Positions 1 to 64,000 of a stretch of 64,000 bases of DNA are shown here, piece after piece. Source of the DNA: Okeania sp. KiyG1. GTDB lineage: Bacteria; Cyanobacteriota; Cyanobacteriia; Cyanobacteriales; Microcoleaceae. Every line of letters starts with the position of its first letter. Position 1 is the stretch's first letter. The position numbers and the translations under genes were made by a program. The notes beneath the pieces were generated by a model. That model was not told the DNA's origin. It saw nothing but the letters and a program-made list of their open reading frames with translations, and did not search any database. Location of the stretch: assembly GCF_014132355.1 (NCBI RefSeq), contig NZ_BLZO01000057.1:1-64000 (forward strand). The letters run 5' to 3'.

Positions 1-163
1 AGTGCGGCAGCTATATCGCCTGTTTAAAGTTTTTCTTTCTCTTAAAAATTCTGACTTATGACTTCTGAATTATGACGCGCGTCAACGGTTCATCAACCCA
101 ACAAAATTGTTGTGTTGGTTGGATTAAGTCAATGTAACAGTATCCACAATCAAATAGAAAACT

Positions 164-3100
164 ATGGCACTACCAAAACTTTTAAATTCCTATGACTTAC
201 AACCTTTTTTGGCTAATCCAGTCCTACTAACTGAGCAAACTAGAGAGCTACAGTTAGCGATCGCTAATTATCCAGACACACCAAGAAACCTCCTAGAAAT
301 CCTGGTTAATAGTTTTGACCCCCTAGTGGCAGAAGCAGCAAGTCACCATGTCAATTGGGCGGGAGAAATTACGGAAAATTGGCACTACTTAGCAGATACA
401 ACTTTACAAACAAAAGAATTAGGACAAAATGACCGTCTGGCTGTGGAACTTCTGAAAATTGCTCCAGTGCCGGATTATTTTCTCAGCGAGTTTGTTCCTG
501 CAAGTTATCTGAGTTTAGCATTGAAAAATCCTCATCTACCTTTACGATATCGAGTGAAATATTTAGAGCGACTAGCATGGGAACCTGACCTAGAATCACG
601 TTTGCAAGTGGCAGAATGTCGAGAAACTCCAGTTGCTATGTTGGAAATATTGGCAGGGGATTTAGAATTGCCGATTCGGATGGCGGTAAAATCTAATCCC
701 ACTACTTCACAAGAGTTAATAGAGTTGATGGAAGGGCAACTTGCGGTAGCAAAAGATTGGAATACTGATGCGGAACAGTTAGCAACTTTAGGAGAAAGTA
801 GGTGGGATTTAATTCGGTTGGCAGTGGCTCAAAATCCGGTAACGAGTGGGGAAACTTTGATGCAGTTGGCAAGGGATGGGGTATTTAAGATTAAGTTCGC
901 GGTTGCCAAAAATCCTCAGACTCCGGCAAATGTTTTAGGAGTATTGGCAGAACATTCGGCAAAGGAAATTAAGTCAGCAGTCGCCAAACATCCCAATGCA
1001 ACAGAGGAAATTTTACATCAATTGTTTCCGACTCAGAAGGGTGTTTTGAGGGGAAGGAAGAATTTACCTGCTAGTATTTTAGAACGATTTTTTCGAGAAG
1101 CAGCTACGGATGAGCCGATTTGGAAACAATATGATTTACGAAATTTGCTCTTAAGGCAGTCAAATACTCCTACTTGGATTTTGGCGGAGTTTGCAAATGT
1201 GGATATTGAAGCAGTGAGATATGAGAGGTTAGCTAATTTTGACAATCCTGACTCAGAGGCTCTAGATCCTGCACTACCCTTGATAGGTAACTTTCCTACA
1301 ACTCCTGCTGAAATTGTAGAATATTCTATTCAAGAGGACATGGAATTTTTAGCTGAAGTTGCTCAACATTCACAAGTTTCAGTGGAAATTTTGGAGCGAT
1401 TAAGTCACGCTCCAATTGCTGAAGTGCAGTTAGCTGTAGCCCTAAATATTCAAACACCGGAGGTACTAAGACTGAGTTTATTAGAAAACTTATCGGTTAA
1501 TGCTGAGGAAGACATTAAAATTGAAATTGCCAAAGATATCAATACACCTATACATATTTTAGAAATGATGGTGGAAAACGAATTTACTGACAAGAAGTTA
1601 TTGTCAGGAATGAGACAAATTTTGACATCTAACTGTAATAGTAGTGGTTGGTGGGATTCGATCTCGGATTTAAAAGAGAAGCTTTTATCCCCAGCAAACA
1701 TTACTATAGATGTTGAATGCTGGATAGAAGCGATTAAAAATTCTGGTATAATTAAAAATTTAGAGAATATGCCAGATGACGTCGATAGTGAAATGGATAT
1801 CATCTACTCTGTATGGAGGGAGGTATTACCAGGGTTTTCTAAAGAGCAAATTAGAAATGTAACTGATACACTCATTAACGAGAGCGATATAATTCTTCAA
1901 AACATAAAACGTAGATCGATGTACCGTTGTACTGCTGTTGCATTAGTTGGCAATCCCAATACTCCAAGTATGCTGCGAGAAAAGTTAAAAAAACAGTTAA
2001 TTATACAAGACGAAAGAAAAGATTGCTATTATCAAAGAAACGAAAACTTATTTTTAGCACTTGGTTATAATCCAGAAGTTCCCAAAACAGAACGTGAAGA
2101 ATACTTACGGGAACTTGTTCAATGGAGTTGTATCCGCCAAAATATTGCAACAGATACTCGGACTCCCCTAGAAATTTTAGAGCACATGTGGGAGCAAGGA
2201 GAACAAGAAGCGGTAGCCAGCAGTCCTGCCACTCCAGGATATCTACTTCGACAAATTGCCAATGAGTCTTTAGATAATGAGTCTGTTTTGAGAGAAATTG
2301 CTAAAAATCTAAATGCTCCACTTGAGTTACGGATTCAATTTGTGAAATATCTATATGAAAACTATACAGAAACTAAACATCGAGACCTTCTAGATTTGGT
2401 ACTTGATAACCCCAACTTGAAAATTCTAGAACGTTATCGGTTTTTACTGGAAAAAGAGCTACAGGAACAAATAAAGAAAACACGCAAATTTATGTCAAAG
2501 CAACCCCAATTTATGAGCGAAGTATTGAAAAGTAATAACATCCAAGCTATCAAGAATGTAGCTCGAAACTGTGAAACTCCGATTCATATTTTAGAGCAAC
2601 TTACCAAACATCCCGACGAAAATATTCGTGATGCGTTGTTAGATAATCGGAATTTGCCGAGGGATACTTTACTAGAACTTGCTCGCGATCCAAGCGTTTC
2701 TGTACGGTGCAAACTAGCAAGGAAGATTTTTCGCCGACAGACTCCAGTAGAAATTCTGGAAATGCTGGCAGATGATGAATCAGAAGAAGTTAGGAAATTA
2801 GTGGCAGAAAATCCTGATACTCCTGTTGAGACGTTAGTGAAATTGGCAAATGATTCTAGTAAGTCTGTCAAAGAGAAATTAGTCAGTAATTCTAAGACTC
2901 CAGTAGAAATTCTGGAAATTCTGGCAGATGATGAATCAGAAAAAATCAGGCAATTAGTAGCAAAAAATTCTCATACTCCTGTTGAGACGTTGGTGAAATT
3001 AGCCAATGATTCTAGTAAGTATGTCAAGCAGAAATTAGTCAGTAATCCTAATACCCCTGTGGAAATACTAGAACGTTTGGGTTTAGAAGAGAAGATTTTT

Positions 3101-4369
3101 AATATTAGTAATGCTAATACACCAGCAAGTATTCTAGAAAAACTCGCAGACCATTCTTCTGAGTCAGTGCGATATGAGGTTGTCGGACATCGCAATACTC
3201 CGGTGAGTGTAATAGAAAAGCTAGCTAATGATAAGTATATTTATACAATTAGGACGATCGCGGAAAAGTCCCAAACACCTCCCCATATTCTAGAGCGACT
3301 CGCTACCCATCCAGATTATACAACCCGTTATTATGTAGCTATTAATCGGAATACTCCTGCTACAGCGCTGGAAAAGCTAATTCGATATAACGAAAGTGAA
3401 GCTAACTCTCCTTCGAGAAATAAAGATAGCCTCAAAACAATGATGACAGACGCGGATAAAAACAATATTCGGTCTGCGATAGCTAAAAATACTCGTACTC
3501 CGATAGCTGTATTAGAGATGCTAGCAACAAGAGAGTTTTACGGAGAGCAAAAAACTGAGGAGCGTGGTGAATACTACTATTTCCCCTCCAGAACAGTTGA
3601 ATATGTACTACAATCATTAGTTGACAACCCCAACTTAACTCCCTCAATTTTAGCCAAACTAGCACGAGACCCCAATCCTGAGATTCGCAGTCTTTTGGTA
3701 CGTCATCCCAATATAACTCCCGAACTTTGGCAACAACTGGCAAAGGATGAAGATCGAACTGTGCGAGGGGCGATCGCTGACTATTATAACACACCTATTA
3801 ATATTCTTGAAGCTCTAGCTTTAGATATAGATACAGAGGTGCGCCAGAAAGTAGTGGCTAATTCCAATACTCCTACAACTGCCCTAGAAATTCTTTCTCA
3901 AGATTCTATGGCTGAAGTTCGTACTGCTGTTGCTGGGAACCAAAACACTAACGTTATAGTTTTAGAACAGTTGGGGGAAGATGAAAAAGTAGAAGTGCGT
4001 CGAGCTGTTGCCCAAAACCCAAACACTCCAGTTTCCTTGCGGGAATCATTGAGAGATTTGTTGGCCTTACAATATACCCCAATACCTAGTACCACATTAT
4101 CAGGACTGAGCCGTATTTACAAGCCAGATACGGATGATTTACCAACATTGTTATCAGAATATGCCCAATCTGACAATGCTTTCGTCCGTTTTGTAACTTT
4201 GACGCACCCGTTAACTCCTGTTGACAGTATTAGGGAGTGTTGTCAGTCTCTGTTATGGCAGGAGCGTTATGCTATTGCTGAGAACCCCTCCACTCCAGCA
4301 GAGATACGGGAACAACTAGCAAATGATGGCAACCGCATTGTGCGAGCGACTGCCAAAGCAAACTTATAG
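164..4369 (+). CDS. Giant LRV/HEAT-like repeat protein (paralogue 1)
   Basis: The 1401-residue product is almost entirely degenerate repeats of about 24-26 residues with the pattern N-x-x-T-P-x-x-[IV]-L-E-x-L-A-x-(D)-x-x-x-x-[VI]-R-x-x-V-A. That pattern matches the leucine-rich repeat variant (LRV) family, an alpha-helical solenoid related to HEAT repeats. I see no signal peptide, membrane segment or catalytic motif, and the N-terminus lacks the cysteine cluster of the Azotobacter LRV protein. A cytosolic binding scaffold is the most that can be inferred. The N-terminal ~300 residues and the C-terminal ~180 residues (including IYKPDTDDLPTLLSEYA) are nearly identical to the paralogues at 7342 and 10398, while the middle differs. 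The ATG follows an upstream block that recurs before the gene at 10398. Two GTTGGGTT hairpins follow the stop. Confidence 0.85.
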   Translation: MALPKLLNSYDLQPFLANPVLLTEQTRELQLAIANYPDTPRNLLEILVNSFDPLVAEAASHHVNWAGEITENWHYLADTTLQTKELGQNDRLAVELLKIAPVPDYFLSEFVPASYLSLALKNPHLPLRYRVKYLERLAWEPDLESRLQVAECRETPVAMLEILAGDLELPIRMAVKSNPTTSQELIELMEGQLAVAKDWNTDAEQLATLGESRWDLIRLAVAQNPVTSGETLMQLARDGVFKIKFAVAKNPQTPANVLGVLAEHSAKEIKSAVAKHPNATEEILHQLFPTQKGVLRGRKNLPASILERFFREAATDEPIWKQYDLRNLLLRQSNTPTWILAEFANVDIEAVRYERLANFDNPDSEALDPALPLIGNFPTTPAEIVEYSIQEDMEFLAEVAQHSQVSVEILERLSHAPIAEVQLAVALNIQTPEVLRLSLLENLSVNAEEDIKIEIAKDINTPIHILEMMVENEFTDKKLLSGMRQILTSNCNSSGWWDSISDLKEKLLSPANITIDVECWIEAIKNSGIIKNLENMPDDVDSEMDIIYSVWREVLPGFSKEQIRNVTDTLINESDIILQNIKRRSMYRCTAVALVGNPNTPSMLREKLKKQLIIQDERKDCYYQRNENLFLALGYNPEVPKTEREEYLRELVQWSCIRQNIATDTRTPLEILEHMWEQGEQEAVASSPATPGYLLRQIANESLDNESVLREIAKNLNAPLELRIQFVKYLYENYTETKHRDLLDLVLDNPNLKILERYRFLLEKELQEQIKKTRKFMSKQPQFMSEVLKSNNIQAIKNVARNCETPIHILEQLTKHPDENIRDALLDNRNLPRDTLLELARDPSVSVRCKLARKIFRRQTPVEILEMLADDESEEVRKLVAENPDTPVETLVKLANDSSKSVKEKLVSNSKTPVEILEILADDESEKIRQLVAKNSHTPVETLVKLANDSSKYVKQKLVSNPNTPVEILERLGLEEKIFNISNANTPASILEKLADHSSESVRYEVVGHRNTPVSVIEKLANDKYIYTIRTIAEKSQTPPHILERLATHPDYTTRYYVAINRNTPATALEKLIRYNESEANSPSRNKDSLKTMMTDADKNNIRSAIAKNTRTPIAVLEMLATREFYGEQKTEERGEYYYFPSRTVEYVLQSLVDNPNLTPSILAKLARDPNPEIRSLLVRHPNITPELWQQLAKDEDRTVRGAIADYYNTPINILEALALDIDTEVRQKVVANSNTPTTALEILSQDSMAEVRTAVAGNQNTNVIVLEQLGEDEKVEVRRAVAQNPNTPVSLRESLRDLLALQYTPIPSTTLSGLSRIYKPDTDDLPTLLSEYAQSDNAFVRFVTLTHPLTPVDSIRECCQSLLWQERYAIAENPSTPAEIREQLANDGNRIVRATAKANL
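2740..3051 (+). repeat. Internal 156-bp tandem duplication in LRV gene 1
   Basis: The stretch starting GACTCCAGTAGAAATTCTGG at 2740 recurs at 2896, so the spacing is 156 bp, or 52 codons (two 26-residue LRV units). The two copies are nearly identical at DNA level, including synonymous positions. This points to a recent in-frame expansion of the solenoid rather than ancient repeat structure. Seen directly; the recent age is inferred. Confidence 0.75.
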
Positions 4370-4370
4370 G

Positions 4371-4437
4371 TTGGGTTGATGAAAGAAACCCAACAAAACC
4401 AGTAAACTTGTAGGTTGGGTTGATGAAAGAAACCCAA
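4371..4437 (+). terminator. Tandem GTTGGGTT hairpins after LRV gene 1
   Basis: Two copies of TTGGGTT-gatgaaaga-AACCCAA lie directly after the stop codon (stems 4371-4377/4387-4393 and 4415-4421/4431-4437). The same hairpin follows LRV gene 3 (14574-14595), and inverted GTTGGGTT copies occur near 4742-4826 and 14750-14782. Their position suits transcript ends, but they lack a T-run and may equally be a dispersed palindrome. Confidence 0.5.
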
Positions 4438-4473
4438 CAATATTCTAAACTACTAAACTTATGATTATCCTTA

Positions 4474-4717
4474 ATATCATGTTCGGTTGAATACTTATAA
4501 ATAACTGTTGTGAGGAGTCAGGAGTCAACCCACCCCTCGCCCCTCCCCTCCCAACCCACCCCTAACCCCGACCGTGGAGGGAGGGAAGTCAGGAGTCAGG
4601 AGGGAAGAAAGGAGGAATGCTTATGAAATATGGGAAAATAGTATTGATAATTTTAGTATTTCTTTGGTACTGTCAGCCCTTAAATTTTATTTATAACTGA
4701 TTATCCGAACATGATAT
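4474..4717. mobile_element. MITE-like element, family 2 (ATATCATGTTCGG ends)
   Basis: This 244-bp intergenic segment has inverted ends: ATATCATGTTCGGTTGA on the left and TTATCCGAACATGATAT on the right. It contains C-rich sequence of the shared CCCCTCCCCTCC / GACCGTGGAGG cassette and no coding capacity. Other copies are at 16121-16261 and 48025-48205, with single ends near 29490 and 38984. Confidence 0.7.
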
Positions 4718-4847
4718 AACTCAACCGTATGGGGTTATTGTTGGGTTGCGCTGTCGCTTAACTTAACCTACTTGCTTGCTCGTAAAAAAATTATTGTTGG
4801 GTTCGCTGTCGCTTAACCCAACCTACTGTTTCTCGAAATATAATATT

Positions 4848-5804
4848 ATGCAACCTGAAATTGAAAAAATTATCGGCACTTTAGAAATTCTAACTCAACC
4901 ATCCCTGAGATGTAATTTACCCGGTCACGAGTATGCAGCAAATTTTGTTCCTTTTGTCTGGGATGTCTCTGAATGGGGAAATTTTAATATCCGCAATCTT
5001 TGTCTTAGCAATGGTTGGCTAGAAATTACAGATGCAGATGCTACAGTAAAGCAATGGCAAAATATGAAATATCCCAGAAATTTTCCTGATTTTAATGTAA
5101 GTTTAGAACAGCGGAATTTATGGAGAAATAAAATCGATTTTTTGTTTCAACTCCTTCAGAATAACTTGACAACATTAGAATCTTTTTTCTTGGTTTTTAA
5201 ATTCGAGGTGGATGGAGGAATTTATCTACCTGGTATGCTTATTGGCGAGACAAAAGATGGAGATTGGGTTGGTGTCTCTCACACTATTTATAAAGAAACT
5301 GAAATTACTCAAGAAATAATCGATCGTTCGGAGCAAATTGAAATTGATTCAAATATTTTACTAGAGGAAAATACTGTGGATTTAATAGCAAAAATTCAGG
5401 CAATTACTTCGGAGTTAGGCACAATTAATTTTTCTGGAGATAGAGGTGGTGGTGACTATCCTTATAATTACGACCATAAAATTGTTTTGACTGCTGCCAA
5501 AACTAAAGAATTAGTATTTGAAAAAATCTTACAGGCTACAGAATGCCTAGAAATTAATCACTTTTATAGTTTTCATCCCGATATAGAATATTTACGAGAT
5601 TGGTGTTATTTCCAGGAGAATGAAGCTGAGAAAATGTATCATAGATACAATACAATAAATCGTTTTTTTCAGCATACTTTCGAGCAAACATTTATTTATC
5701 GGTTTAGTTTTTGGACTCGAGAATGTATCTATGTACTCGGTCAAACTCAGGGAAAAAATTTGGCTGGTGTTTATATAGAGGGCGACTTTACTTATAACCC
5801 TTAA
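4848..5804 (+). CDS. NuiA-like protein, subtype A
   Basis: The 318-residue product is of unproven function. Residues ~95-175 resemble the nuclease A inhibitor family: a helix of the type LFQLLQNNL followed by IGETKDGDWVGVSHTIYKET, close to the IGETPAG...GIS strand of NuiA as I remember it. A second, similar helix-strand unit closes the protein (FFQHTF ... YVLGQTQGKNLAGVY) and ends FTYNP, as all intact paralogues end in YNP or FNP. The start was set at the ATG reading MQPEIEKIIGTLE because the paralogue at 16539 begins identically. The further upstream extension lies in hairpin repeats. It follows an LRV gene and precedes a subtype-B relative. The nuclease-inhibitor role is inference. Confidence 0.65.
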   Translation: MQPEIEKIIGTLEILTQPSLRCNLPGHEYAANFVPFVWDVSEWGNFNIRNLCLSNGWLEITDADATVKQWQNMKYPRNFPDFNVSLEQRNLWRNKIDFLFQLLQNNLTTLESFFLVFKFEVDGGIYLPGMLIGETKDGDWVGVSHTIYKETEITQEIIDRSEQIEIDSNILLEENTVDLIAKIQAITSELGTINFSGDRGGGDYPYNYDHKIVLTAAKTKELVFEKILQATECLEINHFYSFHPDIEYLRDWCYFQENEAEKMYHRYNTINRFFQHTFEQTFIYRFSFWTRECIYVLGQTQGKNLAGVYIEGDFTYNP

Positions 5805-5835
5805 ATACTAAAAACTTGGAAATTAAAAAAATTAT

Positions 5836-6010
5836 GTAAGCATTCAGCTATCAGCAGTCAGCTATCAGCAATTAGTAATGAATAATTACTTCTGAGGTTT
5901 TGTCCAGGAACTTTGGTAGTAACTTTTTATTCTTTTTAAATTTCAAAGGTTGCTTTTACCTTCCCTAAAATTAATAGCTAATAGCTAATAGTTGACGGCT
6001 GAATGCTTAC
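5836..6010. mobile_element. MITE-like element, family 7 (GTAAGCATTCAGC ends)
   Basis: The segment is bounded by GTAAGCATTCAGC (5836-5848) and its inverted copy GCTGAATGCTTAC (5998-6010), with heptamer-type CAGCTAT and AATAGCT runs inside. A second copy is at 19533-19724. The right end overlaps the upstream ATG at 6003, one reason to place the start of the next gene further in, at 6120. Confidence 0.6.
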
Positions 6011-6119
6011 AAAATCATTTAAAGCTTTCAAAGGAGTAAAATTGAGTTTTTGTGGCAAACTGCCGTTAAAAATACTCAAATTTAATGTTAATAAATATTG
6101 CCTAATGCCTAGATTAATT

Positions 6120-7151
6120 ATGAAACTTGAAACAGAAAAATTACTCGGCACTTTAGAAGTTTTAGTCAAAAATCCTTTCTTGTGGGAGACAGAAAAAAGG
6201 GGGGATTTTAATATCTGGAATTTGATGATTTCTGAAGGTTGTATTCATCTAACAGATGTGGAATTAGCCATCGCTCATTGGCAAGATGTGGAACATTGGG
6301 GTACTCCCACCTATCAAACTGAAGATGATTTTGAGTATGCACCTTTCAGACATGAGGAAGACGACGATCGGGATTATGAGTACGCACCTTTCAAATATGA
6401 TGAAGATGAAGATGAGGATATTTGGAGTGATGAAATAGAAGCGTTTCGAGTCGATCGTTATCAACAATTGTTAACTCTTTTGAAAGCAGAATTGCTAGAT
6501 TTACAAGCTTTTCGACTTACGACTATTGAGCATTTAAAGAGGGGGCATCCTTATTTTTATTTCCACATTCTGATTGGCAAAACAGAAGATGGAGATTGGT
6601 TTTGTTTTTCCCCCATTGTGCCAGATCAAGTTAGCGATCCAAATCATCATACCGAACGCTTTGCAGACAATGAAGATTGGTTTTATTTTTTGCCTACAAA
6701 ACTAAAGCAAGAGGGCGATCGCCCTTTCACTCCTCTAAAAACTGGTGACACAGAAACTAACTCTCTCAACCCAAAAACATCAGATTTACAATCAAAAATA
6801 GATGCTATTCTTTCGGAGTTGCCACCCATTACAATTTATGGATACTATGGCGGAGGTTACGATTATACCTACAAACATCAAATAGTTTATGCTACTGCTA
6901 GCAACAAAATATTGGCAATAGAAAAAGCTTTGCAAGCAGCAGAAATGTTGAAACTTGAAAACAGAGATATTGAATTTAGGTCAAATGAATACAACAGAAA
7001 GCTGAGTCAATTTTTTCAGACTCAATTGCACCAACCAAAAACTTATAGTCTCAGCTTTTGGGATATTGGGTATATCTATCAAGTAGCAGAAACTCCAACA
7101 GGAGATTGGTTGGGAGTGCGCAAAATGGTTGAATTTGATTATAATCCATAG
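6120..7151 (+). CDS. NuiA-like protein, subtype B (with acidic insert)
   Basis: The 343-residue product begins MKLETEKLLGTLE, as do the subtype-B paralogues at 14840 and 17960, which fixes the start. It carries a conserved WGxFNxWNL block, then a NuiA-like helix and strand (RYQQLLTLLKAEL ... ILIGKTEDGDWFCFSP). A central IYGYYGGGYDYTYKHQIVY segment follows, then a second NuiA-like unit ending VAETPTGDWLGVRK...DYNP. Unlike its paralogues it has a duplicated acidic stretch at residues ~66-95 (DDFEYAPF...DRDYEYAPF) and an extra insert around residues 180-200. No catalytic residues are evident. Function is unknown; an inhibitor or binding role is inferred from fold resemblance and from neighbouring LRV genes. 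Confidence 0.65.
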   Translation: MKLETEKLLGTLEVLVKNPFLWETEKRGDFNIWNLMISEGCIHLTDVELAIAHWQDVEHWGTPTYQTEDDFEYAPFRHEEDDDRDYEYAPFKYDEDEDEDIWSDEIEAFRVDRYQQLLTLLKAELLDLQAFRLTTIEHLKRGHPYFYFHILIGKTEDGDWFCFSPIVPDQVSDPNHHTERFADNEDWFYFLPTKLKQEGDRPFTPLKTGDTETNSLNPKTSDLQSKIDAILSELPPITIYGYYGGGYDYTYKHQIVYATASNKILAIEKALQAAEMLKLENRDIEFRSNEYNRKLSQFFQTQLHQPKTYSLSFWDIGYIYQVAETPTGDWLGVRKMVEFDYNP

Positions 7152-7192
7152 GTTCAAACAATAATATTTTTGTGCTTTGCTCCATGAAAGTA

Positions 7193-7224
7193 GCGTTTGC
7201 GGAGCCTAGCGACAGCTATATCGC
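7193..7224. mobile_element. 24-bp element inserted in a HIP1 site
   Basis: The 32-bp stretch starts GCG and ends CGC, and equals a GCGATCGC octamer split by 24 bp containing GGAGCCTAGCGACAGCTAT. The flanking sequence (CATGAAAGTA on the left) matches 15782-15791, where an intact GCGATCGC (15792-15799) occupies the site, giving a filled and empty pair in one window. It resembles the very small mobile repeats known from filamentous cyanobacteria. Confidence 0.75.
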
Positions 7225-7341
7225 TTATTGAAAGTTTTCTTTCTATTCATAACTTATGCAGAAACCGGGTTTCTGGGTTCGCCTGCGTAAGTCCCTATCT
7301 TCCATGAAATAATAATTAAAACACTGACACTGACAACTGAA

Positions 7342-9147
7342 ATGACACTACAAGCATTAAATCTAGATGATTTACAGCCTTTTTTGGCCAAGCATGTCCT
7401 ACTAACTGAGCAAACTAGAGAGCTACAGTTAGCGATCGCTAATTATCCAGACACACCAACTAATCTGCTGGAAATCCTAATTAATAGTTCTGACCCTCTA
7501 GTGGCAGAAGCAGCAAGTCACCATGTTAATTGGGCGGGAGAAATTACGGAAAATTGGCACTACTTAGCAGATACAACTTTACAAACAAAAGAATTAGGAC
7601 AAAATGACCGTCTGGCGGTGGAACTTCTGAAAATTGCTCCAGTACCGGATTATTTTCTTAGCGAGTTTGTCCCTGCAAGTTACCTGAGTTTAGCATTGAA
7701 AAATCCTCATCTACCTTTACGATATCGAGTGAAATATTTAGAGAGACTGGCACAAGAACCTGAGCTACAACCACGCTTAGAAGTGGCAGAATGTCCAGAA
7801 ACTCCAGTTGCTATGTTGGAAATATTGGCAAGGGATTTAGAATTGCCGGTTCGGATGGCGGTAAAATCTAATCCCATTACTGTGCCAGAGTTAATAGAGT
7901 TGGTAGAGGAGCAACTTGCGGTAGCAAAAGATTGGAATACTGATGCGGAACAGTTAACAACTTTAGGAGAAAGTCGGTGGGATTTAATTCGGTTAGCAGT
8001 AGCTCAAAATCCTCAGACCCCGGCAAATGTTTTAGCATTATTAGCAGAACATTCGGCAGTAGAAATAAAGTCAGCAGTTGCCAGACATCCTCATGCAACG
8101 GAGTCAATTTTACATCAACTGTTTCCAACTCAGAAGGATGTTTTGAGGGAAAGAAAGAATTTACCTGTTAGTATTTTAGAACGATTTTTTAGGGAAGCTG
8201 CCACAGACGAGCCTATTTGGAAACAATATGATTTACAAAATTTGTTCTTGAGGCAGCTAAATACTCCCACTTGGATTTTGGCAGAGTTGACAAATGTGGA
8301 TATTGAAGCGGTGAGAGCTGAGAATGAAGCCCTTGAACCAGGTTACCCTGAAATTGTAGAAACTTTGGTTCAAGATGACATTAGCTTTCTATATGATGTA
8401 GCTAAACATCCACAGGTTTCGGTGGAAATTTTAGAAGGATTGAGTGATTGTATTCATCCTGATGTGCAATTAGCAGTCGCTCAAAACTCCCGAACCCCCG
8501 AATTGTTGCGAAATCAGATTTTATTACGACTCGCACTCGGTGATGATGAAGGAGTAGTAAGAGCGATCGCCCGCTCTCCAGAAACTCCGGTTGCAATTCT
8601 AGAACGTTTGATTTCGCCTGCTACTACAGGAAATCAAGTTACAAAATTAGCTAGGGAGATAGTACCTAATATTTCCGAAGATTTGCTACAGAAAATCATC
8701 AATTTTGTGAATAAATATCAGTCTCCCCAGAGAATTTTAAATCGGTTACGAGATGAAAATTCTCGCGAGTCCGTGTTTGAAGAATGGAGACAACTTTTAG
8801 CTGGTTTAAACGGAATAGATCGAACTGCACTGGAGGTTTTATGTAAGGGTATGTTACCAGGAATTGGTTTTGGTTTTTGTGGCGGGTTGCCAGGAGAAGA
8901 TCGTTGGCTCGAAAAGTATTATTCCGTGACTTCAGGAGAATTCTATTTATATGGGTTGTTGACACTATTGGGATTAGCTACGGAAAATACTGGTAATCGC
9001 AGCATTGCCCTAGCCTTATTGAGTAATCCTAACACTCCCGCACCATTGCGAGAAGAGTTAAAGGAACAACTTATTAACTCTACTAACAAGAATCCGACGG
9101 ATGTTGTAATAGAGTTATCGAACATCGCAATACTCCGGTTAGGGTAA
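7342..9147 (+). CDS. LRV/HEAT-like repeat protein, 5' part of a broken gene (paralogue 2)
   Basis: The 601-residue product matches paralogue 3 (10398) through about residue 590, up to the KNPTDV motif. It then shifts into a short unrelated tail ending IAILRLG. DNA from about 9110 onwards matches the region around 3180 of paralogue 1 but in another frame, so the stop arises from an out-of-frame internal deletion. The first ~230 residues are near identical to the other two copies except at the very start (MTLQALNLDDLQPF). If translated it would give a truncated solenoid lacking the conserved C-terminal block. Probably a pseudogene of a ~1000-residue protein, although an expressed short form is possible. 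Confidence 0.7.
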   Translation: MTLQALNLDDLQPFLAKHVLLTEQTRELQLAIANYPDTPTNLLEILINSSDPLVAEAASHHVNWAGEITENWHYLADTTLQTKELGQNDRLAVELLKIAPVPDYFLSEFVPASYLSLALKNPHLPLRYRVKYLERLAQEPELQPRLEVAECPETPVAMLEILARDLELPVRMAVKSNPITVPELIELVEEQLAVAKDWNTDAEQLTTLGESRWDLIRLAVAQNPQTPANVLALLAEHSAVEIKSAVARHPHATESILHQLFPTQKDVLRERKNLPVSILERFFREAATDEPIWKQYDLQNLFLRQLNTPTWILAELTNVDIEAVRAENEALEPGYPEIVETLVQDDISFLYDVAKHPQVSVEILEGLSDCIHPDVQLAVAQNSRTPELLRNQILLRLALGDDEGVVRAIARSPETPVAILERLISPATTGNQVTKLAREIVPNISEDLLQKIINFVNKYQSPQRILNRLRDENSRESVFEEWRQLLAGLNGIDRTALEVLCKGMLPGIGFGFCGGLPGEDRWLEKYYSVTSGEFYLYGLLTLLGLATENTGNRSIALALLSNPNTPAPLREELKEQLINSTNKNPTDVVIELSNIAILRLG

Positions 9148-9374
9148 TAGAAAGGCTGGCTAATGAGAACTATATTCCTGCGATTCGGGCGATTGCAAAA
9201 AAGTCTCAAACACCTCCCCATATTCTAGAGCGACTCGCTACCCATCCAGACTATACAACTCGTTATAACGTAGCTCATAATTCTAATACTCCAGCTACAG
9301 CACTGGAAAAGCTAGCTCGATATAACGAAAGTGAGGCTAACGCCCCTTCAAGAACTAAAGATGCTCTCAAAACA

Positions 9375-10310
9375 ATGATGGCAGGAGCAGATAATAACGA
9401 AATTCGGAGGAAACTCGCCAGAAACACTCGTACTCCGATAGCTGTATTAGAGATGTTAGCAAAAAGAGAATTTTATGGAGAGGAAAAAGAGGAGTGTCGT
9501 GACTACATTATTCCCCCCAGAACAGTTGAAGAGGTATTGGAATCGTTAGCTTTCAACCCTAACTTAACTTCCTCAATTTTGGCCAAACTGGCACAAGATC
9601 CCAGTGCTAAAATTCGCAGTCTTTTAGTATATCATCCAAATATGACTTCCGAACTTTGGCAACAGATTGCACAGGATGAGGATAAGGATGTGCGAGAGTA
9701 TATCGCTTCCTCCATCGATACCCCCATTCATATTCTCGAAACTCTAGCTTTAGATACAGATACAGAGGTGCGTCAGAAAGTAGCAGCTAATCCTAATACT
9801 CCCACAACTTCCCTAGATATTCTTTATCAAGATTATATGGCTGAAGTTCGTACTGCTGTTGCTGGCAACCAAAACTCCAACGTTATAGTTTTGGAACAGT
9901 TGGGAAAAGATGAAAAAGTAGAAGTGCGTCGAGCAGTTGCCAAGAACCCTAACACTCCTGCTCCTCTCCAGGAGTCCCTGAAAGATTTGCTAGACTTACC
10001 TTATGTCCCTCGTTATATCCCTAAACTTAGCCCCACATTAGCAGGAGTGAGCCGTATTTACAAACCTGATACGGATGATTTAGCAACATTGTTATCAGAA
10101 TACGCCAAATCTGATAATGCTTTCGTCCGTTTTGTGACTTTGATGCACCCGTTAACTCCTGTTGATAGTATTACCGAGGGTTGTCAGTCTCTATTTTGGC
10201 AAGAACGTTATGCGGTTGCCGATAATTCCTCTACTCCAGGAGAAATACTAGAGCAACTTGCCAATGATAGTAACCGTATTGTGCGAGCAACCGCCAAAGC
10301 AAACTTGTAG
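9375..10310 (+). pseudogene. 3' remnant of LRV paralogue 2
   Basis: This 311-residue frame carries the conserved LRV C-terminus (IYKPDTDDLATLLSEYA, FVRFVTLMHPLTPVDSI). The same frame is open well upstream of its first ATG, from before 9123 (HRNTPVRVIERLAN...), with homology to residues ~1005 onward of paralogue 1. The ATG at 9375 is therefore an internal methionine, not a native start, and I see no Shine-Dalgarno sequence before it. The fragment is the severed 3' part of the gene starting at 7342. Confidence 0.7.
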
Positions 10311-10397
10311 ATTGAGTAATGGTTCATCAACCCAACAAAATTGTTGTGTTGGTTGGATTAAGTCTATGTAACAGCATCCACAATCAAATAGAAAACT

Positions 10398-13300
10398 ATG
10401 GCACTACCAAAACTTTTAAATTCCTGCGACTTACAACCTTTTTTGGCCAATCCGTCCCTACTAACTGAGCAAACTAGAGAGCTACAGTTAGCGATCGCTA
10501 ATTATCCAGATACACCAACTAATCTGTTGGAAATCCTGGTTAATAGTTCTGACTCCCTAGTGGCAGAAGCAGCAAGTCACCATGTCAATTGGGCGGGAGA
10601 AATTACGGAAAATTGGCACTACTTAGCAGATACAACTTTACAAACAAAAGAATTAGGACAAAATGACCGTCTGGCGGTGGAACTGCTGAAAATTGCTCCA
10701 GTGCCGGATTATTTTCTCAGCGAGTTTGTCCCTGCAAGTTATTTGACTTTAGCATTGAAAAATCCTCATTTACCGTTACGGTATAGGCTGAAATATTTGG
10801 AGCGACTGTCACGGGAACCTAACCTAGAGCTACGTTTGCAAGTAGCAGAATGTGGAGAAACTCCAGTACCAGTGTTGGAAATATTGGCAGGGGATTTAGA
10901 ATTGCCTATTCGGGCAGCGGTAAAATCTAATCCCACTACTCCGCCAGAGTTAATAGAGTTGATGGAAGGGCAATTAGCGACAGCTCGGAATTGGAATACT
11001 GATGCGGAACAGTTAGCAACTTTAGGAGAAAGTCGATGGGATTTAATTCGGTTAGCAGTGGCTCAAAATCCGGCAACGAGTGGGGAAACTCTGATGCAGT
11101 TGGCAAGGGATGGGGTATTTAAGATTAAGTTGGCGGTTGCGAAAAATCCTCAGACTCCGGCAAATGTTTTAGGAGTATTGGCGGAAAATTCTGGAAAGGA
11201 AATTAAGTCAGCAGTCGCCAGACATCCCAATGCAACGGAGGAAATTTTGCATCAATTGTTTCCGACCGAGAAGCGTTTCTTGGGATATGGAATGCGGAAT
11301 TTACCTGCTAGTATTTTAGAACGGTTTGTTGGAGAAACTGGCAAAGGCTTGCCTATTTGGAAACAACATGAATTGCGAAGCTTGCTATTGAGACAGGTAA
11401 ATACACCCACTTGGATTTTGGCTGAGTTGGCCAATGTGGATCTTGAGTCAGTGAGAGCTGAAAAAGAAGCTCAAGGTCTTAAAACTCGAAATTCTGCTAA
11501 AGTTATTGAAAGTTGGATTCTAGATGAAATTCGATTTCTAGTGGATGTTGCCAAACACCCAAAAGTTTCGGTAGAAATTTTAGAACAATTGAGTGATTCT
11601 CCTCATCCGAAAGTTCAATTAGCAGTTGCTCAAAACTCGCGAACGCCAGAACAGTTGAAAAATCAAATTTTATTACGACTCGCCTTCGGTGACGATGAAG
11701 AAATAGTAAGAGCGATCGCCCGCTCTCCAGAAACTCCCGTTGCGATTCTCGAACGTTTGATTTCAACTTCTACTACAGGAAATCAAGCTGCACAGTTATT
11801 CAGGAAGATGACACCTAATACCTCAGAAAATTTACCACATAAAATCACCAATTTTGTGAATAAATATCAGTCTTCCCAGAGAATTTTATCTCTATTACGG
11901 GATGAAAATTCTCGCGAGTCGGTGTTGGAAGAATGGAGACAACTTTTAGCTAGTTTAAACGGAGCAGACCGAACTGCACTGGAGGTTGTATGTAAGGGTA
12001 TGTTACCAGCAATTGGTCTGGGTGGCGGGTTGCCACGACAAGATCGTTGGCTTCAAGAGTATCATTCCTTGACTGGAGCAGAATTCTATTTATATGGGCT
12101 GTTGATACTATTAGGATTTGCTACAGAAAATACTGCTAATCGAGCAATTCCGCTAGCCCTATTAAAGAATCCCAACACTCCCGCACCATTGCGAGAAGAG
12201 TTAAAGGAACGACTGATTGATTCTACTACCAAGAACCCGACTGATGTCATAGAGGCACTTGCTTATAATTCAGCAATTCCTGAAGCAGAGCGACTGGAAT
12301 ATTTTCAACAACTTTTATCAATGAGTAGGAATAAAGAGGCGATTGCTCGTAGTCCTAATACGCCACCGGAAATCTTATCTCAATTAATGACAGGTAGTGG
12401 TGCAGGTCGTCCAAAAGTTTCTAGAAACTCAAACGAAACAGCCCGTCGTTGGGTGGCGGAAAATCCTGGTACTCCTGTAGAAATATTGCTACAGTTGGCT
12501 ACTCAAACTCTGGAAAAGCCAAAGTCGGATACTTCTAAAACAAAGTCAAGTTTGGCGAATAATTCCGTAATTTGGGAAAAGGTATTGAATAATCCAAGTT
12601 TACCCCCACTGGAACGCTATCGGTTATTACTGGAAAAAGAGTGGCAGGAAGAAACGGCGAAAGCAGATCGATTTATCTCAACCAGACTTCGTAGACGCAC
12701 CTCATTGGCAGATATGATAAAAAGTAGTGCTTCCGGAACAGATAGTGGAATAAATCACCATAATCTATATAATGCCGCTGGAAACTCTCGAACTCCCATT
12801 CATATTTTAGAGCAGCTTGCCAAACATCCTGACGAAAGTGTTCGTAGCGCATTGCTGAACAACCGAGCTTTGCCGAGTAATATTATGTTAGAGCTTGCCT
12901 GCGACTCCAGCGTTTCAGTACGGATAAAATTAGTAAGGAAAGATCGATACCGACAGACTCCAGTAGAAATTCTGGAAATGCTAGCAGATGATGAATCTGA
13001 AAAAGTCAGGGAATTAGTGGCAGAAAATCCTGATACTCCTGTTGAGGGGTTGATGAAATTGGCAAATGATTCTAGCGAGAATGTCAAGAAAAAATTGGTC
13101 AGTAATTCCAATACTCCTGTAGAAATACTAGAAAGTTTTGGTTTAGAAGAGGGAATTTTTGATGTTCGCAATGCTAATACGCCTAGCAGTGTGCTTGAAA
13201 AGGCAGTCAGAAAATATTGTAATCTTAGAAATACAAGCTCTTCACTGTCAAATTTGTTAAAAAATCCAGTTAAAGGTTCTCAAATGCCTCCTAGTATTCT

Positions 13301-14561
13301 TAATGAGTTGGAGTTGTCACACCATAAAAGTTATGAAATTCGTAGACTGGTAGCAAGCCATCCTAATACCCCAAGTCATATTTTAGAAAGACTTTGTAAA
13401 GATAACAACTCCAATATCCGTATTAAAGTTGCCGAAAACCCCAATACTTCAAGTCAAACTTTAGAGAAACTGTATAAAGATAGCGAATATCTTGTGCGTG
13501 CCGGAGTTGCTAAAAATCCTAATACCCCTCCTCACCTTCTAGAAAAGATTGCAAGACAAGAAGACCCGAATGAAAAATATAGATCGTACTCTATAGATAA
13601 GCTGAAAACTTATCATAAAGATAGAGCCTATTATACCGTTATCAGTCCCATAGCTAAACGTCTGGATACACCAGCAGCAGTATTAGAATTTCTGGCCAAC
13701 AGTCCGGAAACCAATATTCGCAAAATCGTCGCTAGAAATCCCAATACGCCATCAACAGCTTTGGAAAGTCTGGCGACTACAGAATCAGATATAGAAGTCT
13801 TAAAAGCACTGACTCACAACCCCAACTTAACAACAGAGGCGTTGCAACAACTATCTAGTAATTCTAATCGCGATTTCCTTATTTATCTGATTCGGACCGG
13901 TGAATTATCTCCCGAAGTTTGGCAGCAACTAGCAGAGAATGAAAATGCAATAGTGCGAGAAGCGATCGCTTCCTCTAGCATCACGTCCGTCCATATTCTC
14001 GAAGCTCTAACATTAGATAAAGATACAGAGGTGCGCCGAAAAGTAGCAGCTAATCCCAATACTCCCACAACTTCCCTAGATATTCTTTCTCAAGATTCTA
14101 TGGCTGAAGTTCGTACTGCTGTTGCTGGCAACCAAAACACTAACGTTATAGTTTTGGAACAGTTGGGACAAGATGAAAAAGTGGAAGTGCGTCGAGCAGT
14201 TGCCAAAAACCCTAACACTCCTGCTCTTCTCCAGGAATCCCTGAAAGATTTACTAGGCTTACCTTATGTCCGTAAAGCTAGCACCACATTATCAGGACTC
14301 AGCCGTATTTACAAGCCAGATACGGATGATTTACCAACATTGTTATCAGAATATGCCAAATCTGATAATGCTTTCGTCCGTTTTGTGACTTTGATGCACC
14401 CGTTAACTCCTGTTGATAGTATTACCGAGGGTTGTCAGTCTCTATTTTGGCAAGAACGTTATGCAATTGCTGAGAACCCCTCCACTTTGGGAGAGATACG
14501 GCAGCAACTCACCAATGATAGTAACCGTATTGTGCGAGCGACTGCCAAAGCAAATTTGTAG
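10398..14561 (+). CDS. Giant LRV/HEAT-like repeat protein (paralogue 3)
   Basis: The 1387-residue solenoid has the same repeat pattern and the same MALPKLLNS start as paralogue 1. The 80 bp upstream, including CATCAACCCAACAAAATTGT, copies the region at 92-163. Residues ~1-340 and the last ~150 are nearly the same as paralogue 1. The centre contains segments unique to this copy (for example residues ~930-1090, with ASHPNTPSHILERL and relatives) and others shared only with paralogue 2. There is no transmembrane segment, signal peptide or enzymatic motif. The closest known family is LRV (PF01816-type). A role in protein binding is inference. A GTTGGGTT hairpin follows the stop. Confidence 0.85.
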   Translation: MALPKLLNSCDLQPFLANPSLLTEQTRELQLAIANYPDTPTNLLEILVNSSDSLVAEAASHHVNWAGEITENWHYLADTTLQTKELGQNDRLAVELLKIAPVPDYFLSEFVPASYLTLALKNPHLPLRYRLKYLERLSREPNLELRLQVAECGETPVPVLEILAGDLELPIRAAVKSNPTTPPELIELMEGQLATARNWNTDAEQLATLGESRWDLIRLAVAQNPATSGETLMQLARDGVFKIKLAVAKNPQTPANVLGVLAENSGKEIKSAVARHPNATEEILHQLFPTEKRFLGYGMRNLPASILERFVGETGKGLPIWKQHELRSLLLRQVNTPTWILAELANVDLESVRAEKEAQGLKTRNSAKVIESWILDEIRFLVDVAKHPKVSVEILEQLSDSPHPKVQLAVAQNSRTPEQLKNQILLRLAFGDDEEIVRAIARSPETPVAILERLISTSTTGNQAAQLFRKMTPNTSENLPHKITNFVNKYQSSQRILSLLRDENSRESVLEEWRQLLASLNGADRTALEVVCKGMLPAIGLGGGLPRQDRWLQEYHSLTGAEFYLYGLLILLGFATENTANRAIPLALLKNPNTPAPLREELKERLIDSTTKNPTDVIEALAYNSAIPEAERLEYFQQLLSMSRNKEAIARSPNTPPEILSQLMTGSGAGRPKVSRNSNETARRWVAENPGTPVEILLQLATQTLEKPKSDTSKTKSSLANNSVIWEKVLNNPSLPPLERYRLLLEKEWQEETAKADRFISTRLRRRTSLADMIKSSASGTDSGINHHNLYNAAGNSRTPIHILEQLAKHPDESVRSALLNNRALPSNIMLELACDSSVSVRIKLVRKDRYRQTPVEILEMLADDESEKVRELVAENPDTPVEGLMKLANDSSENVKKKLVSNSNTPVEILESFGLEEGIFDVRNANTPSSVLEKAVRKYCNLRNTSSSLSNLLKNPVKGSQMPPSILNELELSHHKSYEIRRLVASHPNTPSHILERLCKDNNSNIRIKVAENPNTSSQTLEKLYKDSEYLVRAGVAKNPNTPPHLLEKIARQEDPNEKYRSYSIDKLKTYHKDRAYYTVISPIAKRLDTPAAVLEFLANSPETNIRKIVARNPNTPSTALESLATTESDIEVLKALTHNPNLTTEALQQLSSNSNRDFLIYLIRTGELSPEVWQQLAENENAIVREAIASSSITSVHILEALTLDKDTEVRRKVAANPNTPTTSLDILSQDSMAEVRTAVAGNQNTNVIVLEQLGQDEKVEVRRAVAKNPNTPALLQESLKDLLGLPYVRKASTTLSGLSRIYKPDTDDLPTLLSEYAKSDNAFVRFVTLMHPLTPVDSITEGCQSLFWQERYAIAENPSTLGEIRQQLTNDSNRIVRATAKANL

Positions 14562-14573
14562 CTAACTTGTAGG

Positions 14574-14595
14574 TTGGGTTGATGAAAGAAACCCA
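14574..14595 (+). terminator. GTTGGGTT hairpin after LRV gene 3
   Basis: TTGGGTT at 14574-14580 pairs with AACCCAA at 14589-14595 across a nine-base spacer, the same palindrome as at 4371-4437. Either a transcript end or a dispersed palindrome; there is no T-run. Confidence 0.4.
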
Positions 14596-14839
14596 ACAGA
14601 TAGGTCATATCAAATCCGATAGTTTGTAGTTGATTCAATCCAACTTACGATTATCCTTAACTCAAGTGTTATAGCAGTGGAAGCAAAGCTTAGAACATTC
14701 CTAAATCTTTAAACGAGCTTCAGAGATTACTTCTGACTTCCACTATATTGTTGGGTTGTGCTGTCGCTTAACCCAACCTACTGTTTATCCAACGACTCAA
14801 TAATTGAATGTTAATAAATATCACCTAACAGTTAAAACT

Positions 14840-15751
14840 ATGAAACTTGAAACAGAAAAATTACTCGGCACTTTAGAACTTTTTGTCAGAAACCCTTTCT
14901 TTTGGGAGACAGAAAAATGGGGAAAATTTAATGTCTGGAATTTGATGCGTTCTGAAGGTTTTGTCAATTTAACAGATGTAGATTTAGTCATTGCTCATTG
15001 GCAAGATGTAGAACATTGGGGTACTCCAACTAATCAAATAGATGATTTTGAGTATGCACCTTTGAGAGATGAACAAGATGATGATTGGAATCCTGAAATA
15101 GAAAAATTTAGAGTAGAACGCTATCAACAGTTGTTAAAACTATTGAAGGCAGAATTATCAGATTTCCAAGGGTTCCGAATTGGCATTAATAAAGAATCAG
15201 ATGATTATTTTGAGTGGGAACATCCTAATTTTTATTTCCACATTCTAATTGGCAAAACAAAGGATGGAGACTGGTTTTGTTTTTCGCCCACTGTACCAGA
15301 CGAAGTTAGCGATCGCCGTCTTCAACGTTTACAAACTGGTTCCACAGAAACTCATCCTCTCAACCAAAAAACATTAGATTTACAATCTCAAATAGATGCT
15401 ATTCTCTCGGAACTATCACCTATGACAATCTATGGATATTATGGTGGAGGTTATGCTTATACCTACGAACATCAAATAGTTTATGCTACTACTGGGAGCA
15501 AAATATTGGCAGTGGAAAAAGCTTTGCACGCAGCTAAAATGCTGAAAGTGGAAGACTCAACTCTCGATTTTAGCTGTAGTGAATGTGGAGACAGTCGAAA
15601 ACTATGTCAATTTTTCATTAATCATCTTGGCGGTCCCAAAATTTATAGTCTGAGCTTTTGGGATATTGGGTATATCTATGAAGTAGCAGAAACTCCAACA
15701 GGAGATTGGTTAGGACTGCGTAGAATACTTGAATTTGAATTTAATCCATAG
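14840..15751 (+). CDS. NuiA-like protein, subtype B
   Basis: The 303-residue product starts MKLETEKLLGTLELF. It shares the WGKFNVWNLM block, the LTDVDLVIAHWQDVEHWGTP block and RYQQLLKLLKAEL...ILIGKTKDGDWFCFSP (first NuiA-like unit). It also has IYGYYGGGYAYTYEHQIVY and a C-terminal VAETPTGDWLGLRR unit ending FEFNP. It lacks the acidic duplication of the gene at 6120 and has a Cys pair (SCSECGDSRKLC) near residue 250 that is absent there. An in-frame upstream ATG at 14804 is possible, but homology begins at 14840. It follows LRV gene 3 by 278 bp, keeping the order LRV then NuiA-like seen at 164-5804. Function unknown. Confidence 0.65.
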   Translation: MKLETEKLLGTLELFVRNPFFWETEKWGKFNVWNLMRSEGFVNLTDVDLVIAHWQDVEHWGTPTNQIDDFEYAPLRDEQDDDWNPEIEKFRVERYQQLLKLLKAELSDFQGFRIGINKESDDYFEWEHPNFYFHILIGKTKDGDWFCFSPTVPDEVSDRRLQRLQTGSTETHPLNQKTLDLQSQIDAILSELSPMTIYGYYGGGYAYTYEHQIVYATTGSKILAVEKALHAAKMLKVEDSTLDFSCSECGDSRKLCQFFINHLGGPKIYSLSFWDIGYIYEVAETPTGDWLGLRRILEFEFNP

Positions 15752-16120
15752 GTTCAAACAATAATATTTTATGCTTTGCTGCATGAAAGTAGCGATCGCC
15801 ACTCATATCAAATCCGGTTAAACAGCCATAGAATGGTTAAGTTAGGAGGAGTCAACCTACCCCTCGCCCCTCCCCTCCCAACCCACCCTAACCCCGACCG
15901 TGGAGGAGGGGAGATCAGGAGTCAACCCACCCCCAACCCCGACCGTGGAGGGGAGAAAGAAGAAGAAACCCCGAGTAGAAGGAGAAAGTTTTTTGGTCGG
16001 GTAAAGGTCACGGAGTTCTATCGCGCTCTTATCCGGACATGGTATCATACCTCAAATTACTAACGCCCAATATTAATGTAAAACCTTGAACAATCGGTAT
16101 AAGTTAGGATAAAACAATTT
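15752..16120. repeat. Non-coding gap with intact HIP1 site and GC-rich cassette
   Basis: Downstream of the NuiA-like gene is an intact HIP1 site (15792-15799), the empty counterpart of the 24-bp insertion at 7193. Then come single family-3 type end sequence (TATCAAATCCGGTTAAA, 15808) and the C-rich CCCCTCCCCTCC / CCCCGACCGTGGAGG cassette twice (about 15850-15955). No gene is supported here. Confidence 0.55.
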
Positions 16121-16261
16121 ATATCATGTCCGGATAATTAGTGATGAAAAAACTTATCCTCTTACTTAAACAGTAAATCTTTCTATTTTCCCTACTCCCC
16201 TACTCCCCACTCCCCCGCTCCCCTACTATTTTAATAATAAGTATTCAAGCGGACATGATAT
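16121..16261. mobile_element. MITE-like element, family 2
   Basis: This 141-bp copy is bounded by ATATCATGTCCGGATAATTA and inverted AAGTATTCAAGCGGACATGATAT-type sequence. The centre is a CTACTCCCC microsatellite. It is shorter than the 4474 copy because the internal filler differs. Confidence 0.7.
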
Positions 16262-16538
16262 TAGTTTCCTTCGTAGCTGTGTGCCCAAAAAACTTTCATC
16301 GCCTTTGTTAAAGCGACTTCATGCTCTAATTGTCGATCAGGATTGTAAGCCATGAAATCTACCTGTTTTTTTACCTTACAGCTCTTTTGAGGATAGTGAG
16401 GTACACTTGTCGGACTATTCTTAATATTTCCTATTCCCTATTCCCTGTTCCCTGTTCCCTGTTCCCTAGAGCAATAAAACTTTGTACCTCATCAACTAGA
16501 AAACTGCTGTAAATTCAATACTACTACACTTAAAAATT

Positions 16539-17479
16539 ATGCAACCTGAAATCGAAAAAATTATCGGTACTTTAGAACTTCTCACTCACCCACATCTTAG
16601 ATTTGATTTACCAGGTCACGAAGATGGAGGAAATTTTTTTCCTTTTGCGTGGGATGTCTCTGAATGGGGAAAATTTAATATCCGCAATCTTTGTCTTAGC
16701 AATGGTTGGCTAAAAATTACTGATGCAGATGCCACATTTAAGGATTGGCAACATCTGGAATACATCAAAGGTTTTCCTGATTTTAATCTGAATTCAGAAG
16801 AGCAAAAATTCCGGGAAAATAGCATCAAAAAATTGTTTCAATTCCTCGAAAATAACTTGGAATACTTAGAATCTTTTATCTTAGATTATCATAGCGATTA
16901 CGCATATGCTAAATTTCCTGGTTTTATTATTGGTAGGACAAAATCTGGTGATTGGATTGGTATTGGTCAAACTTTTTATAAGGAGACTGCAATTCCTAAA
17001 AACACGATTTCTTGCTCTCCCCAAATCTCAATAAATTCTGAAAACTTAGAAGAAAGTACTTTAAATTTAATAGCAAAAATTCAGGAAATTATTTCCGAAC
17101 TAGGTACAATTCATTTTTCTGGAGATTTGGGTGGTGGTTATCTTTATACTTATGAACATAAAATTGTTTTTACTACTGCTAAAACTAAGGAATTAGTATT
17201 TGAAAAAATTATCCAAGCTTCGGAAATTTTAGAAGTTAATCAGTTTTATAATTTTTATCCTAATGCGGATTATTTACAAGATTGGTATAGGGATGATAAT
17301 TATCAAGAATTATCTCAGAGATACGATACAATAAATCGTTTTTTCAGCATACTTTTGAGGAAATATTTATGTATAGATTTAGTTTTTGGGCTCAAGAATT
17401 TATTTATGTCCTGGGTAAAACTCCGGGAAAAAATTTAGTAGGACTTTATCTAAATAGCGAGTTTATTTACAACCCTTGA
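16539..17479 (+). pseudogene. NuiA-like protein, subtype A, frameshifted near the 3' end
   Basis: This paralogue of the gene at 4848 starts MQPEIEKIIGTLELL. It has the NIRNLCLSNGW block, the strand IGRTKSGDWIGIGQTFYKET and the GGGYLYTYEHKIV block. After INRFF the frame changes and ends at 17438 (299 codons). The paralogue has seven T at 5663-5669; here there are six (17339-17344). Restoring one T yields a typical tail that includes FIYVLGKTPGKNLVGLY and ends FIYNP at 17477-17479. It is therefore a one-base deletion in a homopolymer: a true recent mutation, a slippage-type switch or a sequencing error. The altered frame loses the second NuiA-like unit. Confidence 0.65.
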
Positions 17480-17499
17480 ATATCAAAATATTGGGAGTC

Positions 17500-17775
17500 A
17501 TATCAAATCCGGTTGAATACTTACTATATAGTTGAGAGTAGGGGACCCACCCTAGCCCCTCCCCTCCCGTGGAGGGGAAGAGGGAGTGGGGAGATTAGAT
17601 AGACATCTCCAATAATAAAAAATCAATATCTATATCGTACAGAAATTATCAATTATTTCCCCCTCCATACCTACTCCCTATGGGTGGAAGAGATGTCTAA
17701 TATTGGAGTAATTTAAGAAATTATAAACAGATATTATATAGCCGGATTCTATGTGCAATTAACCGGATTTGATAT
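17500..17775. mobile_element. MITE-like element, family 3 (TATCAAATCCGG ends)
   Basis: Bounded by ATATCAAATCCGGTTGAATA and inverted AACCGGATTTGATAT; it carries TAGGGGACCCACCC and the CCCTCCCCTCCCGTGGAGGGG cassette. Related copies with TATAGAATCCGG ends are at 44619-44786 and 50218-50439, and one with TATCAAATCCGG ends at 46151-46312. No coding capacity. Confidence 0.65.
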
Positions 17776-17959
17776 CAACAAAATGTAGGGGCGTTAACGA
17801 TAGTTATGCCAAGCAAATGGCATTTGCGCTCCGCAAAGCTCCGCTTTACATGTCGCGGAGCGTTAACGGAGTTATGCGGTAGCAAAACGCCCTGATTGGA
17901 TTTAGTTTATGTGCGTAAGTCCTGATGTTAATCAATACCACCTAATACCTAAATTAATT

Positions 17960-18886
17960 ATGAAACTTGAAACAGAAAAATTACTTGGAACTTTAGAAAT
18001 TTTAGCCAGAAGACCATTCTTTTGGGATACAGAAAAATGGGGAAAATTTAACGTCTGGAATTTGATGCGTTCTGAAGGTTGTGTCAATTTAACAGATGTG
18101 GAAGTAGCGTTGGCGGAGCCTAGCGGCAGCTATCTCGCTCATTGGCAAAATGTGGAGCATTGGGGTACACCTACTAATCAAATTGGAGATAGTTGGGAGT
18201 ATGCACCTTTGAGAGATGAGCGAGATGATGATTGGAATGCAGAAATAGAAGCATTTCGAGTCGAACGTTATCAACAGTTATTAACACTTTTGAAAGCAGA
18301 ATTGTCAGATTTGCAGGCGTTCCGACTTACTACTGTTGAACATTTGCAGAGGAGGTATCCTGATTTTTGTTTCTATATTCTGATTGGCAAAACGGAAGAT
18401 GGAGACTGGTTTTGTCTGTCACCTATTGTGCCAGATCAAGTTAGCGACTACGATTTTGAACCTCCAAAAATTGGCTTGAAAGAAACTAACTCTCTCAACC
18501 CAAAAACATTAGATTTACAAAGGAAAATAGATAATATTCTCTCGGAAATTCCACCTATTACGCTTTATGGATATTATGGTGGAGGTTATGACTACACTTA
18601 CGAACATCAAATAGTCTATGCAATCGCTGATAGTAAAATATTAGCGGTGGAAAAAGCTTTGCAAGCTGCTCAAATGTTGATAGTGGAAGATTCTGACCTT
18701 GAATTTAGCTCCGATGAATCTGGAGACAGCAGAAAACTGTGTCAATTTTTCATTGATAAATTGGGCGACCCAAAAATTTATAGTCTGAGTTTTTGGGATA
18801 TTGGCTATATTTTTGAAGTAGCAGAAACTCCAAACGGAGATTGGTTAGGGGTGCAAAAAATACTTGAATTTGATTATAATCCCTAG
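17960..18886 (+). CDS. NuiA-like protein, subtype B, with 24-bp element in frame
   Basis: The 308-residue product starts MKLETEKLLGTLEIL and keeps all subtype-B blocks: WGKFNVWNLM, RYQQLLTLLKAEL...ILIGKTEDGDWFCLSP, LYGYYGGGYDYTYEHQIVY and VAETPNGDWLGVQK, ending DYNP. Relative to its paralogues it has eight extra residues in LTDVEVALAEPSGSYLAHWQ (others LTDVELAIAHWQ), encoded by a 24-bp element inside a HIP1 site at 18107-18138. The frame is preserved, so the gene may be functional. Upstream in-frame codons from 17909 exist, but homology starts at 17960. Function unknown, as for the other members. Confidence 0.65.
   Translation: MKLETEKLLGTLEILARRPFFWDTEKWGKFNVWNLMRSEGCVNLTDVEVALAEPSGSYLAHWQNVEHWGTPTNQIGDSWEYAPLRDERDDDWNAEIEAFRVERYQQLLTLLKAELSDLQAFRLTTVEHLQRRYPDFCFYILIGKTEDGDWFCLSPIVPDQVSDYDFEPPKIGLKETNSLNPKTLDLQRKIDNILSEIPPITLYGYYGGGYDYTYEHQIVYAIADSKILAVEKALQAAQMLIVEDSDLEFSSDESGDSRKLCQFFIDKLGDPKIYSLSFWDIGYIFEVAETPNGDWLGVQKILEFDYNP
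18107..18138. mobile_element. 24-bp HIP1-nested element inside a coding region
   Basis: This is the same 32-bp structure as at 7193 and 60218 (GCG ... GGAGCCTAGCGGCAGCTAT ... CGC). It equals a GCGATCGC octamer expanded by 24 bp and lies in frame within the NuiA-like gene. Confidence 0.75.
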
Positions 18887-20037
18887 TGTAGGAAGTGGGG
18901 GAGTAGGGGAGTGAGGGAGTGGGGGAGTAGGGGAGTGGGGGAGTAGGGGAAATTTCTTTGCTCCGCATTCCGCACCGAAAAAATATTCTCTCTCAAAAGA
19001 AGAACATTTTGATTATGGCTAATTATTGCTCTGCTGATTAAATCTAAAAGCATTGACATATAAAGAAAAGTGCCTTTTTGGGGCCTTTAAAAAGTGTGCC
19101 TATTTCAGTCTAAAACGCTCAAAAAGTTAGTATTTTAGGCTCATAGTTGGGCAGAACAATCTTGGGATAATTCTTACCGAATTATTAATTATTAATTATT
19201 AATTATTAAATAATTCTGGTTTAAAGCCTCCTCTTTTAAGGGGAAAAAAGTGGTCGAGGGATGGCGAGGTCTCCTCGCCATATCCAATCGACCAAGAGAA
19301 GAAATAATATTTCCTTATATTCAATCAAGGACGGTTTTAACCAGAGGTAATTATCAATTATCAATTAATGAATCCTACCTCCTCGCTAATTCCCATTTCT
19401 CCTGTATTCCCCTCCCAGGAGGGGCTAGGGGTGGGTTGTATCCTACCCCAGCAAAAAGACTTTCCATACGCAAACCCTAAATATCCTGATATTTTTTACA
19501 AATAATTTAGGATTGCTACAGATTAAAATAAGGTAATCATTCAGCTATTAGCACTCAGCTTTTAGATTTTTCATAAATAATGAATATACACTCTCCCTCA
19601 TCAACGTCAGTTTTTTTCCAATACTTTTAATTATACTTAAATCTATCAATACTAATTCCTGCTCAAAAAATAATAAATTAATAGCTGATAGCTGATAGCT
19701 GATAGCTGATAGCTGATAGCTTACAAAATAAGATTTTAAGATTTATTTATAAAATAACTAAAATTTTAAATAAATATGAAAATTTTAAATAAATATTAGG
19801 GAATTTTACAAAAATTTAGATAAGCTTCAATTAATTTCAATTAATATAACAGAAGAATATGCTACGGTAATAAACCTATAGTATTACAATCAAATTAAGT
19901 AATTACGATCGCTCAGAATTTTATAGAGGAAAACGCGCTCAAGTTAAGTTAGTTTCAATCGCAAAACTGGGGGGTAAAAATTTCAATTAATTTATCAAAA
20001 ATTGGCCAAATTAATCAAAGAATTCTCATAGAAATAT
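18887..20037. repeat. 1.15-kb gene-free region of nested repeats
   Basis: It holds a G-rich GGGGAGTAGGG microsatellite (18892-18950) and a diverged family-5 element (about 19025-19480: CTGCTGATTAAATC on the left, CAAACCCTAA on the right). Within that is a family-6 stretch with TTAATTA heptamers and a stem-loop (TGGTCGA ... GGCGAGG/CCTCGCC ... TCGACCA, 19251-19293). A family-7 element with AGCTGAT heptamers follows at 19533-19724. The last ~300 bp before the cyclase gene are AT-rich and probably hold its promoter, though no clear -10/-35 pair could be assigned. Confidence 0.6.
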
Positions 20038-22377
20038 ATGGCCTTAAGCCCGACTACCACAATGTTTCTGAAATCACTATTCCCCCGTATCAAAGTGAGC
20101 AGTCATATACCTCTACGAGCTATTCTAATAGTACCATTTGTGGTTCAGATTTTTGGGGCTGTAGGTTTAACAGGATGGCTATCTCTACGCAATGGCCAGC
20201 AAGCTGTTAATGAAGTAACAACTCAATTAAGAAATGAAGTTAGTACTCGTATTCAAGAAAGATTAAAAGATTATTTAGAAGCACCAAAGGTTATTGCTCA
20301 AATTAATTGGGATGCTATTAATTTAGGTCATTTGAATATTCAGGATACGGCTAGTTTAACTCAGCAATTTTGGCGACAAAGATTTTTGTTTGATTCGGTT
20401 AATATTTCTGCTATTTATTTTGGTAGCGCTCAAGGAGAATTTATTGGTTTAGGATTTCAAAATAATAATCAATGGCAAATTGGTAGAGCAGGTAAGTCTA
20501 CGAAAGGTAAATTTCATAGCCTTGGTATTGATAATCAAGGAAAACCTACAGAATTATTAGAAATTGGCAATGATTATGACCCCAGAATTAGACCTTGGTA
20601 CAAAAATGCAGTAGAGGCAAAAAAACCAACCTGGAGTGATATTTATGCTGACTTTAAAGAGCTAAGATTGAAAGTTACTTTGGTTCAACCTGTTTATCAA
20701 GATGATAATGAGTTAATAGGAGTAGTTGGAGTTGATTTTGTTCTTTCTCACATCAGAGAATTTCTTCAAAGTTTTAAAATAGGTAAATCAGGACAAACTT
20801 TCATCATAGAACGTTCTGGATTTTTAGTGGCTTCTTCTACTTCTCAAAAACCATTTAGTTTGAAAGATGAAGAAGTCACAAGAATCAAAGCTGAAAATGT
20901 TGATAATTGCCTAATTGGTACTACAGCAAATTATTTAATAAAATATTTTGGTGGCTTTAGTAAAATCAAGCAATCTCAACAATTGGAATTTATACTCAAT
21001 GGCAAGCGACAATTTTTACAAGTAGTACCTTTTTCTGATGGTGAAAATTTAGACTGGCTAATTGTAGTTGTGGTTCCAGAAGAAGATTTTATGGAGCAAA
21101 TTAATGTTAACACTCGTACCACAATTAGACTGTGTTTAATAGCTTTATTCGTAGCAACAGTAATCGGAGTTTTGACTTCTCGTTGGATTAGTTATCCTGT
21201 CATGCGTTTAAGTGCTGCTAGTAGAGAAATTGCTAGTGGAAAATTCGATCGAATAGTTGAAATAAAAGCAGTAAATGAACTAGAAATTTTAGCAGAATCT
21301 TTTAATTTAATGGCAAAACAATTACAACAATCATTTGCTAATTTAGAAAAGACAAATGCTGAACTAGAACAACGAGTGGAAGAAAGAACTGCGGCACTGC
21401 GTCAGTCAGAAGAAAAATTTGCTTTAGCTTTTCAGGCAAGTCCAGAATTAATTACTATTAGTAAACTTTCAGATAATAGGATAATTGAAGTTAATGATAG
21501 TTTTCTGGATATCGCAGGTTATAGTCGCGAAGAAGTTATTGGTAAAACGGGAATAGAATTAAATTTATGGGTAAATATTGAAGAGCGAAGTAATATTTAT
21601 AAAATATTAGAAACTCAGGGCAGAATTCGCAATCAAGAAATTAGTTTGAGGCTAAAGTCAGGACAAGTTAGAATTGGTTTATTATCAGGAGAAGTTGTTT
21701 TTCTTGATGGGCAACTTTGTTTACTTTCAATAGTTAATGATATTACAGAACGGAAGGAAGCAGCAGAAGCATTACGAACAGCTGAAGCAAAATATCGTAG
21801 TATATTTGAAAATTCAATTGAGGGTATTTTTCAAACTACACCTGATGGTTTTTTCTTAAGTGCTAATCCAGCTTTGGCCAAAATGTATGGTTACTCTGAT
21901 TGTTCAGAATTAATTGCTAGTATGAGGAATATTGCAGAACAGTTATATGTTAATCCTAATCGTCGGCAAGAATTTATTGATACTATTAATAAATATGAGG
22001 AAGTATCAAATTTTGAATCACAGATTTATCGTTATGATGGTAGTATTATTTGGATGTCTGAAAAAGCTCGTGCTGTACGGGATGCTAATGGAGAAATTCT
22101 TTACTATGAAGGTACTGTAGAAGATATTACTCTTCGCAAACAAGCAGAGGCAGCATTACGCGCAGAACAAGAAAAGTCTGAGCGTCTACTAATGAATATT
22201 TTACCTGAACCTATTGCATTTAGATTAAAAGAGGATACCAGTGCAATAGCTGATTATTTTGAAAAAGCTACAATTTTATTTTCTGATATAGTCGGTTTTA
22301 CTCCTATTGCTGCGAGGGTTTCTCCAATAGAATTAGTTAATCTGCTCAATCAAATTTTTCTAAATTTGACTATCTAG
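20038..22377 (+). CDS. Membrane sensor adenylate cyclase, N-terminal part (frameshifted)
   Basis: Residues 1-779 of a class III cyclase: TM ~25-47, an extracytoplasmic dCache-like sensor (~50-340), TM ~365-383, HAMP (~384-437), a coiled coil with QRVEERTAALRQSEEKF, two PAS domains (~455-575 and ~585-700), then the start of the catalytic domain (ILFSDIVGFTPIAARV, metal Asp). The frame ends LNQIFLNLTI. Adding one T to the five at 22355-22359 continues it into the catalytic remainder (22359-22796). The protein would make cAMP in response to an external ligand. As it stands the product lacks half the active site. An ATG at 20062 (MFLKSLFPR) is an alternative start. Confidence 0.75.
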   Translation: MALSPTTTMFLKSLFPRIKVSSHIPLRAILIVPFVVQIFGAVGLTGWLSLRNGQQAVNEVTTQLRNEVSTRIQERLKDYLEAPKVIAQINWDAINLGHLNIQDTASLTQQFWRQRFLFDSVNISAIYFGSAQGEFIGLGFQNNNQWQIGRAGKSTKGKFHSLGIDNQGKPTELLEIGNDYDPRIRPWYKNAVEAKKPTWSDIYADFKELRLKVTLVQPVYQDDNELIGVVGVDFVLSHIREFLQSFKIGKSGQTFIIERSGFLVASSTSQKPFSLKDEEVTRIKAENVDNCLIGTTANYLIKYFGGFSKIKQSQQLEFILNGKRQFLQVVPFSDGENLDWLIVVVVPEEDFMEQINVNTRTTIRLCLIALFVATVIGVLTSRWISYPVMRLSAASREIASGKFDRIVEIKAVNELEILAESFNLMAKQLQQSFANLEKTNAELEQRVEERTAALRQSEEKFALAFQASPELITISKLSDNRIIEVNDSFLDIAGYSREEVIGKTGIELNLWVNIEERSNIYKILETQGRIRNQEISLRLKSGQVRIGLLSGEVVFLDGQLCLLSIVNDITERKEAAEALRTAEAKYRSIFENSIEGIFQTTPDGFFLSANPALAKMYGYSDCSELIASMRNIAEQLYVNPNRRQEFIDTINKYEEVSNFESQIYRYDGSIIWMSEKARAVRDANGEILYYEGTVEDITLRKQAEAALRAEQEKSERLLMNILPEPIAFRLKEDTSAIADYFEKATILFSDIVGFTPIAARVSPIELVNLLNQIFLNLTI

Positions 22378-22424
22378 CTGAATTTTATGGTTTAGAAAAA
22401 ATTAAGACTATTGGCGATGCTTAT

Positions 22425-22796
22425 ATGGTAGCAGGTGGGTTGCCAGTACCCCAAGAAAATCATGCAGAAGCGATCGCTAATATGGCATTAGATATGCAGC
22501 AAGAAGTTGATAAGTTTCAAACAGATATGGGCGATAAATTTCAAATTAGAATTGGTATTAATACTGGACCAGTAGTAGCAGGTGTAATTGGTACAAAGAA
22601 GTTTATTTATGATTTGTGGGGAGATTCTGTGAATGTAGCTTCGAGAATGGAGTCTTCTGGAAAAGCTGGAAAAATTCAAGTTACAGCTACTACTTATGAG
22701 CTATTAAAAGATAAATATATTTTTCAGGAAAGAGGTTTAACTTCAGTTAAAGGTAGAGGTAAAATGGTCACTTATTGGTTGTTAGGGAAAAAGTGA
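22425..22796 (+). pseudogene. C-terminal half of the adenylate cyclase catalytic domain
   Basis: This is the continuation of the cyclase after the frameshift; the matching frame is already open from 22359 (SKFDYLAEFYGLEKIKTIGDAYM). It contains the adenine-specifying Lys (KIKTIGDAY) and Asp (YDLWGDSVNVASRMES) positions typical of adenylate rather than guanylate cyclases, and ends WLLGKK. The ATG at 22425 is internal to a conserved strand, so independent translation is unlikely. Confidence 0.7.
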
Positions 22797-22799
22797 TTA

Positions 22800-25365
22800 G
22801 AATTCAAAAGTCAAAAGTCAAAAGTCAAAAGTTAGAACTTAAAATTCAAAAGTCAAAAGTCAAAAGTCAAAAGTTAGAAGTTAGAACTTAAAATTCAAAA
22901 GTTAGAAGTTATAAGTCAGAATAAATGGCTGAAACACCAGTTTTTAGTGAGGTGAGAAATTCTCTTTTTTTTGTCACAGGGATATCTTTAGAAGTCAGAA
23001 GTTAGAAGTTAGAAGTCAGAAGTTAAAACTCAAAAGTTAGAAGTCAGAATAAATGGCTGAAACACCAGTTTTTAGTGAGGTGAGAAATTCTCTTTTTTGT
23101 CACAGGGATATCTTTAGAAGTCAGAAGTTAGAAGTTAGAAGTCAGAAGTTAAAACTCAAAAGTTAGAAGTCAGAATAAATGGCTGAAACACCAGTTTTTA
23201 GTGAGATGGGAAATTCTCTTTTTTGTCACAGGGATATCTTTAGAAGTCAGAAGTTAGAAGTTAGAAGTCAGAAGTTAAAACTCAAAAGTTAGAAGTCAGA
23301 ATAAATGGCTGAAACACCAGTTTTTAGTGAGATGGGAAATTCTCTTTTTTGTCACAGGGATATCCTCGAAACTCAGAAGTTAGAAGTTAGAAGTCAGAAG
23401 TTAAAACTCAAAAGTTAGAAGTCAGAATAAATGGCTGAAACACCAGTTTTTAGTGAGATGGGAAATTCTCTTTTTTTGTCACAGGGATATCCTCGGAACT
23501 CAGAAGTTAGAAGTTAGAAGTCAGAATAAATGGCTGAAACACCAGTTTTTAGTGAGATGGGAAATTCTCTTTTTGTCACAGGGATATCTTTAGAAGTCAG
23601 AAGTTAGAAGTTAGAAGTCAGAAGTTAAAACTCAAAAGTTAGAAGTCAGAATAAATGGCTGAAATACCAGTTTTTAGTGAGGTGAGAAATTCTCTTTTTT
23701 TGTCACAGGGATATCCTCGAAACTCAGAAGTTAGAAGTTAGAAGTCAGAAGTTAAAACTCAAAAGTTAGAAGTCAGAATAAATGGCTGAAACACCAGTTT
23801 TTAGTGAGATGGGAAATTCTCTTTTTTTGTCACAGGGATATCTTTAGAAGTCAGAAGTTAGAAGTTAGAAGTCAGAAGTTAAAACTCAAAAGTTAGAAGT
23901 CAGAATAAATGACTTAAACACCAGTTTTTAGTGAGATGGGAAATTCTCTTTTTTTGTTACAGGGATATCTTTAGAAGTCAGAAGTCAGAAGTTAGAAGTC
24001 AGAAGTTAAAACTCAAAAGTTAGAAGTCAGAATAAATGACTTAAACACCAGTTTTTAGTGAGATGGGAAATTCTCTTTTTTTGTTACAGGGATATCCTCG
24101 GAAGTCAGAAGTTAGAAGTTAGAAGTCAGAATAAATGGCTGAAACACCAGTTTTTAGTGAGATGGGAAATTCTCTTTTTTGTCACAGGGATATCCTCGGA
24201 AGTTAGAATTCAGAAGTTAGAATTCAGAAGTTAAAACTCAAAAGTTAGAAGTCAGAATAAATGACTTAAACACCAGTTTTTAGTGAGATGGGAAATTCTC
24301 TTTTTTGTTACAGGGATATCCTCGGAAGTCAGAAGTTAGAAGTTAGAAGTCAGAATAAATGGCTGAAACACCAGTTTTTAGTGAGATGGGAAATTCTCTT
24401 TTTTGTCACAGGGATATCTTTAGAAGTCAGAAGTTAGAAGTTAGAAGTCAGAAGTTAAAACTCAAAAGTTAGAAGTCAGAATAAATGGCTGAAACACCAG
24501 TTTTTAGTGAGATGGGAAATTCTCTTTTTTGTCACAGGGATATCCTCGGAAGTTAGAATTCAGAAGTTAGAATTCAGAAGTTAAAACTCAAAAGTTAGAA
24601 GTCAGAATAAATGGCTGAAACACCAGTTTTTAGTGAGGTGAGAAATTCTCTTTTTTTGTCACAGGGATATCTTTAGAAGTCAGAAGTTAGAAGTTAGAAG
24701 TCAGAAGTTAAAACTCAAAAGTTAGAAGTCAGAATAAATGACTTAAACACCAGTTTTTAGTGAGATGGGAAATTCTCTTTTTTTGTTACAGGGATATCCT
24801 CGGAACTCAGAAGTTAGAAGTTAGAAGTCAGAATAAATGGCTGAAACACCAGTTTTTAGTGAGGTGAGAAATTCTCTTTTTTTGTCACAGGGATATCTTT
24901 AGAAGTCAGAAGTTAGAAGTTAGAAGTCAGAAGTTAAAACTCAAAAGTTAGAAGTCAGAATAAATGACTTAAACACCAGTTTTTAGTGAGATGGGAAATT
25001 CTCTTTTTTGTCACAGGGATATCCTCGGAAGTCAGAAGTTAGAAGTTAGAAGTCAGAAGTTAAAACTCAAAAGTTAGAAGTCAGAATAAATGACTTAAAC
25101 ACCAGTTTTTAGTGAGATGGGAAATTCTCTTTTTTGTTACAGGGATATCCTCGGAAGTCAGAAGTTAGAAGTTAGAAGTCAGAATAAATGGCTGAAACAC
25201 CAGTTTTTAGTGAGATGGGAAATTCTCTTTTTTGTCACAGGGATATCCTCGGAAGTTAGAAGTCAGAAGTTAGAATTCAGAAGTTAAAACTCAAAAGTTA
25301 GAAGTTAGAATAAATGACTTAAACACCAGTTTTTAGTGAGATGGGAAATTCTCTTTTTTTGTCAA
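22800..25365. repeat. 21-copy minisatellite with long and short units
   Basis: Twenty-one copies of a core AAACACCAGTTTTTAGTGAG ... GAAATTCTC-T(5-7)-GTCACAGGGATATC occur between 22924 and 25313. Unit starts are spaced mostly 125-129 bp, with five gaps of 98-99 bp. The linkers are runs of heptamers (AAGTCAG, AAGTTAG, AAGTTAA, AACTCAA), and short units lack exactly four heptamers (28 bp). Two core variants alternate irregularly: ATGGCTGAAACACC and ATGACTTAAACACC. Each core carries GAGAA-A-TTCTC (or GGGAA) followed by a T-run, which looks terminator-like. It starts right after the cyclase gene. No conserved long ORF runs through it, and it is not a CRISPR. Confidence 0.85.
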
Positions 25366-25574
25366 ACGAACATCTTCTGTAAAGTCTTTTTATCGCCCTT
25401 ATTATTCGTAGTATTCTTTTTTCAAATTGGTACAATATCATGTCCCTTGAGGTGCGTTTGTGTAAACCCAAGCATGAATATATATAAGAAATTTAAGTTT
25501 TCTTTCTTGCTCTTAAGCCTTCCTTTCCTGCCTCTACCTTCTACCTTCTTCCTTCTTCCCCCTTCCTTCTTCCT

Positions 25575-26084
25575 TACCTTCGCTATACAATTTAAAAAAT
25601 ATTCAATCCTTGAATTGACTCACTTAAAATTGCCAAAATCTTAGAAATATTTATATCTTCTGCATCCTCAATGACTAATTATTCTCGATCAATTTCCACA
25701 GTTTAAAACTCAGAAAAAACCAGATTTTTTCTACCTCTTCCCTTTTCCTTCTTCCTTGTTCCTGTGATTATAGAAATTATATAGCAGTCGAAGCAAAATA
25801 CCCGGAAATATCAACAGTTTAAAACTCATAAAAAACCAGATTTTTCTTACCTTCTTACTTCTTCCCTCTTCCCTCTTCCTTCTTCCTTCTTACTTCTTCC
25901 CTCTTCCTTCTTACTTCTTCCTTCTTCTTTACCTTCGCTATACAATTTAAAAAATATTCAATCCTTGAATTGACTCACTTAAAATTGCCAAAATCTTAGA
26001 AATATTTATATCTTCTGCATCCTCAATGACTAATTATTCTTGATCAATTTCCACAGTTTAAAACTCAGAAAAAACCAGATTTTT
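25575..26084. repeat. 155-bp direct repeat pair with CT-rich heptamers
   Basis: The stretch from TACCTTCGCTATACAATTT to AACCAGATTTTT at 25575-25729 recurs almost identically at 25930-26084. A partial third copy of its end (GTTTAAAACTCATAAAAAACC) is near 25810. The intervals are filled with TTCTTCC heptamer runs. I see no gene between 25366 and 26137. Confidence 0.65.
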
Positions 26085-26137
26085 CCTTCCTTCTTCCTTC
26101 TTACTTCTTCCCTCTTCCTTCTTCCTTCCTCCTTCTT

Positions 26138-27343
26138 CTACTTTAAATTTGATAGATAAGTAGCCTTAGCGATCGCTTCTAATTTCATTTCTGGAGGATA
26201 ACAACCTTCTGTTTTAATACGCTTAATTTCTGCCTCTGAAATCTTCAATTTTAAGTATCTATTTATTGCCCGAACAATATCACCCCGGTCTATTATACCT
26301 GCCACTGCTCCAGCAGGAGAAAGAACAGTTATATGTTTTTGCTGATGAAATTCCATACTATTAATAACTTCCACTAAATTAGCTTTCTCCGAAACAGTAA
26401 CTATCTGATTTAGCGGACATATAATCATCCTTAAAGTTTGAGTATCCCAATAACTCCGTTCAATAAAATCAATAGCATCAGAAGAAACTAAACCAAGATA
26501 ACGACCCTGACTAGCAGCAAAATAAATAGAAAATTTAGAACTTTTCAAAAAATATTTATCTGAGAATTGACTCAAAGTCAAATTTGCATCTACCACACGA
26601 AAATCTCGCGTCATTACTTCTACAGATTTAATTTTAATTAACACTTCTTGTAAATCAATTATCCGATGATAAAATTTGGCATTACGCAGAGCAAACCAAC
26701 CAATTAAAGCCAGCAAAAAACCACCATAATTCTGAGTTACTAGCACTAAAACTGACCCCAAAATAATTCCTAACCATCCTAAACCTTGACCACTTTTAGC
26801 CGCCCATCTTACCCCAACAAAACGACTACCAGTTATTTTCCAAATAGCAGCTTTTAATACTTGTCCGCCATCTAAAGGTAAACCAGGCATCAGATTAAAA
26901 ATAGCTAAAATCAGATTAATTTCTGCTACCCGATTTATTAGTTCACCAACCAAGCTTGATGTAGAAAAAAAAAGGCTAGTTAAACCCAATAAAAAAAACA
27001 AAACCAAACTCACTAAAGGTCCAGCGATCGCCACTTGAAAAGCTTCTCCAGGAGTTCGATATTCTCGGTCTATTCCAGCAATTCCACCAAACAAAAATAA
27101 CCTGATAGAATTAACTTTAATACCTTGAGAAATAGCAACTAAACTATGAGCTAATTCGTGTAATAATACAGAAAAAAACATTAGTAGAGCAATTATTAAT
27201 CCAGCTCCACAAGCTAAAAATAACCCCCACTCTTGATAGTCTTGCCTATTAATATATGTTATCCACAGTAAAATTACGAACCATGAAGAATCCAAAAATA
27301 AAGGGATACCAAATAAATTGCCAATTCGCAAATCTGACTGCAT
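26138..27343 (-). CDS. Site-2-type membrane metalloprotease with CBS domains (M50 family)
   Basis: The 401-residue protein has several hydrophobic segments. The zinc motif HELAH is at residues 62-66, and the second-site motif NLMPGLPLDGG is at 150-160 with Asp158 as third ligand. This matches the S2P/SpoIVFB-like group in which two CBS domains (here ~235-375) follow the protease. The family cleaves membrane-embedded substrates such as anti-sigma factors or transport precursors; the substrate here cannot be read. The C-terminus ends at the edge of the CT-rich repeat block. The start MQSDLRIGNLFGIPLFLD is typical for the family. It stands alone, convergent to the upstream repeats, about 900 bp from psaK on the same strand. 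Confidence 0.85.
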   Translation of the reverse strand: MQSDLRIGNLFGIPLFLDSSWFVILLWITYINRQDYQEWGLFLACGAGLIIALLMFFSVLLHELAHSLVAISQGIKVNSIRLFLFGGIAGIDREYRTPGEAFQVAIAGPLVSLVLFFLLGLTSLFFSTSSLVGELINRVAEINLILAIFNLMPGLPLDGGQVLKAAIWKITGSRFVGVRWAAKSGQGLGWLGIILGSVLVLVTQNYGGFLLALIGWFALRNAKFYHRIIDLQEVLIKIKSVEVMTRDFRVVDANLTLSQFSDKYFLKSSKFSIYFAASQGRYLGLVSSDAIDFIERSYWDTQTLRMIICPLNQIVTVSEKANLVEVINSMEFHQQKHITVLSPAGAVAGIIDRGDIVRAINRYLKLKISEAEIKRIKTEGCYPPEMKLEAIAKATYLSNLK

Positions 27344-28235
27344 GAAGTTTTATTTGATTATTTATTTAAACTTTTACTTGTTCTAGTCTATATAATTTAT
27401 CTTTTTATTTTTTGGTTTAATACCAATTTGAAAAAATAATGCTATAGCTTTTTTAAATGAAATGTCAAACAAGAGTTGGTTATTTACTAACAGTAAAAAG
27501 TCCGGCAAACCTTCTTACCTTTTGCTTGTTGCTTGTTGGCTAAAAGCGACCAGGTTTTTACGCAACTCAAATGAAATTACTATATATTTAATAACAATTC
27601 CCAAAAGTAATGCGATACTTAGGCGACACTTCAGTTATTAAGTAATTAAAACAGGTTAAATCACTTTTTTGATAATTAGCAGCTCATTTAATATTAATTA
27701 TTCTTATGTTTACTACTCCCCCACTCCCCTACTCCCCTACTCCCACGCTCTCCCACTCAATAAAATGTAGCAAATATTTATCAAATTGGTATAATACTCT
27801 GCCGCCTACATGGTATTTAAAATTGCTTGGGGTTATAAGACACGAAGTGGTAGGTCGTTGACCAAAAAATCAGGTTAATAACCTCCCCTTTGAAGAGGAT
27901 TAAAAAGCGGTCGAGAGATGGCGTTTTGCTACGCAACATATAAAGCGGAGCGGCTATGTCAAGAGCGGGTCTCCTCGCCATATCCAATGGACCAAGAGAA
28001 AATCAAGTTCAATATTTCAATTCACTTTACTTTAACTAGAGGTACTGATAACTGATAACTGATAACTGATAACTGAAATGAGTATCCCCATCCACTTTTT
28101 CGGTCTTTCAGTCCTTCTTTTTTCTTCCTTCTTCTTTCTTCCTTCTTCCTTCTTTTATTAGAAAATCAAAAATGGGGGTATCTCTTCTGTGTGAAAAGAA
28201 TACCCCCTATACTTGTAACTAAAATCAGGTTATAT
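27344..28235. repeat. Repeat-filled gap between psaK and the M50 protease gene
   Basis: It contains a CTACTCCC microsatellite (27712-27755) and a family-6 type element (about 27868-28045). The element's stem-loop, TCGAGAGATGGCG ... CTCCTCGCCAT, is interrupted by a ~43-bp palindrome-rich insert (27927-27970) that is absent from the copy at 19258. GATAACT heptamers (28047-28078) and TTCTTCC runs (28113-28155) follow. No coding sequence is supported. Confidence 0.55.
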
Positions 28236-28517
28236 CTATAGCATACCAGCACTACCAAGCCCTAAAATTATTCCTGCTCCTAAAATATGACCAAAGCTAG
28301 TAGTAGCTAACAATTCTGGTACGCCAAACCCAGTAAAAATAGCTGGTAATGATACTGGTAAATCAGGCCCTTGTCCACGATTGTTCTTTGAAATAGCATA
28401 GTAACCAATTACAATTGCCACTAGGTTGCAGGTTATCATTACAATTGCTACTTTTGGAGACCACTGTGCAGAGAGGGGTTGAGATTGTGCTGCTAAAATT
28501 AAGCAAGAGTAAATCAA
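28236..28517 (-). CDS. psaK: Photosystem I subunit PsaK
   Basis: The 93-residue membrane protein matches cyanobacterial PsaK: WSPKVAIVMITCNLVAIVIGYYAI forms the first helix, and the ending ATTSFGHILGAGIILGLGSAGML is the characteristic second helix. PsaK sits at the edge of the photosystem I core and is involved in antenna association. The start is TTG at 28515-28517, seven bases after a strong AAGGAGA. A stop codon lies just upstream in frame, and the next methionine is inside the first helix, so the non-ATG start is well supported. It is divergent from trpF with a ~180-bp shared promoter region. Confidence 0.9.
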   Translation of the reverse strand: MIYSCLILAAQSQPLSAQWSPKVAIVMITCNLVAIVIGYYAISKNNRGQGPDLPVSLPAIFTGFGVPELLATTSFGHILGAGIILGLGSAGML

Positions 28518-28524
28518 GTTTTTA

Positions 28525-28531
28525 TCTCCTT
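28525..28531 (-). promoter_or_regulatory. Strong Shine-Dalgarno deciding a TTG start (psaK)
   Basis: AAGGAGA on the minus strand precedes the TTG codon at 28515-28517 by seven bases. With an in-frame TAA immediately upstream, it fixes the start. Confidence 0.75.
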
Positions 28532-28698
28532 AAATTACAAAAATTTGGCTATTTGCCTTAAATGTTTGATTTAATCAATTTATGTTTTGCAAATTATCAA
28601 GAAATTTTAGTAAGAAGCTATAATTTGTTTTAATAATTAACAATAACCTTAAGTTTTAATACAAAAATGCACAATTAAGCTCTTAGCAGGTAAAATTA

Positions 28699-29361
28699 AT
28701 GCGCGTAAAAATTTGTGGAATTACAAAACTAGAGCAAGGACAAGCGATCGCTCAAATGGGAGCAACAGCTTTAGGATTTATCTGTGTTCCAACATCGCCT
28801 CGGTATATTACTCCAGAAAAAATCAGAAATATCGTTGTTCAACTACCAAAAAATATTGATAAAATCGGAGTATTTGTTAACTCAGAAATTGATTTCTTAT
28901 CGGAAATAATTATTCAGACCCAATTAACAGGTATACAACTACATGGAGACGAATCTCCAGAATTTTGTCATCAATTACGTCAATCAATACCAGATAATAT
29001 AGAAATAATTAAAGCATTCAGAATCAAATCTCCTCAAGATTTAACAACAGTAAATAGTTATGAAAATTATGTCGATACTTTACTCCTAGATGCTTATCAT
29101 CCAGATAAATTAGGAGGCACTGGTCAAACCTTAGATTGGAAAATTATTAAAGATTTTTATCCCACTTTTCCATGGTTTTTAGCAGGTGGTTTAACACCAG
29201 AAAATGTCACAGTACCAATTCAACAATTAATCATTGAATCTAATCATAAATTCTGTGGTATAGACTTATCTAGTGGAGTAGAAATAGCCCCCGGAGATAA
29301 AGATTTAGTCAAAGTCAAAAAATTATTTGATAGTTTGGCGAAACTGAGGATTAAAGTGTAG
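28699..29361 (+). CDS. trpF: Phosphoribosylanthranilate isomerase
   Basis: The 220-residue TIM-barrel enzyme of tryptophan synthesis converts N-(5-phosphoribosyl)anthranilate to CdRP. It starts [10 protein letters not shown] with the catalytic Cys at residue 6. [20 protein letters not shown] holds the catalytic Asp, and [11 protein letters not shown] and [16 protein letters not shown] bind phosphate. The length is normal. It stands alone without other trp genes, as is usual in cyanobacteria, and is transcribed divergently from psaK. Confidence 0.93.
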
Positions 29362-29550
29362 AAAAAACATCAAGTATTATAACTGATACAAGTTTAAAAG
29401 TTTTTGTTTGTAGTTTTGCTCTAGCCCATAAAATATCTATATCTATTTTAGGACTTTAGCCCTACTACAAGCTCTAATTATAACTATTCAACCGGACATG
29501 ATATAAGATTTTAGTAGTAATCAAGATTCAGGTAGGGAAGCAGTCGTTCA
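29362..29550. other. Gap after trpF with a solo family-2 end
   Basis: Nothing coding is seen. ACCGGACATGATAT (29490-29503) is a single right end of the family-2 element without a recognisable partner. Confidence 0.4.
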
Positions 29551-31650
29551 ACAATTAATAATTAATAATTAACAATTACCTCTCCTTTAAAACAGAATTG
29601 ATTGACGAACAGGAAAATTTTTATTTATTATCCCCTTAAAAGGAGAGACTTTAAACCACAATTTTTCCTTAAGGGAACCTACTAGCACGTCTAGCTTGAA
29701 AATCTGGATAAATTTGAGAAAATATAGACCTCTCCCTCCTTTCTAAGGGGGTTTGGGGGGGGATCGTAGGGTTAGATTTTACCCAATAGTAATGGTAGAG
29801 ATAGTGTGGAGAGTAGGGGACTATTTTCAACAATTAATAATTAAATAATTCGCGCCTTGAAGCCTCCCCTTGATCGGGGAAATAAAGAAATAATATTTCC
29901 TTATATTCAATTCCGTAACGGTTAAAACCCGAGGTAATTATCAATTATCCATTATCAATTATTAATTATTACCTCTCCTTTAAAACAGAATTGATTGACG
30001 AACAGGAAAATTTTTCTTTATTATTCCCTTAAAAGGAGAGACTTTAAACCACAATTTTTCCTTAAGGGAACCTACTAGCACGTCTAGCTTGAAAATGTGG
30101 ATAAATTTGAGAAAATATAGACCTCTCCCTCCTTTCTAAGGGGGGGTTGGGGGGGGATCGTAGGGTTAGATTTTACCCAATAGTAATGGTAGAGATAGTG
30201 TGGAGAGTAGGGGACTATTTTCAACAATTAATAATTAAATAATTCGCGCCTTGAAGCCTCCCTTGATCGGGGAAATAAAGAAATAATATTTCCTTATATT
30301 CAATTCCGTAACGGTTAAAACCCGAGGTAATTATCAATTATCCATTATCAATTATTAATTATTACCTCTCCTTTAAAACGGAATTGATTGACGAACAGGA
30401 AAATTTTTCTTTATTATTCCCTTAAAAGGAGAGACTTTAAACCACAATTTTTCCTTAAGGGAACCTACTAGCACGTCTAGCTTGAAAATCTGGATAAATT
30501 TGAGAAAATATAGACCTCTCCCCCCGCATCCTCGGGGGGTTGGGGGGGTCATAGGGTTAGATTTTACCCAATAGTAATGGTAGAGATAGTGTGGAGAGTA
30601 GGGGACTATTTTCAACAATTAATAATTAAATAATTCGCGCCTTGAAGCCTCCCCTTGATCGGGGAAATAAAGAAATAATATTTCCTTATATTCAATTCCG
30701 TAACGGTTAAAACCCGAGGTAATTATCAATTATCCATTATCAATTATTAATTATTACCTCTCCTTTAAAACGGAATTGATTGACGAACAGGAAAATTTTT
30801 CTTTATTATTCCCTTAAAAGGAGAGACTTTAAACCACAATTTTTCCTTAAGGGAACCTACTAGCACGTCTAGCTTGAAAATCTGGATAAATTTGAGAAAA
30901 TATAGAACTCTCCCTCCTTTCTAAGGGGGGTTGGGGAGGATCGTAGGGTTAGATTTTACCCAATAGTAATGGTAGAGATAGTGTGGAGAGTAGGGGACTA
31001 TTTTCAACAATTAATAATTAAATAATTCGCGCCTTGAAGCCTCCCCTTGATCGGGGAAATAAAGAAATAATATTTCCTTATATTCAATGAGGATCGTAGG
31101 GTTAGATTTTACCCAATAGTAATGGTAGAGATAGTGTGGAGAGTAGGGGACTATTTTCAACAATTAATAATTAAATAATTCGCGCCTTGAAGCCTCCCCT
31201 TGATCGGGGAAATAAAGAAATAATATTTCCTTATATTCAATTCCGTAACGGTTAAAACCCGAGGTAATTATCAATTATCCATTATCAATTATTAATTATT
31301 ACCTCTCCTTTAAAACGGAATTGATTGACGAACAGGAAAATTTTTCTTTATTATTCCCTTAAAAGGAGAGACTTTAAACCACAATTTTTCCTTAAGGGAA
31401 CCTACTAGCACGTCTAGCTTGAAAATCTGGATAAATTTAAGAAAATATAGACCTCTCCCCCCGCATCCTCGGGGGATTGGGGGGGATCATAGGGTTAGAT
31501 TTTACCCAATAGTAATGGTAGAGAGAGTGTGGAGAGTAGGGGACTATTTTCAACAATTAATAATTAATAATTAATTATTACCTCTCCTTTAAAACAGAAT
31601 TGATTGACGAACAGGAAAATTTTTATTTATTATCCCCTTAAAAGGGGAGG
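29550..31650. repeat. 393-bp tandem repeat array
   Basis: Five copies of a ~393-bp unit; the marker GACCTCTCC falls at 29727, 30120, 30513, 30905 (as GAACTCTCC) and 31450. Spacing is 393, 393, 392 and 545, the last enlarged by a partial extra copy joined at about 31088. Units contain TTAATTA and CAATTAT heptamers, CTTGATCGGGGAAATAAAG, TTCAATTCCGTAACGG, TAGCACGTCTAGCTTG, and a variable G-tract (AAGGGGGG or CCCCCCGCATCCTCGGGGGG). Copies differ by only a few bases, so the amplification is recent. No conserved ORF runs through the units. Confidence 0.8.
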
Positions 31651-32467
31651 CTTTAGACCACAATTTCTTGGTAAACCTATAATCAAGAGAAGTAATTTCA
31701 GTTATCAGTTATCAGTTATCAGTTAGCCTCATAAGATCGGAACTTCAGACTTCAGTACCTCTTGCAATAAGGAGACTTAATACAAGGAATATTATCTTTC
31801 TCTTGGTCGATTTGATATCCCGTAGGTTTCCTCACCATCCCACCCTACGGGAAGCTCCGAAGATACACCGCTTTTTATCCCCTTAAATTAAAAAGGGAAG
31901 CTTTAGACCACAATTTTTCGGTAAATATATAGCAGTAATAATTTTAAAGATTTTCCCTGAGCAAGCTTCCATAACTAATATTTCTGTATTCCATAACCTT
32001 ATAGAATTAACAATTTAATTTTATGGAAGTATTCGGCTATCAATCTTCAAGTTCATAACTAAATATAATTGTAATTAGTATTAAAAATTTGAACTAAATT
32101 AAATTTCACAGTAAAACTTAAAACATATTAGCCAACTTTACCGAATAATTCAGGTTTAAAAGCTTTCCTTTGCAGGAGAAGTAAAAAAAAATCCTTTGAG
32201 TCAATTCTCTTCCTTTTAGGGAGAGGTAATTATCAATTATTCATTATCAATTATTCATTATCAATTATTAATTATTGAACTATCCAACTAATGTAGACTT
32301 GAATTCACAAAACAGGCTAAATGCTGACATAAACAGGAAACAAAATACTTAAGTTTTCAGTCACAAGTAACTTGGTAAGGAGAGGAGGGACATAGACCGC
32401 CAAAACCCAATGCAAAATATCAAAAAAATGTAATCCTAAAATTTAGAACATTTTTGCATTGCTCTAT
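31651..32467. repeat. Further family-6 type repeats upstream of the RTX gene
   Basis: It contains GCTTTAGACCACAATTT...CGGTAAA ends (31650 and 31901), a TTGGTCGA stem-loop variant with CCCGTAGG/CCTACGGG arms (31805-31855), and another ACCGAATAATTCAGGTTTAAAAGC start near 32140 with TATCAATTATT heptamers. No gene seen. Confidence 0.5.
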
Positions 32468-32596
32468 AAGTAGGTAGGTACGAATAAACCTCATTATCTA
32501 ACGAAATCTTGATGAAGTCGAAACCATTGAAATTGCTTCCTTCCACTCCGTTTCAGTCACTATGACGTACTTATAAATTTTCTCACCTACCTACTT
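32468..32596. repeat. 129-bp inverted-repeat element before the RTX gene
   Basis: AAGTAGGTAGGT (32468-32479) is inverted as ACCTACCTACTT (32585-32596). The interval also contains the near-palindromic pair GTACGAATAA / GACGTACTTATAA. It ends 54 bp before the RTX start codon, so it is either a small MITE or a leader structure of that gene. Confidence 0.5.
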
Positions 32597-32650
32597 AAAC
32601 CTGACTTTATTCAAAAATCAAATTATTAGTAACATAGGAGTATCTAAAAT

Positions 32651-33826
32651 ATGGCCAATATATCAGGAGATAACAACGATAACCTCTTAATAGGTTCTCC
32701 AGAACCTGACCTAATGGGAGGATTTGGTGGAAATGATACTATTTTTGGTGAAGCAGGAGATGATACTCAAGATGGTGGAGAAGGAGAAGATGAAATTATT
32801 GGTGGTATTGGATCGGACCTTTTAAGTGGTGGTGAAGATAATGATTTATTACAAGGAGAAGATGGTCGCGACTCAGCATTAGGCGGTCCTGGAGATGATA
32901 GTATTGAAGGTGGTCCGGGAAATGATTTTCTAGCAGGAGAAGAAGGCAACGACTCCTTATTTGGACAGACTGGAGATGACGAAGTCATTGGTAATGAAGG
33001 AATTGATTTAGTTACTGGAGGAGATGGTAACGATACATTAAGAGGTAATCAAGGAAATGATAGTCTCTTTGGAAATATTGATGATGATGTAATATTTGGA
33101 GATAGTGGAAACGATATTGCAAATGGAAGTATAGGAAATGACTCTCTTTTTGGTGGTGATGGTAATGACTCTCTAGATGGAGGTAGTGGTGATGATACTC
33201 TATTTGGAGAAGCAGGTGATGATACTTTATTTGGAATTAATGGAAGCGATTTTATTAACGGTAATAGAGGTAACGACCAAGTTTTTGGTGGAGACAATTT
33301 GGACAATCTTCGTGGTGGAAAGGGTAATGATACAATTTTTGGAGAACAAGAAAACGACTCCCTCTTTGGTGATGCGAATAATGACTTAGTTATTGGTGGT
33401 ATTGGTGACGATACATTATTTGGTGGAAAGGATAATGATACACTTCAAGGTAGTGATGGTAATGATTCTTTGTTAGGCGATCGAGGCAACGATATATTAT
33501 TTGGAGATGCTGGAGAAGATACCTTAACCGGGGGCGAAGGTTCCGATATATTTGTCCTACCTGGAGAATTAGGTAATATTGATGTAATTAATGATTTTAG
33601 TCCTTTGGAAGATTTCTTGGCCTTAGATGGTGACTTAACTTTTGGCGATTTAACTTTTGAACAGGGAACAGGTTTAAATTTCAGAGATACATTAATTACT
33701 ATTGATAATGGTAGATTATTAGCCGTATTAGTAAATGTTCCAGCTTCAATAATTACAGAAGAAGACTTTATAGATGATATTAGTCAAGCTTTACCTGAAT
33801 CTACATCAGACCAAGAAATGTTATAA
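32651..33826 (+). CDS. RTX-type calcium-binding repeat protein
   Basis: The 391-residue acidic protein has about 30 nonapeptide repeats of the GGxGxDxLxGGxGND type through residues ~5-300, the parallel beta-roll that folds on Ca2+ binding outside the cell. The ending (LTGGEGSDIFVLPGELGNIDVINDFSPLEDFLAL ...) is the usual C-terminal module of cyanobacterial members. There is no N-terminal signal peptide, consistent with type I secretion through a C-terminal signal, but no transporter genes are nearby. No enzymatic domain is attached, so it is a surface or matrix protein rather than a toxin by this evidence. The stop overlaps by a few bases the stop of the convergent gene. Confidence 0.85.
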   Translation: MANISGDNNDNLLIGSPEPDLMGGFGGNDTIFGEAGDDTQDGGEGEDEIIGGIGSDLLSGGEDNDLLQGEDGRDSALGGPGDDSIEGGPGNDFLAGEEGNDSLFGQTGDDEVIGNEGIDLVTGGDGNDTLRGNQGNDSLFGNIDDDVIFGDSGNDIANGSIGNDSLFGGDGNDSLDGGSGDDTLFGEAGDDTLFGINGSDFINGNRGNDQVFGGDNLDNLRGGKGNDTIFGEQENDSLFGDANNDLVIGGIGDDTLFGGKDNDTLQGSDGNDSLLGDRGNDILFGDAGEDTLTGGEGSDIFVLPGELGNIDVINDFSPLEDFLALDGDLTFGDLTFEQGTGLNFRDTLITIDNGRLLAVLVNVPASIITEEDFIDDISQALPESTSDQEML

Positions 33827-34123
33827 ATCCTCATCAGACCAATTTTCTAAAATAGAGCGTAGTCTTAACCGGGGAATATAAGGCCAACCTCCCTTCGCTT
33901 CAATATCTTTAAGTAAATTGTAGAGTGCTTGACGATTATCTGGTAATGCTTGTTGAAATAAACCTTCTCTAAGTTCTTGATGTAAACCTTCCAGAGTTCG
34001 TAGCATAGCCAACATTGCCATTGGATCGTCGTGATGATTTTTTGCTAAAGCTCTGAGTGAATGTGTCAATGATTGTAAATCATTGTGTAATTGTGTTGAC
34101 TGATTGTCTGTATTTGTATCCAT
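33821..34123 (-). CDS. Conserved-looking hypothetical protein, 100 residues
   Basis: A small, mostly helical, soluble protein: MDTNTDNQSTQLHNDLQSL ... HHDDPMAMLAMLRTLEGLHQELREG ... ALYNLLKDIEAKGGWPYIPRLRLRSILENW. The ATG at 34121-34123 is preferred over an upstream TTG (34132). I do not recognise the family. It lies convergent to the RTX gene with overlapping stops, and codon use looks like a genuine gene. Function unknown. Confidence 0.6.
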   Translation of the reverse strand: MDTNTDNQSTQLHNDLQSLTHSLRALAKNHHDDPMAMLAMLRTLEGLHQELREGLFQQALPDNRQALYNLLKDIEAKGGWPYIPRLRLRSILENWSDEDL

Positions 34124-34444
34124 AATTATCAATTAACATCAAAAAATTATTTTAATTAGTTTTTCCTATTCATATAAACTACCAGACTCTAAATTAATTT
34201 GTCCTCGTATGGGTAATTCAAAAATATCTTGCTTGTTCTAGATATTAATTTGATTTGAAATTAGTTACAGCGATATTCTACCTTAAGCATATTTACTTAT
34301 GCAATTTTAATTTACTGAAAAGCAACGTTGAAGGCCCCTGTGTTTTAACCCGGGGGATGAAAACGAGTGAGTTGTTTAGACTAGACAACCAAAGTGGTCC
34401 TGTGCTATTATTACCCACAATAAAATTTCCAATCCCCGTTTCAA

Positions 34445-35758
34445 ATGTACTCTTGTCAGCAAGTTTTAGTAGGTAAAAATCCCGAATTAATTGCTATTTT
34501 AACATTCTTATGTGAACAGTCTCACAAGCTCACTAACATGGGAATATATTATGGTCGGCAATTATTTTTTAAGTCTTACAAAACTCTGGGCAAGTTTGAC
34601 TTGGAAAAAGTCTACAAAAAGAACAATCACTATAAAGTTTTATATTCACAAGCAGCACAACAAATATTGATAACTGTAGCTGAATCATTTAGGTCTTATT
34701 ATGGTTTAATAAAAGCCTACAGTGAAGGAAAAATATCAGACAGACCAAAAATTCCTAACTACAGAAAAAAAGGAGGAATGGCTACAGTTAGTTACCCCAA
34801 GCAAGCATTAAAACTTAAAGATAATCAAATTAGAGTTCCACTAGGTAATACCTGTAAGCGCTGGTTTGGTCTAGATTGTTTTTATATTCATAAGCCGAGT
34901 AATCTCAACTTTGCTTCTATTAAAGAACTGAGAATATTACCGAGAAACAAATGTTTTTATTGGGAATTTGTCTATGAAAAAGAAATAGTAGTTAAACCTC
35001 AATTAAATCAAGATAATGTCTTAGGAATAGACCATGGTGTAAATAATTGGTTGACCTGTGTATCTAATGTCGGTACTAGCTTGATTGTGGATGGTAAACA
35101 TCTCAAATCAATGAATCGTTGGTACAACAAACAAGTATCAACTATTAAAGAAAATAAACAGACTGGATTTTGGTCAAATAAACTAGCTGCAATTACTGAA
35201 AAACGTAACCGCCAAATTCGTGACGGTATAAATAAAGCAGCCAGAATAGTCATTAACCATTGTTTAAAAAATTCTATTGGTACAATTGTATTTGGTTGGA
35301 ATAAAGGTCAGAAAAATGAAATCAAATTAGGAAAAAAAAGTAATTCAGAATTTGTACCAATTCCCACAGCTAGACTCAAAGAAAGAATAGCTCAATTATG
35401 CTATGAATATGGAATAATATTCATAGAAACCGAAGAAAGTTATACAAGTATCGCTTCGTTTTTAGATGGTGACGATCTGCCTATTTATGGTGAGAAACCC
35501 AATGATTGGAAACCGTCAGGAAAAAGAATAAAGCGTGGTTTGTATAGGAGTGGTAATAATTGTTTCGTGAATGCAGATTGTAATGGGGCTGCAAACATCA
35601 TCACAAAAGTAAGCAGAAAGCTAGGTTTAGACTTAAGCCGACTGTGTAGGGGCACTTTGACTTGTCCCCAGAGAGTGTATCTTTGGTCAGCTAAGAATAG
35701 ATGGAGCAACACGGATTTATCGGTGTTGCGTAGTATCTACTTAGAATCCCCTCGGTAG
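34445..35758 (+). CDS. tnpB: TnpB-family RNA-guided endonuclease (IS1341 type)
   Basis: The 437-residue protein has the cyanobacterial TnpB start MYSCQQVLVGKNPELIAIL and the helical RNA/DNA-recognition region. A split RuvC nuclease follows: D196 in GIDHGVNNWLTC, E330/E331 in IETEESYTS and D378 in NADCNGAANI. TnpB proteins cut DNA next to a short motif, guided by an RNA from the element's right end. The usual zinc finger (two CxxC pairs) before the last Asp is absent; only C373 and C379 occur there, as in the subgroup with the SFLDGDDLP...WKPSGKRIKRGLYRS stretch. Length and frame are intact, so it could be active. Confidence 0.85.
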   Translation: MYSCQQVLVGKNPELIAILTFLCEQSHKLTNMGIYYGRQLFFKSYKTLGKFDLEKVYKKNNHYKVLYSQAAQQILITVAESFRSYYGLIKAYSEGKISDRPKIPNYRKKGGMATVSYPKQALKLKDNQIRVPLGNTCKRWFGLDCFYIHKPSNLNFASIKELRILPRNKCFYWEFVYEKEIVVKPQLNQDNVLGIDHGVNNWLTCVSNVGTSLIVDGKHLKSMNRWYNKQVSTIKENKQTGFWSNKLAAITEKRNRQIRDGINKAARIVINHCLKNSIGTIVFGWNKGQKNEIKLGKKSNSEFVPIPTARLKERIAQLCYEYGIIFIETEESYTSIASFLDGDDLPIYGEKPNDWKPSGKRIKRGLYRSGNNCFVNADCNGAANIITKVSRKLGLDLSRLCRGTLTCPQRVYLWSAKNRWSNTDLSVLRSIYLESPR

Positions 35759-35779
35759 AGAGTCCAGGGGAGTAGTCAA
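35640..35779 (+). ncRNA. Putative omega RNA scaffold at the tnpB right end
   Basis: The 3' end of tnpB and the following 21 bp contain hairpins (GGAGCAACACGGATTTATCGGTGTTGC; CCCCTCGGTAGAGAGTCCAGGGG) in the place where IS605-family elements encode the guide RNA, with the guide expected to extend into flanking DNA after TCAA (35779). Inferred from position and structure. Confidence 0.5.
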
Positions 35780-36093
35780 ATAACTGGCTTAGGAATAAAG
35801 TAACAAGCAATGTAAAATACTATTTTGGATTAATACAAAGATAAATATGCTTTGAATTACTGTCCTTTTTTCAGGAACTGGGCTTATGTACATGAGTTTA
35901 AACACCTATCAATGCTAACAGAGTATAGAAAATTTACTTTGGCAAAAGCCACTTTAGAGGGTGAAGTACAACTATGATTCCATTACCCTAAATTCCGATA
36001 AAATCAAAAATCTAAAATTGGATTATTTATACTGCGTAAACACAAAACGCAGTAGCAATGTTGATTGTTGAATATTAAATCTTGAGGTTAACA
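35780..36093. other. AT-rich upstream region of psbO
   Basis: No gene or clear repeat is visible; it presumably contains the psbO promoter. TTGAGG at 36082-36087 is the only purine-rich stretch before the ATG and can serve as part of the ribosome site. Confidence 0.4.
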
Positions 36094-36924
36094 ATGAGGT
36101 ATCGCACTTTAATTGCTGCACTATTAGCTGTGTGTTTGAGTTTTTTGACCGCTTGCTCAGAAGGTCCAGGTAGCAGTCAAACACTTACATATGATGACAT
36201 TGTCAATACTGGTTTGGCTAACAACTGTCCTGAGTTACCAGAAACAGCTCGTGGTTCCATTGCCCTTGACCGCGATAGCTCTTATATTTTGACAGATTTG
36301 TGCATACAGCCAACTGAATATTTTGTCAAGGAAGAACCTACTAACAAACGCCAGAAAGCAGAATTTGTAGAAGGAAGAAAATTGACACGATATACTTCTA
36401 GCTTAGACCAAGTAACAGGGGATCTGATCTTTGATCAAGATAATGCATTGACATTTAAGGAGCAGTATGGTATAGATTTTCAGGCTATAACTGTTCTCTT
36501 ACCAGGTGGTGAGGAAGTACCTTTTCTATTTACCGTCAAAGGACTTATTGCTAAAAGTCAGCCTGGTGTTTCTGCTATTAATACCTCTATCGATTTTGAG
36601 GGTATCTATAATGTTCCTTCCTATCGAGGTTCTAGCTTCCTAGATCCAAAGGGTCGTGGTGTTACTGCAGGATATGATAATGCAGTAGCTTTACCAAATC
36701 GTGCAGATGATACAGAGTTTAGTAAAGCTAATGTCAAGTTTGCAGATACCAGTCTCAAAGCTGGTGAAATTTCCCTGAGAATTTCTAAAGTAGACAGCGA
36801 AACTGGTGAAATTGCTGGTATCTTTGAAGCAATTCAGCCTTCTGATACAGACTTGGGCGCTAAGGAGGCTGTAGAAGTTAAAATTGGTGGTACTTTTTAC
36901 GGTAGGGTAGATGTAGCTTCTTAA
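36094..36924 (+). CDS. psbO: Photosystem II manganese-stabilizing protein PsbO
   Basis: The 276-residue extrinsic PSII subunit stabilises the Mn4CaO5 cluster on the lumen side. Typical segments are LTYDDIVNTGLANNCPEL, EYFVKEEPTNKRQKAEFV, LLPGGEEVPFLFTVK, GIYNVPSYRGSSFLDPKGRG and IAGIFEAIQPSDTDLGAKE. The two conserved disulfide cysteines are present. The N-terminus MRYRTLIAALLAVCLSFLTACSEG is a lipoprotein-type signal peptide with lipobox LTAC, suggesting lipid anchoring in the thylakoid lumen. The ATG at 36094 is preferred to an in-frame TTG at 36082. The gene stands alone and a hairpin follows the stop. Confidence 0.95.
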   Translation: MRYRTLIAALLAVCLSFLTACSEGPGSSQTLTYDDIVNTGLANNCPELPETARGSIALDRDSSYILTDLCIQPTEYFVKEEPTNKRQKAEFVEGRKLTRYTSSLDQVTGDLIFDQDNALTFKEQYGIDFQAITVLLPGGEEVPFLFTVKGLIAKSQPGVSAINTSIDFEGIYNVPSYRGSSFLDPKGRGVTAGYDNAVALPNRADDTEFSKANVKFADTSLKAGEISLRISKVDSETGEIAGIFEAIQPSDTDLGAKEAVEVKIGGTFYGRVDVAS

Positions 36925-36930
36925 GCTAGA

Positions 36931-36994
36931 TATTGGGTCTGAAATTAAATTGTTTGTGCAACTTATTTGATTAAAGACCCTACCCAATAAAAAT
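36931..36994 (+). terminator. Hairpin downstream of psbO
   Basis: TATTGGGTCT (36931-36940) pairs with AGACCC-TACCCAATA (36975-36989) with a small bulge, followed by an A-rich rather than T-rich stretch. Probable transcript-end structure for psbO. Confidence 0.5.
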
Positions 36995-37289
36995 CGAAGG
37001 TTTGTGAAGATAAGCGATCGTTTCCTTTAACTTAAAAAATGCTTTTTTCTTAAATTCAGGTAGTAGAGTTTCTCCTTGCTCATGAGAGGCTTTAAACCTT
37101 AATTATTCTGTAAATATTATTCAGGATTTATGCAAAAGACAAAATTATACGCCATTTGTAGTTAAAGACAGTTTAGGGGTTAACAGCCGTTAACCCCCAC
37201 CATAAGTTGTGGTTATGCGTAAGTCATAATTATGATTATTATTAAACATATTTATAGTTCATAAAAATATAGTCAAATATGACACATCC

Positions 37290-37385
37290 TTATTTTGCAG
37301 GTGTTACCATGACTGGGTGAACTACAACACCCTCTATCCCATAGCTAAAAGCATTTGGGACTACTTTTTCTTTTCTTCTTTGCAT
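37290..37385 (-). CDS. 31-residue small ORF downstream of a riboswitch-like leader
   Basis: The ORF reads MQRRKEKVVPNAFSYGIEGV and ends VVHPVMVTPAK. It is preceded by a good Shine-Dalgarno (GGGAGA, five bases before the ATG at 37383-37385) and lies ~45 bp after the cobalamin-riboswitch-like element. It is soluble, basic at the N-terminus, and has no membrane helix. I do not recognise it; it may be a regulated small protein or a leader peptide. No larger gene follows on this strand before psbO's 3' end. Confidence 0.45.
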   Translation of the reverse strand: MQRRKEKVVPNAFSYGIEGVVVHPVMVTPAK

Positions 37386-37429
37386 GATTATCTCCCTGAT
37401 TCAATTTCTACTTGGTCATAATACAGAGG

Positions 37430-37500
37430 CTTGGACGTAGGTTCTGATGTGTCTAGAGGTAGCGTGTCAGTCCAGGAATTTCACCCTATTGAACTCAGAT
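37430..37500 (-). promoter_or_regulatory. Cobalamin-riboswitch-like element
   Basis: Read on the minus strand, three blocks in order match the conserved core of cobalamin aptamers: AGGGTGAAATTCC (37475-37487), CTGACACGCTACC (37458-37470), and CATCAGAACCTACGTCC (37433-37449), corresponding to the GGTGAAAATCC, CGC-CACTG and CAGGAxACCTGCC boxes. GGAC near 37473 can pair with GTCC at 37433. Spacing is short, as in AdoCbl-variant types. The only downstream frame is the 31-residue ORF. Assigned by memory of the consensus; not verified by covariance search. Confidence 0.5.
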
Positions 37501-37873
37501 CGTTGATTCTTGGGACTATTTGGTTTTCTATTATCACAGATATTGTTAGATTATGTCAATAGTTGCTCTAATTTCTGGAGACAAAAGACTACATATAACT
37601 ATATATGACTATATTTGTGTTGAATATTTATGATACTTAATCAAGTTAATCAAGTAACTACCTAATAAAACAATCAATTGCAATACTGTAGATAAAAAGT
37701 CTTAGGCCATAATTCAAACTCTTATAAATCAACTGTGTCTAATATCACACTCCAAGATTCCAATAGTCACGGCAATTATTGTATATATCTATAACTATAA
37801 GTATTATGATGTGTAAAAATAGTGCGTATGTGATTTACCATCAGTAGGTTTCTATCAGAATCGTAATATACCT
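37500..37873. other. Upstream region of sigF
   Basis: AT-rich region with no further gene. It must contain the sigF promoter on the plus strand and, on the minus strand, the promoter of the riboswitch-like leader. No confident -10/-35 assignment. Confidence 0.4.
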
Positions 37874-38638
37874 ATGTCTACCACTATCACTCAAGAACTA
37901 AAAAGTGAAAACCTGGAACTGTTGCGTCAATATCAACAGTCCCCTTCTCATCATCTCCGCAACCAATTAGTTAAACTTAATGTTGGACTTGTCAGAAAAG
38001 AAGTTTACCATTGGTTGAATAGGTGTACCGAAACATATGACGATTTACTCCAAGTAGGCTGTATTGGATTAATTAGAGCAATTGAGAGATTTGATATATC
38101 GAAGGGACGAGCCTTTAGTTCTTTTGCTACTCCTTATATCCGGGGCGAAATTCAGCATTATCTAAGAGATAAAAGTCCTTCTGTACGCATTCCTAGAAAT
38201 TGGCTAGCTATGGATCGGCAGGCCACAAAAGTTATACAAGACCTCCGAGTGAAGTTAAAACGGAAACCTACAGATTTAGAAGTGGCCTCTGCATTAGATA
38301 TTTCTTTGGAACAGTGGCAGGAAATTCAATTAGCTTGTCGTAACCGCGCTCCTCTGAGTTTAGATGCTCCAGTTCAAGATGAAATAAATGGAACCACTTG
38401 TTTAGGAGAATTAGTTCCAGATAGTCAGTATCGTAGTTTTCAGTTAGCTCAAGAAGACCAAATTCGTTTACAGCAAGCCCTGGCCAAACTAGAAGAAGGT
38501 ACTCGTAAAGTTTTGGAGTTTGTTTTTCTCTGTGACTTGACTCAGAAGGAAACCGCCGAGCGGATGGGTATTAGTGCTGTTACTGTTTCTCGAAGAATGA
38601 AGAAAGGGTTAAAGTCTTTGCAAAAGATTATGCAATAG
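37874..38638 (+). CDS. sigF: Group 3 RNA polymerase sigma factor, SigF type
   Basis: The 254-residue protein has region 2 (LVRKEVYHWLNRCTETYDDLLQVGCIGLIRAIERFD, FSSFATPYIRGEIQHYLRD), region 3 (RKPTDLEVASALDISLEQW) and region 4 (GTRKVLEFVFLCDLTQKETAERMGISAVTVSRRMKKGL). This layout fits the cyanobacterial SigF subgroup, linked in Synechocystis to motility, pilus and envelope genes. No anti-sigma gene is adjacent. The stop is followed at once by AAAAGTC heptamers and a family-1 repeat. Confidence 0.85.
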   Translation: MSTTITQELKSENLELLRQYQQSPSHHLRNQLVKLNVGLVRKEVYHWLNRCTETYDDLLQVGCIGLIRAIERFDISKGRAFSSFATPYIRGEIQHYLRDKSPSVRIPRNWLAMDRQATKVIQDLRVKLKRKPTDLEVASALDISLEQWQEIQLACRNRAPLSLDAPVQDEINGTTCLGELVPDSQYRSFQLAQEDQIRLQQALAKLEEGTRKVLEFVFLCDLTQKETAERMGISAVTVSRRMKKGLKSLQKIMQ

Positions 38639-38640
38639 AA

Positions 38641-38876
38641 GAAGGTAAGTCAAAAGTCAAAAGTCAAAAGTCAAAAGTCAAAAGTCAGAAGTCAGAAGAA
38701 AATTATAGTGGTCAATAAAAATCAACAATTTAGTAAGTATTTATGCTTAATATTTAACTGAGAATTTGACTCCTGATAAAGGTAAATGAAGATAATTTAT
38801 ATAGTATAAATACTTAAGCAAGCTACGGATTTTATACTAATTTTCATGTTACAAATTGAAGTGCGGAATGTGGGTT
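38641..38876. mobile_element. MITE-like element, family 1, left end missing
   Basis: The right end GTGCGGAATGTGGGTT (38861-38876) and the ~170-bp body (GTGGTCAATA ... TATAGTATAAATAC ... GTTACAAATTGAAG) match copies at 46354-46643 and 49929-50191. The left inverted end is replaced by AAAAGTC heptamers directly after the sigF stop. Confidence 0.65.
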
Positions 38877-39008
38877 ACAAACAAATTGCAATAACTGTCC
38901 AATAGCTAAAAGTCTTATATTATAGGTTTTTTATTCACCCTGTTGCCAGATGAGCTGCGCACAGCGCTATATTATAACGGTTCTACCGAACATGATATTA
39001 AAAGTATA

Positions 39009-39041
39009 AACCCCGCCCATATCTAGTAGATGGGTGGGGTT
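39009..39041 (-). terminator. Strong hairpin downstream of nblA
   Basis: AACCCCGCCCAT (39009-39020) pairs with ATGGGTGGGGTT (39030-39041), a 12-bp stem with one G-T pair. On the minus strand it is followed by TTTATACTTTT. Rho-independent-like, placed ~45 bp after the nblA stop. Confidence 0.7.
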
Positions 39042-39087
39042 AGTTATTAATTACCGATATATTCTTGTTTTTAATCAGAAACATCGG

Positions 39088-39258
39088 TTAAATTTTGCCT
39101 TTCATCCAGTTTTTAAACAAATTCTCCTTAACCATAGTTTGTCGCAACACTTCAACTAAATATTCTTGAGCTTCTTCCCGACTTAAGCCTTTCACTTCCT
39201 CCCGTAGAACTTGTAATTTGAACTGTTGCTCCATAGTTAAGCTATTAGACATTTCCAT
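39088..39258 (-). CDS. nblA: Phycobilisome degradation protein NblA
   Basis: The 56-residue protein MEMSNSLTMEQQFKLQVLRE ... ends FKNWMKGKI and fits the NblA family: LTxEQQFxLQVLRxEVxxLSxEEAQExLxExLRQxMVKxNLxxxxMK. NblA binds phycobiliproteins and recruits Clp protease to dismantle phycobilisomes under nitrogen or sulfur starvation. The ATG at 39256-39258 follows AAGGAGTAAACT; a second ATG two codons later is possible. It is divergent from cpcS (238 bp apart), so antenna breakdown and bilin attachment genes share an upstream region. Confidence 0.9.
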   Translation of the reverse strand: MEMSNSLTMEQQFKLQVLREEVKGLSREEAQEYLVEVLRQTMVKENLFKNWMKGKI

Positions 39259-39496
39259 AGTTTACTCCTTACTTATCTAGATCATAGATATTGGCCAATA
39301 TACTGAGGCCACAGTTAAGTTGATGTCTTTACTCTTATGTAAATTATCGTAACATTTGCTTGACATTCTGTCCATAATGTACATTTTAAAATTAATTTAT
39401 TCGACAAAAGTTAACATAAAATTAATAAAAGCTAGAAGTATTATGATGATTAGGCTAGAACTAATATCCTAAAAATTCAAAGATGGAGAAGGGCAA

Positions 39497-40087
39497 ATGG
39501 ATGCAATGGAATTTTTTCAAAAGAGTGCTGGTAAATGGCGATCGCAACGAACAACCCATCATCTAGCCTTCAGACAAGCAGAAATGGGCAGCTCAGATAT
39601 TCAAGTAACCAGCTTGGGTCCTGGAGATCCGAAAGTACTAGAAATCTGTAAAATGCACGAAATTGACCCAAGTTTGGCTACTGGAGGCGCTTTTGTGACT
39701 TGGAATGGTTCTATGGCCTGGGATAAAGATGATGAAAATCACAAAGGGTCCACTGTATTTGCGATTGTTCCAGATCCAGAAAATCCTAGAAAAGGCAGAA
39801 TGTTGCGAGAACGAGGCTATGCAGAAATTGTGCCAGTTGTGGGACGCTTTGAGATGGATGATGAAGATGGACTAAATTTGATTACAGAATATGAAACTAT
39901 GAGTTCTATTGAAAGATTCTGGTTTGCTAACCCTAATATCAGGATGCGGACTAGCGCAGTGAAGCGGTTTGGTGGATTTAATACTTCTACTTTTTGTACA
40001 GAAGTTCGAGTAGAAGAAAGCAACTCAGATTCTGAAGTAGAAACCTCACAGAATACTACACAGTTTTATTCTGCTTTTGGCTGGTAG
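39497..40087 (+). CDS. cpcS: Phycobiliprotein lyase, CpcS/CpeS family
   Basis: The 196-residue lipocalin-like lyase attaches phycocyanobilin to Cys-84-type sites of phycobiliproteins. Family signatures are MEFFQKSAGKWRSQRTTHHLAFRQAE, IDPSLATGGAFVTWNGSMAWD, GRMLRERGYAEIVPVVGRFEM, LITEYETMSSIERFWFANPNIRMRTS and KRFGGFNTSTFCTEVR. Length is normal, with a purine-rich GGAGAAGGG before the ATG. It lies between nblA (divergent) and the cpcG-type linker, a phycobilisome-related neighbourhood. Heptamer repeats follow its stop. Confidence 0.9.
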   Translation: MDAMEFFQKSAGKWRSQRTTHHLAFRQAEMGSSDIQVTSLGPGDPKVLEICKMHEIDPSLATGGAFVTWNGSMAWDKDDENHKGSTVFAIVPDPENPRKGRMLRERGYAEIVPVVGRFEMDDEDGLNLITEYETMSSIERFWFANPNIRMRTSAVKRFGGFNTSTFCTEVRVEESNSDSEVETSQNTTQFYSAFGW

Positions 40088-40724
40088 ATATAGCGCAACT
40101 CAGAAGTCAAAAGTCAGAAGTCAAAAGTCAAAAGTTAGAAGTTAGAAGTTAGAAGTAATCCTTGACTAACTTTGAGCTGCTTGGTGCGCTACCAGATGCG
40201 ACTGTCGTCGTGGGGTTGCATCTGCATTTATAGTCCGCCCCCTATTTGCCTAGTGCGATGGATAAAATTATGCCCAAAGTCAGTAAATAGATATCAAAAT
40301 GTTACAGATTGTTGCGTAAGTTAATAAAAGTGAGACTTGGATTGCCTCAATCCCTTAATCTAAAGGTTGGCTATCAAAAATGGAGCGAGAGGACTTCTGG
40401 TATAATCTCTAATTTACCGGGAGATGAATCGCGACCAAACAAACAATAAGCACTCCATTGAGATAGAATGGTGTCACTTTGGCCTTTGCAGATAGTGGTT
40501 CAAGAAATTGGCGCTCGTTGGCGTACTGTCGGGGGTTGGAAACAATCTAGATAAGTGCCACTCAAGCAGTAAACCTAAATCGTGAGGTTTGGGAATCTCC
40601 CGTTATAATCGCGAGATTTAACGAGAGATTATATCAATGATGCAATTTTTTGAATCGCAGCAAGGTTTAGTGTGCTATGGCCACACTTGATAAATCAATT
40701 TTAATATTTTAAGGAGATTCTCAC
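40088..40724. other. Gap before cpcG with heptamers and an IS605-type right-end relic
   Basis: Starts with AAAAGTC/GAAGTTA heptamers (40097-40155). Between about 40545 and 40637 a stretch reads AACCTAAATCGTGAGGTTTG GGAATCTCCCGTTAT ... ATATCAA, which looks like the right end of a tnpB element (AATCTCCC hairpin then TCAA at 40634-40637). The tnpB frame itself is gone. AAGGAG at 40711-40716 is the ribosome site for the next gene. Confidence 0.45.
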
Positions 40725-41480
40725 GTGGCGATTCCATTATTAGAATACAAACCTATCACTCAAAACTCACGAGTTGCAGGTTATGAAATCCCTGGTGATG
40801 ACCAACCAATGATTTATTCAGCTGAATCTTTGCCTTCAGGTTCAGAGTGGGATGAGTTAATTTGGGCAGCTTATCGCCAAATTTATAGCGAACATCAGAT
40901 TCTGAAGAGCGATCGCCAAATCTTCCTAGAATCTCAACTCAAAGATGGTCAAATTACAGTTCGAGATTTCATTCGTGGTTTGGTAGTTTCCGATCCATTC
41001 CGTCGTAACAACTACGAGACAAATAGCAACTATCGCTTTGTTGAGTTATGTGTTCAACGAGTTTTAGGTCGTGATGTTTACAGCGAAAGGGAAAAAATTG
41101 CTTGGTCTATCGTTGTAGCGACCAAGGGTATTGAAGGTTTCATTGATGAGTTGCTTGATAGCGAGGAATACCTCGACAACTTTGGTTTTGATACTGTACC
41201 TTACCAGCGTCGTCGGGTTATACCCCAAAGGGACGGAGGAGAAACTCCTTTTAACCTAAAGACACCTCGTTATGGTTTCTACTATCGGACTATTCTTGGT
41301 TTCCCTCAAATAGTTTACCAAAATCAATTACGTCGCTTTACTCCCCAAGAAAAGAAACCAAAAGAAGGCGATCCTTCTCTTTATTTAGACTTAGCACGGG
41401 GTCTTAATGTTCAAGGTACATCAGCACGAGTTAATCTAGGTAATATCAATCTGGGTATGGTACCTTATCGTAAGGTATAA
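40725..41480 (+). CDS. cpcG: Phycobilisome rod-core linker, CpcG family
   Basis: The 251-residue linker starts at GTG (40725), eight bases after AAGGAG, reading [21 protein letters not shown], the standard CpcG N-terminus. The Pfam linker domain (~residues 15-145) includes [38 protein letters not shown] and [26 protein letters not shown]. The C-terminus ends in short hydrophobic and Arg-rich sequence rather than the hydrophobic helix of the CpcL type. It attaches phycocyanin rods to the allophycocyanin core. A large hairpin follows the stop. Confidence 0.93.
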
Positions 41481-41519
41481 CTTAGGTTCTGACTCTAGCA
41501 TCTCTGTTGAGTAGAATTA

Positions 41520-41608
41520 AATTTTGTAGGGGTGGAATATTTGTGCAGAGTATTTGGTTAACTTGCCAAAACTAGGAACATGAGTATTCTATCCCTACAA
41601 ATTTTTAT
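41520..41608 (+). terminator. Stem-loop after cpcG
   Basis: TTGTAGGG-TGGAATA pairs imperfectly with TATTCTA-CCCTACAA (41592-41600 at the distal arm), enclosing an inner TTTGG...CCAAA hairpin (41552-41569); the distal arm runs into ATTTTTAT. A probable terminator, or a small palindromic repeat. Confidence 0.5.
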
Positions 41609-41610
41609 AT

Positions 41611-42012
41611 AACCCACATTCCGCACTTCTTAACATTTAATTGATAAATAAATTTTATACGGTTGTAGTGCAAATTTTTTAGCTTGAGCGACTAAAAAGT
41701 TAGGACGGGTGAGAGACACTTCCCAAAAAGATACAAGTACAATTATTCCTCCCACACTTCCCACACTTCCCACACTTCCCACACTTCCCACACTTCCTTG
41801 ACGCACTACCTTTTATACTTCGGCTAATATCCTTAGCCAGCAATTGTTTCAGCCATTCAAGCTCAAAATCCAAAATGTAAACTTTTGTTACTAAAATTCT
41901 CATAAAACAAGGAATATTGGCGATCGCAACTCCTGTAAGTACATTTTATCGTTCAAGAAATTTTGGGAATGTAAACAGATATAAAGATATATTGAGAACT
42001 GCGGAATGTGGG
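41611..42012. mobile_element. MITE-like element, family 1, long variant
   Basis: It has AACCCACATTCCGCAC at the left and inverted GCGGAATGTGGG at the right (42001-42012). The interior differs from the 46354 and 49929 copies and contains a CCCACACTT nonamer run (41752-41798). The Cys-Gly-Lys peptide read from that run is an artefact. Confidence 0.55.
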
Positions 42013-42029
42013 ATATAAGAAAAATTAGA

Positions 42030-42341
42030 TAGGGCTTGCTGATTAAATATCAAAGCATTGACTGATATTGGTTAAAGCATTTTTTGGTCTAAAAAAGTGC
42101 GCCTGTTTTCAGCTTTTTGAGCTACATAAAGCTAGTATTTTGGGACGATTATGGCAGAAAAATCACTATATCCAATTTTTCCGAATACCTCCTCTATAAT
42201 TCCCATTTTTCCTGACTTCCCCTCCCCTCCACGGTCGGGGTTAGGGGTGGGTTGGGAGGGGAGGGGTTAGGGGTAGGTTGACTCCTGTCTCCTGTCTCCT
42301 GTCTCCTAGCTCTACTAAAAGACTTTTTCAGCACACCCTAT
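42030..42341. mobile_element. MITE-like element, family 5
   Basis: The left end TAGGGCTTGCTGATTAAAT and right end TTTTTCAGCACACCCTATA are inverted. It contains the GC-rich CCACGGTCGGGGTTAGGGG cassette and GTCTCCT heptamers. A sister copy is at 52769-53054. The right end abuts the stop codon of the HxlR gene. Confidence 0.65.
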
Positions 42342-42342
42342 A

Positions 42343-42705
42343 TTAGATATTTTGCTCTTCTGCCCATTGCTTCAACTCTTCTAAAAAAGAAAGTGTTGTT
42401 TTCCCAAAATCAGTTGTCTCGTAGGTGACAACAAAAGGTCTTGTACTAACGACCTCGCGCTTAACCAAACCATCATTCTCCATCTCTCTTAACCTCTGAG
42501 TTACTATTTTTTTACTCGCTCCACCCAGTTGACGAACTAGATCGCCAAACCGTACAGGTTTATCCTTGAGATGCCAAAGAATAGATCCTTTCCATTTTCC
42601 ACCTATAAGCCTCATTCCGCGTTCGATTGGACAAGGTTCCAGACAAGGTTCAATTGCCCGCTTGCGACCTAGATCGTCGGTTTCAATTTCAATCTTAGAA
42701 CTCAT
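42343..42705 (-). CDS. HxlR-family transcriptional regulator
   Basis: The 120-residue winged-helix protein carries the HxlR hallmark CPIERGMRLIGGKWKGSILWHL followed by PVRFGDLVRQLGGASKKIVTQRLREMENDGLVKREV. Two cysteines, C21 and C25, lie at the N-terminus, where redox- or quinone-sensing members (YodB, HypR types) carry their sensor Cys. It is divergent from an MdaB-like quinone reductase with 102 bp between, the classic arrangement of a local repressor and its target. A GTTACT/AGTAAC inverted repeat lies in that gap. The electrophile-sensing role is inferred from family and context. Confidence 0.85.
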   Translation of the reverse strand: MSSKIEIETDDLGRKRAIEPCLEPCPIERGMRLIGGKWKGSILWHLKDKPVRFGDLVRQLGGASKKIVTQRLREMENDGLVKREVVSTRPFVVTYETTDFGKTTLSFLEELKQWAEEQNI

Positions 42706-42715
42706 TTCCCACCTG

Positions 42716-42748
42716 GTTACTAAAAATATACTGGTTGACTATAGTAAC
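42716..42748. promoter_or_regulatory. Candidate HxlR operator
   Basis: GTTACT (42716-42721) and AGTAAC (42743-42748) form an inverted repeat between the divergent HxlR and MdaB-like genes. CTGGTT occurs twice as a direct repeat (42713, 42731) across the same stretch. Position and symmetry suit an autoregulatory operator; the specific sequence is not verified. Confidence 0.45.
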
Positions 42749-42807
42749 TTAATTTTGTATCTTTCAATTAAGGCAGTGACAAATACCAAATAAATCAAGG
42801 CAAACTA

Positions 42808-43428
42808 ATGAAAACTCTGCTCTTAATTTTAGGCAAAGAAACTAATGAATTTGCTAAAGGTAACTATAATCAAAGTCTTTTTGCGACCGCAGTAGAAACT
42901 TTAAAAGCTCGTTATAATATTTTGACTACTATTGTTGAAGAAGGCTACAATGTTCCAGAAGAAATCGCCAAGTTCAAACAAGCTGACGCAGTAATCTTTC
43001 AATACCCAGTTTACTGGTTCATGATGCCATCAAGCTTAAAACGATACCTAGATGATGTTTATGCTTATGGTGAATTTTTTGCGTTTAGTGGTGGTGAATA
43101 TGGATCGGGTGGACTGATGAAAGGTAAAAAGTTTATGCTCTCTACTACCTGGAATGCACCCATCGAAGTCTTCAATAATCAGAATCCGAATAGCTTTTTT
43201 GAAGGGCGATCGGTAGAAGAAGTATTGCTACCAATGCGTAAATCTCAGGAATATTGTGGTTTAGAGGAGTTACCTCATTTTTCTTGCCACAACATTGTTA
43301 AAAATCCTCAATTTGAGTCCGATAAAGAGCGGTACATTCTTCATTTAACTAAAGTTTTTCTTGATTTCAATCCTTTTATAAATGCAGACACTCAACAAGT
43401 AGCATCTATAGTCAGTAATGCTGGCTAA
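42808..43428 (+). CDS. MdaB-like NAD(P)H quinone reductase (flavodoxin fold)
   Basis: The 206-residue protein begins MKTLLLILGKETNEFAKGNYNQSL. The core AVIFQYPVYWFMMPSSLKRYLDDVYAYGEFFAF is the FAD-binding signature of the MdaB/NQO-like group, followed by GGLMKGKKFMLSTTWNAP. Such enzymes reduce quinones by two electrons, avoiding semiquinone radicals. It starts a same-strand series with a GST, an ABM monooxygenase and an SDR, and is divergent from the HxlR regulator, which probably controls it. Confidence 0.85.
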   Translation: MKTLLLILGKETNEFAKGNYNQSLFATAVETLKARYNILTTIVEEGYNVPEEIAKFKQADAVIFQYPVYWFMMPSSLKRYLDDVYAYGEFFAFSGGEYGSGGLMKGKKFMLSTTWNAPIEVFNNQNPNSFFEGRSVEEVLLPMRKSQEYCGLEELPHFSCHNIVKNPQFESDKERYILHLTKVFLDFNPFINADTQQVASIVSNAG

Positions 43429-43713
43429 TGCTGGATTTCTCCTCGAAAAACACTATTGCAGGATGGCGGAATTAACGAATTCAGAATTCTGAATTCAGAA
43501 GTTAACCCAACCCTAACCCCTCCCAGGAGGGGAAGTAGAGGATTTGAGATCCGCTCCAAAAACATTTCGCCTTAAAAGGCGTGGTTTTAGATCCATATTA
43601 TTTTGATAACTGACCAGTTACAAAATCCTAAAACAATAACAAATCAGTACTTTTGACTTTTGAATTTTAACTTCCGCGTAGCGACACTATGAATTTATAA
43701 CCGAGAAAAGATC

Positions 43714-44424
43714 GTGACACAACAACCAGATATTCATCTTTATACAGCCTCCACCATGAACGGATGGAAGCCAGTAATTTTTCTTGAAGAAGCTGAAGTT
43801 GAGTATGACATGACCTATATTGACTTTTCTAAAAAAGAACAAAAGTCAGATTGGTACATGAAGCTCAACCCGAACGGACGTATTCCAACGATCATAGACC
43901 GGGGTAATGACGATTTTGCTGTTTTTGAATCGGGTGCAATTCTCTGGTATTTGGCAGAAAAATATCAAAAGTTTCTCCCTCAAAATGAAAAAGCTCGCTC
44001 TCAAACACTTCAATGGTTAATGTTTCAAATGGGTGGTATCGGACCAATGATGGGACAGGCGATGTACTTTCAAAGAATTGCCGAACCCCAGGGACATCGA
44101 GATGAGTTTGCGATCGAGCGATATGTAAAAGAGTCGCGTAGATTACTGGAAGTATTGGATAAACAGCTTGAGGGTAAAATATTCTTGGTGGGAGATGAAT
44201 TTACGATCGCAGATATCGCTACTTATCCTTGGGCGAGGTCCTACTATTGGGCAAAGGTTTCTGTAGACGGGTTGAACAATCTTCAAGCTTGGTTTGACTG
44301 TATTGACGAACGACCTGCTACCCAAAGAGCTTTAGAAAAACCCAAACCCGTACCTGCGTTTTTTGGTCGGGGTGATGTTGACACTGCCCAAGCTGCCAAT
44401 GCAGCTAGATTTAAAGATAACTGA
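43714..44424 (+). CDS. Glutathione S-transferase family protein
   Basis: The 236-residue protein has a thioredoxin-like N-terminal domain (IHLYTASTMNGWKPVIFLEEAEVEYDMTYID, NPNGRIPTIID, FESGAILWYLAEKY) and a helical C-terminal domain (WLMFQMGGIGPMMGQAMYF, EGKIFLVGDEFTIADIATYPW). This pattern matches the bacterial YfcG/Ure2p-like GST group with disulfide-bond oxidoreductase or conjugation activity. The start is GTG at 43714, with GAGAAAAG upstream. It fits the redox cluster. The preceding 285 bp hold only repeat-like GC-rich sequence. Confidence 0.85.
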   Translation: MTQQPDIHLYTASTMNGWKPVIFLEEAEVEYDMTYIDFSKKEQKSDWYMKLNPNGRIPTIIDRGNDDFAVFESGAILWYLAEKYQKFLPQNEKARSQTLQWLMFQMGGIGPMMGQAMYFQRIAEPQGHRDEFAIERYVKESRRLLEVLDKQLEGKIFLVGDEFTIADIATYPWARSYYWAKVSVDGLNNLQAWFDCIDERPATQRALEKPKPVPAFFGRGDVDTAQAANAARFKDN

Positions 44425-44462
44425 TACATCAACTTCAATCCTAGTGAACAATAGAAAATTAG

Positions 44463-44977
44463 GGCGTTGCTGATTCTGGGTATGATGCAAGCCCCTAACC
44501 CCCAATTTTGGGGGAATAAAACTCTAAAGAAAATTAGGGCGTTGCTGATTCTGGGTATGATGCAAGCCCCCCTAACCCCCCAATTTTGGGGGGAATAAAA
44601 CTCTAAAAGTCCCCCTTTATATAGAATCCGGTTGAATAGTGATTGTATAGTTAGGAGTAGGGGACCCACCCTAACCCCTCCGGTGGAGGGGAAGAGGGGA
44701 GTGGGGGAGTGGGGGAGTAGGGGAGATTAAAGGTTTGAAGTAATTTAAGAAATTATCAACATATACTATATAATCGGATTCTATATTATTAATCCCCTCC
44801 CGTCCCCGATTTTATCCCCCTCCTGTCCCCCTTGGAAAGGGGGAAGCCAGATGTTGCTTCGCTTTTTGTTGAACGGGGGAAGCCAGAGGATGCTGCGCTT
44901 TTTGTTGAATGGGGGATGCGCGGGGGCGAAGGCGAGAACCAAACAATCGCGCATTCATACTTCAATTCAGCAACGCC
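44463..44977. mobile_element. MITE-like element, family 4, with a family-3 element nested inside
   Basis: GGCGTTGCTGATTCTGGGTA occurs at 44463 and again at 44538, and the inverted end TTCAGCAACGCC closes at 44977. At 44619-44786 a complete family-3 element (ATATAGAATCCGG ... ATTCTATAT) interrupts it. The uninterrupted sister at 56614-56921 joins the two flanks directly. Also holds GAAGCCAGAxGxTGC repeats. Confidence 0.7.
44619..44786. mobile_element. Nested family-3 MITE-like element
   Basis: 168 bp with inverted ends ATATAGAATCCGG and CGGATTCTATAT. It holds TAGGGGACCCACCC and GGGGGAGT microsatellite sequence. It is inserted within a family-4 element. Confidence 0.65.
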
Positions 44978-45003
44978 AAAATTAGAAACAAAGAGTAAAG
45001 ATC

Positions 45004-45300
45004 ATGAGCGAAAAACTATACACTGTTGCCGTATTGAAGGCTCAAACTGGAAAGTTTAACGAGCTAGTTGCGGTTCTAGAAGAGCTAGCAAGACAGACTC
45101 GTCAGGAAGCAGGGGCGTTGCAATATGGATTTTATCGTAACCAAGAAGATCCTAATACCATACTGTCTTTTGAAGAATGGCAAGATACGGATTTTGAATC
45201 TGCACATTGGAAAACACCCCATCTTATTTCAGCGGTTGAAAAATTCAAGGACATTTTGGATGGCGAACCAATCGTCTATAAAAGCCATCAAATCATCTAA
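45004..45300 (+). CDS. ABM-domain (antibiotic biosynthesis monooxygenase-like) protein
   Basis: The 98-residue dimeric alpha-beta barrel type protein starts MSEKLYTVAVLKAQTGKFNELV; TRQEAGALQYGFYRNQEDPNTILSFEEWQD is the ABM/YgiN signature. Members such as YgiN act as quinol monooxygenases and are often paired with MdaB in redox cycling, which agrees with the MdaB-like gene 1.6 kb upstream. It sits 47 bp before the SDR gene and is likely co-transcribed with it. Confidence 0.8.
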   Translation: MSEKLYTVAVLKAQTGKFNELVAVLEELARQTRQEAGALQYGFYRNQEDPNTILSFEEWQDTDFESAHWKTPHLISAVEKFKDILDGEPIVYKSHQII

Positions 45301-45347
45301 GTTTGTTTCATAAATCAAAGTATTTTTTCCCAGAAAGGAGATTTCTT

Positions 45348-46151
45348 ATGAGTAAGACAATTTTAATGACGGGTGCAGGATCGGGATTCGGTAAAGGTAC
45401 GGTGCTGGGGTTGGCAAAAAAAGGTCATAAGGTAATTGCTACCTGTGAAAACTGGCCTCAAGTTACTGAACTCAAAGCAGCAGCAGAACAAGAAGGTGTA
45501 GAAGTTGAAATCACTAAGATGGATCTGCTGAATAAAGATGAACGTGAATTTGTGTTTGAGAAATATGGCGAGGAACTCGACATTTTAGCTCCCAACGCAG
45601 CTACTGGGGAAACGGGTCCTATAGCTGAAATTCCTGTCGATCGAGTACGTCGCGTATTTGAGGTGAATGTCTTCTGTACGCTAGAATTTATCCAGCCGTT
45701 CGCCCGTCATTTTGTCAAAAAAGGCAAGGGAAAGATTATCTTTACTTCTTCGATCGCGGGGTTTGCCACCTTCCCGTTTCTCGCACCCTATTGCGCGTCC
45801 AAACACGCCCTCGAAGCCATTGTGCAGTTGATGCGTGAGGAAATGGAAGGTACTGGAGTACAGATTGCAACTATTAACCCCGGACCATTTCGTACTGGCT
45901 TTAACGATCGTATGTACGACACCCTCGACCAGTGGTACGACCCCGACCGAAACTTCACCCCAGAGAAGCCAGTTCGGGATATACAGCAACTATTTGCAGG
46001 GGAAGATTTGCAACTCGACCCTCAAGGAATGATTGACTTCATGATCGAAACTATTCCTCAAGACAATCATAAATTTCGCAATGTTTATCCTCAGCGTTTT
46101 ATTGAGGATGTGAAGAAGTATCAAGAAAACTTGTGGGATATTCAGGTTTAA
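45348..46151 (+). CDS. Short-chain dehydrogenase/reductase
   Basis: The 267-residue SDR starts at the ATG reading MSKTILMTGAGSGFGKG, preceded by AAAGGAGA. It has the TGxxxGxG nucleotide site (residues 8-15), a D-x-L segment, LAPNAATGETG in place of NNAG, SSIAGF and the catalytic YCASK. The N-terminal Rossmann sequence lacks an obvious acidic residue for NAD, so cofactor choice is open. Substrate unknown; the cluster suggests carbonyl or quinone detoxification. The stop codon (46149-46151) overlaps the first base of a family-3 type inverted repeat. Confidence 0.87.
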   Translation: MSKTILMTGAGSGFGKGTVLGLAKKGHKVIATCENWPQVTELKAAAEQEGVEVEITKMDLLNKDEREFVFEKYGEELDILAPNAATGETGPIAEIPVDRVRRVFEVNVFCTLEFIQPFARHFVKKGKGKIIFTSSIAGFATFPFLAPYCASKHALEAIVQLMREEMEGTGVQIATINPGPFRTGFNDRMYDTLDQWYDPDRNFTPEKPVRDIQQLFAGEDLQLDPQGMIDFMIETIPQDNHKFRNVYPQRFIEDVKKYQENLWDIQV

Positions 46152-46312
46152 TATCAAATCCGGTAGCATCGGTGTAATTAGATAGGGAGGTAGGGAGATA
46201 GGGAGATGGGGAAATGGGGACCCACCCCTAACCCCTCCCTGGAGGGGAGAAATATTTGGTAATGGTTGAAGATGGAACATTTTTTACGTGCCGAATTAAA
46301 CGGATTTGATAT
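46151..46312. mobile_element. MITE-like element, family 3 variant abutting the SDR stop
   Basis: ATATCAAATCCGG (46151) and inverted CGGATTTGATAT (46301-46312) bound 162 bp with a GATAGGGA microsatellite and ACCCACCCCTAACCCCTCCC. The left end begins at the last base of the SDR stop codon. Confidence 0.65.
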
Positions 46313-46353
46313 AATCTAAGTTCGCGATTTTCATTGAAGAAGGCAGAAGGCAG

Positions 46354-46643
46354 AACCCACATTCCGCACTACAAAATTTAGCATAAAAATATAATTCAAA
46401 AGTAAGAAGTAAGAAGTAAGAAGTAAGAAGTAAGAAGTAAGAAGTAAGAAGTAAGAAGTAAGAAGTAAATTATAGTGGTCAATAGGAATCAACTACTCAT
46501 TAAGTATTTATGCTTAATATTTAACTGAGAATTTGACTCCCGATCAAGGTAAATGAGGATAATTTATATAGTATAAATACCTAAGCAACCTCAGGATTTT
46601 ATACTCATTTTCATGTTACAAATTGAAGTGCGGAATGTGGGTT
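46354..46643. mobile_element. MITE-like element, family 1
   Basis: This complete 290-bp copy has AACCCACATTCCGCAC at the left and GTGCGGAATGTGGGTT at 46628-46643. Inside is a run of AAGTAAG heptamers (46399-46466) followed by the ~170-bp conserved body shared with 38700-38876 and 50015-50191. Confidence 0.75.
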
Positions 46644-46796
46644 AAAACCTGCGGAATGTAGGTAGGATTAAGGTAAAAATCCTCTCACACGCCGTGGAGA
46701 AACAATGAATTAATTTTCCTTTTATTCAATCCTATCCGTTTTAGGGAGAGGTAATTATCAATTATCAATTATCAATTATCAATTATTTACATCTCC
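46644..46796. repeat. CAATTAT heptamers downstream of the SIS gene
   Basis: A short gap with GGGAGAGGTAATTATCAATT type sequence (family-6 end) and CAATTAT heptamers up to the SIS gene's stop. No gene. Confidence 0.45.
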
Positions 46797-47891
46797 CTAC
46801 AACTGTATTAATGAGCGTGCACGGCCAAAACGTGGGTCTTCAAGCCGAAATCCATCAGGATTTGTTCCGCACTCTAATGCTAAGTAATAGGTAAATAATT
46901 GGAGCGACACAAGGCAGGTTAGAGAACAGAATGGTTCTGGAACTTTTGGAACAATAACCCACCCTGTTGCGCTAGCACGGAGCGATTCCGCTGCCCCGTC
47001 GCTAATCACTAGATAGGCTGCACCAATTTCTTGGATAAGTCCCGCTAGCTCTAAAACGCGCCTCTGTGCTGGACCAGTCGGCGCAATCAAAATAAAGAGG
47101 TCTTCTGGTTCAGTACATTGAAATGGCCCATGCAGCATCGTTTCGATTGACATACCTTCAGCTTGCAAATAAGAAGTTTCCTTAATTTTCAGGGCGATTT
47201 CATTAGCTGCGATCGCATTTGGGCCACCACCAACCAACCAGATGCGTCGCCGATTGACTTGTTCGTGGGCGAAGCGTACCATCTCATTCTCCGTTTCTAG
47301 TGCTACAGACAGTAGTTCAGGAAGTTCATGCTCTAGAAAACTTTTCGATAGAAGACTTGTCCCGGTACGATGAAAACCAATACGATCTGCAAGAGTAGAT
47401 AAGACTGAAATTGTACCAATATAACTAACGGTATGAGCTGCTGATTTATCCTGTGCAACTGTAGTTAAGGTGATATCACTTTGTACAGCCTCAGTAGCCA
47501 CACCTTCACCGGTAATTAATATCGTGTAACAACCTACTTCACGAGCATATTTGAGAGATTCAACTGTATAAAGTTTATTCCCGCGATGACTAATACCAAT
47601 GACACAATCTCTTGGGGTTATTCGGGGTCTATAAAGGGCAAAATCAAATGAGTGAAATGTTTGTGTGAAAAGGTCTCCCCCATACAAACGCATTAAGTGA
47701 TCACCGACGAGAGCTGCATGATATGAAGTTCCAATACCAACTAAAAATAGTCGCTCACAGGAGGCTATACGGGTAGCGCAATTATCAATTAAGACTTCAT
47801 TGCGTTTAGCTACATTAGTAAATGCTTGAGGTTGTGCAAAAATCGCCTCGTACATATGAAAGGGATGTTTCGATCTTTGTTCGCTAGACAT
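46797..47891 (-). CDS. Double-SIS-domain protein (GlmS isomerase-like)
   Basis: The 364-residue protein has two SIS sugar-phosphate domains: CERLFLVGIGTSYHAALVGDHLMRLY ... CVIGISHRGNKLYTVESLKYAREVG (~45-190) and RRIWLVGGGPNAIAANEIALKIKETSYLQAEG ... LHGPFQCTEPEDLFILIAP (~215-350). It resembles the C-terminal isomerase half of glucosamine-6-phosphate synthase without the glutaminase domain, as in AgaS or FrlB-type enzymes. The ending GFRLEDPRFGRARSLI recalls the GlmS C-tail. Substrate unknown. No sugar-pathway genes adjoin. Confidence 0.8.
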   Translation of the reverse strand: MSSEQRSKHPFHMYEAIFAQPQAFTNVAKRNEVLIDNCATRIASCERLFLVGIGTSYHAALVGDHLMRLYGGDLFTQTFHSFDFALYRPRITPRDCVIGISHRGNKLYTVESLKYAREVGCYTILITGEGVATEAVQSDITLTTVAQDKSAAHTVSYIGTISVLSTLADRIGFHRTGTSLLSKSFLEHELPELLSVALETENEMVRFAHEQVNRRRIWLVGGGPNAIAANEIALKIKETSYLQAEGMSIETMLHGPFQCTEPEDLFILIAPTGPAQRRVLELAGLIQEIGAAYLVISDGAAESLRASATGWVIVPKVPEPFCSLTCLVSLQLFTYYLALECGTNPDGFRLEDPRFGRARSLIQL

Positions 47892-48024
47892 AATAAGACT
47901 TCTGTTTGTTTTTATAAAGGAAACGCACTTTTTTGTAACAATGTATAATAAAATGCTATCCAGTATTAATCATATACTAGACATCTCCGATAATCAAAAA
48001 ACCATCCTGAGTTAAAACCGAGTA

Positions 48025-48205
48025 ATATCATGTTCGGTTGAATACTTACACTTTGGAGGAAGGAAGGCAGAAGGCAGCGGGAGCTGGAGGCAGAAGCGGT
48101 GCGACCCCGCGTCGGCGTCAGACGCAAGGGAATGCGCACCAAGAGAGGGAAGAAAGGGTTAAAAGGGATCAAGTTTTTTGATCACTGATTATCCGAACAT
48201 GATAT
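48025..48205. mobile_element. MITE-like element, family 2
   Basis: ATATCATGTTCGGTTGAATA at the left and inverted ATTATCCGAACATGATAT at the right. The 181-bp interior carries a different palindromic block, GCGGTGCGACCCCGCGTCGG ... GCGCACCAAGAGAG, which recurs inverted at 57919-57965. With 47892-48024 it makes up the gap between the SIS and SAM-hydrolase genes. Confidence 0.65.
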
Positions 48206-48263
48206 ATAGCAATGTGCGCTGGCATATTTACAAATTTCAGAAGGTGTCCAATAGCTAAAAGCC

Positions 48264-49136
48264 TTATATTATCAACTTTTTATTCCCCCTGTTGCCTGTT
48301 GCCTGTTGCCTGTTGCCTGCGCGCAGCGCTATAATTTGAACTCTATCCCCATACTTCAAATTAAGCTGAGATTGAGCGCTACTAGCATTAGCCGCGATTT
48401 CGACAAAATCGTGAGAACCAACAATTGCAATTAATTCCCCTGGTTTACAGTCACTATAAGTATTGCCACTGACTATAGTTTGATAGGACGAAAGATCGTC
48501 ATTTTTTTGAATCACGACTGACCAGGTTTTACCCTCAACATTACTTCTGGGAATATTAGTAATTATATTGCCAAAATAGTCAATGTATTGAACTGAACCT
48601 TCAATACCTGAGTCTGTGAGAGTAATTTGATTTAAGGGTAATTTTATTAAACTTTCTGGGTCAATTTTTTCTCCCAAATTTTCTAATGAAACCCCGCTAG
48701 CAATATGAGCGCCAACAGGAGCAAATATGTCTCGACCGTGGAAGGTTGTGCTAGGTGCATTTGTGCGCCAATAGTTAGAATTAGTCAGTTCGACAACTGT
48801 TATTTCTTGTGTCTCTACATTTTCCAGCACTCCACTAAAAATACCGTTATCGGGTCCGACGAAAAAACCTGTTGATAATTGAATGGCGATCGCTCTTCTG
48901 ACACTTCCTACACCTGGATCTACAACAGCTACATGAACTGTTTCAGGGGGAAAATAGGGATAAGCATTTTTTAAACAAAATCTGGCTGCAAATAAATTTT
49001 GAGCAGGAATTTCATGGGTGAGGTCTATTAGGGTTAGTGTCGGATTAATTTGATAAATTATACCTTTCATCACACCGACATAAACATCTTTTAATCCAAA
49101 ATCAGTTAGGAGTGTAACTATTTTTCTATCAGACAT
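48264..49136 (-). CDS. SAM hydroxide adenosyltransferase family protein (DUF62)
   Basis: The 290-residue protein has IVTLLTDFGLKDVYVGVMKG, TLIDLTHEIPAQNLFAARFCL, YFPPETVHVAVVDPGVGSVRR, FVGPDNGIFSG and FHGRDIFAPVGAHIASG, the standard SAM-dependent hydroxide adenosyltransferase/fluorinase fold. The usual hydrolytic family splits SAM to adenosine and methionine; fluorinase-specific features are not apparent. A C-terminal barrel follows (SVQYIDYFGNIITNI). The last ~20 residues (AGNRQQATGNRG...) are encoded by CAACAGG heptamers, so a microsatellite has rewritten the C-terminus. Confidence 0.85.
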   Translation of the reverse strand: MSDRKIVTLLTDFGLKDVYVGVMKGIIYQINPTLTLIDLTHEIPAQNLFAARFCLKNAYPYFPPETVHVAVVDPGVGSVRRAIAIQLSTGFFVGPDNGIFSGVLENVETQEITVVELTNSNYWRTNAPSTTFHGRDIFAPVGAHIASGVSLENLGEKIDPESLIKLPLNQITLTDSGIEGSVQYIDYFGNIITNIPRSNVEGKTWSVVIQKNDDLSSYQTIVSGNTYSDCKPGELIAIVGSHDFVEIAANASSAQSQLNLKYGDRVQIIALRAGNRQQATGNRGNKKLII

Positions 49137-49928
49137 TATTATTCATAGCAGGCAACAGGCAATAGGCAACATATAACACTCACTAATTATTTTAAGATAT
49201 AAACATCATAAGTTATAAGCTGTAAATTGTAAATACCTGAACACGCATCCTTAAAACTTTGACGAAGACGCGATCGCGTAATTTCTGAAAAATGCAGACC
49301 ATACAGCTACCGCAATACTACATTGTTCAACAATTAATAATGAATAATGAATAATGAATAATTACCTCTCCTTGAAACGGATAGGATTGACAAATTCATG
49401 AAAATTTTTCTTCTCTTGGTCGATTGGATATGGCTCCGAGACCTCGCCATCCCATCCTAACGGACTGCTCCGCAAACGACCGCTTATTATCCCCGATCAA
49501 GGGGAGGCGCATACCCACAATTTTTCGGTAATTAATTTGTAGTATAATCTTGACCCAGGCGCGATCGCGTAATTTCTGAAAAATGCAGACCATACAGCTA
49601 CCGCAATGCTACATTAGTAATTAATCTATAGTATGTAAATATGCCAGCGCACATTGCTATAATATCGACCTATTTTTCAAGTAGTCGCCAAGTTTTGTGA
49701 AGATTTGATGAAGACAAACCCTTCTTATTTCTGGATATCTACTATAAATTTTACTTATAAATCCAACGTATCTCCGTTTTTATATGGTTTTTAGATATTA
49801 AACACTTCACAAAAATCAACATTATTTTGTATAAAGTAAATAAATTTTTCAAGAGGAGTCAGGAGCCAGGTAGGGGAGCCGTCGGATTGGGGACGTACAG
49901 GAGTCAGGAGGACTGAGGAGAGAGAATT
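49137..49928. repeat. Gene-free repeat region
   Basis: It contains an inverted family-6 type copy (about 49360-49535: ACCTCTCCTTGAAACGGAT ... TTGGTCGATTGGATATGG ... CAATTTTTCGGTAA). A ~70-bp sequence with GACGCGATCGCGTAATTTCTGAAAAATGCAG occurs twice (49264 and 49556). I see no supported gene. Confidence 0.5.
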
Positions 49929-50191
49929 AACCCACATTCCGCACCACAAAATGTAGTATAAAAAATAAGTCAAAAGTCAAAAGTCATGCATTAAGAAGTA
50001 AGAAGTAAGAAGTAAATTATAGTAGTCAATAAGAGTCAAGGATTCAGTAAGTGTTTATGCTGCCATAAGTAATCTGAGAATTTGACTCTCGATTGAGGTA
50101 AATGAAGATAATTTATACAGTATAAATACCTAAGCAAGCTACGGATTTTATACTAATTTTTATGTTACGCTCTTGAAGTGCGGAATGTGGG
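49929..50191. mobile_element. MITE-like element, family 1
   Basis: Complete copy of 263 bp: AACCCACATTCCGCAC at the left, GTGCGGAATGTGGG at 50178-50191, AAAAGTC and AAGTAAG heptamers inside, then the conserved body. Confidence 0.75.
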
Positions 50192-50217
50192 ATTAAAGAA
50201 GGCAGAAGGAACTTTTC

Positions 50218-50439
50218 ATATAGAATCCGGTTATATAGTATATGTTGATAGTTGATAATTTCTATAATTACTTCAAGCCTTTAATCTCCTCTACTCCCCT
50301 ACTCCCCTACTTCCCCTCCACGGTCGGGGTTAGGGGTGGGTCCCCTACTCCCCCACTCCCCTCTTCCCCTCCACGGTCGGGGTTAGGGGTGGGTCCCCTA
50401 CTCCCAACTATACAATAACTATTCAACCGGATTCTATAT
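50218..50439. mobile_element. MITE-like element, family 3
   Basis: ATATAGAATCCGG (50218) and inverted CCGGATTCTATAT (ending 50439). The interior holds two copies of CCCCTCCACGGTCGGGGTTA plus GGGGTGGGTCCCCTACTCCC. Orientation is opposite to the 44619 copy. Confidence 0.65.
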
Positions 50440-50907
50440 TAGGAGGGGTTTGAATCTCCTCCTGAAAAGGAGCCACTGACACTCTGTTCAGTGGGGGATG
50501 TTTTACCCTCGATCGCCGACCGTCGCCAGAAGTACCAGCCAGATTGCCTTCTGCCCTATGCCTTCGTACTTCTGCCTTCTCCTTAATCATTAATAATCTA
50601 AATATTATTTTTCATCCGAATTTTTAAAATTTTATACAACAAAATATTTTAAGCAAATTATTGTAGTCTTTTGAATACAATTAGTATCACTTAGTTAAGT
50701 TATGGAAATTTTTATTACTTTATCTATAAATTAGAAATATTTAAAAACTAATATATTTATACTTCTTAACTAGATAAAAATTCAGTAAAGATACTGACTT
50801 GTTATTGCTTTATTTATTTAGTTAGCACTATTATTACTTTCAGTTGTAATGCAGATTCGCTCTACGCCAATTAGCGGTTAAAATTACTATTGGGGTCAAT
50901 TATATAA
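50440..50907. other. Upstream region of the PEP-CTERM gene
   Basis: It begins with an AGGAGG...CCTCCT-containing stretch and CTTCTGCC heptamer-like sequence, then ~300 bp of AT-rich DNA without repeats that presumably contains the promoter. No gene seen. Confidence 0.4.
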
Positions 50908-52335
50908 ATGAAAATTTCGTCGAAAATCTTAGTATCAGCAGCCCTTGGGGTAACAACTGTGTTTGGCTTTTCTACGCCTGCCGAAGCAGCCAAACTTATT
51001 GAATCGGTTGTAATTGGAGAAAACTTCACTGGAACAACACGCTTTGACCCAGGTACATTGGGTTTCATTCCGCCCGATACAATGGGTGCAGTCGGTCCAG
51101 ACCACATTGTTGAATTGATTAATGGTACATATGCGGTCTATGACAAAGGGACTAACGGTTTACTAGCCCAACCCCGAACTTCTCTTGACCAGTTCTGGAT
51201 TAATGCGGGAGTAACACCTGCTGGAAGTTTCTCCTTCGATCCGAGGATTTTGTACGATCCCTTTAGCTCTCGGTGGTATGCTACTGCAGTGGACAATGCC
51301 GGGAATGCCAATAATTTTCTAGTTGCTGCCTCCATTGACTCCAATCCTCTTAATGGCTGGACAGCAGTTTCTATCGACAGCGACACAGATAATAGCCACT
51401 GGGCAGATTTTCCCACTCTCGGCATCAATGCAGACAATCTTTTCATCTCTGCCAATATGTTTCCCCTGAGTGGAAGCGGTGTTAATACAACCATCCTTGA
51501 GGTGGACAAGGATACCTTAGATGTTGTCGGTCTAGAACAAAATCTCAGCCCCAACAGCACAGGTTTTAGTGTGCAGCCTGTTGTCGATATGGACAATACG
51601 TCAGACCCGCACCCGGCGTTTTCCTCTTTTTCGAGTGGCGTTTACCGGCGCTCGGATATAAATAACGGGGCAGTCATTTCAGACGGAAATATTTTTGTTC
51701 CTGGGTTTACTGGCCCTCCACTTGCCCAGCAGCCTGGCATTCCAGACACTATCAATACATCAAACAGTCGCTTTAGCTCAAATTTAGTACTAAAAGACGG
51801 ATGGGTCTGGGGCGTGCATTCTATAGAGGTAGGTGGTCGCTCAGGGCTTCGCTGGTTCAAAATTGATGAAGCTAATAATACCGTGGTTGAGACAGGTGAT
51901 ATTTTCGATCCCAATCTTGATTTTTACTATGGCTCTATAGCTGTCAACGATTGGAAAGAGGTCGTGATAGGATTCAGTTGTTCGGGAGAAGCGTTGTTTG
52001 TCAGTAGTTGTGCAGTAGTTGGTCAGAATATTGGTGGTTCCACAGTTTTTGATGACTTTATGATTCTTGAGGAAGGGACTGCTACTTACGAAGTAGTCGA
52101 TGGAATCGGGCGCAACCGTTGGGGGGACTATAGTGCCACTGTTCTCGATCCAGAAGATCCGTTGACCTTTTGGACATTCCAAGAGATTGCTACAGGCAGT
52201 AACAGATGGTCTATCCAAGTTACTGAAATTAAACTGGCCAAAGCACCAGAACCTTCTTCTATGTTAGCTCTCTTAGGTCTTGGCACACTAGGCGCATTGA
52301 CCTCAAATAAACGCAAATCAAATAAAGATGGATAA
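50908..52335 (+). CDS. PEP-CTERM sorting-signal exported protein
   Basis: The 475-residue protein has a signal peptide (MKISSKILVSAALGVTTVFG FSTPAEA). A long extracellular domain follows, with SFDPRILYDPFSSRWYATAVD, WADFPTLGINADNLFISANM and RWGDYSATVLDPEDPLTFWTFQE, blocks that recall bacterial beta-propeller-like surface proteins. The C-terminal exosortase signal is APEPSSMLALLGLGTLGALTSNKRK. It would be exported, processed by an exosortase and attached to the envelope or extracellular polysaccharide. Isolated in the window; no exosortase gene nearby. Specific function unknown. Confidence 0.85.
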   Translation: MKISSKILVSAALGVTTVFGFSTPAEAAKLIESVVIGENFTGTTRFDPGTLGFIPPDTMGAVGPDHIVELINGTYAVYDKGTNGLLAQPRTSLDQFWINAGVTPAGSFSFDPRILYDPFSSRWYATAVDNAGNANNFLVAASIDSNPLNGWTAVSIDSDTDNSHWADFPTLGINADNLFISANMFPLSGSGVNTTILEVDKDTLDVVGLEQNLSPNSTGFSVQPVVDMDNTSDPHPAFSSFSSGVYRRSDINNGAVISDGNIFVPGFTGPPLAQQPGIPDTINTSNSRFSSNLVLKDGWVWGVHSIEVGGRSGLRWFKIDEANNTVVETGDIFDPNLDFYYGSIAVNDWKEVVIGFSCSGEALFVSSCAVVGQNIGGSTVFDDFMILEEGTATYEVVDGIGRNRWGDYSATVLDPEDPLTFWTFQEIATGSNRWSIQVTEIKLAKAPEPSSMLALLGLGTLGALTSNKRKSNKDG

Positions 52336-52768
52336 GTGAAGTCATATAGAACCCATATAAAAGATAGGGAGATAGGGAGATGGGGGGATGGGGAAATTTT
52401 ACAGGGGTAGGTTTTTTACAAAGTTAGTGAGTTATACTGCAAGTGGGCAAAAATTGCGCTTTTTTTGTCATTTTCAGAAAGTTTGAGGCGAGAAATGGCG
52501 CTTTAAGCTATTTCCTGCTCAAAAACCCTGTAGTAGTAATCAGTTTTTCTGAATGGTAAACCAGTTTTTTTGCCACCTTTATACCCTGAACCTTGGCCTA
52601 ATTATTCTCCACAGACTATACCAAATACTTCTTAAACCAACCTGTGCCACAGGTTAACAGTGCTGGAAAGGGGATTTTTTTTACTCAGATAGCGATCGCT
52701 ATTCTCGTTCTCCAAGTAACCAAGTCAAGTGAATAGTCTAGAAATATTAATAGTAGGTAGGAAAGTAA

Positions 52769-53054
52769 TTAGGGCTTGCTGATTAAATATGAAAGCATTG
52801 AATGATATTGGTATTGGCCTTTTTAGGTATTGAAAAAGTGCAAGAAGTTAGGTCAAAAAGGTTCATGCGTGTTAGTATTAAAGGCTCACACTTGGCAGAA
52901 AAATTAACGGACTATTCTTCCGACTCCCACCTCTAAACTCCCCGTAAATTCTGACTCCTGTCTCCAGTATTCCCCTCCCCTCCACCGGAGGGGGAGGGGC
53001 GAGGGGTGGGTTGTCTCCTACCCTCACCCATCAGACTTTTTCAGCAAACCCTAA
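52769..53054. mobile_element. MITE-like element, family 5
   Basis: TTAGGGCTTGCTGATTAAAT at the left, TTTTTCAGCAAACCCTAA at the right. It shares AAAGCATTGA..GATATTGGT and TTGGCAGAAAAAT with the 42030 copy and carries a GC-rich CTCCACCGGAGGGG cassette. Lies in the 1.16-kb gap 52336-53497, the rest of which shows no gene. Confidence 0.65.
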
Positions 53055-53194
53055 TTAAATGCGATCGCATTTGGGACTGAAAGGGAGGAATTTTTCACCT
53101 CAATCTATGATGGCCAAAATATTGAAGTCTTTGCCCTGCCTTACTTGAAAAGTATTCAAAATTTCTACTATAACCTGCGGAATATGGGGAGAAT

Positions 53195-53385
53195 TTGACA
53201 TCCTCCCCGGCCTAAAGGCACGGGGATTCCTACTGAGCCGTAGCTCTTCGGCGGGTTGACGCTTTGCTTCGCATAGCTGTCGCTAACACAGGGTGCTGCT
53301 TCCTTGGCGGTAGTCTGACGCTTCCCTCCACGTCCGTTTAGAGTTTCCGAGTGCGCCTCGGCAACTAATAATAGTGTAGCATATA
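53195..53385 (-). mobile_element. IS605-type right-end relic (tnpB 3' end / omega RNA remnant)
   Basis: On the minus strand the segment ends GGAATCCCCGTGCCTTTAGG ... CGGGGAGGATGTCAA, the canonical right end of cyanobacterial tnpB elements: CCCCG...CGGGG hairpin then TCAA at 53195-53198. Only about 190 bp of 3' tnpB/omega-RNA sequence remain upstream, with no long frame. It also contains GTTAGCGACAGCTATGCGAA, related to the 24-bp HIP1-nested element. Confidence 0.6.
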
Positions 53386-53497
53386 TTCAATTCACTTGCA
53401 AATAAAATAAAAAGTCGCCCTACAAGGGCGAGGCTTTAAACCCAATTTTTCGGTAAAAGACCTATCCCTGTGAATCCCCCGCTCCCCTACTCCCTAT

Positions 53498-55711
53498 CTA
53501 ATTCAACTGCTCAATTTGATATTGGGCATCTCTATAGCCTCCTGTTCGACCTTGCTCTAAATAAAGTTTAGCTGCTTTTTCAAAATCACTAATTGCCCCT
53601 CTTTTATCCCCCAGATTAACTCTAACTAATCCTCTACCATAGTAAGCATCAGCATATTCAGGATTAAGTCGAATTGCTTGAACATAGTCAGCGATCGCTT
53701 GCTCATAATTTTCTTGTTGAAAATAAACACTAGCACGATTTGAATAAGCTTCTGCATTATTTGGACTGATAGCTATTGCTTTAGTATAATCTTCTATTGC
53801 CTTTTCTAGTTGATTTGCCGAAGCGTAAGCCAATCCTCTATTTGTATAAGCTGAGGGACTTTTGGGAGCAATTTCAATTGTTTTTGTACAATCAGATATA
53901 GATTTTTCATACTCTTTAAGATTTAGGTAAGCAATACATCGATTATTATAAGCAACTTCATTTTCCGGGTTAATTGTAATTGCTTGAGTGCAATCAGATA
54001 TAGCTTTTTCATAAGTAGCTAAATTCAAATATGTGCTGCAACGATTAGCATAAGCTTCTTCATTTTCCGGGTTGATTTCAATAACTTTGTTGTAATCATC
54101 TAAAGAGCCTTGATAATCTCCCAGAAAAAAGCGCGCTCTGCCTCTACTATAATAACCATCTATTTTATTTGGTTCAAGTCTAACCATTTCAGTATAATCT
54201 GCTATTGCTCCTTGTAAATTATCATTGGCAGCACGAGCTAATCCTCGACCATGATAAGCATCTATATTATTGGGTTGCAGTCGAATAGATTGAGTGTGGT
54301 CAGCAATAGCAGCAGGATAATTTTGAGAGCTGTAGTGAACTAATCCTCTTTTATAATACGCTTCAGCATCTTGCGGTTTGAGGCGCAATACTTGGGTGAA
54401 ATCATTAATTGCTCCAGCATAATCTTGGGTCTCATAACGAACTGTCCCTCGGTTAAAATGAGCATTAACATGGCTAGGGTTCAAATTAATTACCTTGCTG
54501 TAGTCAGCAATAGCTTGTGGGTAATTTTTTAAGTTATAATAAGCATTGCCACGTTTATAGTAATATTCTTCTTCATTGGGATTTAGTTGAATTGCTTTGT
54601 CATAAGCGGCAATTGCTGCTCTTTGATTACCATTGTTCGCACTTTCTCTCCCTTTCTCAAATATTCTCTCTGCTTTGACCGGGTTGGGGCGATTCAAGAA
54701 ATTCACTAACCCAATCAGCACTGCGATCGCCCCCACGCTAGCAAAACCAAATAAAACAAACCATAAAGGATGAGATGTCATTCTCAGTAAGCTTGTTTGA
54801 GTTTGAGAATTGCGACTGCTTTTACTTCTAGGTGATGGTCCTGTAAATGTTTGAGAACGACTGCTAATTTTCTCTAGCGCTTTCACAACTTCTTCTGCAG
54901 ACTTGTAACGTTTTGTATGATGGTAATGTACCATTCGGTCGAGGATATCAGCCAGATTTGAAGAACATTCAGTTCGATTTCGCCAGAGAATACCACTAGG
55001 ATTTGATGGACTAAGGTCTTGTAATTTTGGGAGTTCACTACTGGGAATACCTGTCAAAGCTTGAATGGCAATCATACCCACTGCATACAGATCGCTATTA
55101 AATTGAGGAATGCCTTGAAATTGTTCGATGGGCATATAGGAAGGAGTACCTGTAGCTATTGTTCGTTGTTCTTCTCCATTTTCTAGTGCAATTCGATGAC
55201 TAACTTCTTTGACAGAACCAAAATCAATTAAAACTAATTTTTCATCTGGTTGACGCCTAATTAAATTAGATGGGTTAACATCCCGATGAATTACACCATT
55301 TTTATGTACAAATACTAAAACTTCTAAGATTTCTAACAACAGTTTGATTACTTGTTTTTCTTGCCAAGGTTTGCCTGGTATAATTTCTTTATTTAATGGT
55401 GTTCCAGGAATGAATTCTTCAACTAAATAAAATTGGTTATTTTCTTCAAAATAAGCTAATAGTAAAGGAATCTGGTCGTGCCTACCTAATTTTTCTAATA
55501 TTTCTGCTTCTTGTTTGAATAAACGGTGAGCAGTTTTAACTATTGTATAACTATTGCCAGGAGCGCGTAGTTGTTTGACCACGCATTGAGGATGCCCAGG
55601 GCGACGAGTATCGGCTGCCAGATAGGTTTGTCCAAATGCACCAGCACTCAGGATTTGAACAACGCGGTAACGTCCATCTAAAAGTTGACCAATCATTTTT
55701 GTTTTATTCAT
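53498..55711 (-). CDS. Ser/Thr protein kinase with C-terminal TPR array
   Basis: The 737-residue protein has an N-terminal Hanks-type kinase (~15-285): glycine loop LSAGAFGQTY (residues 21-30), Lys46 (VVKQL), catalytic HRDVNPSN (142-149), DFG (163-165) and TGTPSYMPIEQF. A single TM is at ~313-338, followed by about ten TPRs (~350-720) of the type AYxNRGxxYxxLxxYxxAIxDYxxAIxLNP. The layout, kinase inside and TPRs across the membrane, is common in filamentous cyanobacteria. All key catalytic residues are present, so it should be active. No cognate phosphatase is adjacent. Confidence 0.92.
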   Translation of the reverse strand: MNKTKMIGQLLDGRYRVVQILSAGAFGQTYLAADTRRPGHPQCVVKQLRAPGNSYTIVKTAHRLFKQEAEILEKLGRHDQIPLLLAYFEENNQFYLVEEFIPGTPLNKEIIPGKPWQEKQVIKLLLEILEVLVFVHKNGVIHRDVNPSNLIRRQPDEKLVLIDFGSVKEVSHRIALENGEEQRTIATGTPSYMPIEQFQGIPQFNSDLYAVGMIAIQALTGIPSSELPKLQDLSPSNPSGILWRNRTECSSNLADILDRMVHYHHTKRYKSAEEVVKALEKISSRSQTFTGPSPRSKSSRNSQTQTSLLRMTSHPLWFVLFGFASVGAIAVLIGLVNFLNRPNPVKAERIFEKGRESANNGNQRAAIAAYDKAIQLNPNEEEYYYKRGNAYYNLKNYPQAIADYSKVINLNPSHVNAHFNRGTVRYETQDYAGAINDFTQVLRLKPQDAEAYYKRGLVHYSSQNYPAAIADHTQSIRLQPNNIDAYHGRGLARAANDNLQGAIADYTEMVRLEPNKIDGYYSRGRARFFLGDYQGSLDDYNKVIEINPENEEAYANRCSTYLNLATYEKAISDCTQAITINPENEVAYNNRCIAYLNLKEYEKSISDCTKTIEIAPKSPSAYTNRGLAYASANQLEKAIEDYTKAIAISPNNAEAYSNRASVYFQQENYEQAIADYVQAIRLNPEYADAYYGRGLVRVNLGDKRGAISDFEKAAKLYLEQGRTGGYRDAQYQIEQLN

Positions 55712-56359
55712 AAGGTGGTAGATTTTAGGTTTTAGGTGGTAGGTCTTATACCAATTTTAAAAAAAATTTTATGAATAGTCAGGGGAATTAAAAGATTTTG
55801 CATTAGATATCTTCATAAAAGAGGGAATAGGGAATGGGGAATAGGGAACATTGAAGAAATATTAAAATATTTATGGATAAGAATTGATTCTCTTTCTGAT
55901 TTTTGGGATTTGGTATAAAATATTTATTCTGATTTGAGAATCATGACTACTAGAAAAAGTATAACTATTTTGCTCGAACTAACATTACGTTCTCTTAGTT
56001 TTAATATCAAATAGAAGACAAATAAAGATAGGTGTACCTCATTAGGATTAGGTTGAGAAAGGCTATATTATACCAAGGGTGAAAAAAGAATGTTTAACTT
56101 AGGTAAAACTTCAATTATTCTGAATAACTTTTTTGATAATTAGCACCCCAGTTATACCATTCATCAAAAGTAATGCTACACTTGGAAAGTGTCAAAATAA
56201 GCCTCAAAATGGCAAAGATGATTAAAGGCTTACATCACGTCAATAAATAGTATTTAGAAATATAAATTTTAAGTATAGCAAAGTTTTTGAGAATTGGTAT
56301 TATTGTTAATTATTCTTATGTTTACTACTACCCTACTCTCCTGCTCCCCCGCTATAGAT
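55712..56359. other. Upstream region of the kinase gene with diverged repeats
   Basis: It contains a GGGAATAGGGAATGGGGAATA microsatellite (55823-55850). The stretch ACTTTTTTGATAATTAGCA ... TTAATTATTCTTATGTTTAC (56127-56324) resembles 27662-27715. No gene is supported. Confidence 0.4.
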
Positions 56360-56608
56360 ATGAAAAAAAACACAATTTCGTCATCTTCTCAGTATCCAGA
56401 TCGCAAATTACAAGCGATCGCCTACAGTATGGATACTCTTATTCCTGGTCTTTACATTTGGTTGGGATGCTTGAAAATGCGTTTGGGAGGTAGTTTACTG
56501 GAAGAAAACTATCCAGGAACTGTTCATAGCTTTTGGGGAGTTGGTTTAGTTTTGCCTGGATACCGCATTTATACTACTTATCAAGGAGAGGTAATAATTA
56601 ATTATTAA
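56360..56608 (+). CDS. Small hypothetical protein, possibly truncated by a repeat
   Basis: An 82-residue frame from ATG 56360: MKKNTISSSSQYPDRKLQAIAYSMDTLIPG LYIWLGCLKMRLGG with further GTVHSFWGVGLVLPGYRIYTTYQ. The composition and the regular hydrophobic segments look coding. The last seven codons (GEVIINY) come from GGAGAGGTAATAATTAATTA, the end sequence of the family-6 repeat, so the original C-terminus may have been lost to a repeat insertion. Not recognised. Confidence 0.4.
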   Translation: MKKNTISSSSQYPDRKLQAIAYSMDTLIPGLYIWLGCLKMRLGGSLLEENYPGTVHSFWGVGLVLPGYRIYTTYQGEVIINY

Positions 56609-56613
56609 TTATC

Positions 56614-56921
56614 GGCGTTGCTGATTTTAGGTATGATGCAAGCCCCCCTAGCCCCCCAAAATTGGGGGGAATAAAACTCTAAAAGTCCCCCTGTATGATC
56701 CCCCTCCCGTCCCCCTGTATGATCCCCCTCCCGTCCCCCTTAGAAAGGGGGAAGCCAGATGTTGCTGCCCTTTGTGTTGAATGGGGGAAGCCAGATGTTG
56801 CTGCCCTTTGTGTTGAATGGGGGAAGCCAGATGTTGCTGCCCTTTGTGTTGAATGGGGGACCAGCGGGGGCGAAGGCGAGAACCAAACAATCGCACATTC
56901 ATACTTCAATTCAGCAACGCC
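56614..56921. mobile_element. MITE-like element, family 4, uninterrupted
   Basis: 308 bp from GGCGTTGCTGATTTTAGGTA to TTCAGCAACGCC. It contains three 36-bp tandem units starting GAAGCCAGATGTTGCTGCCC (56751, 56787, 56823) and a duplicated TGTATGATCCCCCTCCCGTC. Because 36 is a multiple of three, several meaningless frames stay open across it. Confidence 0.7.
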
Positions 56922-57060
56922 TAATTATCCATTATCCATTATCAATTATTGAATATACCTGTAGTCATTGCGACGGTCACTCCGTGGAAGGAAGCAATCT
57001 CAGGAGTTTAGGAGATTGCTTTCTTTCGTCGCCATAACAACTATTCCACCTGAGTTGATA

Positions 57061-57615
57061 TTACTCGAACACTGGCGGCCAAATTTCTGATATTGGCAGT
57101 TCCCAACCGGGTAATAATTCCGGAATAGTCAATGTATCTTCATTGGTTAAAACTATTGGTTCCCCAGATGCACGATATACAGTTACGGTTAAGTTTTTCG
57201 GGTCTACTAAAATACCTACTTGACTGCCTAACTCAATAAATCTTTGCAGTTTTTCAGCTAGAGGTTTAATGTTATCCGATGCTGACCTGACTTCGATAGT
57301 TAGGTCAGGAACGATTTCGGCAAAAGCACGGGGAGCTTTACGCATCTTGGCAGCAGGAACAAAGGATACATCGGGACCGCGTAAGTTGCCGTCTGGGAGA
57401 CGAAAACCTGCACCCGATCCAGTAACATAACCTAATGCTCTTGGTATCACCCAGTTTTGCAAGAAAAATGTTAACCGGGCGATAATAACTTCGGAAACGT
57501 AGTCTGATAATCCCATGATGATAATTTGCCCGTCAACTAATTCGGTGCGGTAGTCTAAATGTGCTTCTGTTAGTTGGGTTTGGATTTTTTCCAAGTCTTC
57601 AACTGTTAGAGACAT
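57061..57615 (-). CDS. Uma2-family (DUF820) putative nuclease
   Basis: The 184-residue protein contains the Uma2 pattern: GFRLPDGNLRGPDVSFVPAAKM, DLTIEVRSASDNIKPLAEKLQRFIELGSQVGILVDPKN and ELLPGWELPISEIW. The acidic residues in PDVSF and IEVRS plus the K in EKLQRF form the presumed restriction-enzyme-like (PD-(D/E)xK) site. Uma2 proteins are greatly expanded in cyanobacteria and their biological role is unsettled. This copy is divergent in sequence from the triplet that follows. Confidence 0.85.
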   Translation of the reverse strand: MSLTVEDLEKIQTQLTEAHLDYRTELVDGQIIIMGLSDYVSEVIIARLTFFLQNWVIPRALGYVTGSGAGFRLPDGNLRGPDVSFVPAAKMRKAPRAFAEIVPDLTIEVRSASDNIKPLAEKLQRFIELGSQVGILVDPKNLTVTVYRASGEPIVLTNEDTLTIPELLPGWELPISEIWPPVFE

Positions 57616-58006
57616 AAGGCATTTCCTGTTAATATTTGAGACTGTAGGTGGAATTTTAACAGGAAATTTATTGGAAATGCAACAGGGAGTCAGTTATCAG
57701 TTATTAGAAAATTTTGAGGTGGTGGTGCATCATAATTATTTTTGTTAGGATGCAGGGTAGTGGGAGCATCTTGCTCCCATGCCAGGAATTCCTTGAGAAC
57801 GCGGAATTTTTTTCACTTATCAAAACAATATGGGTCTAAAACCCCGCCTTTTAAGGCGTAATATTTTTGGAGAATTGCTTAAATCCCCGTTACAAAAATA
57901 ACTTCTGACTCTCTTGGTGCGCGTTCCGCAAGCGAGCTGGCGTCGTCGCGGGGTCGCACCGCTTCTGACTTCTGACTTCTGACTTCGTTAAACTCCCTAT
58001 TTCCTG
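57616..58006. repeat. Gap with a dispersed palindromic block
   Basis: Holds CTTGGTGCGCGTTCCGCAAG...GTCGCGGGGTCGCACCGC (57918-57965), an inverted relative of the block inside the family-2 element at 48090-48145, then CTTCTGA heptamers. AAAACCCCGCCTTTTAAGGC (57838) matches 43567-43585 inverted. No gene. Confidence 0.5.
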
Positions 58007-58645
58007 CTATTGAAACTGACTGAATAACCAAGTGTAAACTTGAGTTTGATTTTCTTGATAAGTGCGTTGCAGTGCTTCCTCTAATAAAGAAATTGCTAAA
58101 TTTGGCAAAACTTGAGACTGGTTAATTCTTTTACTACCTCCATCGGCAATAGCAAAGGCAATAATTTCTTGCTTCTGCACGTCAACTATCCAATATTCAG
58201 AAACATTCATTGCTTCATACAACAAACGCTTTTCCCCTTTATCATCAGAAAGGGAAGTATTGGCAACTTCTATAACTAAATTTGGTGGAGGATAAATATC
58301 TAGGTCAATAATAGATGTTTTCCTAGGAACTACATTAGCATTTTCTCCAATATAAAAGGAAGCGTCTGGTTGAGCTTCTCGAAATCCAGTTTTGCGGTAG
58401 GTACAGTTATCTTTGCCATCTACCTCGATCTTTTTAGCCATCCCAAATAAATTAACTGTAGTAGTAATAATCATGTGGTCTGTAGCATGGTTATTTCCTA
58501 ATGGTGAGATTTCGATTCTAAATTTTCCGTTGTGGTAGTAACTTTTGGCTTTTTCGTAACTTGGGTCTTCAATGGTTTGGATATATTCTTGCCAGGTTCC
58601 TGTTATCCAAGTGTCTGTGGGTATTTGAGTTTGGGTTTTGTTCAT
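58007..58645 (-). CDS. Uma2-family (DUF820) protein, triplet copy 1
   Basis: The 212-residue protein MNKTQTQIPTDTWITGTWQE ... has REAQPDASFYIGENANVV, DLDIYPPPNLVIEVANTSLSDDKGEKRLLYEAMNVSEYWIVDV and QSQVLPNLAISLLEEAL: the Uma2 core with PD, IEVA and EKR as presumed active-site elements. It forms a tandem triplet with the two genes upstream, separated by near-identical 70-bp spacers. Role unknown. Confidence 0.85.
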   Translation of the reverse strand: MNKTQTQIPTDTWITGTWQEYIQTIEDPSYEKAKSYYHNGKFRIEISPLGNNHATDHMIITTTVNLFGMAKKIEVDGKDNCTYRKTGFREAQPDASFYIGENANVVPRKTSIIDLDIYPPPNLVIEVANTSLSDDKGEKRLLYEAMNVSEYWIVDVQKQEIIAFAIADGGSKRINQSQVLPNLAISLLEEALQRTYQENQTQVYTWLFSQFQ

Positions 58646-59427
58646 GGGTTTTATGAGAAAAGGTATATTTAATCGTTAGTAGGCAAAATTAGCGATCGCT
58701 CCACTTTAGCAAATTCTACGACTGAAACTGACTTAATAACCAAGTGTAAACTTGAGCTTGATTTATTTGACGAGTCTGTTGCAACACTTCTTCTAAGAAA
58801 GAAATAGCTAATCCTGGTAAAACTTGAGACTCATTAATTTTTTGACTACCTCCGTTGGCAACAGCAAAGGCAATTATTTCTGTATTCTGCACATCAATTA
58901 TCCAGTATTCAGCAACATTCATTGCTTCATACAACAAACGCTTTTCGCCTTTATCATCTGCAAGGGAAGTATTAGCAACTTCTATAACTAGACTTGGTGG
59001 AGGATAAATATCTAGGTTAATAACAGATGTTTCCCAAGGAATTGCATCTGCATTTTCTCCAATATAATAGGAAATGTCTGGTTGAGCTGCTCGAAGTCCA
59101 GTTTTGCTATAAGTGCAATTATCTATACAGGTGAGGTTAATTTTTTTGATAGCAGCAAATATATTAATTGTTGTGGTAATAACTGCATGGTCTCTACCAT
59201 GCTGGCTTCCTAATGGTGACATTTCGATTCTAAATTTTCCGTTGTGGTAGTAACTTTTGGCTTTTTCGTAACTTGGGTCTTCAATGGTTTGGATATATTC
59301 TTGCCAGGTTCCTGTTATCCAAGTGTCTGTGGGTATTTGAGTTTGGGTTTTGTTCATGGGTTTTATGAGAAAAGGTATATTTAATCGTTAGTAGGCAAAA
59401 TTAGCGATCGCTCCATCTTGGCAAATT
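58646..59427. repeat. 70-bp spacers duplicated with the Uma2 genes
   Basis: The intergenic segments 58646-58715 and 59358-59427 are almost identical (GGGTTTTATGAGAAAAGGTA ... GTAGGCAAAATTAGCGATCG). The duplication unit therefore included gene plus spacer, about 711 bp, and is recent. Confidence 0.7.
58716..59357 (-). CDS. Uma2-family (DUF820) protein, triplet copy 2
   Basis: The 213-residue middle copy shares with copy 1 the identical first ~45 residues and differs mostly in the central strand region (IKKINLTCIDNCTYSKTGLRAAQPDISYYIG). The active-site elements (QPDISY, LVIEVANTSLADDKGEKRLLYE) are intact. Cysteine pattern and length match its siblings. Intact and probably expressed with them. 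Confidence 0.85.
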   Translation of the reverse strand: MNKTQTQIPTDTWITGTWQEYIQTIEDPSYEKAKSYYHNGKFRIEMSPLGSQHGRDHAVITTTINIFAAIKKINLTCIDNCTYSKTGLRAAQPDISYYIGENADAIPWETSVINLDIYPPPSLVIEVANTSLADDKGEKRLLYEAMNVAEYWIIDVQNTEIIAFAVANGGSQKINESQVLPGLAISFLEEVLQQTRQINQAQVYTWLLSQFQS

Positions 59428-60066
59428 CTACGACTGAAACTGACTGAATAACCAAGTGTAAGTTTCGATTTGATTTTCTTGAGAAGTCCGTTGCAGCACT
59501 TCCTCTAAGAAAGAAATTGCTAAATCAGGTAAAACTTGAGACTGGTTAATTCTTTTACTACCTCCATTAGCAATGGCAAAGGCAATAACTTCTACATTCT
59601 GCACATCAACTATCCAATATTCAGCAACATTCATTGCTTCGTATAGCAAACGTTTTTCCCCTATATCATCAGCAAGGGAAGTATTGGCAACTTCTATAAC
59701 TAGATTTGGTGGAGGATAAATATCTAAGTCAATAATAGATGTTTCAGGAGGAATTACATCTGCATTTTTTCCAATATAAAAGGAAGCGTCTGGTTGAGCT
59801 GATCGAAGTCCTGTTTTGCGATAAATACACTCATTTATGCCATCAACCTTAATCTTTTTGGCCATCGCAAATAAGTTAACTAAAGTAATAATAACCATGT
59901 GGTCTTTACCGTGTCTGTATCCTGGTGACATTTCGATTCTAAATTTTCCGTTGTGGTAATAACTTTTGGCTTTTTCGTAACTTGGGTCTTCAATGGTTTG
60001 GATATATTCTTGCCAGGTGGCAGTTATCCAAGTGTCTGTGGGAAGTTGGGTTTGGGTTTTGTTCAT
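59428..60066 (-). CDS. Uma2-family (DUF820) protein, triplet copy 3
   Basis: The 212-residue first gene of the triplet in transcription order. The start is placed at the ATG giving MNKTQTQLPTDTWITATWQE, as in the siblings; an upstream in-frame extension to 60099 is not conserved. The core AQPDASFYIGKNADVI and LVIEVANTSLADDIGEKRLLYE is intact. Upstream are TTATCAG heptamers and a 24-bp HIP1-nested element. Confidence 0.85.
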   Translation of the reverse strand: MNKTQTQLPTDTWITATWQEYIQTIEDPSYEKAKSYYHNGKFRIEMSPGYRHGKDHMVIITLVNLFAMAKKIKVDGINECIYRKTGLRSAQPDASFYIGKNADVIPPETSIIDLDIYPPPNLVIEVANTSLADDIGEKRLLYEAMNVAEYWIVDVQNVEVIAFAIANGGSKRINQSQVLPDLAISFLEEVLQRTSQENQIETYTWLFSQFQS

Positions 60067-60217
60067 GGGTATTTCAGTTATCAGCGATCGTCGGTACACT
60101 CCAATAATAATGAAGTTAATGAATATTGTAGCATTTTTGAGCCTGGTAATTTCAGTTATCAGTTATCAGTTATCAGTTATCAGTAAAAAGCGATCGCTCC
60201 TTTCTCTGACAAAAAGA

Positions 60218-60249
60218 GCGTTGGCGAAGCCTAGCGGCAGCTATCTCGC
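60218..60249. mobile_element. 24-bp HIP1-nested element
   Basis: GCG...GAAGCCTAGCGGCAGCTATC...CGC, 32 bp, the third full copy after 7193 and 18107. A fragment (GCGGCAGCTATATCGC) also lies at 4-19. Confidence 0.7.
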
Positions 60250-60295
60250 CTCGGTTATACTAGAAAAGTTAGCTGCTAATTTTGAGTAATTACTG

Positions 60296-63200
60296 TTATT
60301 GTTCCTGAATCTTTTCTAGTTGTTCCATTGCTGTTTGATATCCTTGAGTGTTTTCTTGTTGCTGATATAGAACTGCTGCTTTCTGGAAATTTTCAACAGC
60401 TTTTACTTTTTCTCCACTTTCACTGTATGAGCGACCTAGCCACTCATAAAATCTAGCATCTTCTGGTTGTAAGCGAATTCCTTCAGTGAAATTTGCGATC
60501 GCTTCTTTATATTTTTGCTGTTGGAAGTATAAAGCTCCTCGCTCGCCGTAATACAAAGCATTGTCAGGTTTCAATTCTATCGCTTTGTTGTAATCTGCCA
60601 AAGCTGCCTCATAGTCTCCTAAACTAAGAAATATATTACCACGCGAAATATAGAGTTCATGTGCTGATTCAGGGTCAAGACTGATAGCTTTGTTGTAACT
60701 TTCTATTGCTTTTTGCTTTTCTCCTATTTGAAAATAAGCATCGCCTCGGTTAGCATAATATAAGGCATGATCTGGTTTCAATTCTATGGCTTTGTTATAA
60801 TCTGCCAAAGCTGCCTCATAATCTTCTAGCTGATAAAGTGCTTGAGCACGTACATTATAGCGTTCATGGGCTGATTCGGGGTCGAGACTGATAGCTTTGT
60901 TGTAACTTTCTATTGCTTTTTGCTTTTCTCCCATTTTAAAGTAAGCATCGCCTCGGTTAGTATAATATAAGGCATAATTTGGTTTCAATTCTATGGCTTT
61001 GTTGACATCTGTCAAAGCTGCCTCATAGTCTTCTAGGTGATAAAGTGCTTGAGCACGCCAATTATAGTATTGGTGCGCGCTTGCCTGTAGGTCTGAGGAG
61101 AATTTGATGGCGTTGTCGTAATCATCTATTCCTTTCTGCTTTTCCTTCAAAGCAAAATAGCCATTACCGCGAATCCTGTAAAGGTCACCATGATCGGGTT
61201 GTAAGCGTAAAGCTTTTTCTAAATATTCCGTAAACTTCTGTCTATTTCCTTGTTTCGCGTAAACAAATCCTCGCTCTGCGTAAGCAGTAGCAAAATCTGG
61301 CTCCGCTTCTATAGCTCGATCAAAATATTCGATTGCTTGAGCATAGTCTTCCTTCCTTGTGTATATTTGTCCTTTAAGGGTGTAAGTAAAGGCATTACCT
61401 GGATTCAGAACTAATGCCTTATTGATATCTGCGATCGCTTCTTCGTAGTCTTTCTCTTCCCAGGTTGTTTTTTCTGAATCTTCCAGGTGGACTCTTGCCC
61501 AAGCACGTCTGAGATAACCATAAGAGTTATCACGATTCATTTCAATCGCTTGATCGGCAGCTTCCAGAGCTTCTTGGTACAATCCCAGATACTTTAGAAC
61601 GCTGCTTTTCCATTGATAAAGAATAAAATCATTAGGCGTATATTCGATCGCCTGTTCCAAAGCTTGCAGAGATTCATTGTATTGTCCTAAATCGAAATGG
61701 GCACTAGACTTTTGACGCCAAGCTTGAGATAATGCTCGATACTTATATTCAACCTCTGGTAGATTTTTGGCATACTTTGCTGCTTCTGTCAAAGATTTTA
61801 TTGCCTCTAGATAATTTTTCTGACGCATTAACGTCCAGCCATGAGAATACCAAGCTAGATAAAAATCTGGTTCAATTGAAATTGCTTGTTCAAAAGCTTC
61901 CAGTGATTTTTCATATCGACGTAATCGCCACAATTTGTTACCATAATTAAGCCATTCAACTGCAGTAGCATTACTTTGTGGTTCTTGTAAATTGATTAAG
62001 TCACTAATAACTAAATCTTGAGTTGCAGCGTCTAGTCGCTGTGGCAAAGAAGTCTGTTGGTTAATACTGAGGTTAATTTTTTCCTGTTCCAGTTTAGCCA
62101 AAAAGGTGCGAATAGGAACTCCTAAACTATAACCTACTTCAAGAATAGGTTTCTGTGAATCCCTTTGCAAAACTGGACTTTCATCTCCCTCCACTGATTC
62201 TGCTGCTGTATGAATTCCAATTAAACGACCTTCTGTATCTAATACTGGTCCACCACTCATACCTTTTTCTGAGAAGTTGCCGTAGACCAACCCAAAACCC
62301 GAAATAAAAGAACGCTCATCTTTTGCTGAGTTAAACCCACCTAGACCTAAAAGGTAGCCAGCATTAAATTGACGGTCAGACTCTAGGTTTGCTGCTGTGG
62401 GCTGTTTTGATGCTGGCCATCCTGAGAGGAAAACTACTCTGTCTTCTATTCCTCTAGCATAGTCTCCTATAGTGACTACTTGATAGGATTGGTTGCTTGT
62501 AAACTCTAAAAGTGCTAAGTCTAAACCTTGAGATTTACTCCAATTTTTGGTTTTGTTAGAATCAACTACATATTCTTGACCATCGTGGGTGAAAACTTTC
62601 AGCCCCTTCCCATTAGCAACATGACCAGCAGTCAGCACATAGTAAGTATTTCCTTCTTTTGCAACAATTACTCCTGAACCATTTTCCTGGTCTGACCTAG
62701 TAATTAATACAGAAACCTTTTGGGCAATACCATTAACTTTTTCTGCTAATGGAGCCATCGGTTCTGGGGAACGCTTCTCAACTGTTAGTGTTACAGTATT
62801 GTCTGAGGCCAACTGGGGAGCAAGTTGAGCCAACTTATCTACGGGAACTCCCCAACTGGAGCGTCTCATTCGAGCTTCTAGGTCATCATTGGGGCGAGTG
62901 CCATCTTCATATACATAAGGACGACTGAAACTGAGAGCTTGTGCAAAAATACCATTAATGCCAACAACTTCACCCCGACTATTGAGTATTGGTCCCCCAC
63001 TCATACCTTTTTCAACATCAGTAGTGTAGCCAATGAGATAACCTCCCTCTAATGGTTTTGGTAATACTAAGGAAATTCTGCCTGTTTGGAAAATAAATCC
63101 ATTTGCATCCGAGGATTCAGGTTCAAAAGGAAATCCAGCTACATATATTGGAGAACCTTTCTCAACAGTTTTTAAGTTCCCTAGAAAAGCGACAGTATAA

Positions 63201-63592
63201 TTCTGACTAGCATTAAATTGCAACAATGCCATGTCATTGCTGCCAAAGTTGGCTTCAGGAACAGCTTTAGCTTGGTAAATTTTACCATCAGGGGTTTCTA
63301 TTTGGTGAGACGCTCCGTTTTCTATAACGTGCTGGTTAGTTAAAACGGTATAAACTCCATTTTGTTTGCGAATCAATATTCCCGAACCCCTATTTTCTCC
63401 GGATAAAACTTTAACAGTAATAGATTTTGCTAGGGTTTGTAATTGCTCGGCTGATTTTTCGGAAGTGACTTGTTGAGCAATAACTTTGGGAGTAGCAATA
63501 CTAATTTCGTAGCCAACAATGGGTAAGATTAATATTGCTCCTATGCTAGCGATTAGAGTTAGTGATTTATATTTTTTGTTTCCTGGTATCAT
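60296..63592 (-). CDS. Exported protein with two trypsin-like protease domains and TPRs
   Basis: The 1098-residue protein has a signal peptide or anchor (~residues 10-40) and a first S1-like protease (~50-225) with triad H88 (TNQHVIENG), D120 (NDMALLQF) and S198 (GMSGGP). A second S1-like domain (~285-480) has H324 (AGHVANG), D358 (LDLALLEF) and S446 (GMSGGP). About twelve TPRs follow (~540-1090), several nearly identical (ALYQLEDYEAALADYNKAIELKPDHALYY). Both triads are complete. The protein probably acts in the periplasm or at the cell surface, with TPRs recruiting partners; substrates are unknown. Confidence 0.88.
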   Translation of the reverse strand: MIPGNKKYKSLTLIASIGAILILPIVGYEISIATPKVIAQQVTSEKSAEQLQTLAKSITVKVLSGENRGSGILIRKQNGVYTVLTNQHVIENGASHQIETPDGKIYQAKAVPEANFGSNDMALLQFNASQNYTVAFLGNLKTVEKGSPIYVAGFPFEPESSDANGFIFQTGRISLVLPKPLEGGYLIGYTTDVEKGMSGGPILNSRGEVVGINGIFAQALSFSRPYVYEDGTRPNDDLEARMRRSSWGVPVDKLAQLAPQLASDNTVTLTVEKRSPEPMAPLAEKVNGIAQKVSVLITRSDQENGSGVIVAKEGNTYYVLTAGHVANGKGLKVFTHDGQEYVVDSNKTKNWSKSQGLDLALLEFTSNQSYQVVTIGDYARGIEDRVVFLSGWPASKQPTAANLESDRQFNAGYLLGLGGFNSAKDERSFISGFGLVYGNFSEKGMSGGPVLDTEGRLIGIHTAAESVEGDESPVLQRDSQKPILEVGYSLGVPIRTFLAKLEQEKINLSINQQTSLPQRLDAATQDLVISDLINLQEPQSNATAVEWLNYGNKLWRLRRYEKSLEAFEQAISIEPDFYLAWYSHGWTLMRQKNYLEAIKSLTEAAKYAKNLPEVEYKYRALSQAWRQKSSAHFDLGQYNESLQALEQAIEYTPNDFILYQWKSSVLKYLGLYQEALEAADQAIEMNRDNSYGYLRRAWARVHLEDSEKTTWEEKDYEEAIADINKALVLNPGNAFTYTLKGQIYTRKEDYAQAIEYFDRAIEAEPDFATAYAERGFVYAKQGNRQKFTEYLEKALRLQPDHGDLYRIRGNGYFALKEKQKGIDDYDNAIKFSSDLQASAHQYYNWRAQALYHLEDYEAALTDVNKAIELKPNYALYYTNRGDAYFKMGEKQKAIESYNKAISLDPESAHERYNVRAQALYQLEDYEAALADYNKAIELKPDHALYYANRGDAYFQIGEKQKAIESYNKAISLDPESAHELYISRGNIFLSLGDYEAALADYNKAIELKPDNALYYGERGALYFQQQKYKEAIANFTEGIRLQPEDARFYEWLGRSYSESGEKVKAVENFQKAAVLYQQQENTQGYQTAMEQLEKIQEQ

Positions 63593-64000
63593 TATTTTTT
63601 CCTATAATCCCAATAATTTGCAGCGATTTTAATTAGGGTATATCACTGTAAGGACGTTGCATGCAAGGTCCCTACGAGTTTTCGGTTGTGACAATGTGGT
63701 TTATAAATCTGATGCCTAAGTTCTGTTTGTTTTAGAGGACATCTGAAAAGTTGTTTAATACTGAATTTTGCCCCCCTAGCCCCCCAATTCTGGGGGGAAC
63801 AAGAATCTATTAGCTGGTAAAAGTCCCCCAATTTTGGGGGATGCGCGGGGGCGCGTGATGTAGCAAATGAGACTTCTCAGACAACCTCTTGTATACACCT
63901 AAATTAGAGGGTGGCTATAATAGTCACCCCTCTAAAATATGAACAAAGCCAAAATTATCTTGACTTAGTAGTTAATTTTGATTTTTGAGTGAGCATAAAA
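63593..64000. other. Terminal gene-free stretch
   Basis: It contains CCCCCCTAGCCCCCCAATTCT / TTTTGGGGGATGCGCGGGGG blocks related to the family-4 interior and a TAATAGTCACCCCTCT near-palindrome around 63915. No gene is supported before the window ends. Confidence 0.4.

Follow-up and report, generated by a model that had tools for sequence, protein, structure and literature searches.

What might a cyanobacterial genome gain from a cluster in which giant LRV solenoid genes are set among several genes for small proteins resembling NuiA, the inhibitor of the nuclease NucA? The island that raises this question occupies positions 164-18886 of the window, that is the whole stretch of DNA analysed here, which comprises bases 1-64000 of a 113-kb contig from an 11-Mb genome assembled in 198 contigs. 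Since the window begins at the first base of the contig, the assembly may have cut the island off on its left. All genes of the island lie on the plus strand in the order LRV1, A1, B1, broken LRV2, LRV3, B2, frameshifted A2 and B3 (Table 1). Coordinates and order confirm what a preceding sequence-only reading had claimed, namely that LRV genes alternate on one strand with five genes of a single small family. LRV1 is followed by the next frame after 406 bases and LRV3 after 242 bases. At the junction of the LRV2 pieces the DNA is LRV3-like up to about position 9104 and LRV1-like from about position 9114, out of frame. A 79-bp intergenic stretch occurs twice, at 4520-4598 and 15847-15924, the two copies being 92% alike.

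Table 1. Genes and gene pieces of the island in window coordinates.
Feature	Position	Strand	Description
LRV1	164..4369	+	giant LRV solenoid gene, 1401 aa
A1	4848..5804	+	double-NuiA protein; frame opens at 4776; start picked by paralogue alignment
B1	6120..7151	+	double-NuiA protein; frame opens at 6003; Pfam NuiA 1.7e-7
LRV2, N-terminal piece	7342..9147	+	broken LRV gene
LRV2, C-terminal piece	9375..10310	+	broken LRV gene, second frame
LRV3	10398..14561	+	giant LRV solenoid gene, 1387 aa
B2	14840..15751	+	double-NuiA protein; frame opens at 14804; Pfam NuiA 5.6e-9
A2	16539..17438	+	double-NuiA gene with frameshift; Pfam NuiA 3.7e-4, just under cut-off
A2, C-terminal stretch in other frame	17333..17476	+	family profile E 3.6e-11
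B3	17960..18886	+	double-NuiA protein; frame opens at 17909

Judged by their profile scores, the family matches of the island proteins to LRV and NuiA are not due to chance. LRV1 and LRV3 pass the cut-off of the Pfam model LRV (PF01816) with E values of 4.6e-75 and 5e-75, and the two LRV2 pieces match it with 4e-13 and 5e-23. LRV1 and LRV3 also exceed the cut-offs of the Pfam models LRV_2 and HEAT, and LRV3 that of DUF2336; no catalytic or toxin domain exceeds the Pfam cut-off in either protein. The five small proteins constitute one family, with 60% identity between A1 and A2, 59-70% among B1, B2 and B3, and 26-31% between the A and B types (E 3e-14 to 1e-34). Each of them comprises about 310 amino acids with two NuiA-like halves. 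Four of the five pass the Pfam NuiA cut-off (PF07924; A1 4e-9, B1 2e-7, B2 6e-9, B3 3e-8) and A2 reaches 21.2 bits, the cut-off being 22.1. The possibility that their folds are unrelated to NuiA was tested and homology to NuiA was found, which places the small proteins in the NuiA fold and supports the earlier view that they are NuiA-like with two units each. Compared with NuiA from Anabaena (PF07924; PDB 2O3B, 1J57), the island proteins thus possess two NuiA domains per chain instead of a single one of about 135 amino acids.

Not only the homology to NuiA but also the conserved pairing with LRV is established. In our main survey, which covered 389 genomes of the window's order, 20 contained the N-terminal block of LRV at E <= 1e-35, and a double-NuiA gene occurred in 18 of these 20 genomes versus 8 of the remaining 369. 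This strong double-NuiA set was hand-picked: G139 and G338 were added on locus evidence, and short, stop-containing and other weaker matches are omitted. With a fixed cut-off for double-NuiA (E <= 1e-20) the ratio is 16/20 versus 10/369 (p 2e-18; p 3e-17 with the window's genome removed), and when any double-NuiA profile match is counted it is 18/20 versus 60/369 (p 7e-12). Of the two LRV-containing genomes without a double-NuiA gene, G297 has an LRV remnant of 90 residues and G354 an LRV gene that has diverged. Another 25 genomes with weaker LRV matches (4e-27 to 1e-10) were treated as containing other LRV proteins; in one of these, G374, an LRV fragment adjoins a double-NuiA gene.

Both genes reside in one cluster in all 18 genomes that have them. 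LRV and small family are therefore co-localised in other genomes as well, which answers the objection that conserved co-localisation might be lacking elsewhere. Among the 27 distinct fetched loci with both genes, LRV is located upstream on the same strand in 26, made up of the window, eight loci from a collection of named genomes and 17 others that fall into nine family codes. The sole exception, L077, lies at a contig end and has an LRV fragment downstream. The two genes overlap by 4 bp in L045, their spacing being wider in the window, and in G364 and G384 a gene for about 210 amino acids is inserted between them. Of the 26 linked loci, 14 have an LRV frame of at least 1200 amino acids; some of the others are truncated by a contig end. 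In the named-genome collection the two genes are linked at 12 of 20 loci, four of the 12 being duplicates of loci already counted; named carriers include Nostoc, Calothrix, Tolypothrix, Aliterella and Baaleninema, and stand-alone family members occur in Elainella and Pegethrix. In a quick 66-row tree with long branches, from which rows below 250 or above 400 amino acids and the duplicate loci L110, L111, L119 and L120 had been dropped, the label for linkage changes 7 times as compared with 18.6 in shuffles. In a phylum sample, whose share of genomes from outside the window's order is not given, the family was detected at E <= 1e-6 in 13 of 386 genomes, all of the window's order. Among the matches listed in the openly licensed papers that were searched, there was no description of the LRV/double-NuiA pair. 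A high-copy family of about 200 amino acids with a possible PD-(D/E)XK motif, seen by eye, has members within LRV/double-NuiA operons or immediately upstream of them (L061:10628-11263, L111:1328-1957, L113:8207-8842 and L114:8209-8844; related L116:5950-6555).

The residues through which NuiA contacts its nuclease offer a means of comparing the A and B types. As Ghosh and co-workers reportedly found in 2007, NuiA meets NucA via Glu24, Asp75-Trp76 and the C-terminal Thr135. The C-terminal threonine of NuiA enters the metal site of the nuclease. A manual count on the NuiA sequence fits this numbering, and a passage of PMC5374557 describes a Glu24-Asp121 contact with Glu24 given to NucA, the reverse of the assignment used here. 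In 21 true NuiA sequences, Glu24 and Trp76 are invariant (21/21 each) and the last residue is threonine in 20. For the double-NuiA family the corresponding columns were read from an alignment near 20% identity, and the A and B counts refer to the LRV-linked rows of the two main sides of the tree (support 81 and 88). A-type first halves have Glu24 in 16 of 21 cases (absent in 5) and Trp76 in 1 of 21; those of the B type have Glu24 in none of 19 and Trp76 in 15 of 19 (absent in 4), an imperfect separation of the two types. Among 13 rows of other members each of the two residues is found in 5 first halves, and a separate VWT clade has Glu24 in 6 of 12 and Trp76 in none of 12. All 53 second halves from A, B and other members are gapped at the Glu24 column; at that of Trp76, 5 of 21 A-type proteins have a tryptophan. 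By eye, the distance from the glutamate to a conserved tryptophan in A1 is ten residues and that from the tryptophan to the aromatic residue of the next helix in B3 is twelve, both equal to NuiA.

At the C-terminus, where NuiA ends in Thr, the island family ends in Asn-Pro, a feature of 19 of 22 A-type, 18 of 19 B-type and 13 of 13 other members (together 50/54) and of none of the 12 proteins in the VWT clade. This end falls three residues past the residue matched to NuiA position 135. With its terminal threonine replaced and three residues added, the chain cannot make exactly the same metal contact as NuiA. On the basis of the residue counts, A and B seem each to have kept part of the old NuiA binding face and to share a new tail. 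By manual count, A and B are both present in 12 of the 26 linked loci.

Does the double-NuiA family then follow NucA as true NuiA does? The latter (E <= 1e-30) tracks NucA (E <= 1e-60), which is present in 87 of 95 genomes with true NuiA versus 38 of the remaining 294. Of 20 fetched stretches, hand-chosen from search rows, 17 have NucA next to NuiA and on the other strand; contig ends cut two of the remaining three. Contig C116 of the window's genome itself carries such a true NuiA/NucA pair, its members separated by about 1.8 kb. The island differs in that the neighbour is LRV instead of an opposite-strand NucA and in the presence of several tandem paralogues. Genomes with the LRV pair are not enriched in NucA orthologues (8/18 vs 117/371, p 0.30), and NucA orthologues as the main target were rejected on account of this missing co-occurrence. 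A weak excess of NucA-like proteins at a loose cut-off (E <= 1e-10; 13/18 vs 148/371, p 0.012, uncorrected for genome size) stands against the rejection; five of the 18 pair genomes contain no NucA-like match at this cut-off. Co-occurrence of the pair with true NuiA is borderline (8/18 vs 87/371, p 0.052, again uncorrected for genome size). The initial statement that no nuclease is encoded in the window holds for Endonuclease_NS, the one family looked for window-wide: a search of the whole 113-kb contig of the island gave 0 matches to this family as compared with 7 in the whole genome. A PADLOC scan for defence systems yielded no match.

The genes of the island are on average under constraint. 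Whole-gene dN/dS values are 0.27-0.34 for the B paralogues, 0.49-0.52 for A1, A2 and the relative from G314, 0.29-0.44 for the LRV pieces and 0.12-0.36 for Nostocales orthologues. With 0.12-0.52 across the computed pairs, diversifying selection, which had been suggested at the outset, is unsupported. A few local windows near 1, as in alignment columns 160-200 of B2/B3 (pN 0.24, pS 0.25) and in window 500 of LRV1/LRV3 (pN/pS 0.85, pS near saturation), leave room for such selection at single sites. The LRV paralogues are clearly mosaics with an exchanged interior: between LRV1 and LRV3, pS amounts to 0.15-0.28 in the first 300 and the last approximately 180 columns, to 0.69-0.84 in columns 400-800 and to intermediate values elsewhere, and in a three-way LRV DNA alignment the sites favouring one or another pairing are clustered, with 386 switches versus a mean of 554 and a minimum of 510 in 2000 shuffles. 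While the repeat is the same as in other LRV proteins (PF01816, E ~5e-75), the subfamily of the island is set apart by its giant size, by ends that are alike around the exchanged interior and by the double-NuiA gene downstream. Within the genus the island is labile. A reduced version with LRV and A lies beside the same cyclase gene in G314 (94% DNA identity), G297 has kept an LRV remnant, and the remaining three of the five further genus members, G250, G305 and G326, lack both LRV and double-NuiA genes, the 15.4 kb upstream of the cyclase in G326 being without a family match.

In three genomes, a pentapeptide-repeat solenoid is fused to C-terminal NuiA domains (L075:8452-10443, L174:5375-7396 and L175:5541-7307). 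Pfam recognises two NuiA stretches in each of L075 and L175; in L174 it recognises one, a second being visible by eye. Fusions and island both pair a repeat solenoid with NuiA domains, a beta-solenoid within one chain in the former and an alpha-solenoid encoded separately upstream in the latter. These natural fusions provide the best support for a physical association of solenoids with double NuiA, and it is likely that LRV and double-NuiA proteins of the island associate in a complex.

As a working proposal we tentatively put forward that the LRV solenoid and a derived double-NuiA inhibitor form a polyimmunity-like complex directed against a nuclease that is foreign or encoded elsewhere, a reading that is the best supported of those considered and that we hold to be possible rather than probable. 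The island would be a duplicated set of a two-component, presumably cytoplasmic system, in which a giant LRV protein and the one to three double-NuiA proteins encoded just downstream act as a complex. The double-NuiA part would be a derived nuclease inhibitor whose C-terminal tail sits where the threonine of NuiA enters the nuclease metal site, and A and B types would tend to keep different ones of the other two contact residues; whether it inhibits a nuclease appears about evenly balanced. The LRV solenoid could provide scaffold and recognition, its exchanged interior setting specificity. The target might be encoded elsewhere or come from outside, from a competitor or a phage, and to name a foreign nuclease is a guess. 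The locus would then act as a polyimmunity or orphan-immunity locus. According to passages of PMC3482391, extended polyimmunity loci are on record from certain proteobacteria, bacteroidetes, firmicutes and actinobacteria only, phyla other than that of the island, and HEAT-repeat immunity families are among the polyimmunity proteins; zero counts of the word NuiA were listed for its text. Like the polyimmunity loci and proteins of polymorphic toxin systems described there, the island has tandem paralogues and tandem domains; those loci have no toxin gene, and the contig of the island has no Endonuclease_NS match. It differs in the fixed order of LRV and double-NuiA that recurs in its relatives, and its immunity role is putative. 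Against the proposal count the missing co-occurrence with NucA orthologues, the lack of Endonuclease_NS on the contig, the altered C-terminus, the imperfect A/B separation, the negative PADLOC scan, the different phyla of the known extended loci and the eight genomes in which a strong double-NuiA match stands without an LRV match. The known NuiA case involves one inhibitor and one nuclease, and the present genes show a doubled, diversified family that recurs in a pair with giant repeat proteins; if nucleases are indeed neutralised, both the inhibitor architecture and the defence or immunity module would be new. A far more specific version appears unlikely to us, namely a modular cyanobacterial nuclease-neutralising defence in which mosaic LRV proteins would recognise foreign nucleases, a split, domain-swapped NuiA pair of A (acidic plug) and B (tryptophan contact), both new-tailed, would block active sites, and the same plan would have been rebuilt as pentapeptide fusions.

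A nuclease-free role competes with the inhibitor proposal. The NuiA fold may have been repurposed as a protein-binding adaptor, with the LRV/double-NuiA complex serving regulation or assembly, and this would fit a pair that does not track NucA orthologues and has no nuclease neighbour, the replaced terminal threonine, the loss of the Glu24 loop from the B type and the varied, housekeeping-looking genes next to stand-alone members. On the other hand, most A-type first halves retain Glu24 and most B-type ones Trp76, and a locus that is patchy (20/389 genomes), duplicated, often broken and labile in the genus is unlike housekeeping, so that we regard the adaptor as a serious but somewhat unlikely candidate. 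Gene neighbourhood bears yet another possibility: as the neighbour of true NuiA is its target, NucA, in 17 of 20 stretches, the double-NuiA proteins could be antidotes or regulators of their own recurrent neighbour, LRV. Such a relationship is improbable in view of the repeat-type Pfam models that are the only ones over cut-off in LRV1 and LRV3, of the eight genomes in which a strong double-NuiA match is found and an LRV match is absent, and of the gene arrangement, LRV preceding the double-NuiA gene in the same orientation in 26 of 27 loci and NucA lying on the strand opposite to NuiA.

The broken LRV2 and A2, the short or split LRV frames of many relatives and the lack of both genes in three of five other genomes of the genus could even be taken as signs of a decaying repeat-gene family devoid of present function and sustained by duplication and recombination. 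Whole-gene dN/dS values of 0.12-0.52, long open frames in LRV1, LRV3, A1, B1, B2 and B3 and a gene order conserved across nine families make this explanation highly improbable.

Several further observations concern related genes and the remainder of the window. In L175 (518-5485), a 1655-aa DUF5724-DUF4132-DUF7737 protein is encoded directly 5' of the pentapeptide/NuiA fusion. The double-NuiA proteins encoded at L176:6727-7938 and L177:5388-6572 carry an additional stretch at the N-terminus that by eye is possibly WGR-like; in L176 it has no Pfam match. On contig C147 of the window's genome (L171, 2586-15238), four Endonuclease_NS matches on the minus strand, in frames of 619, 232, 426 and 1606 amino acids, alternate with plus-strand pentapeptide-repeat genes, an arrangement that resembles a nuclease/immunity array with solenoid partners. 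Downstream of the island, a sequence of about 195 bp (19174-19367) recurs many times in each of the six genomes of the genus, with about 88-97% identity for most of the matches listed, and is perhaps a miniature mobile element. It is followed by a Cache-HAMP-PAS cyclase-like gene (20038-22796) that consists of a 779-aa frame, in which the Pfam cyclase domain is matched at positions 6-41 of 183 only, and then a 123-aa frame. Just after this gene lies a long tandem array of approximately 126-bp units with 99 and 224 variants (22797-25364), and a 393-bp tandem repeat with 3.9 copies and 97% match is located at 29564-31088.
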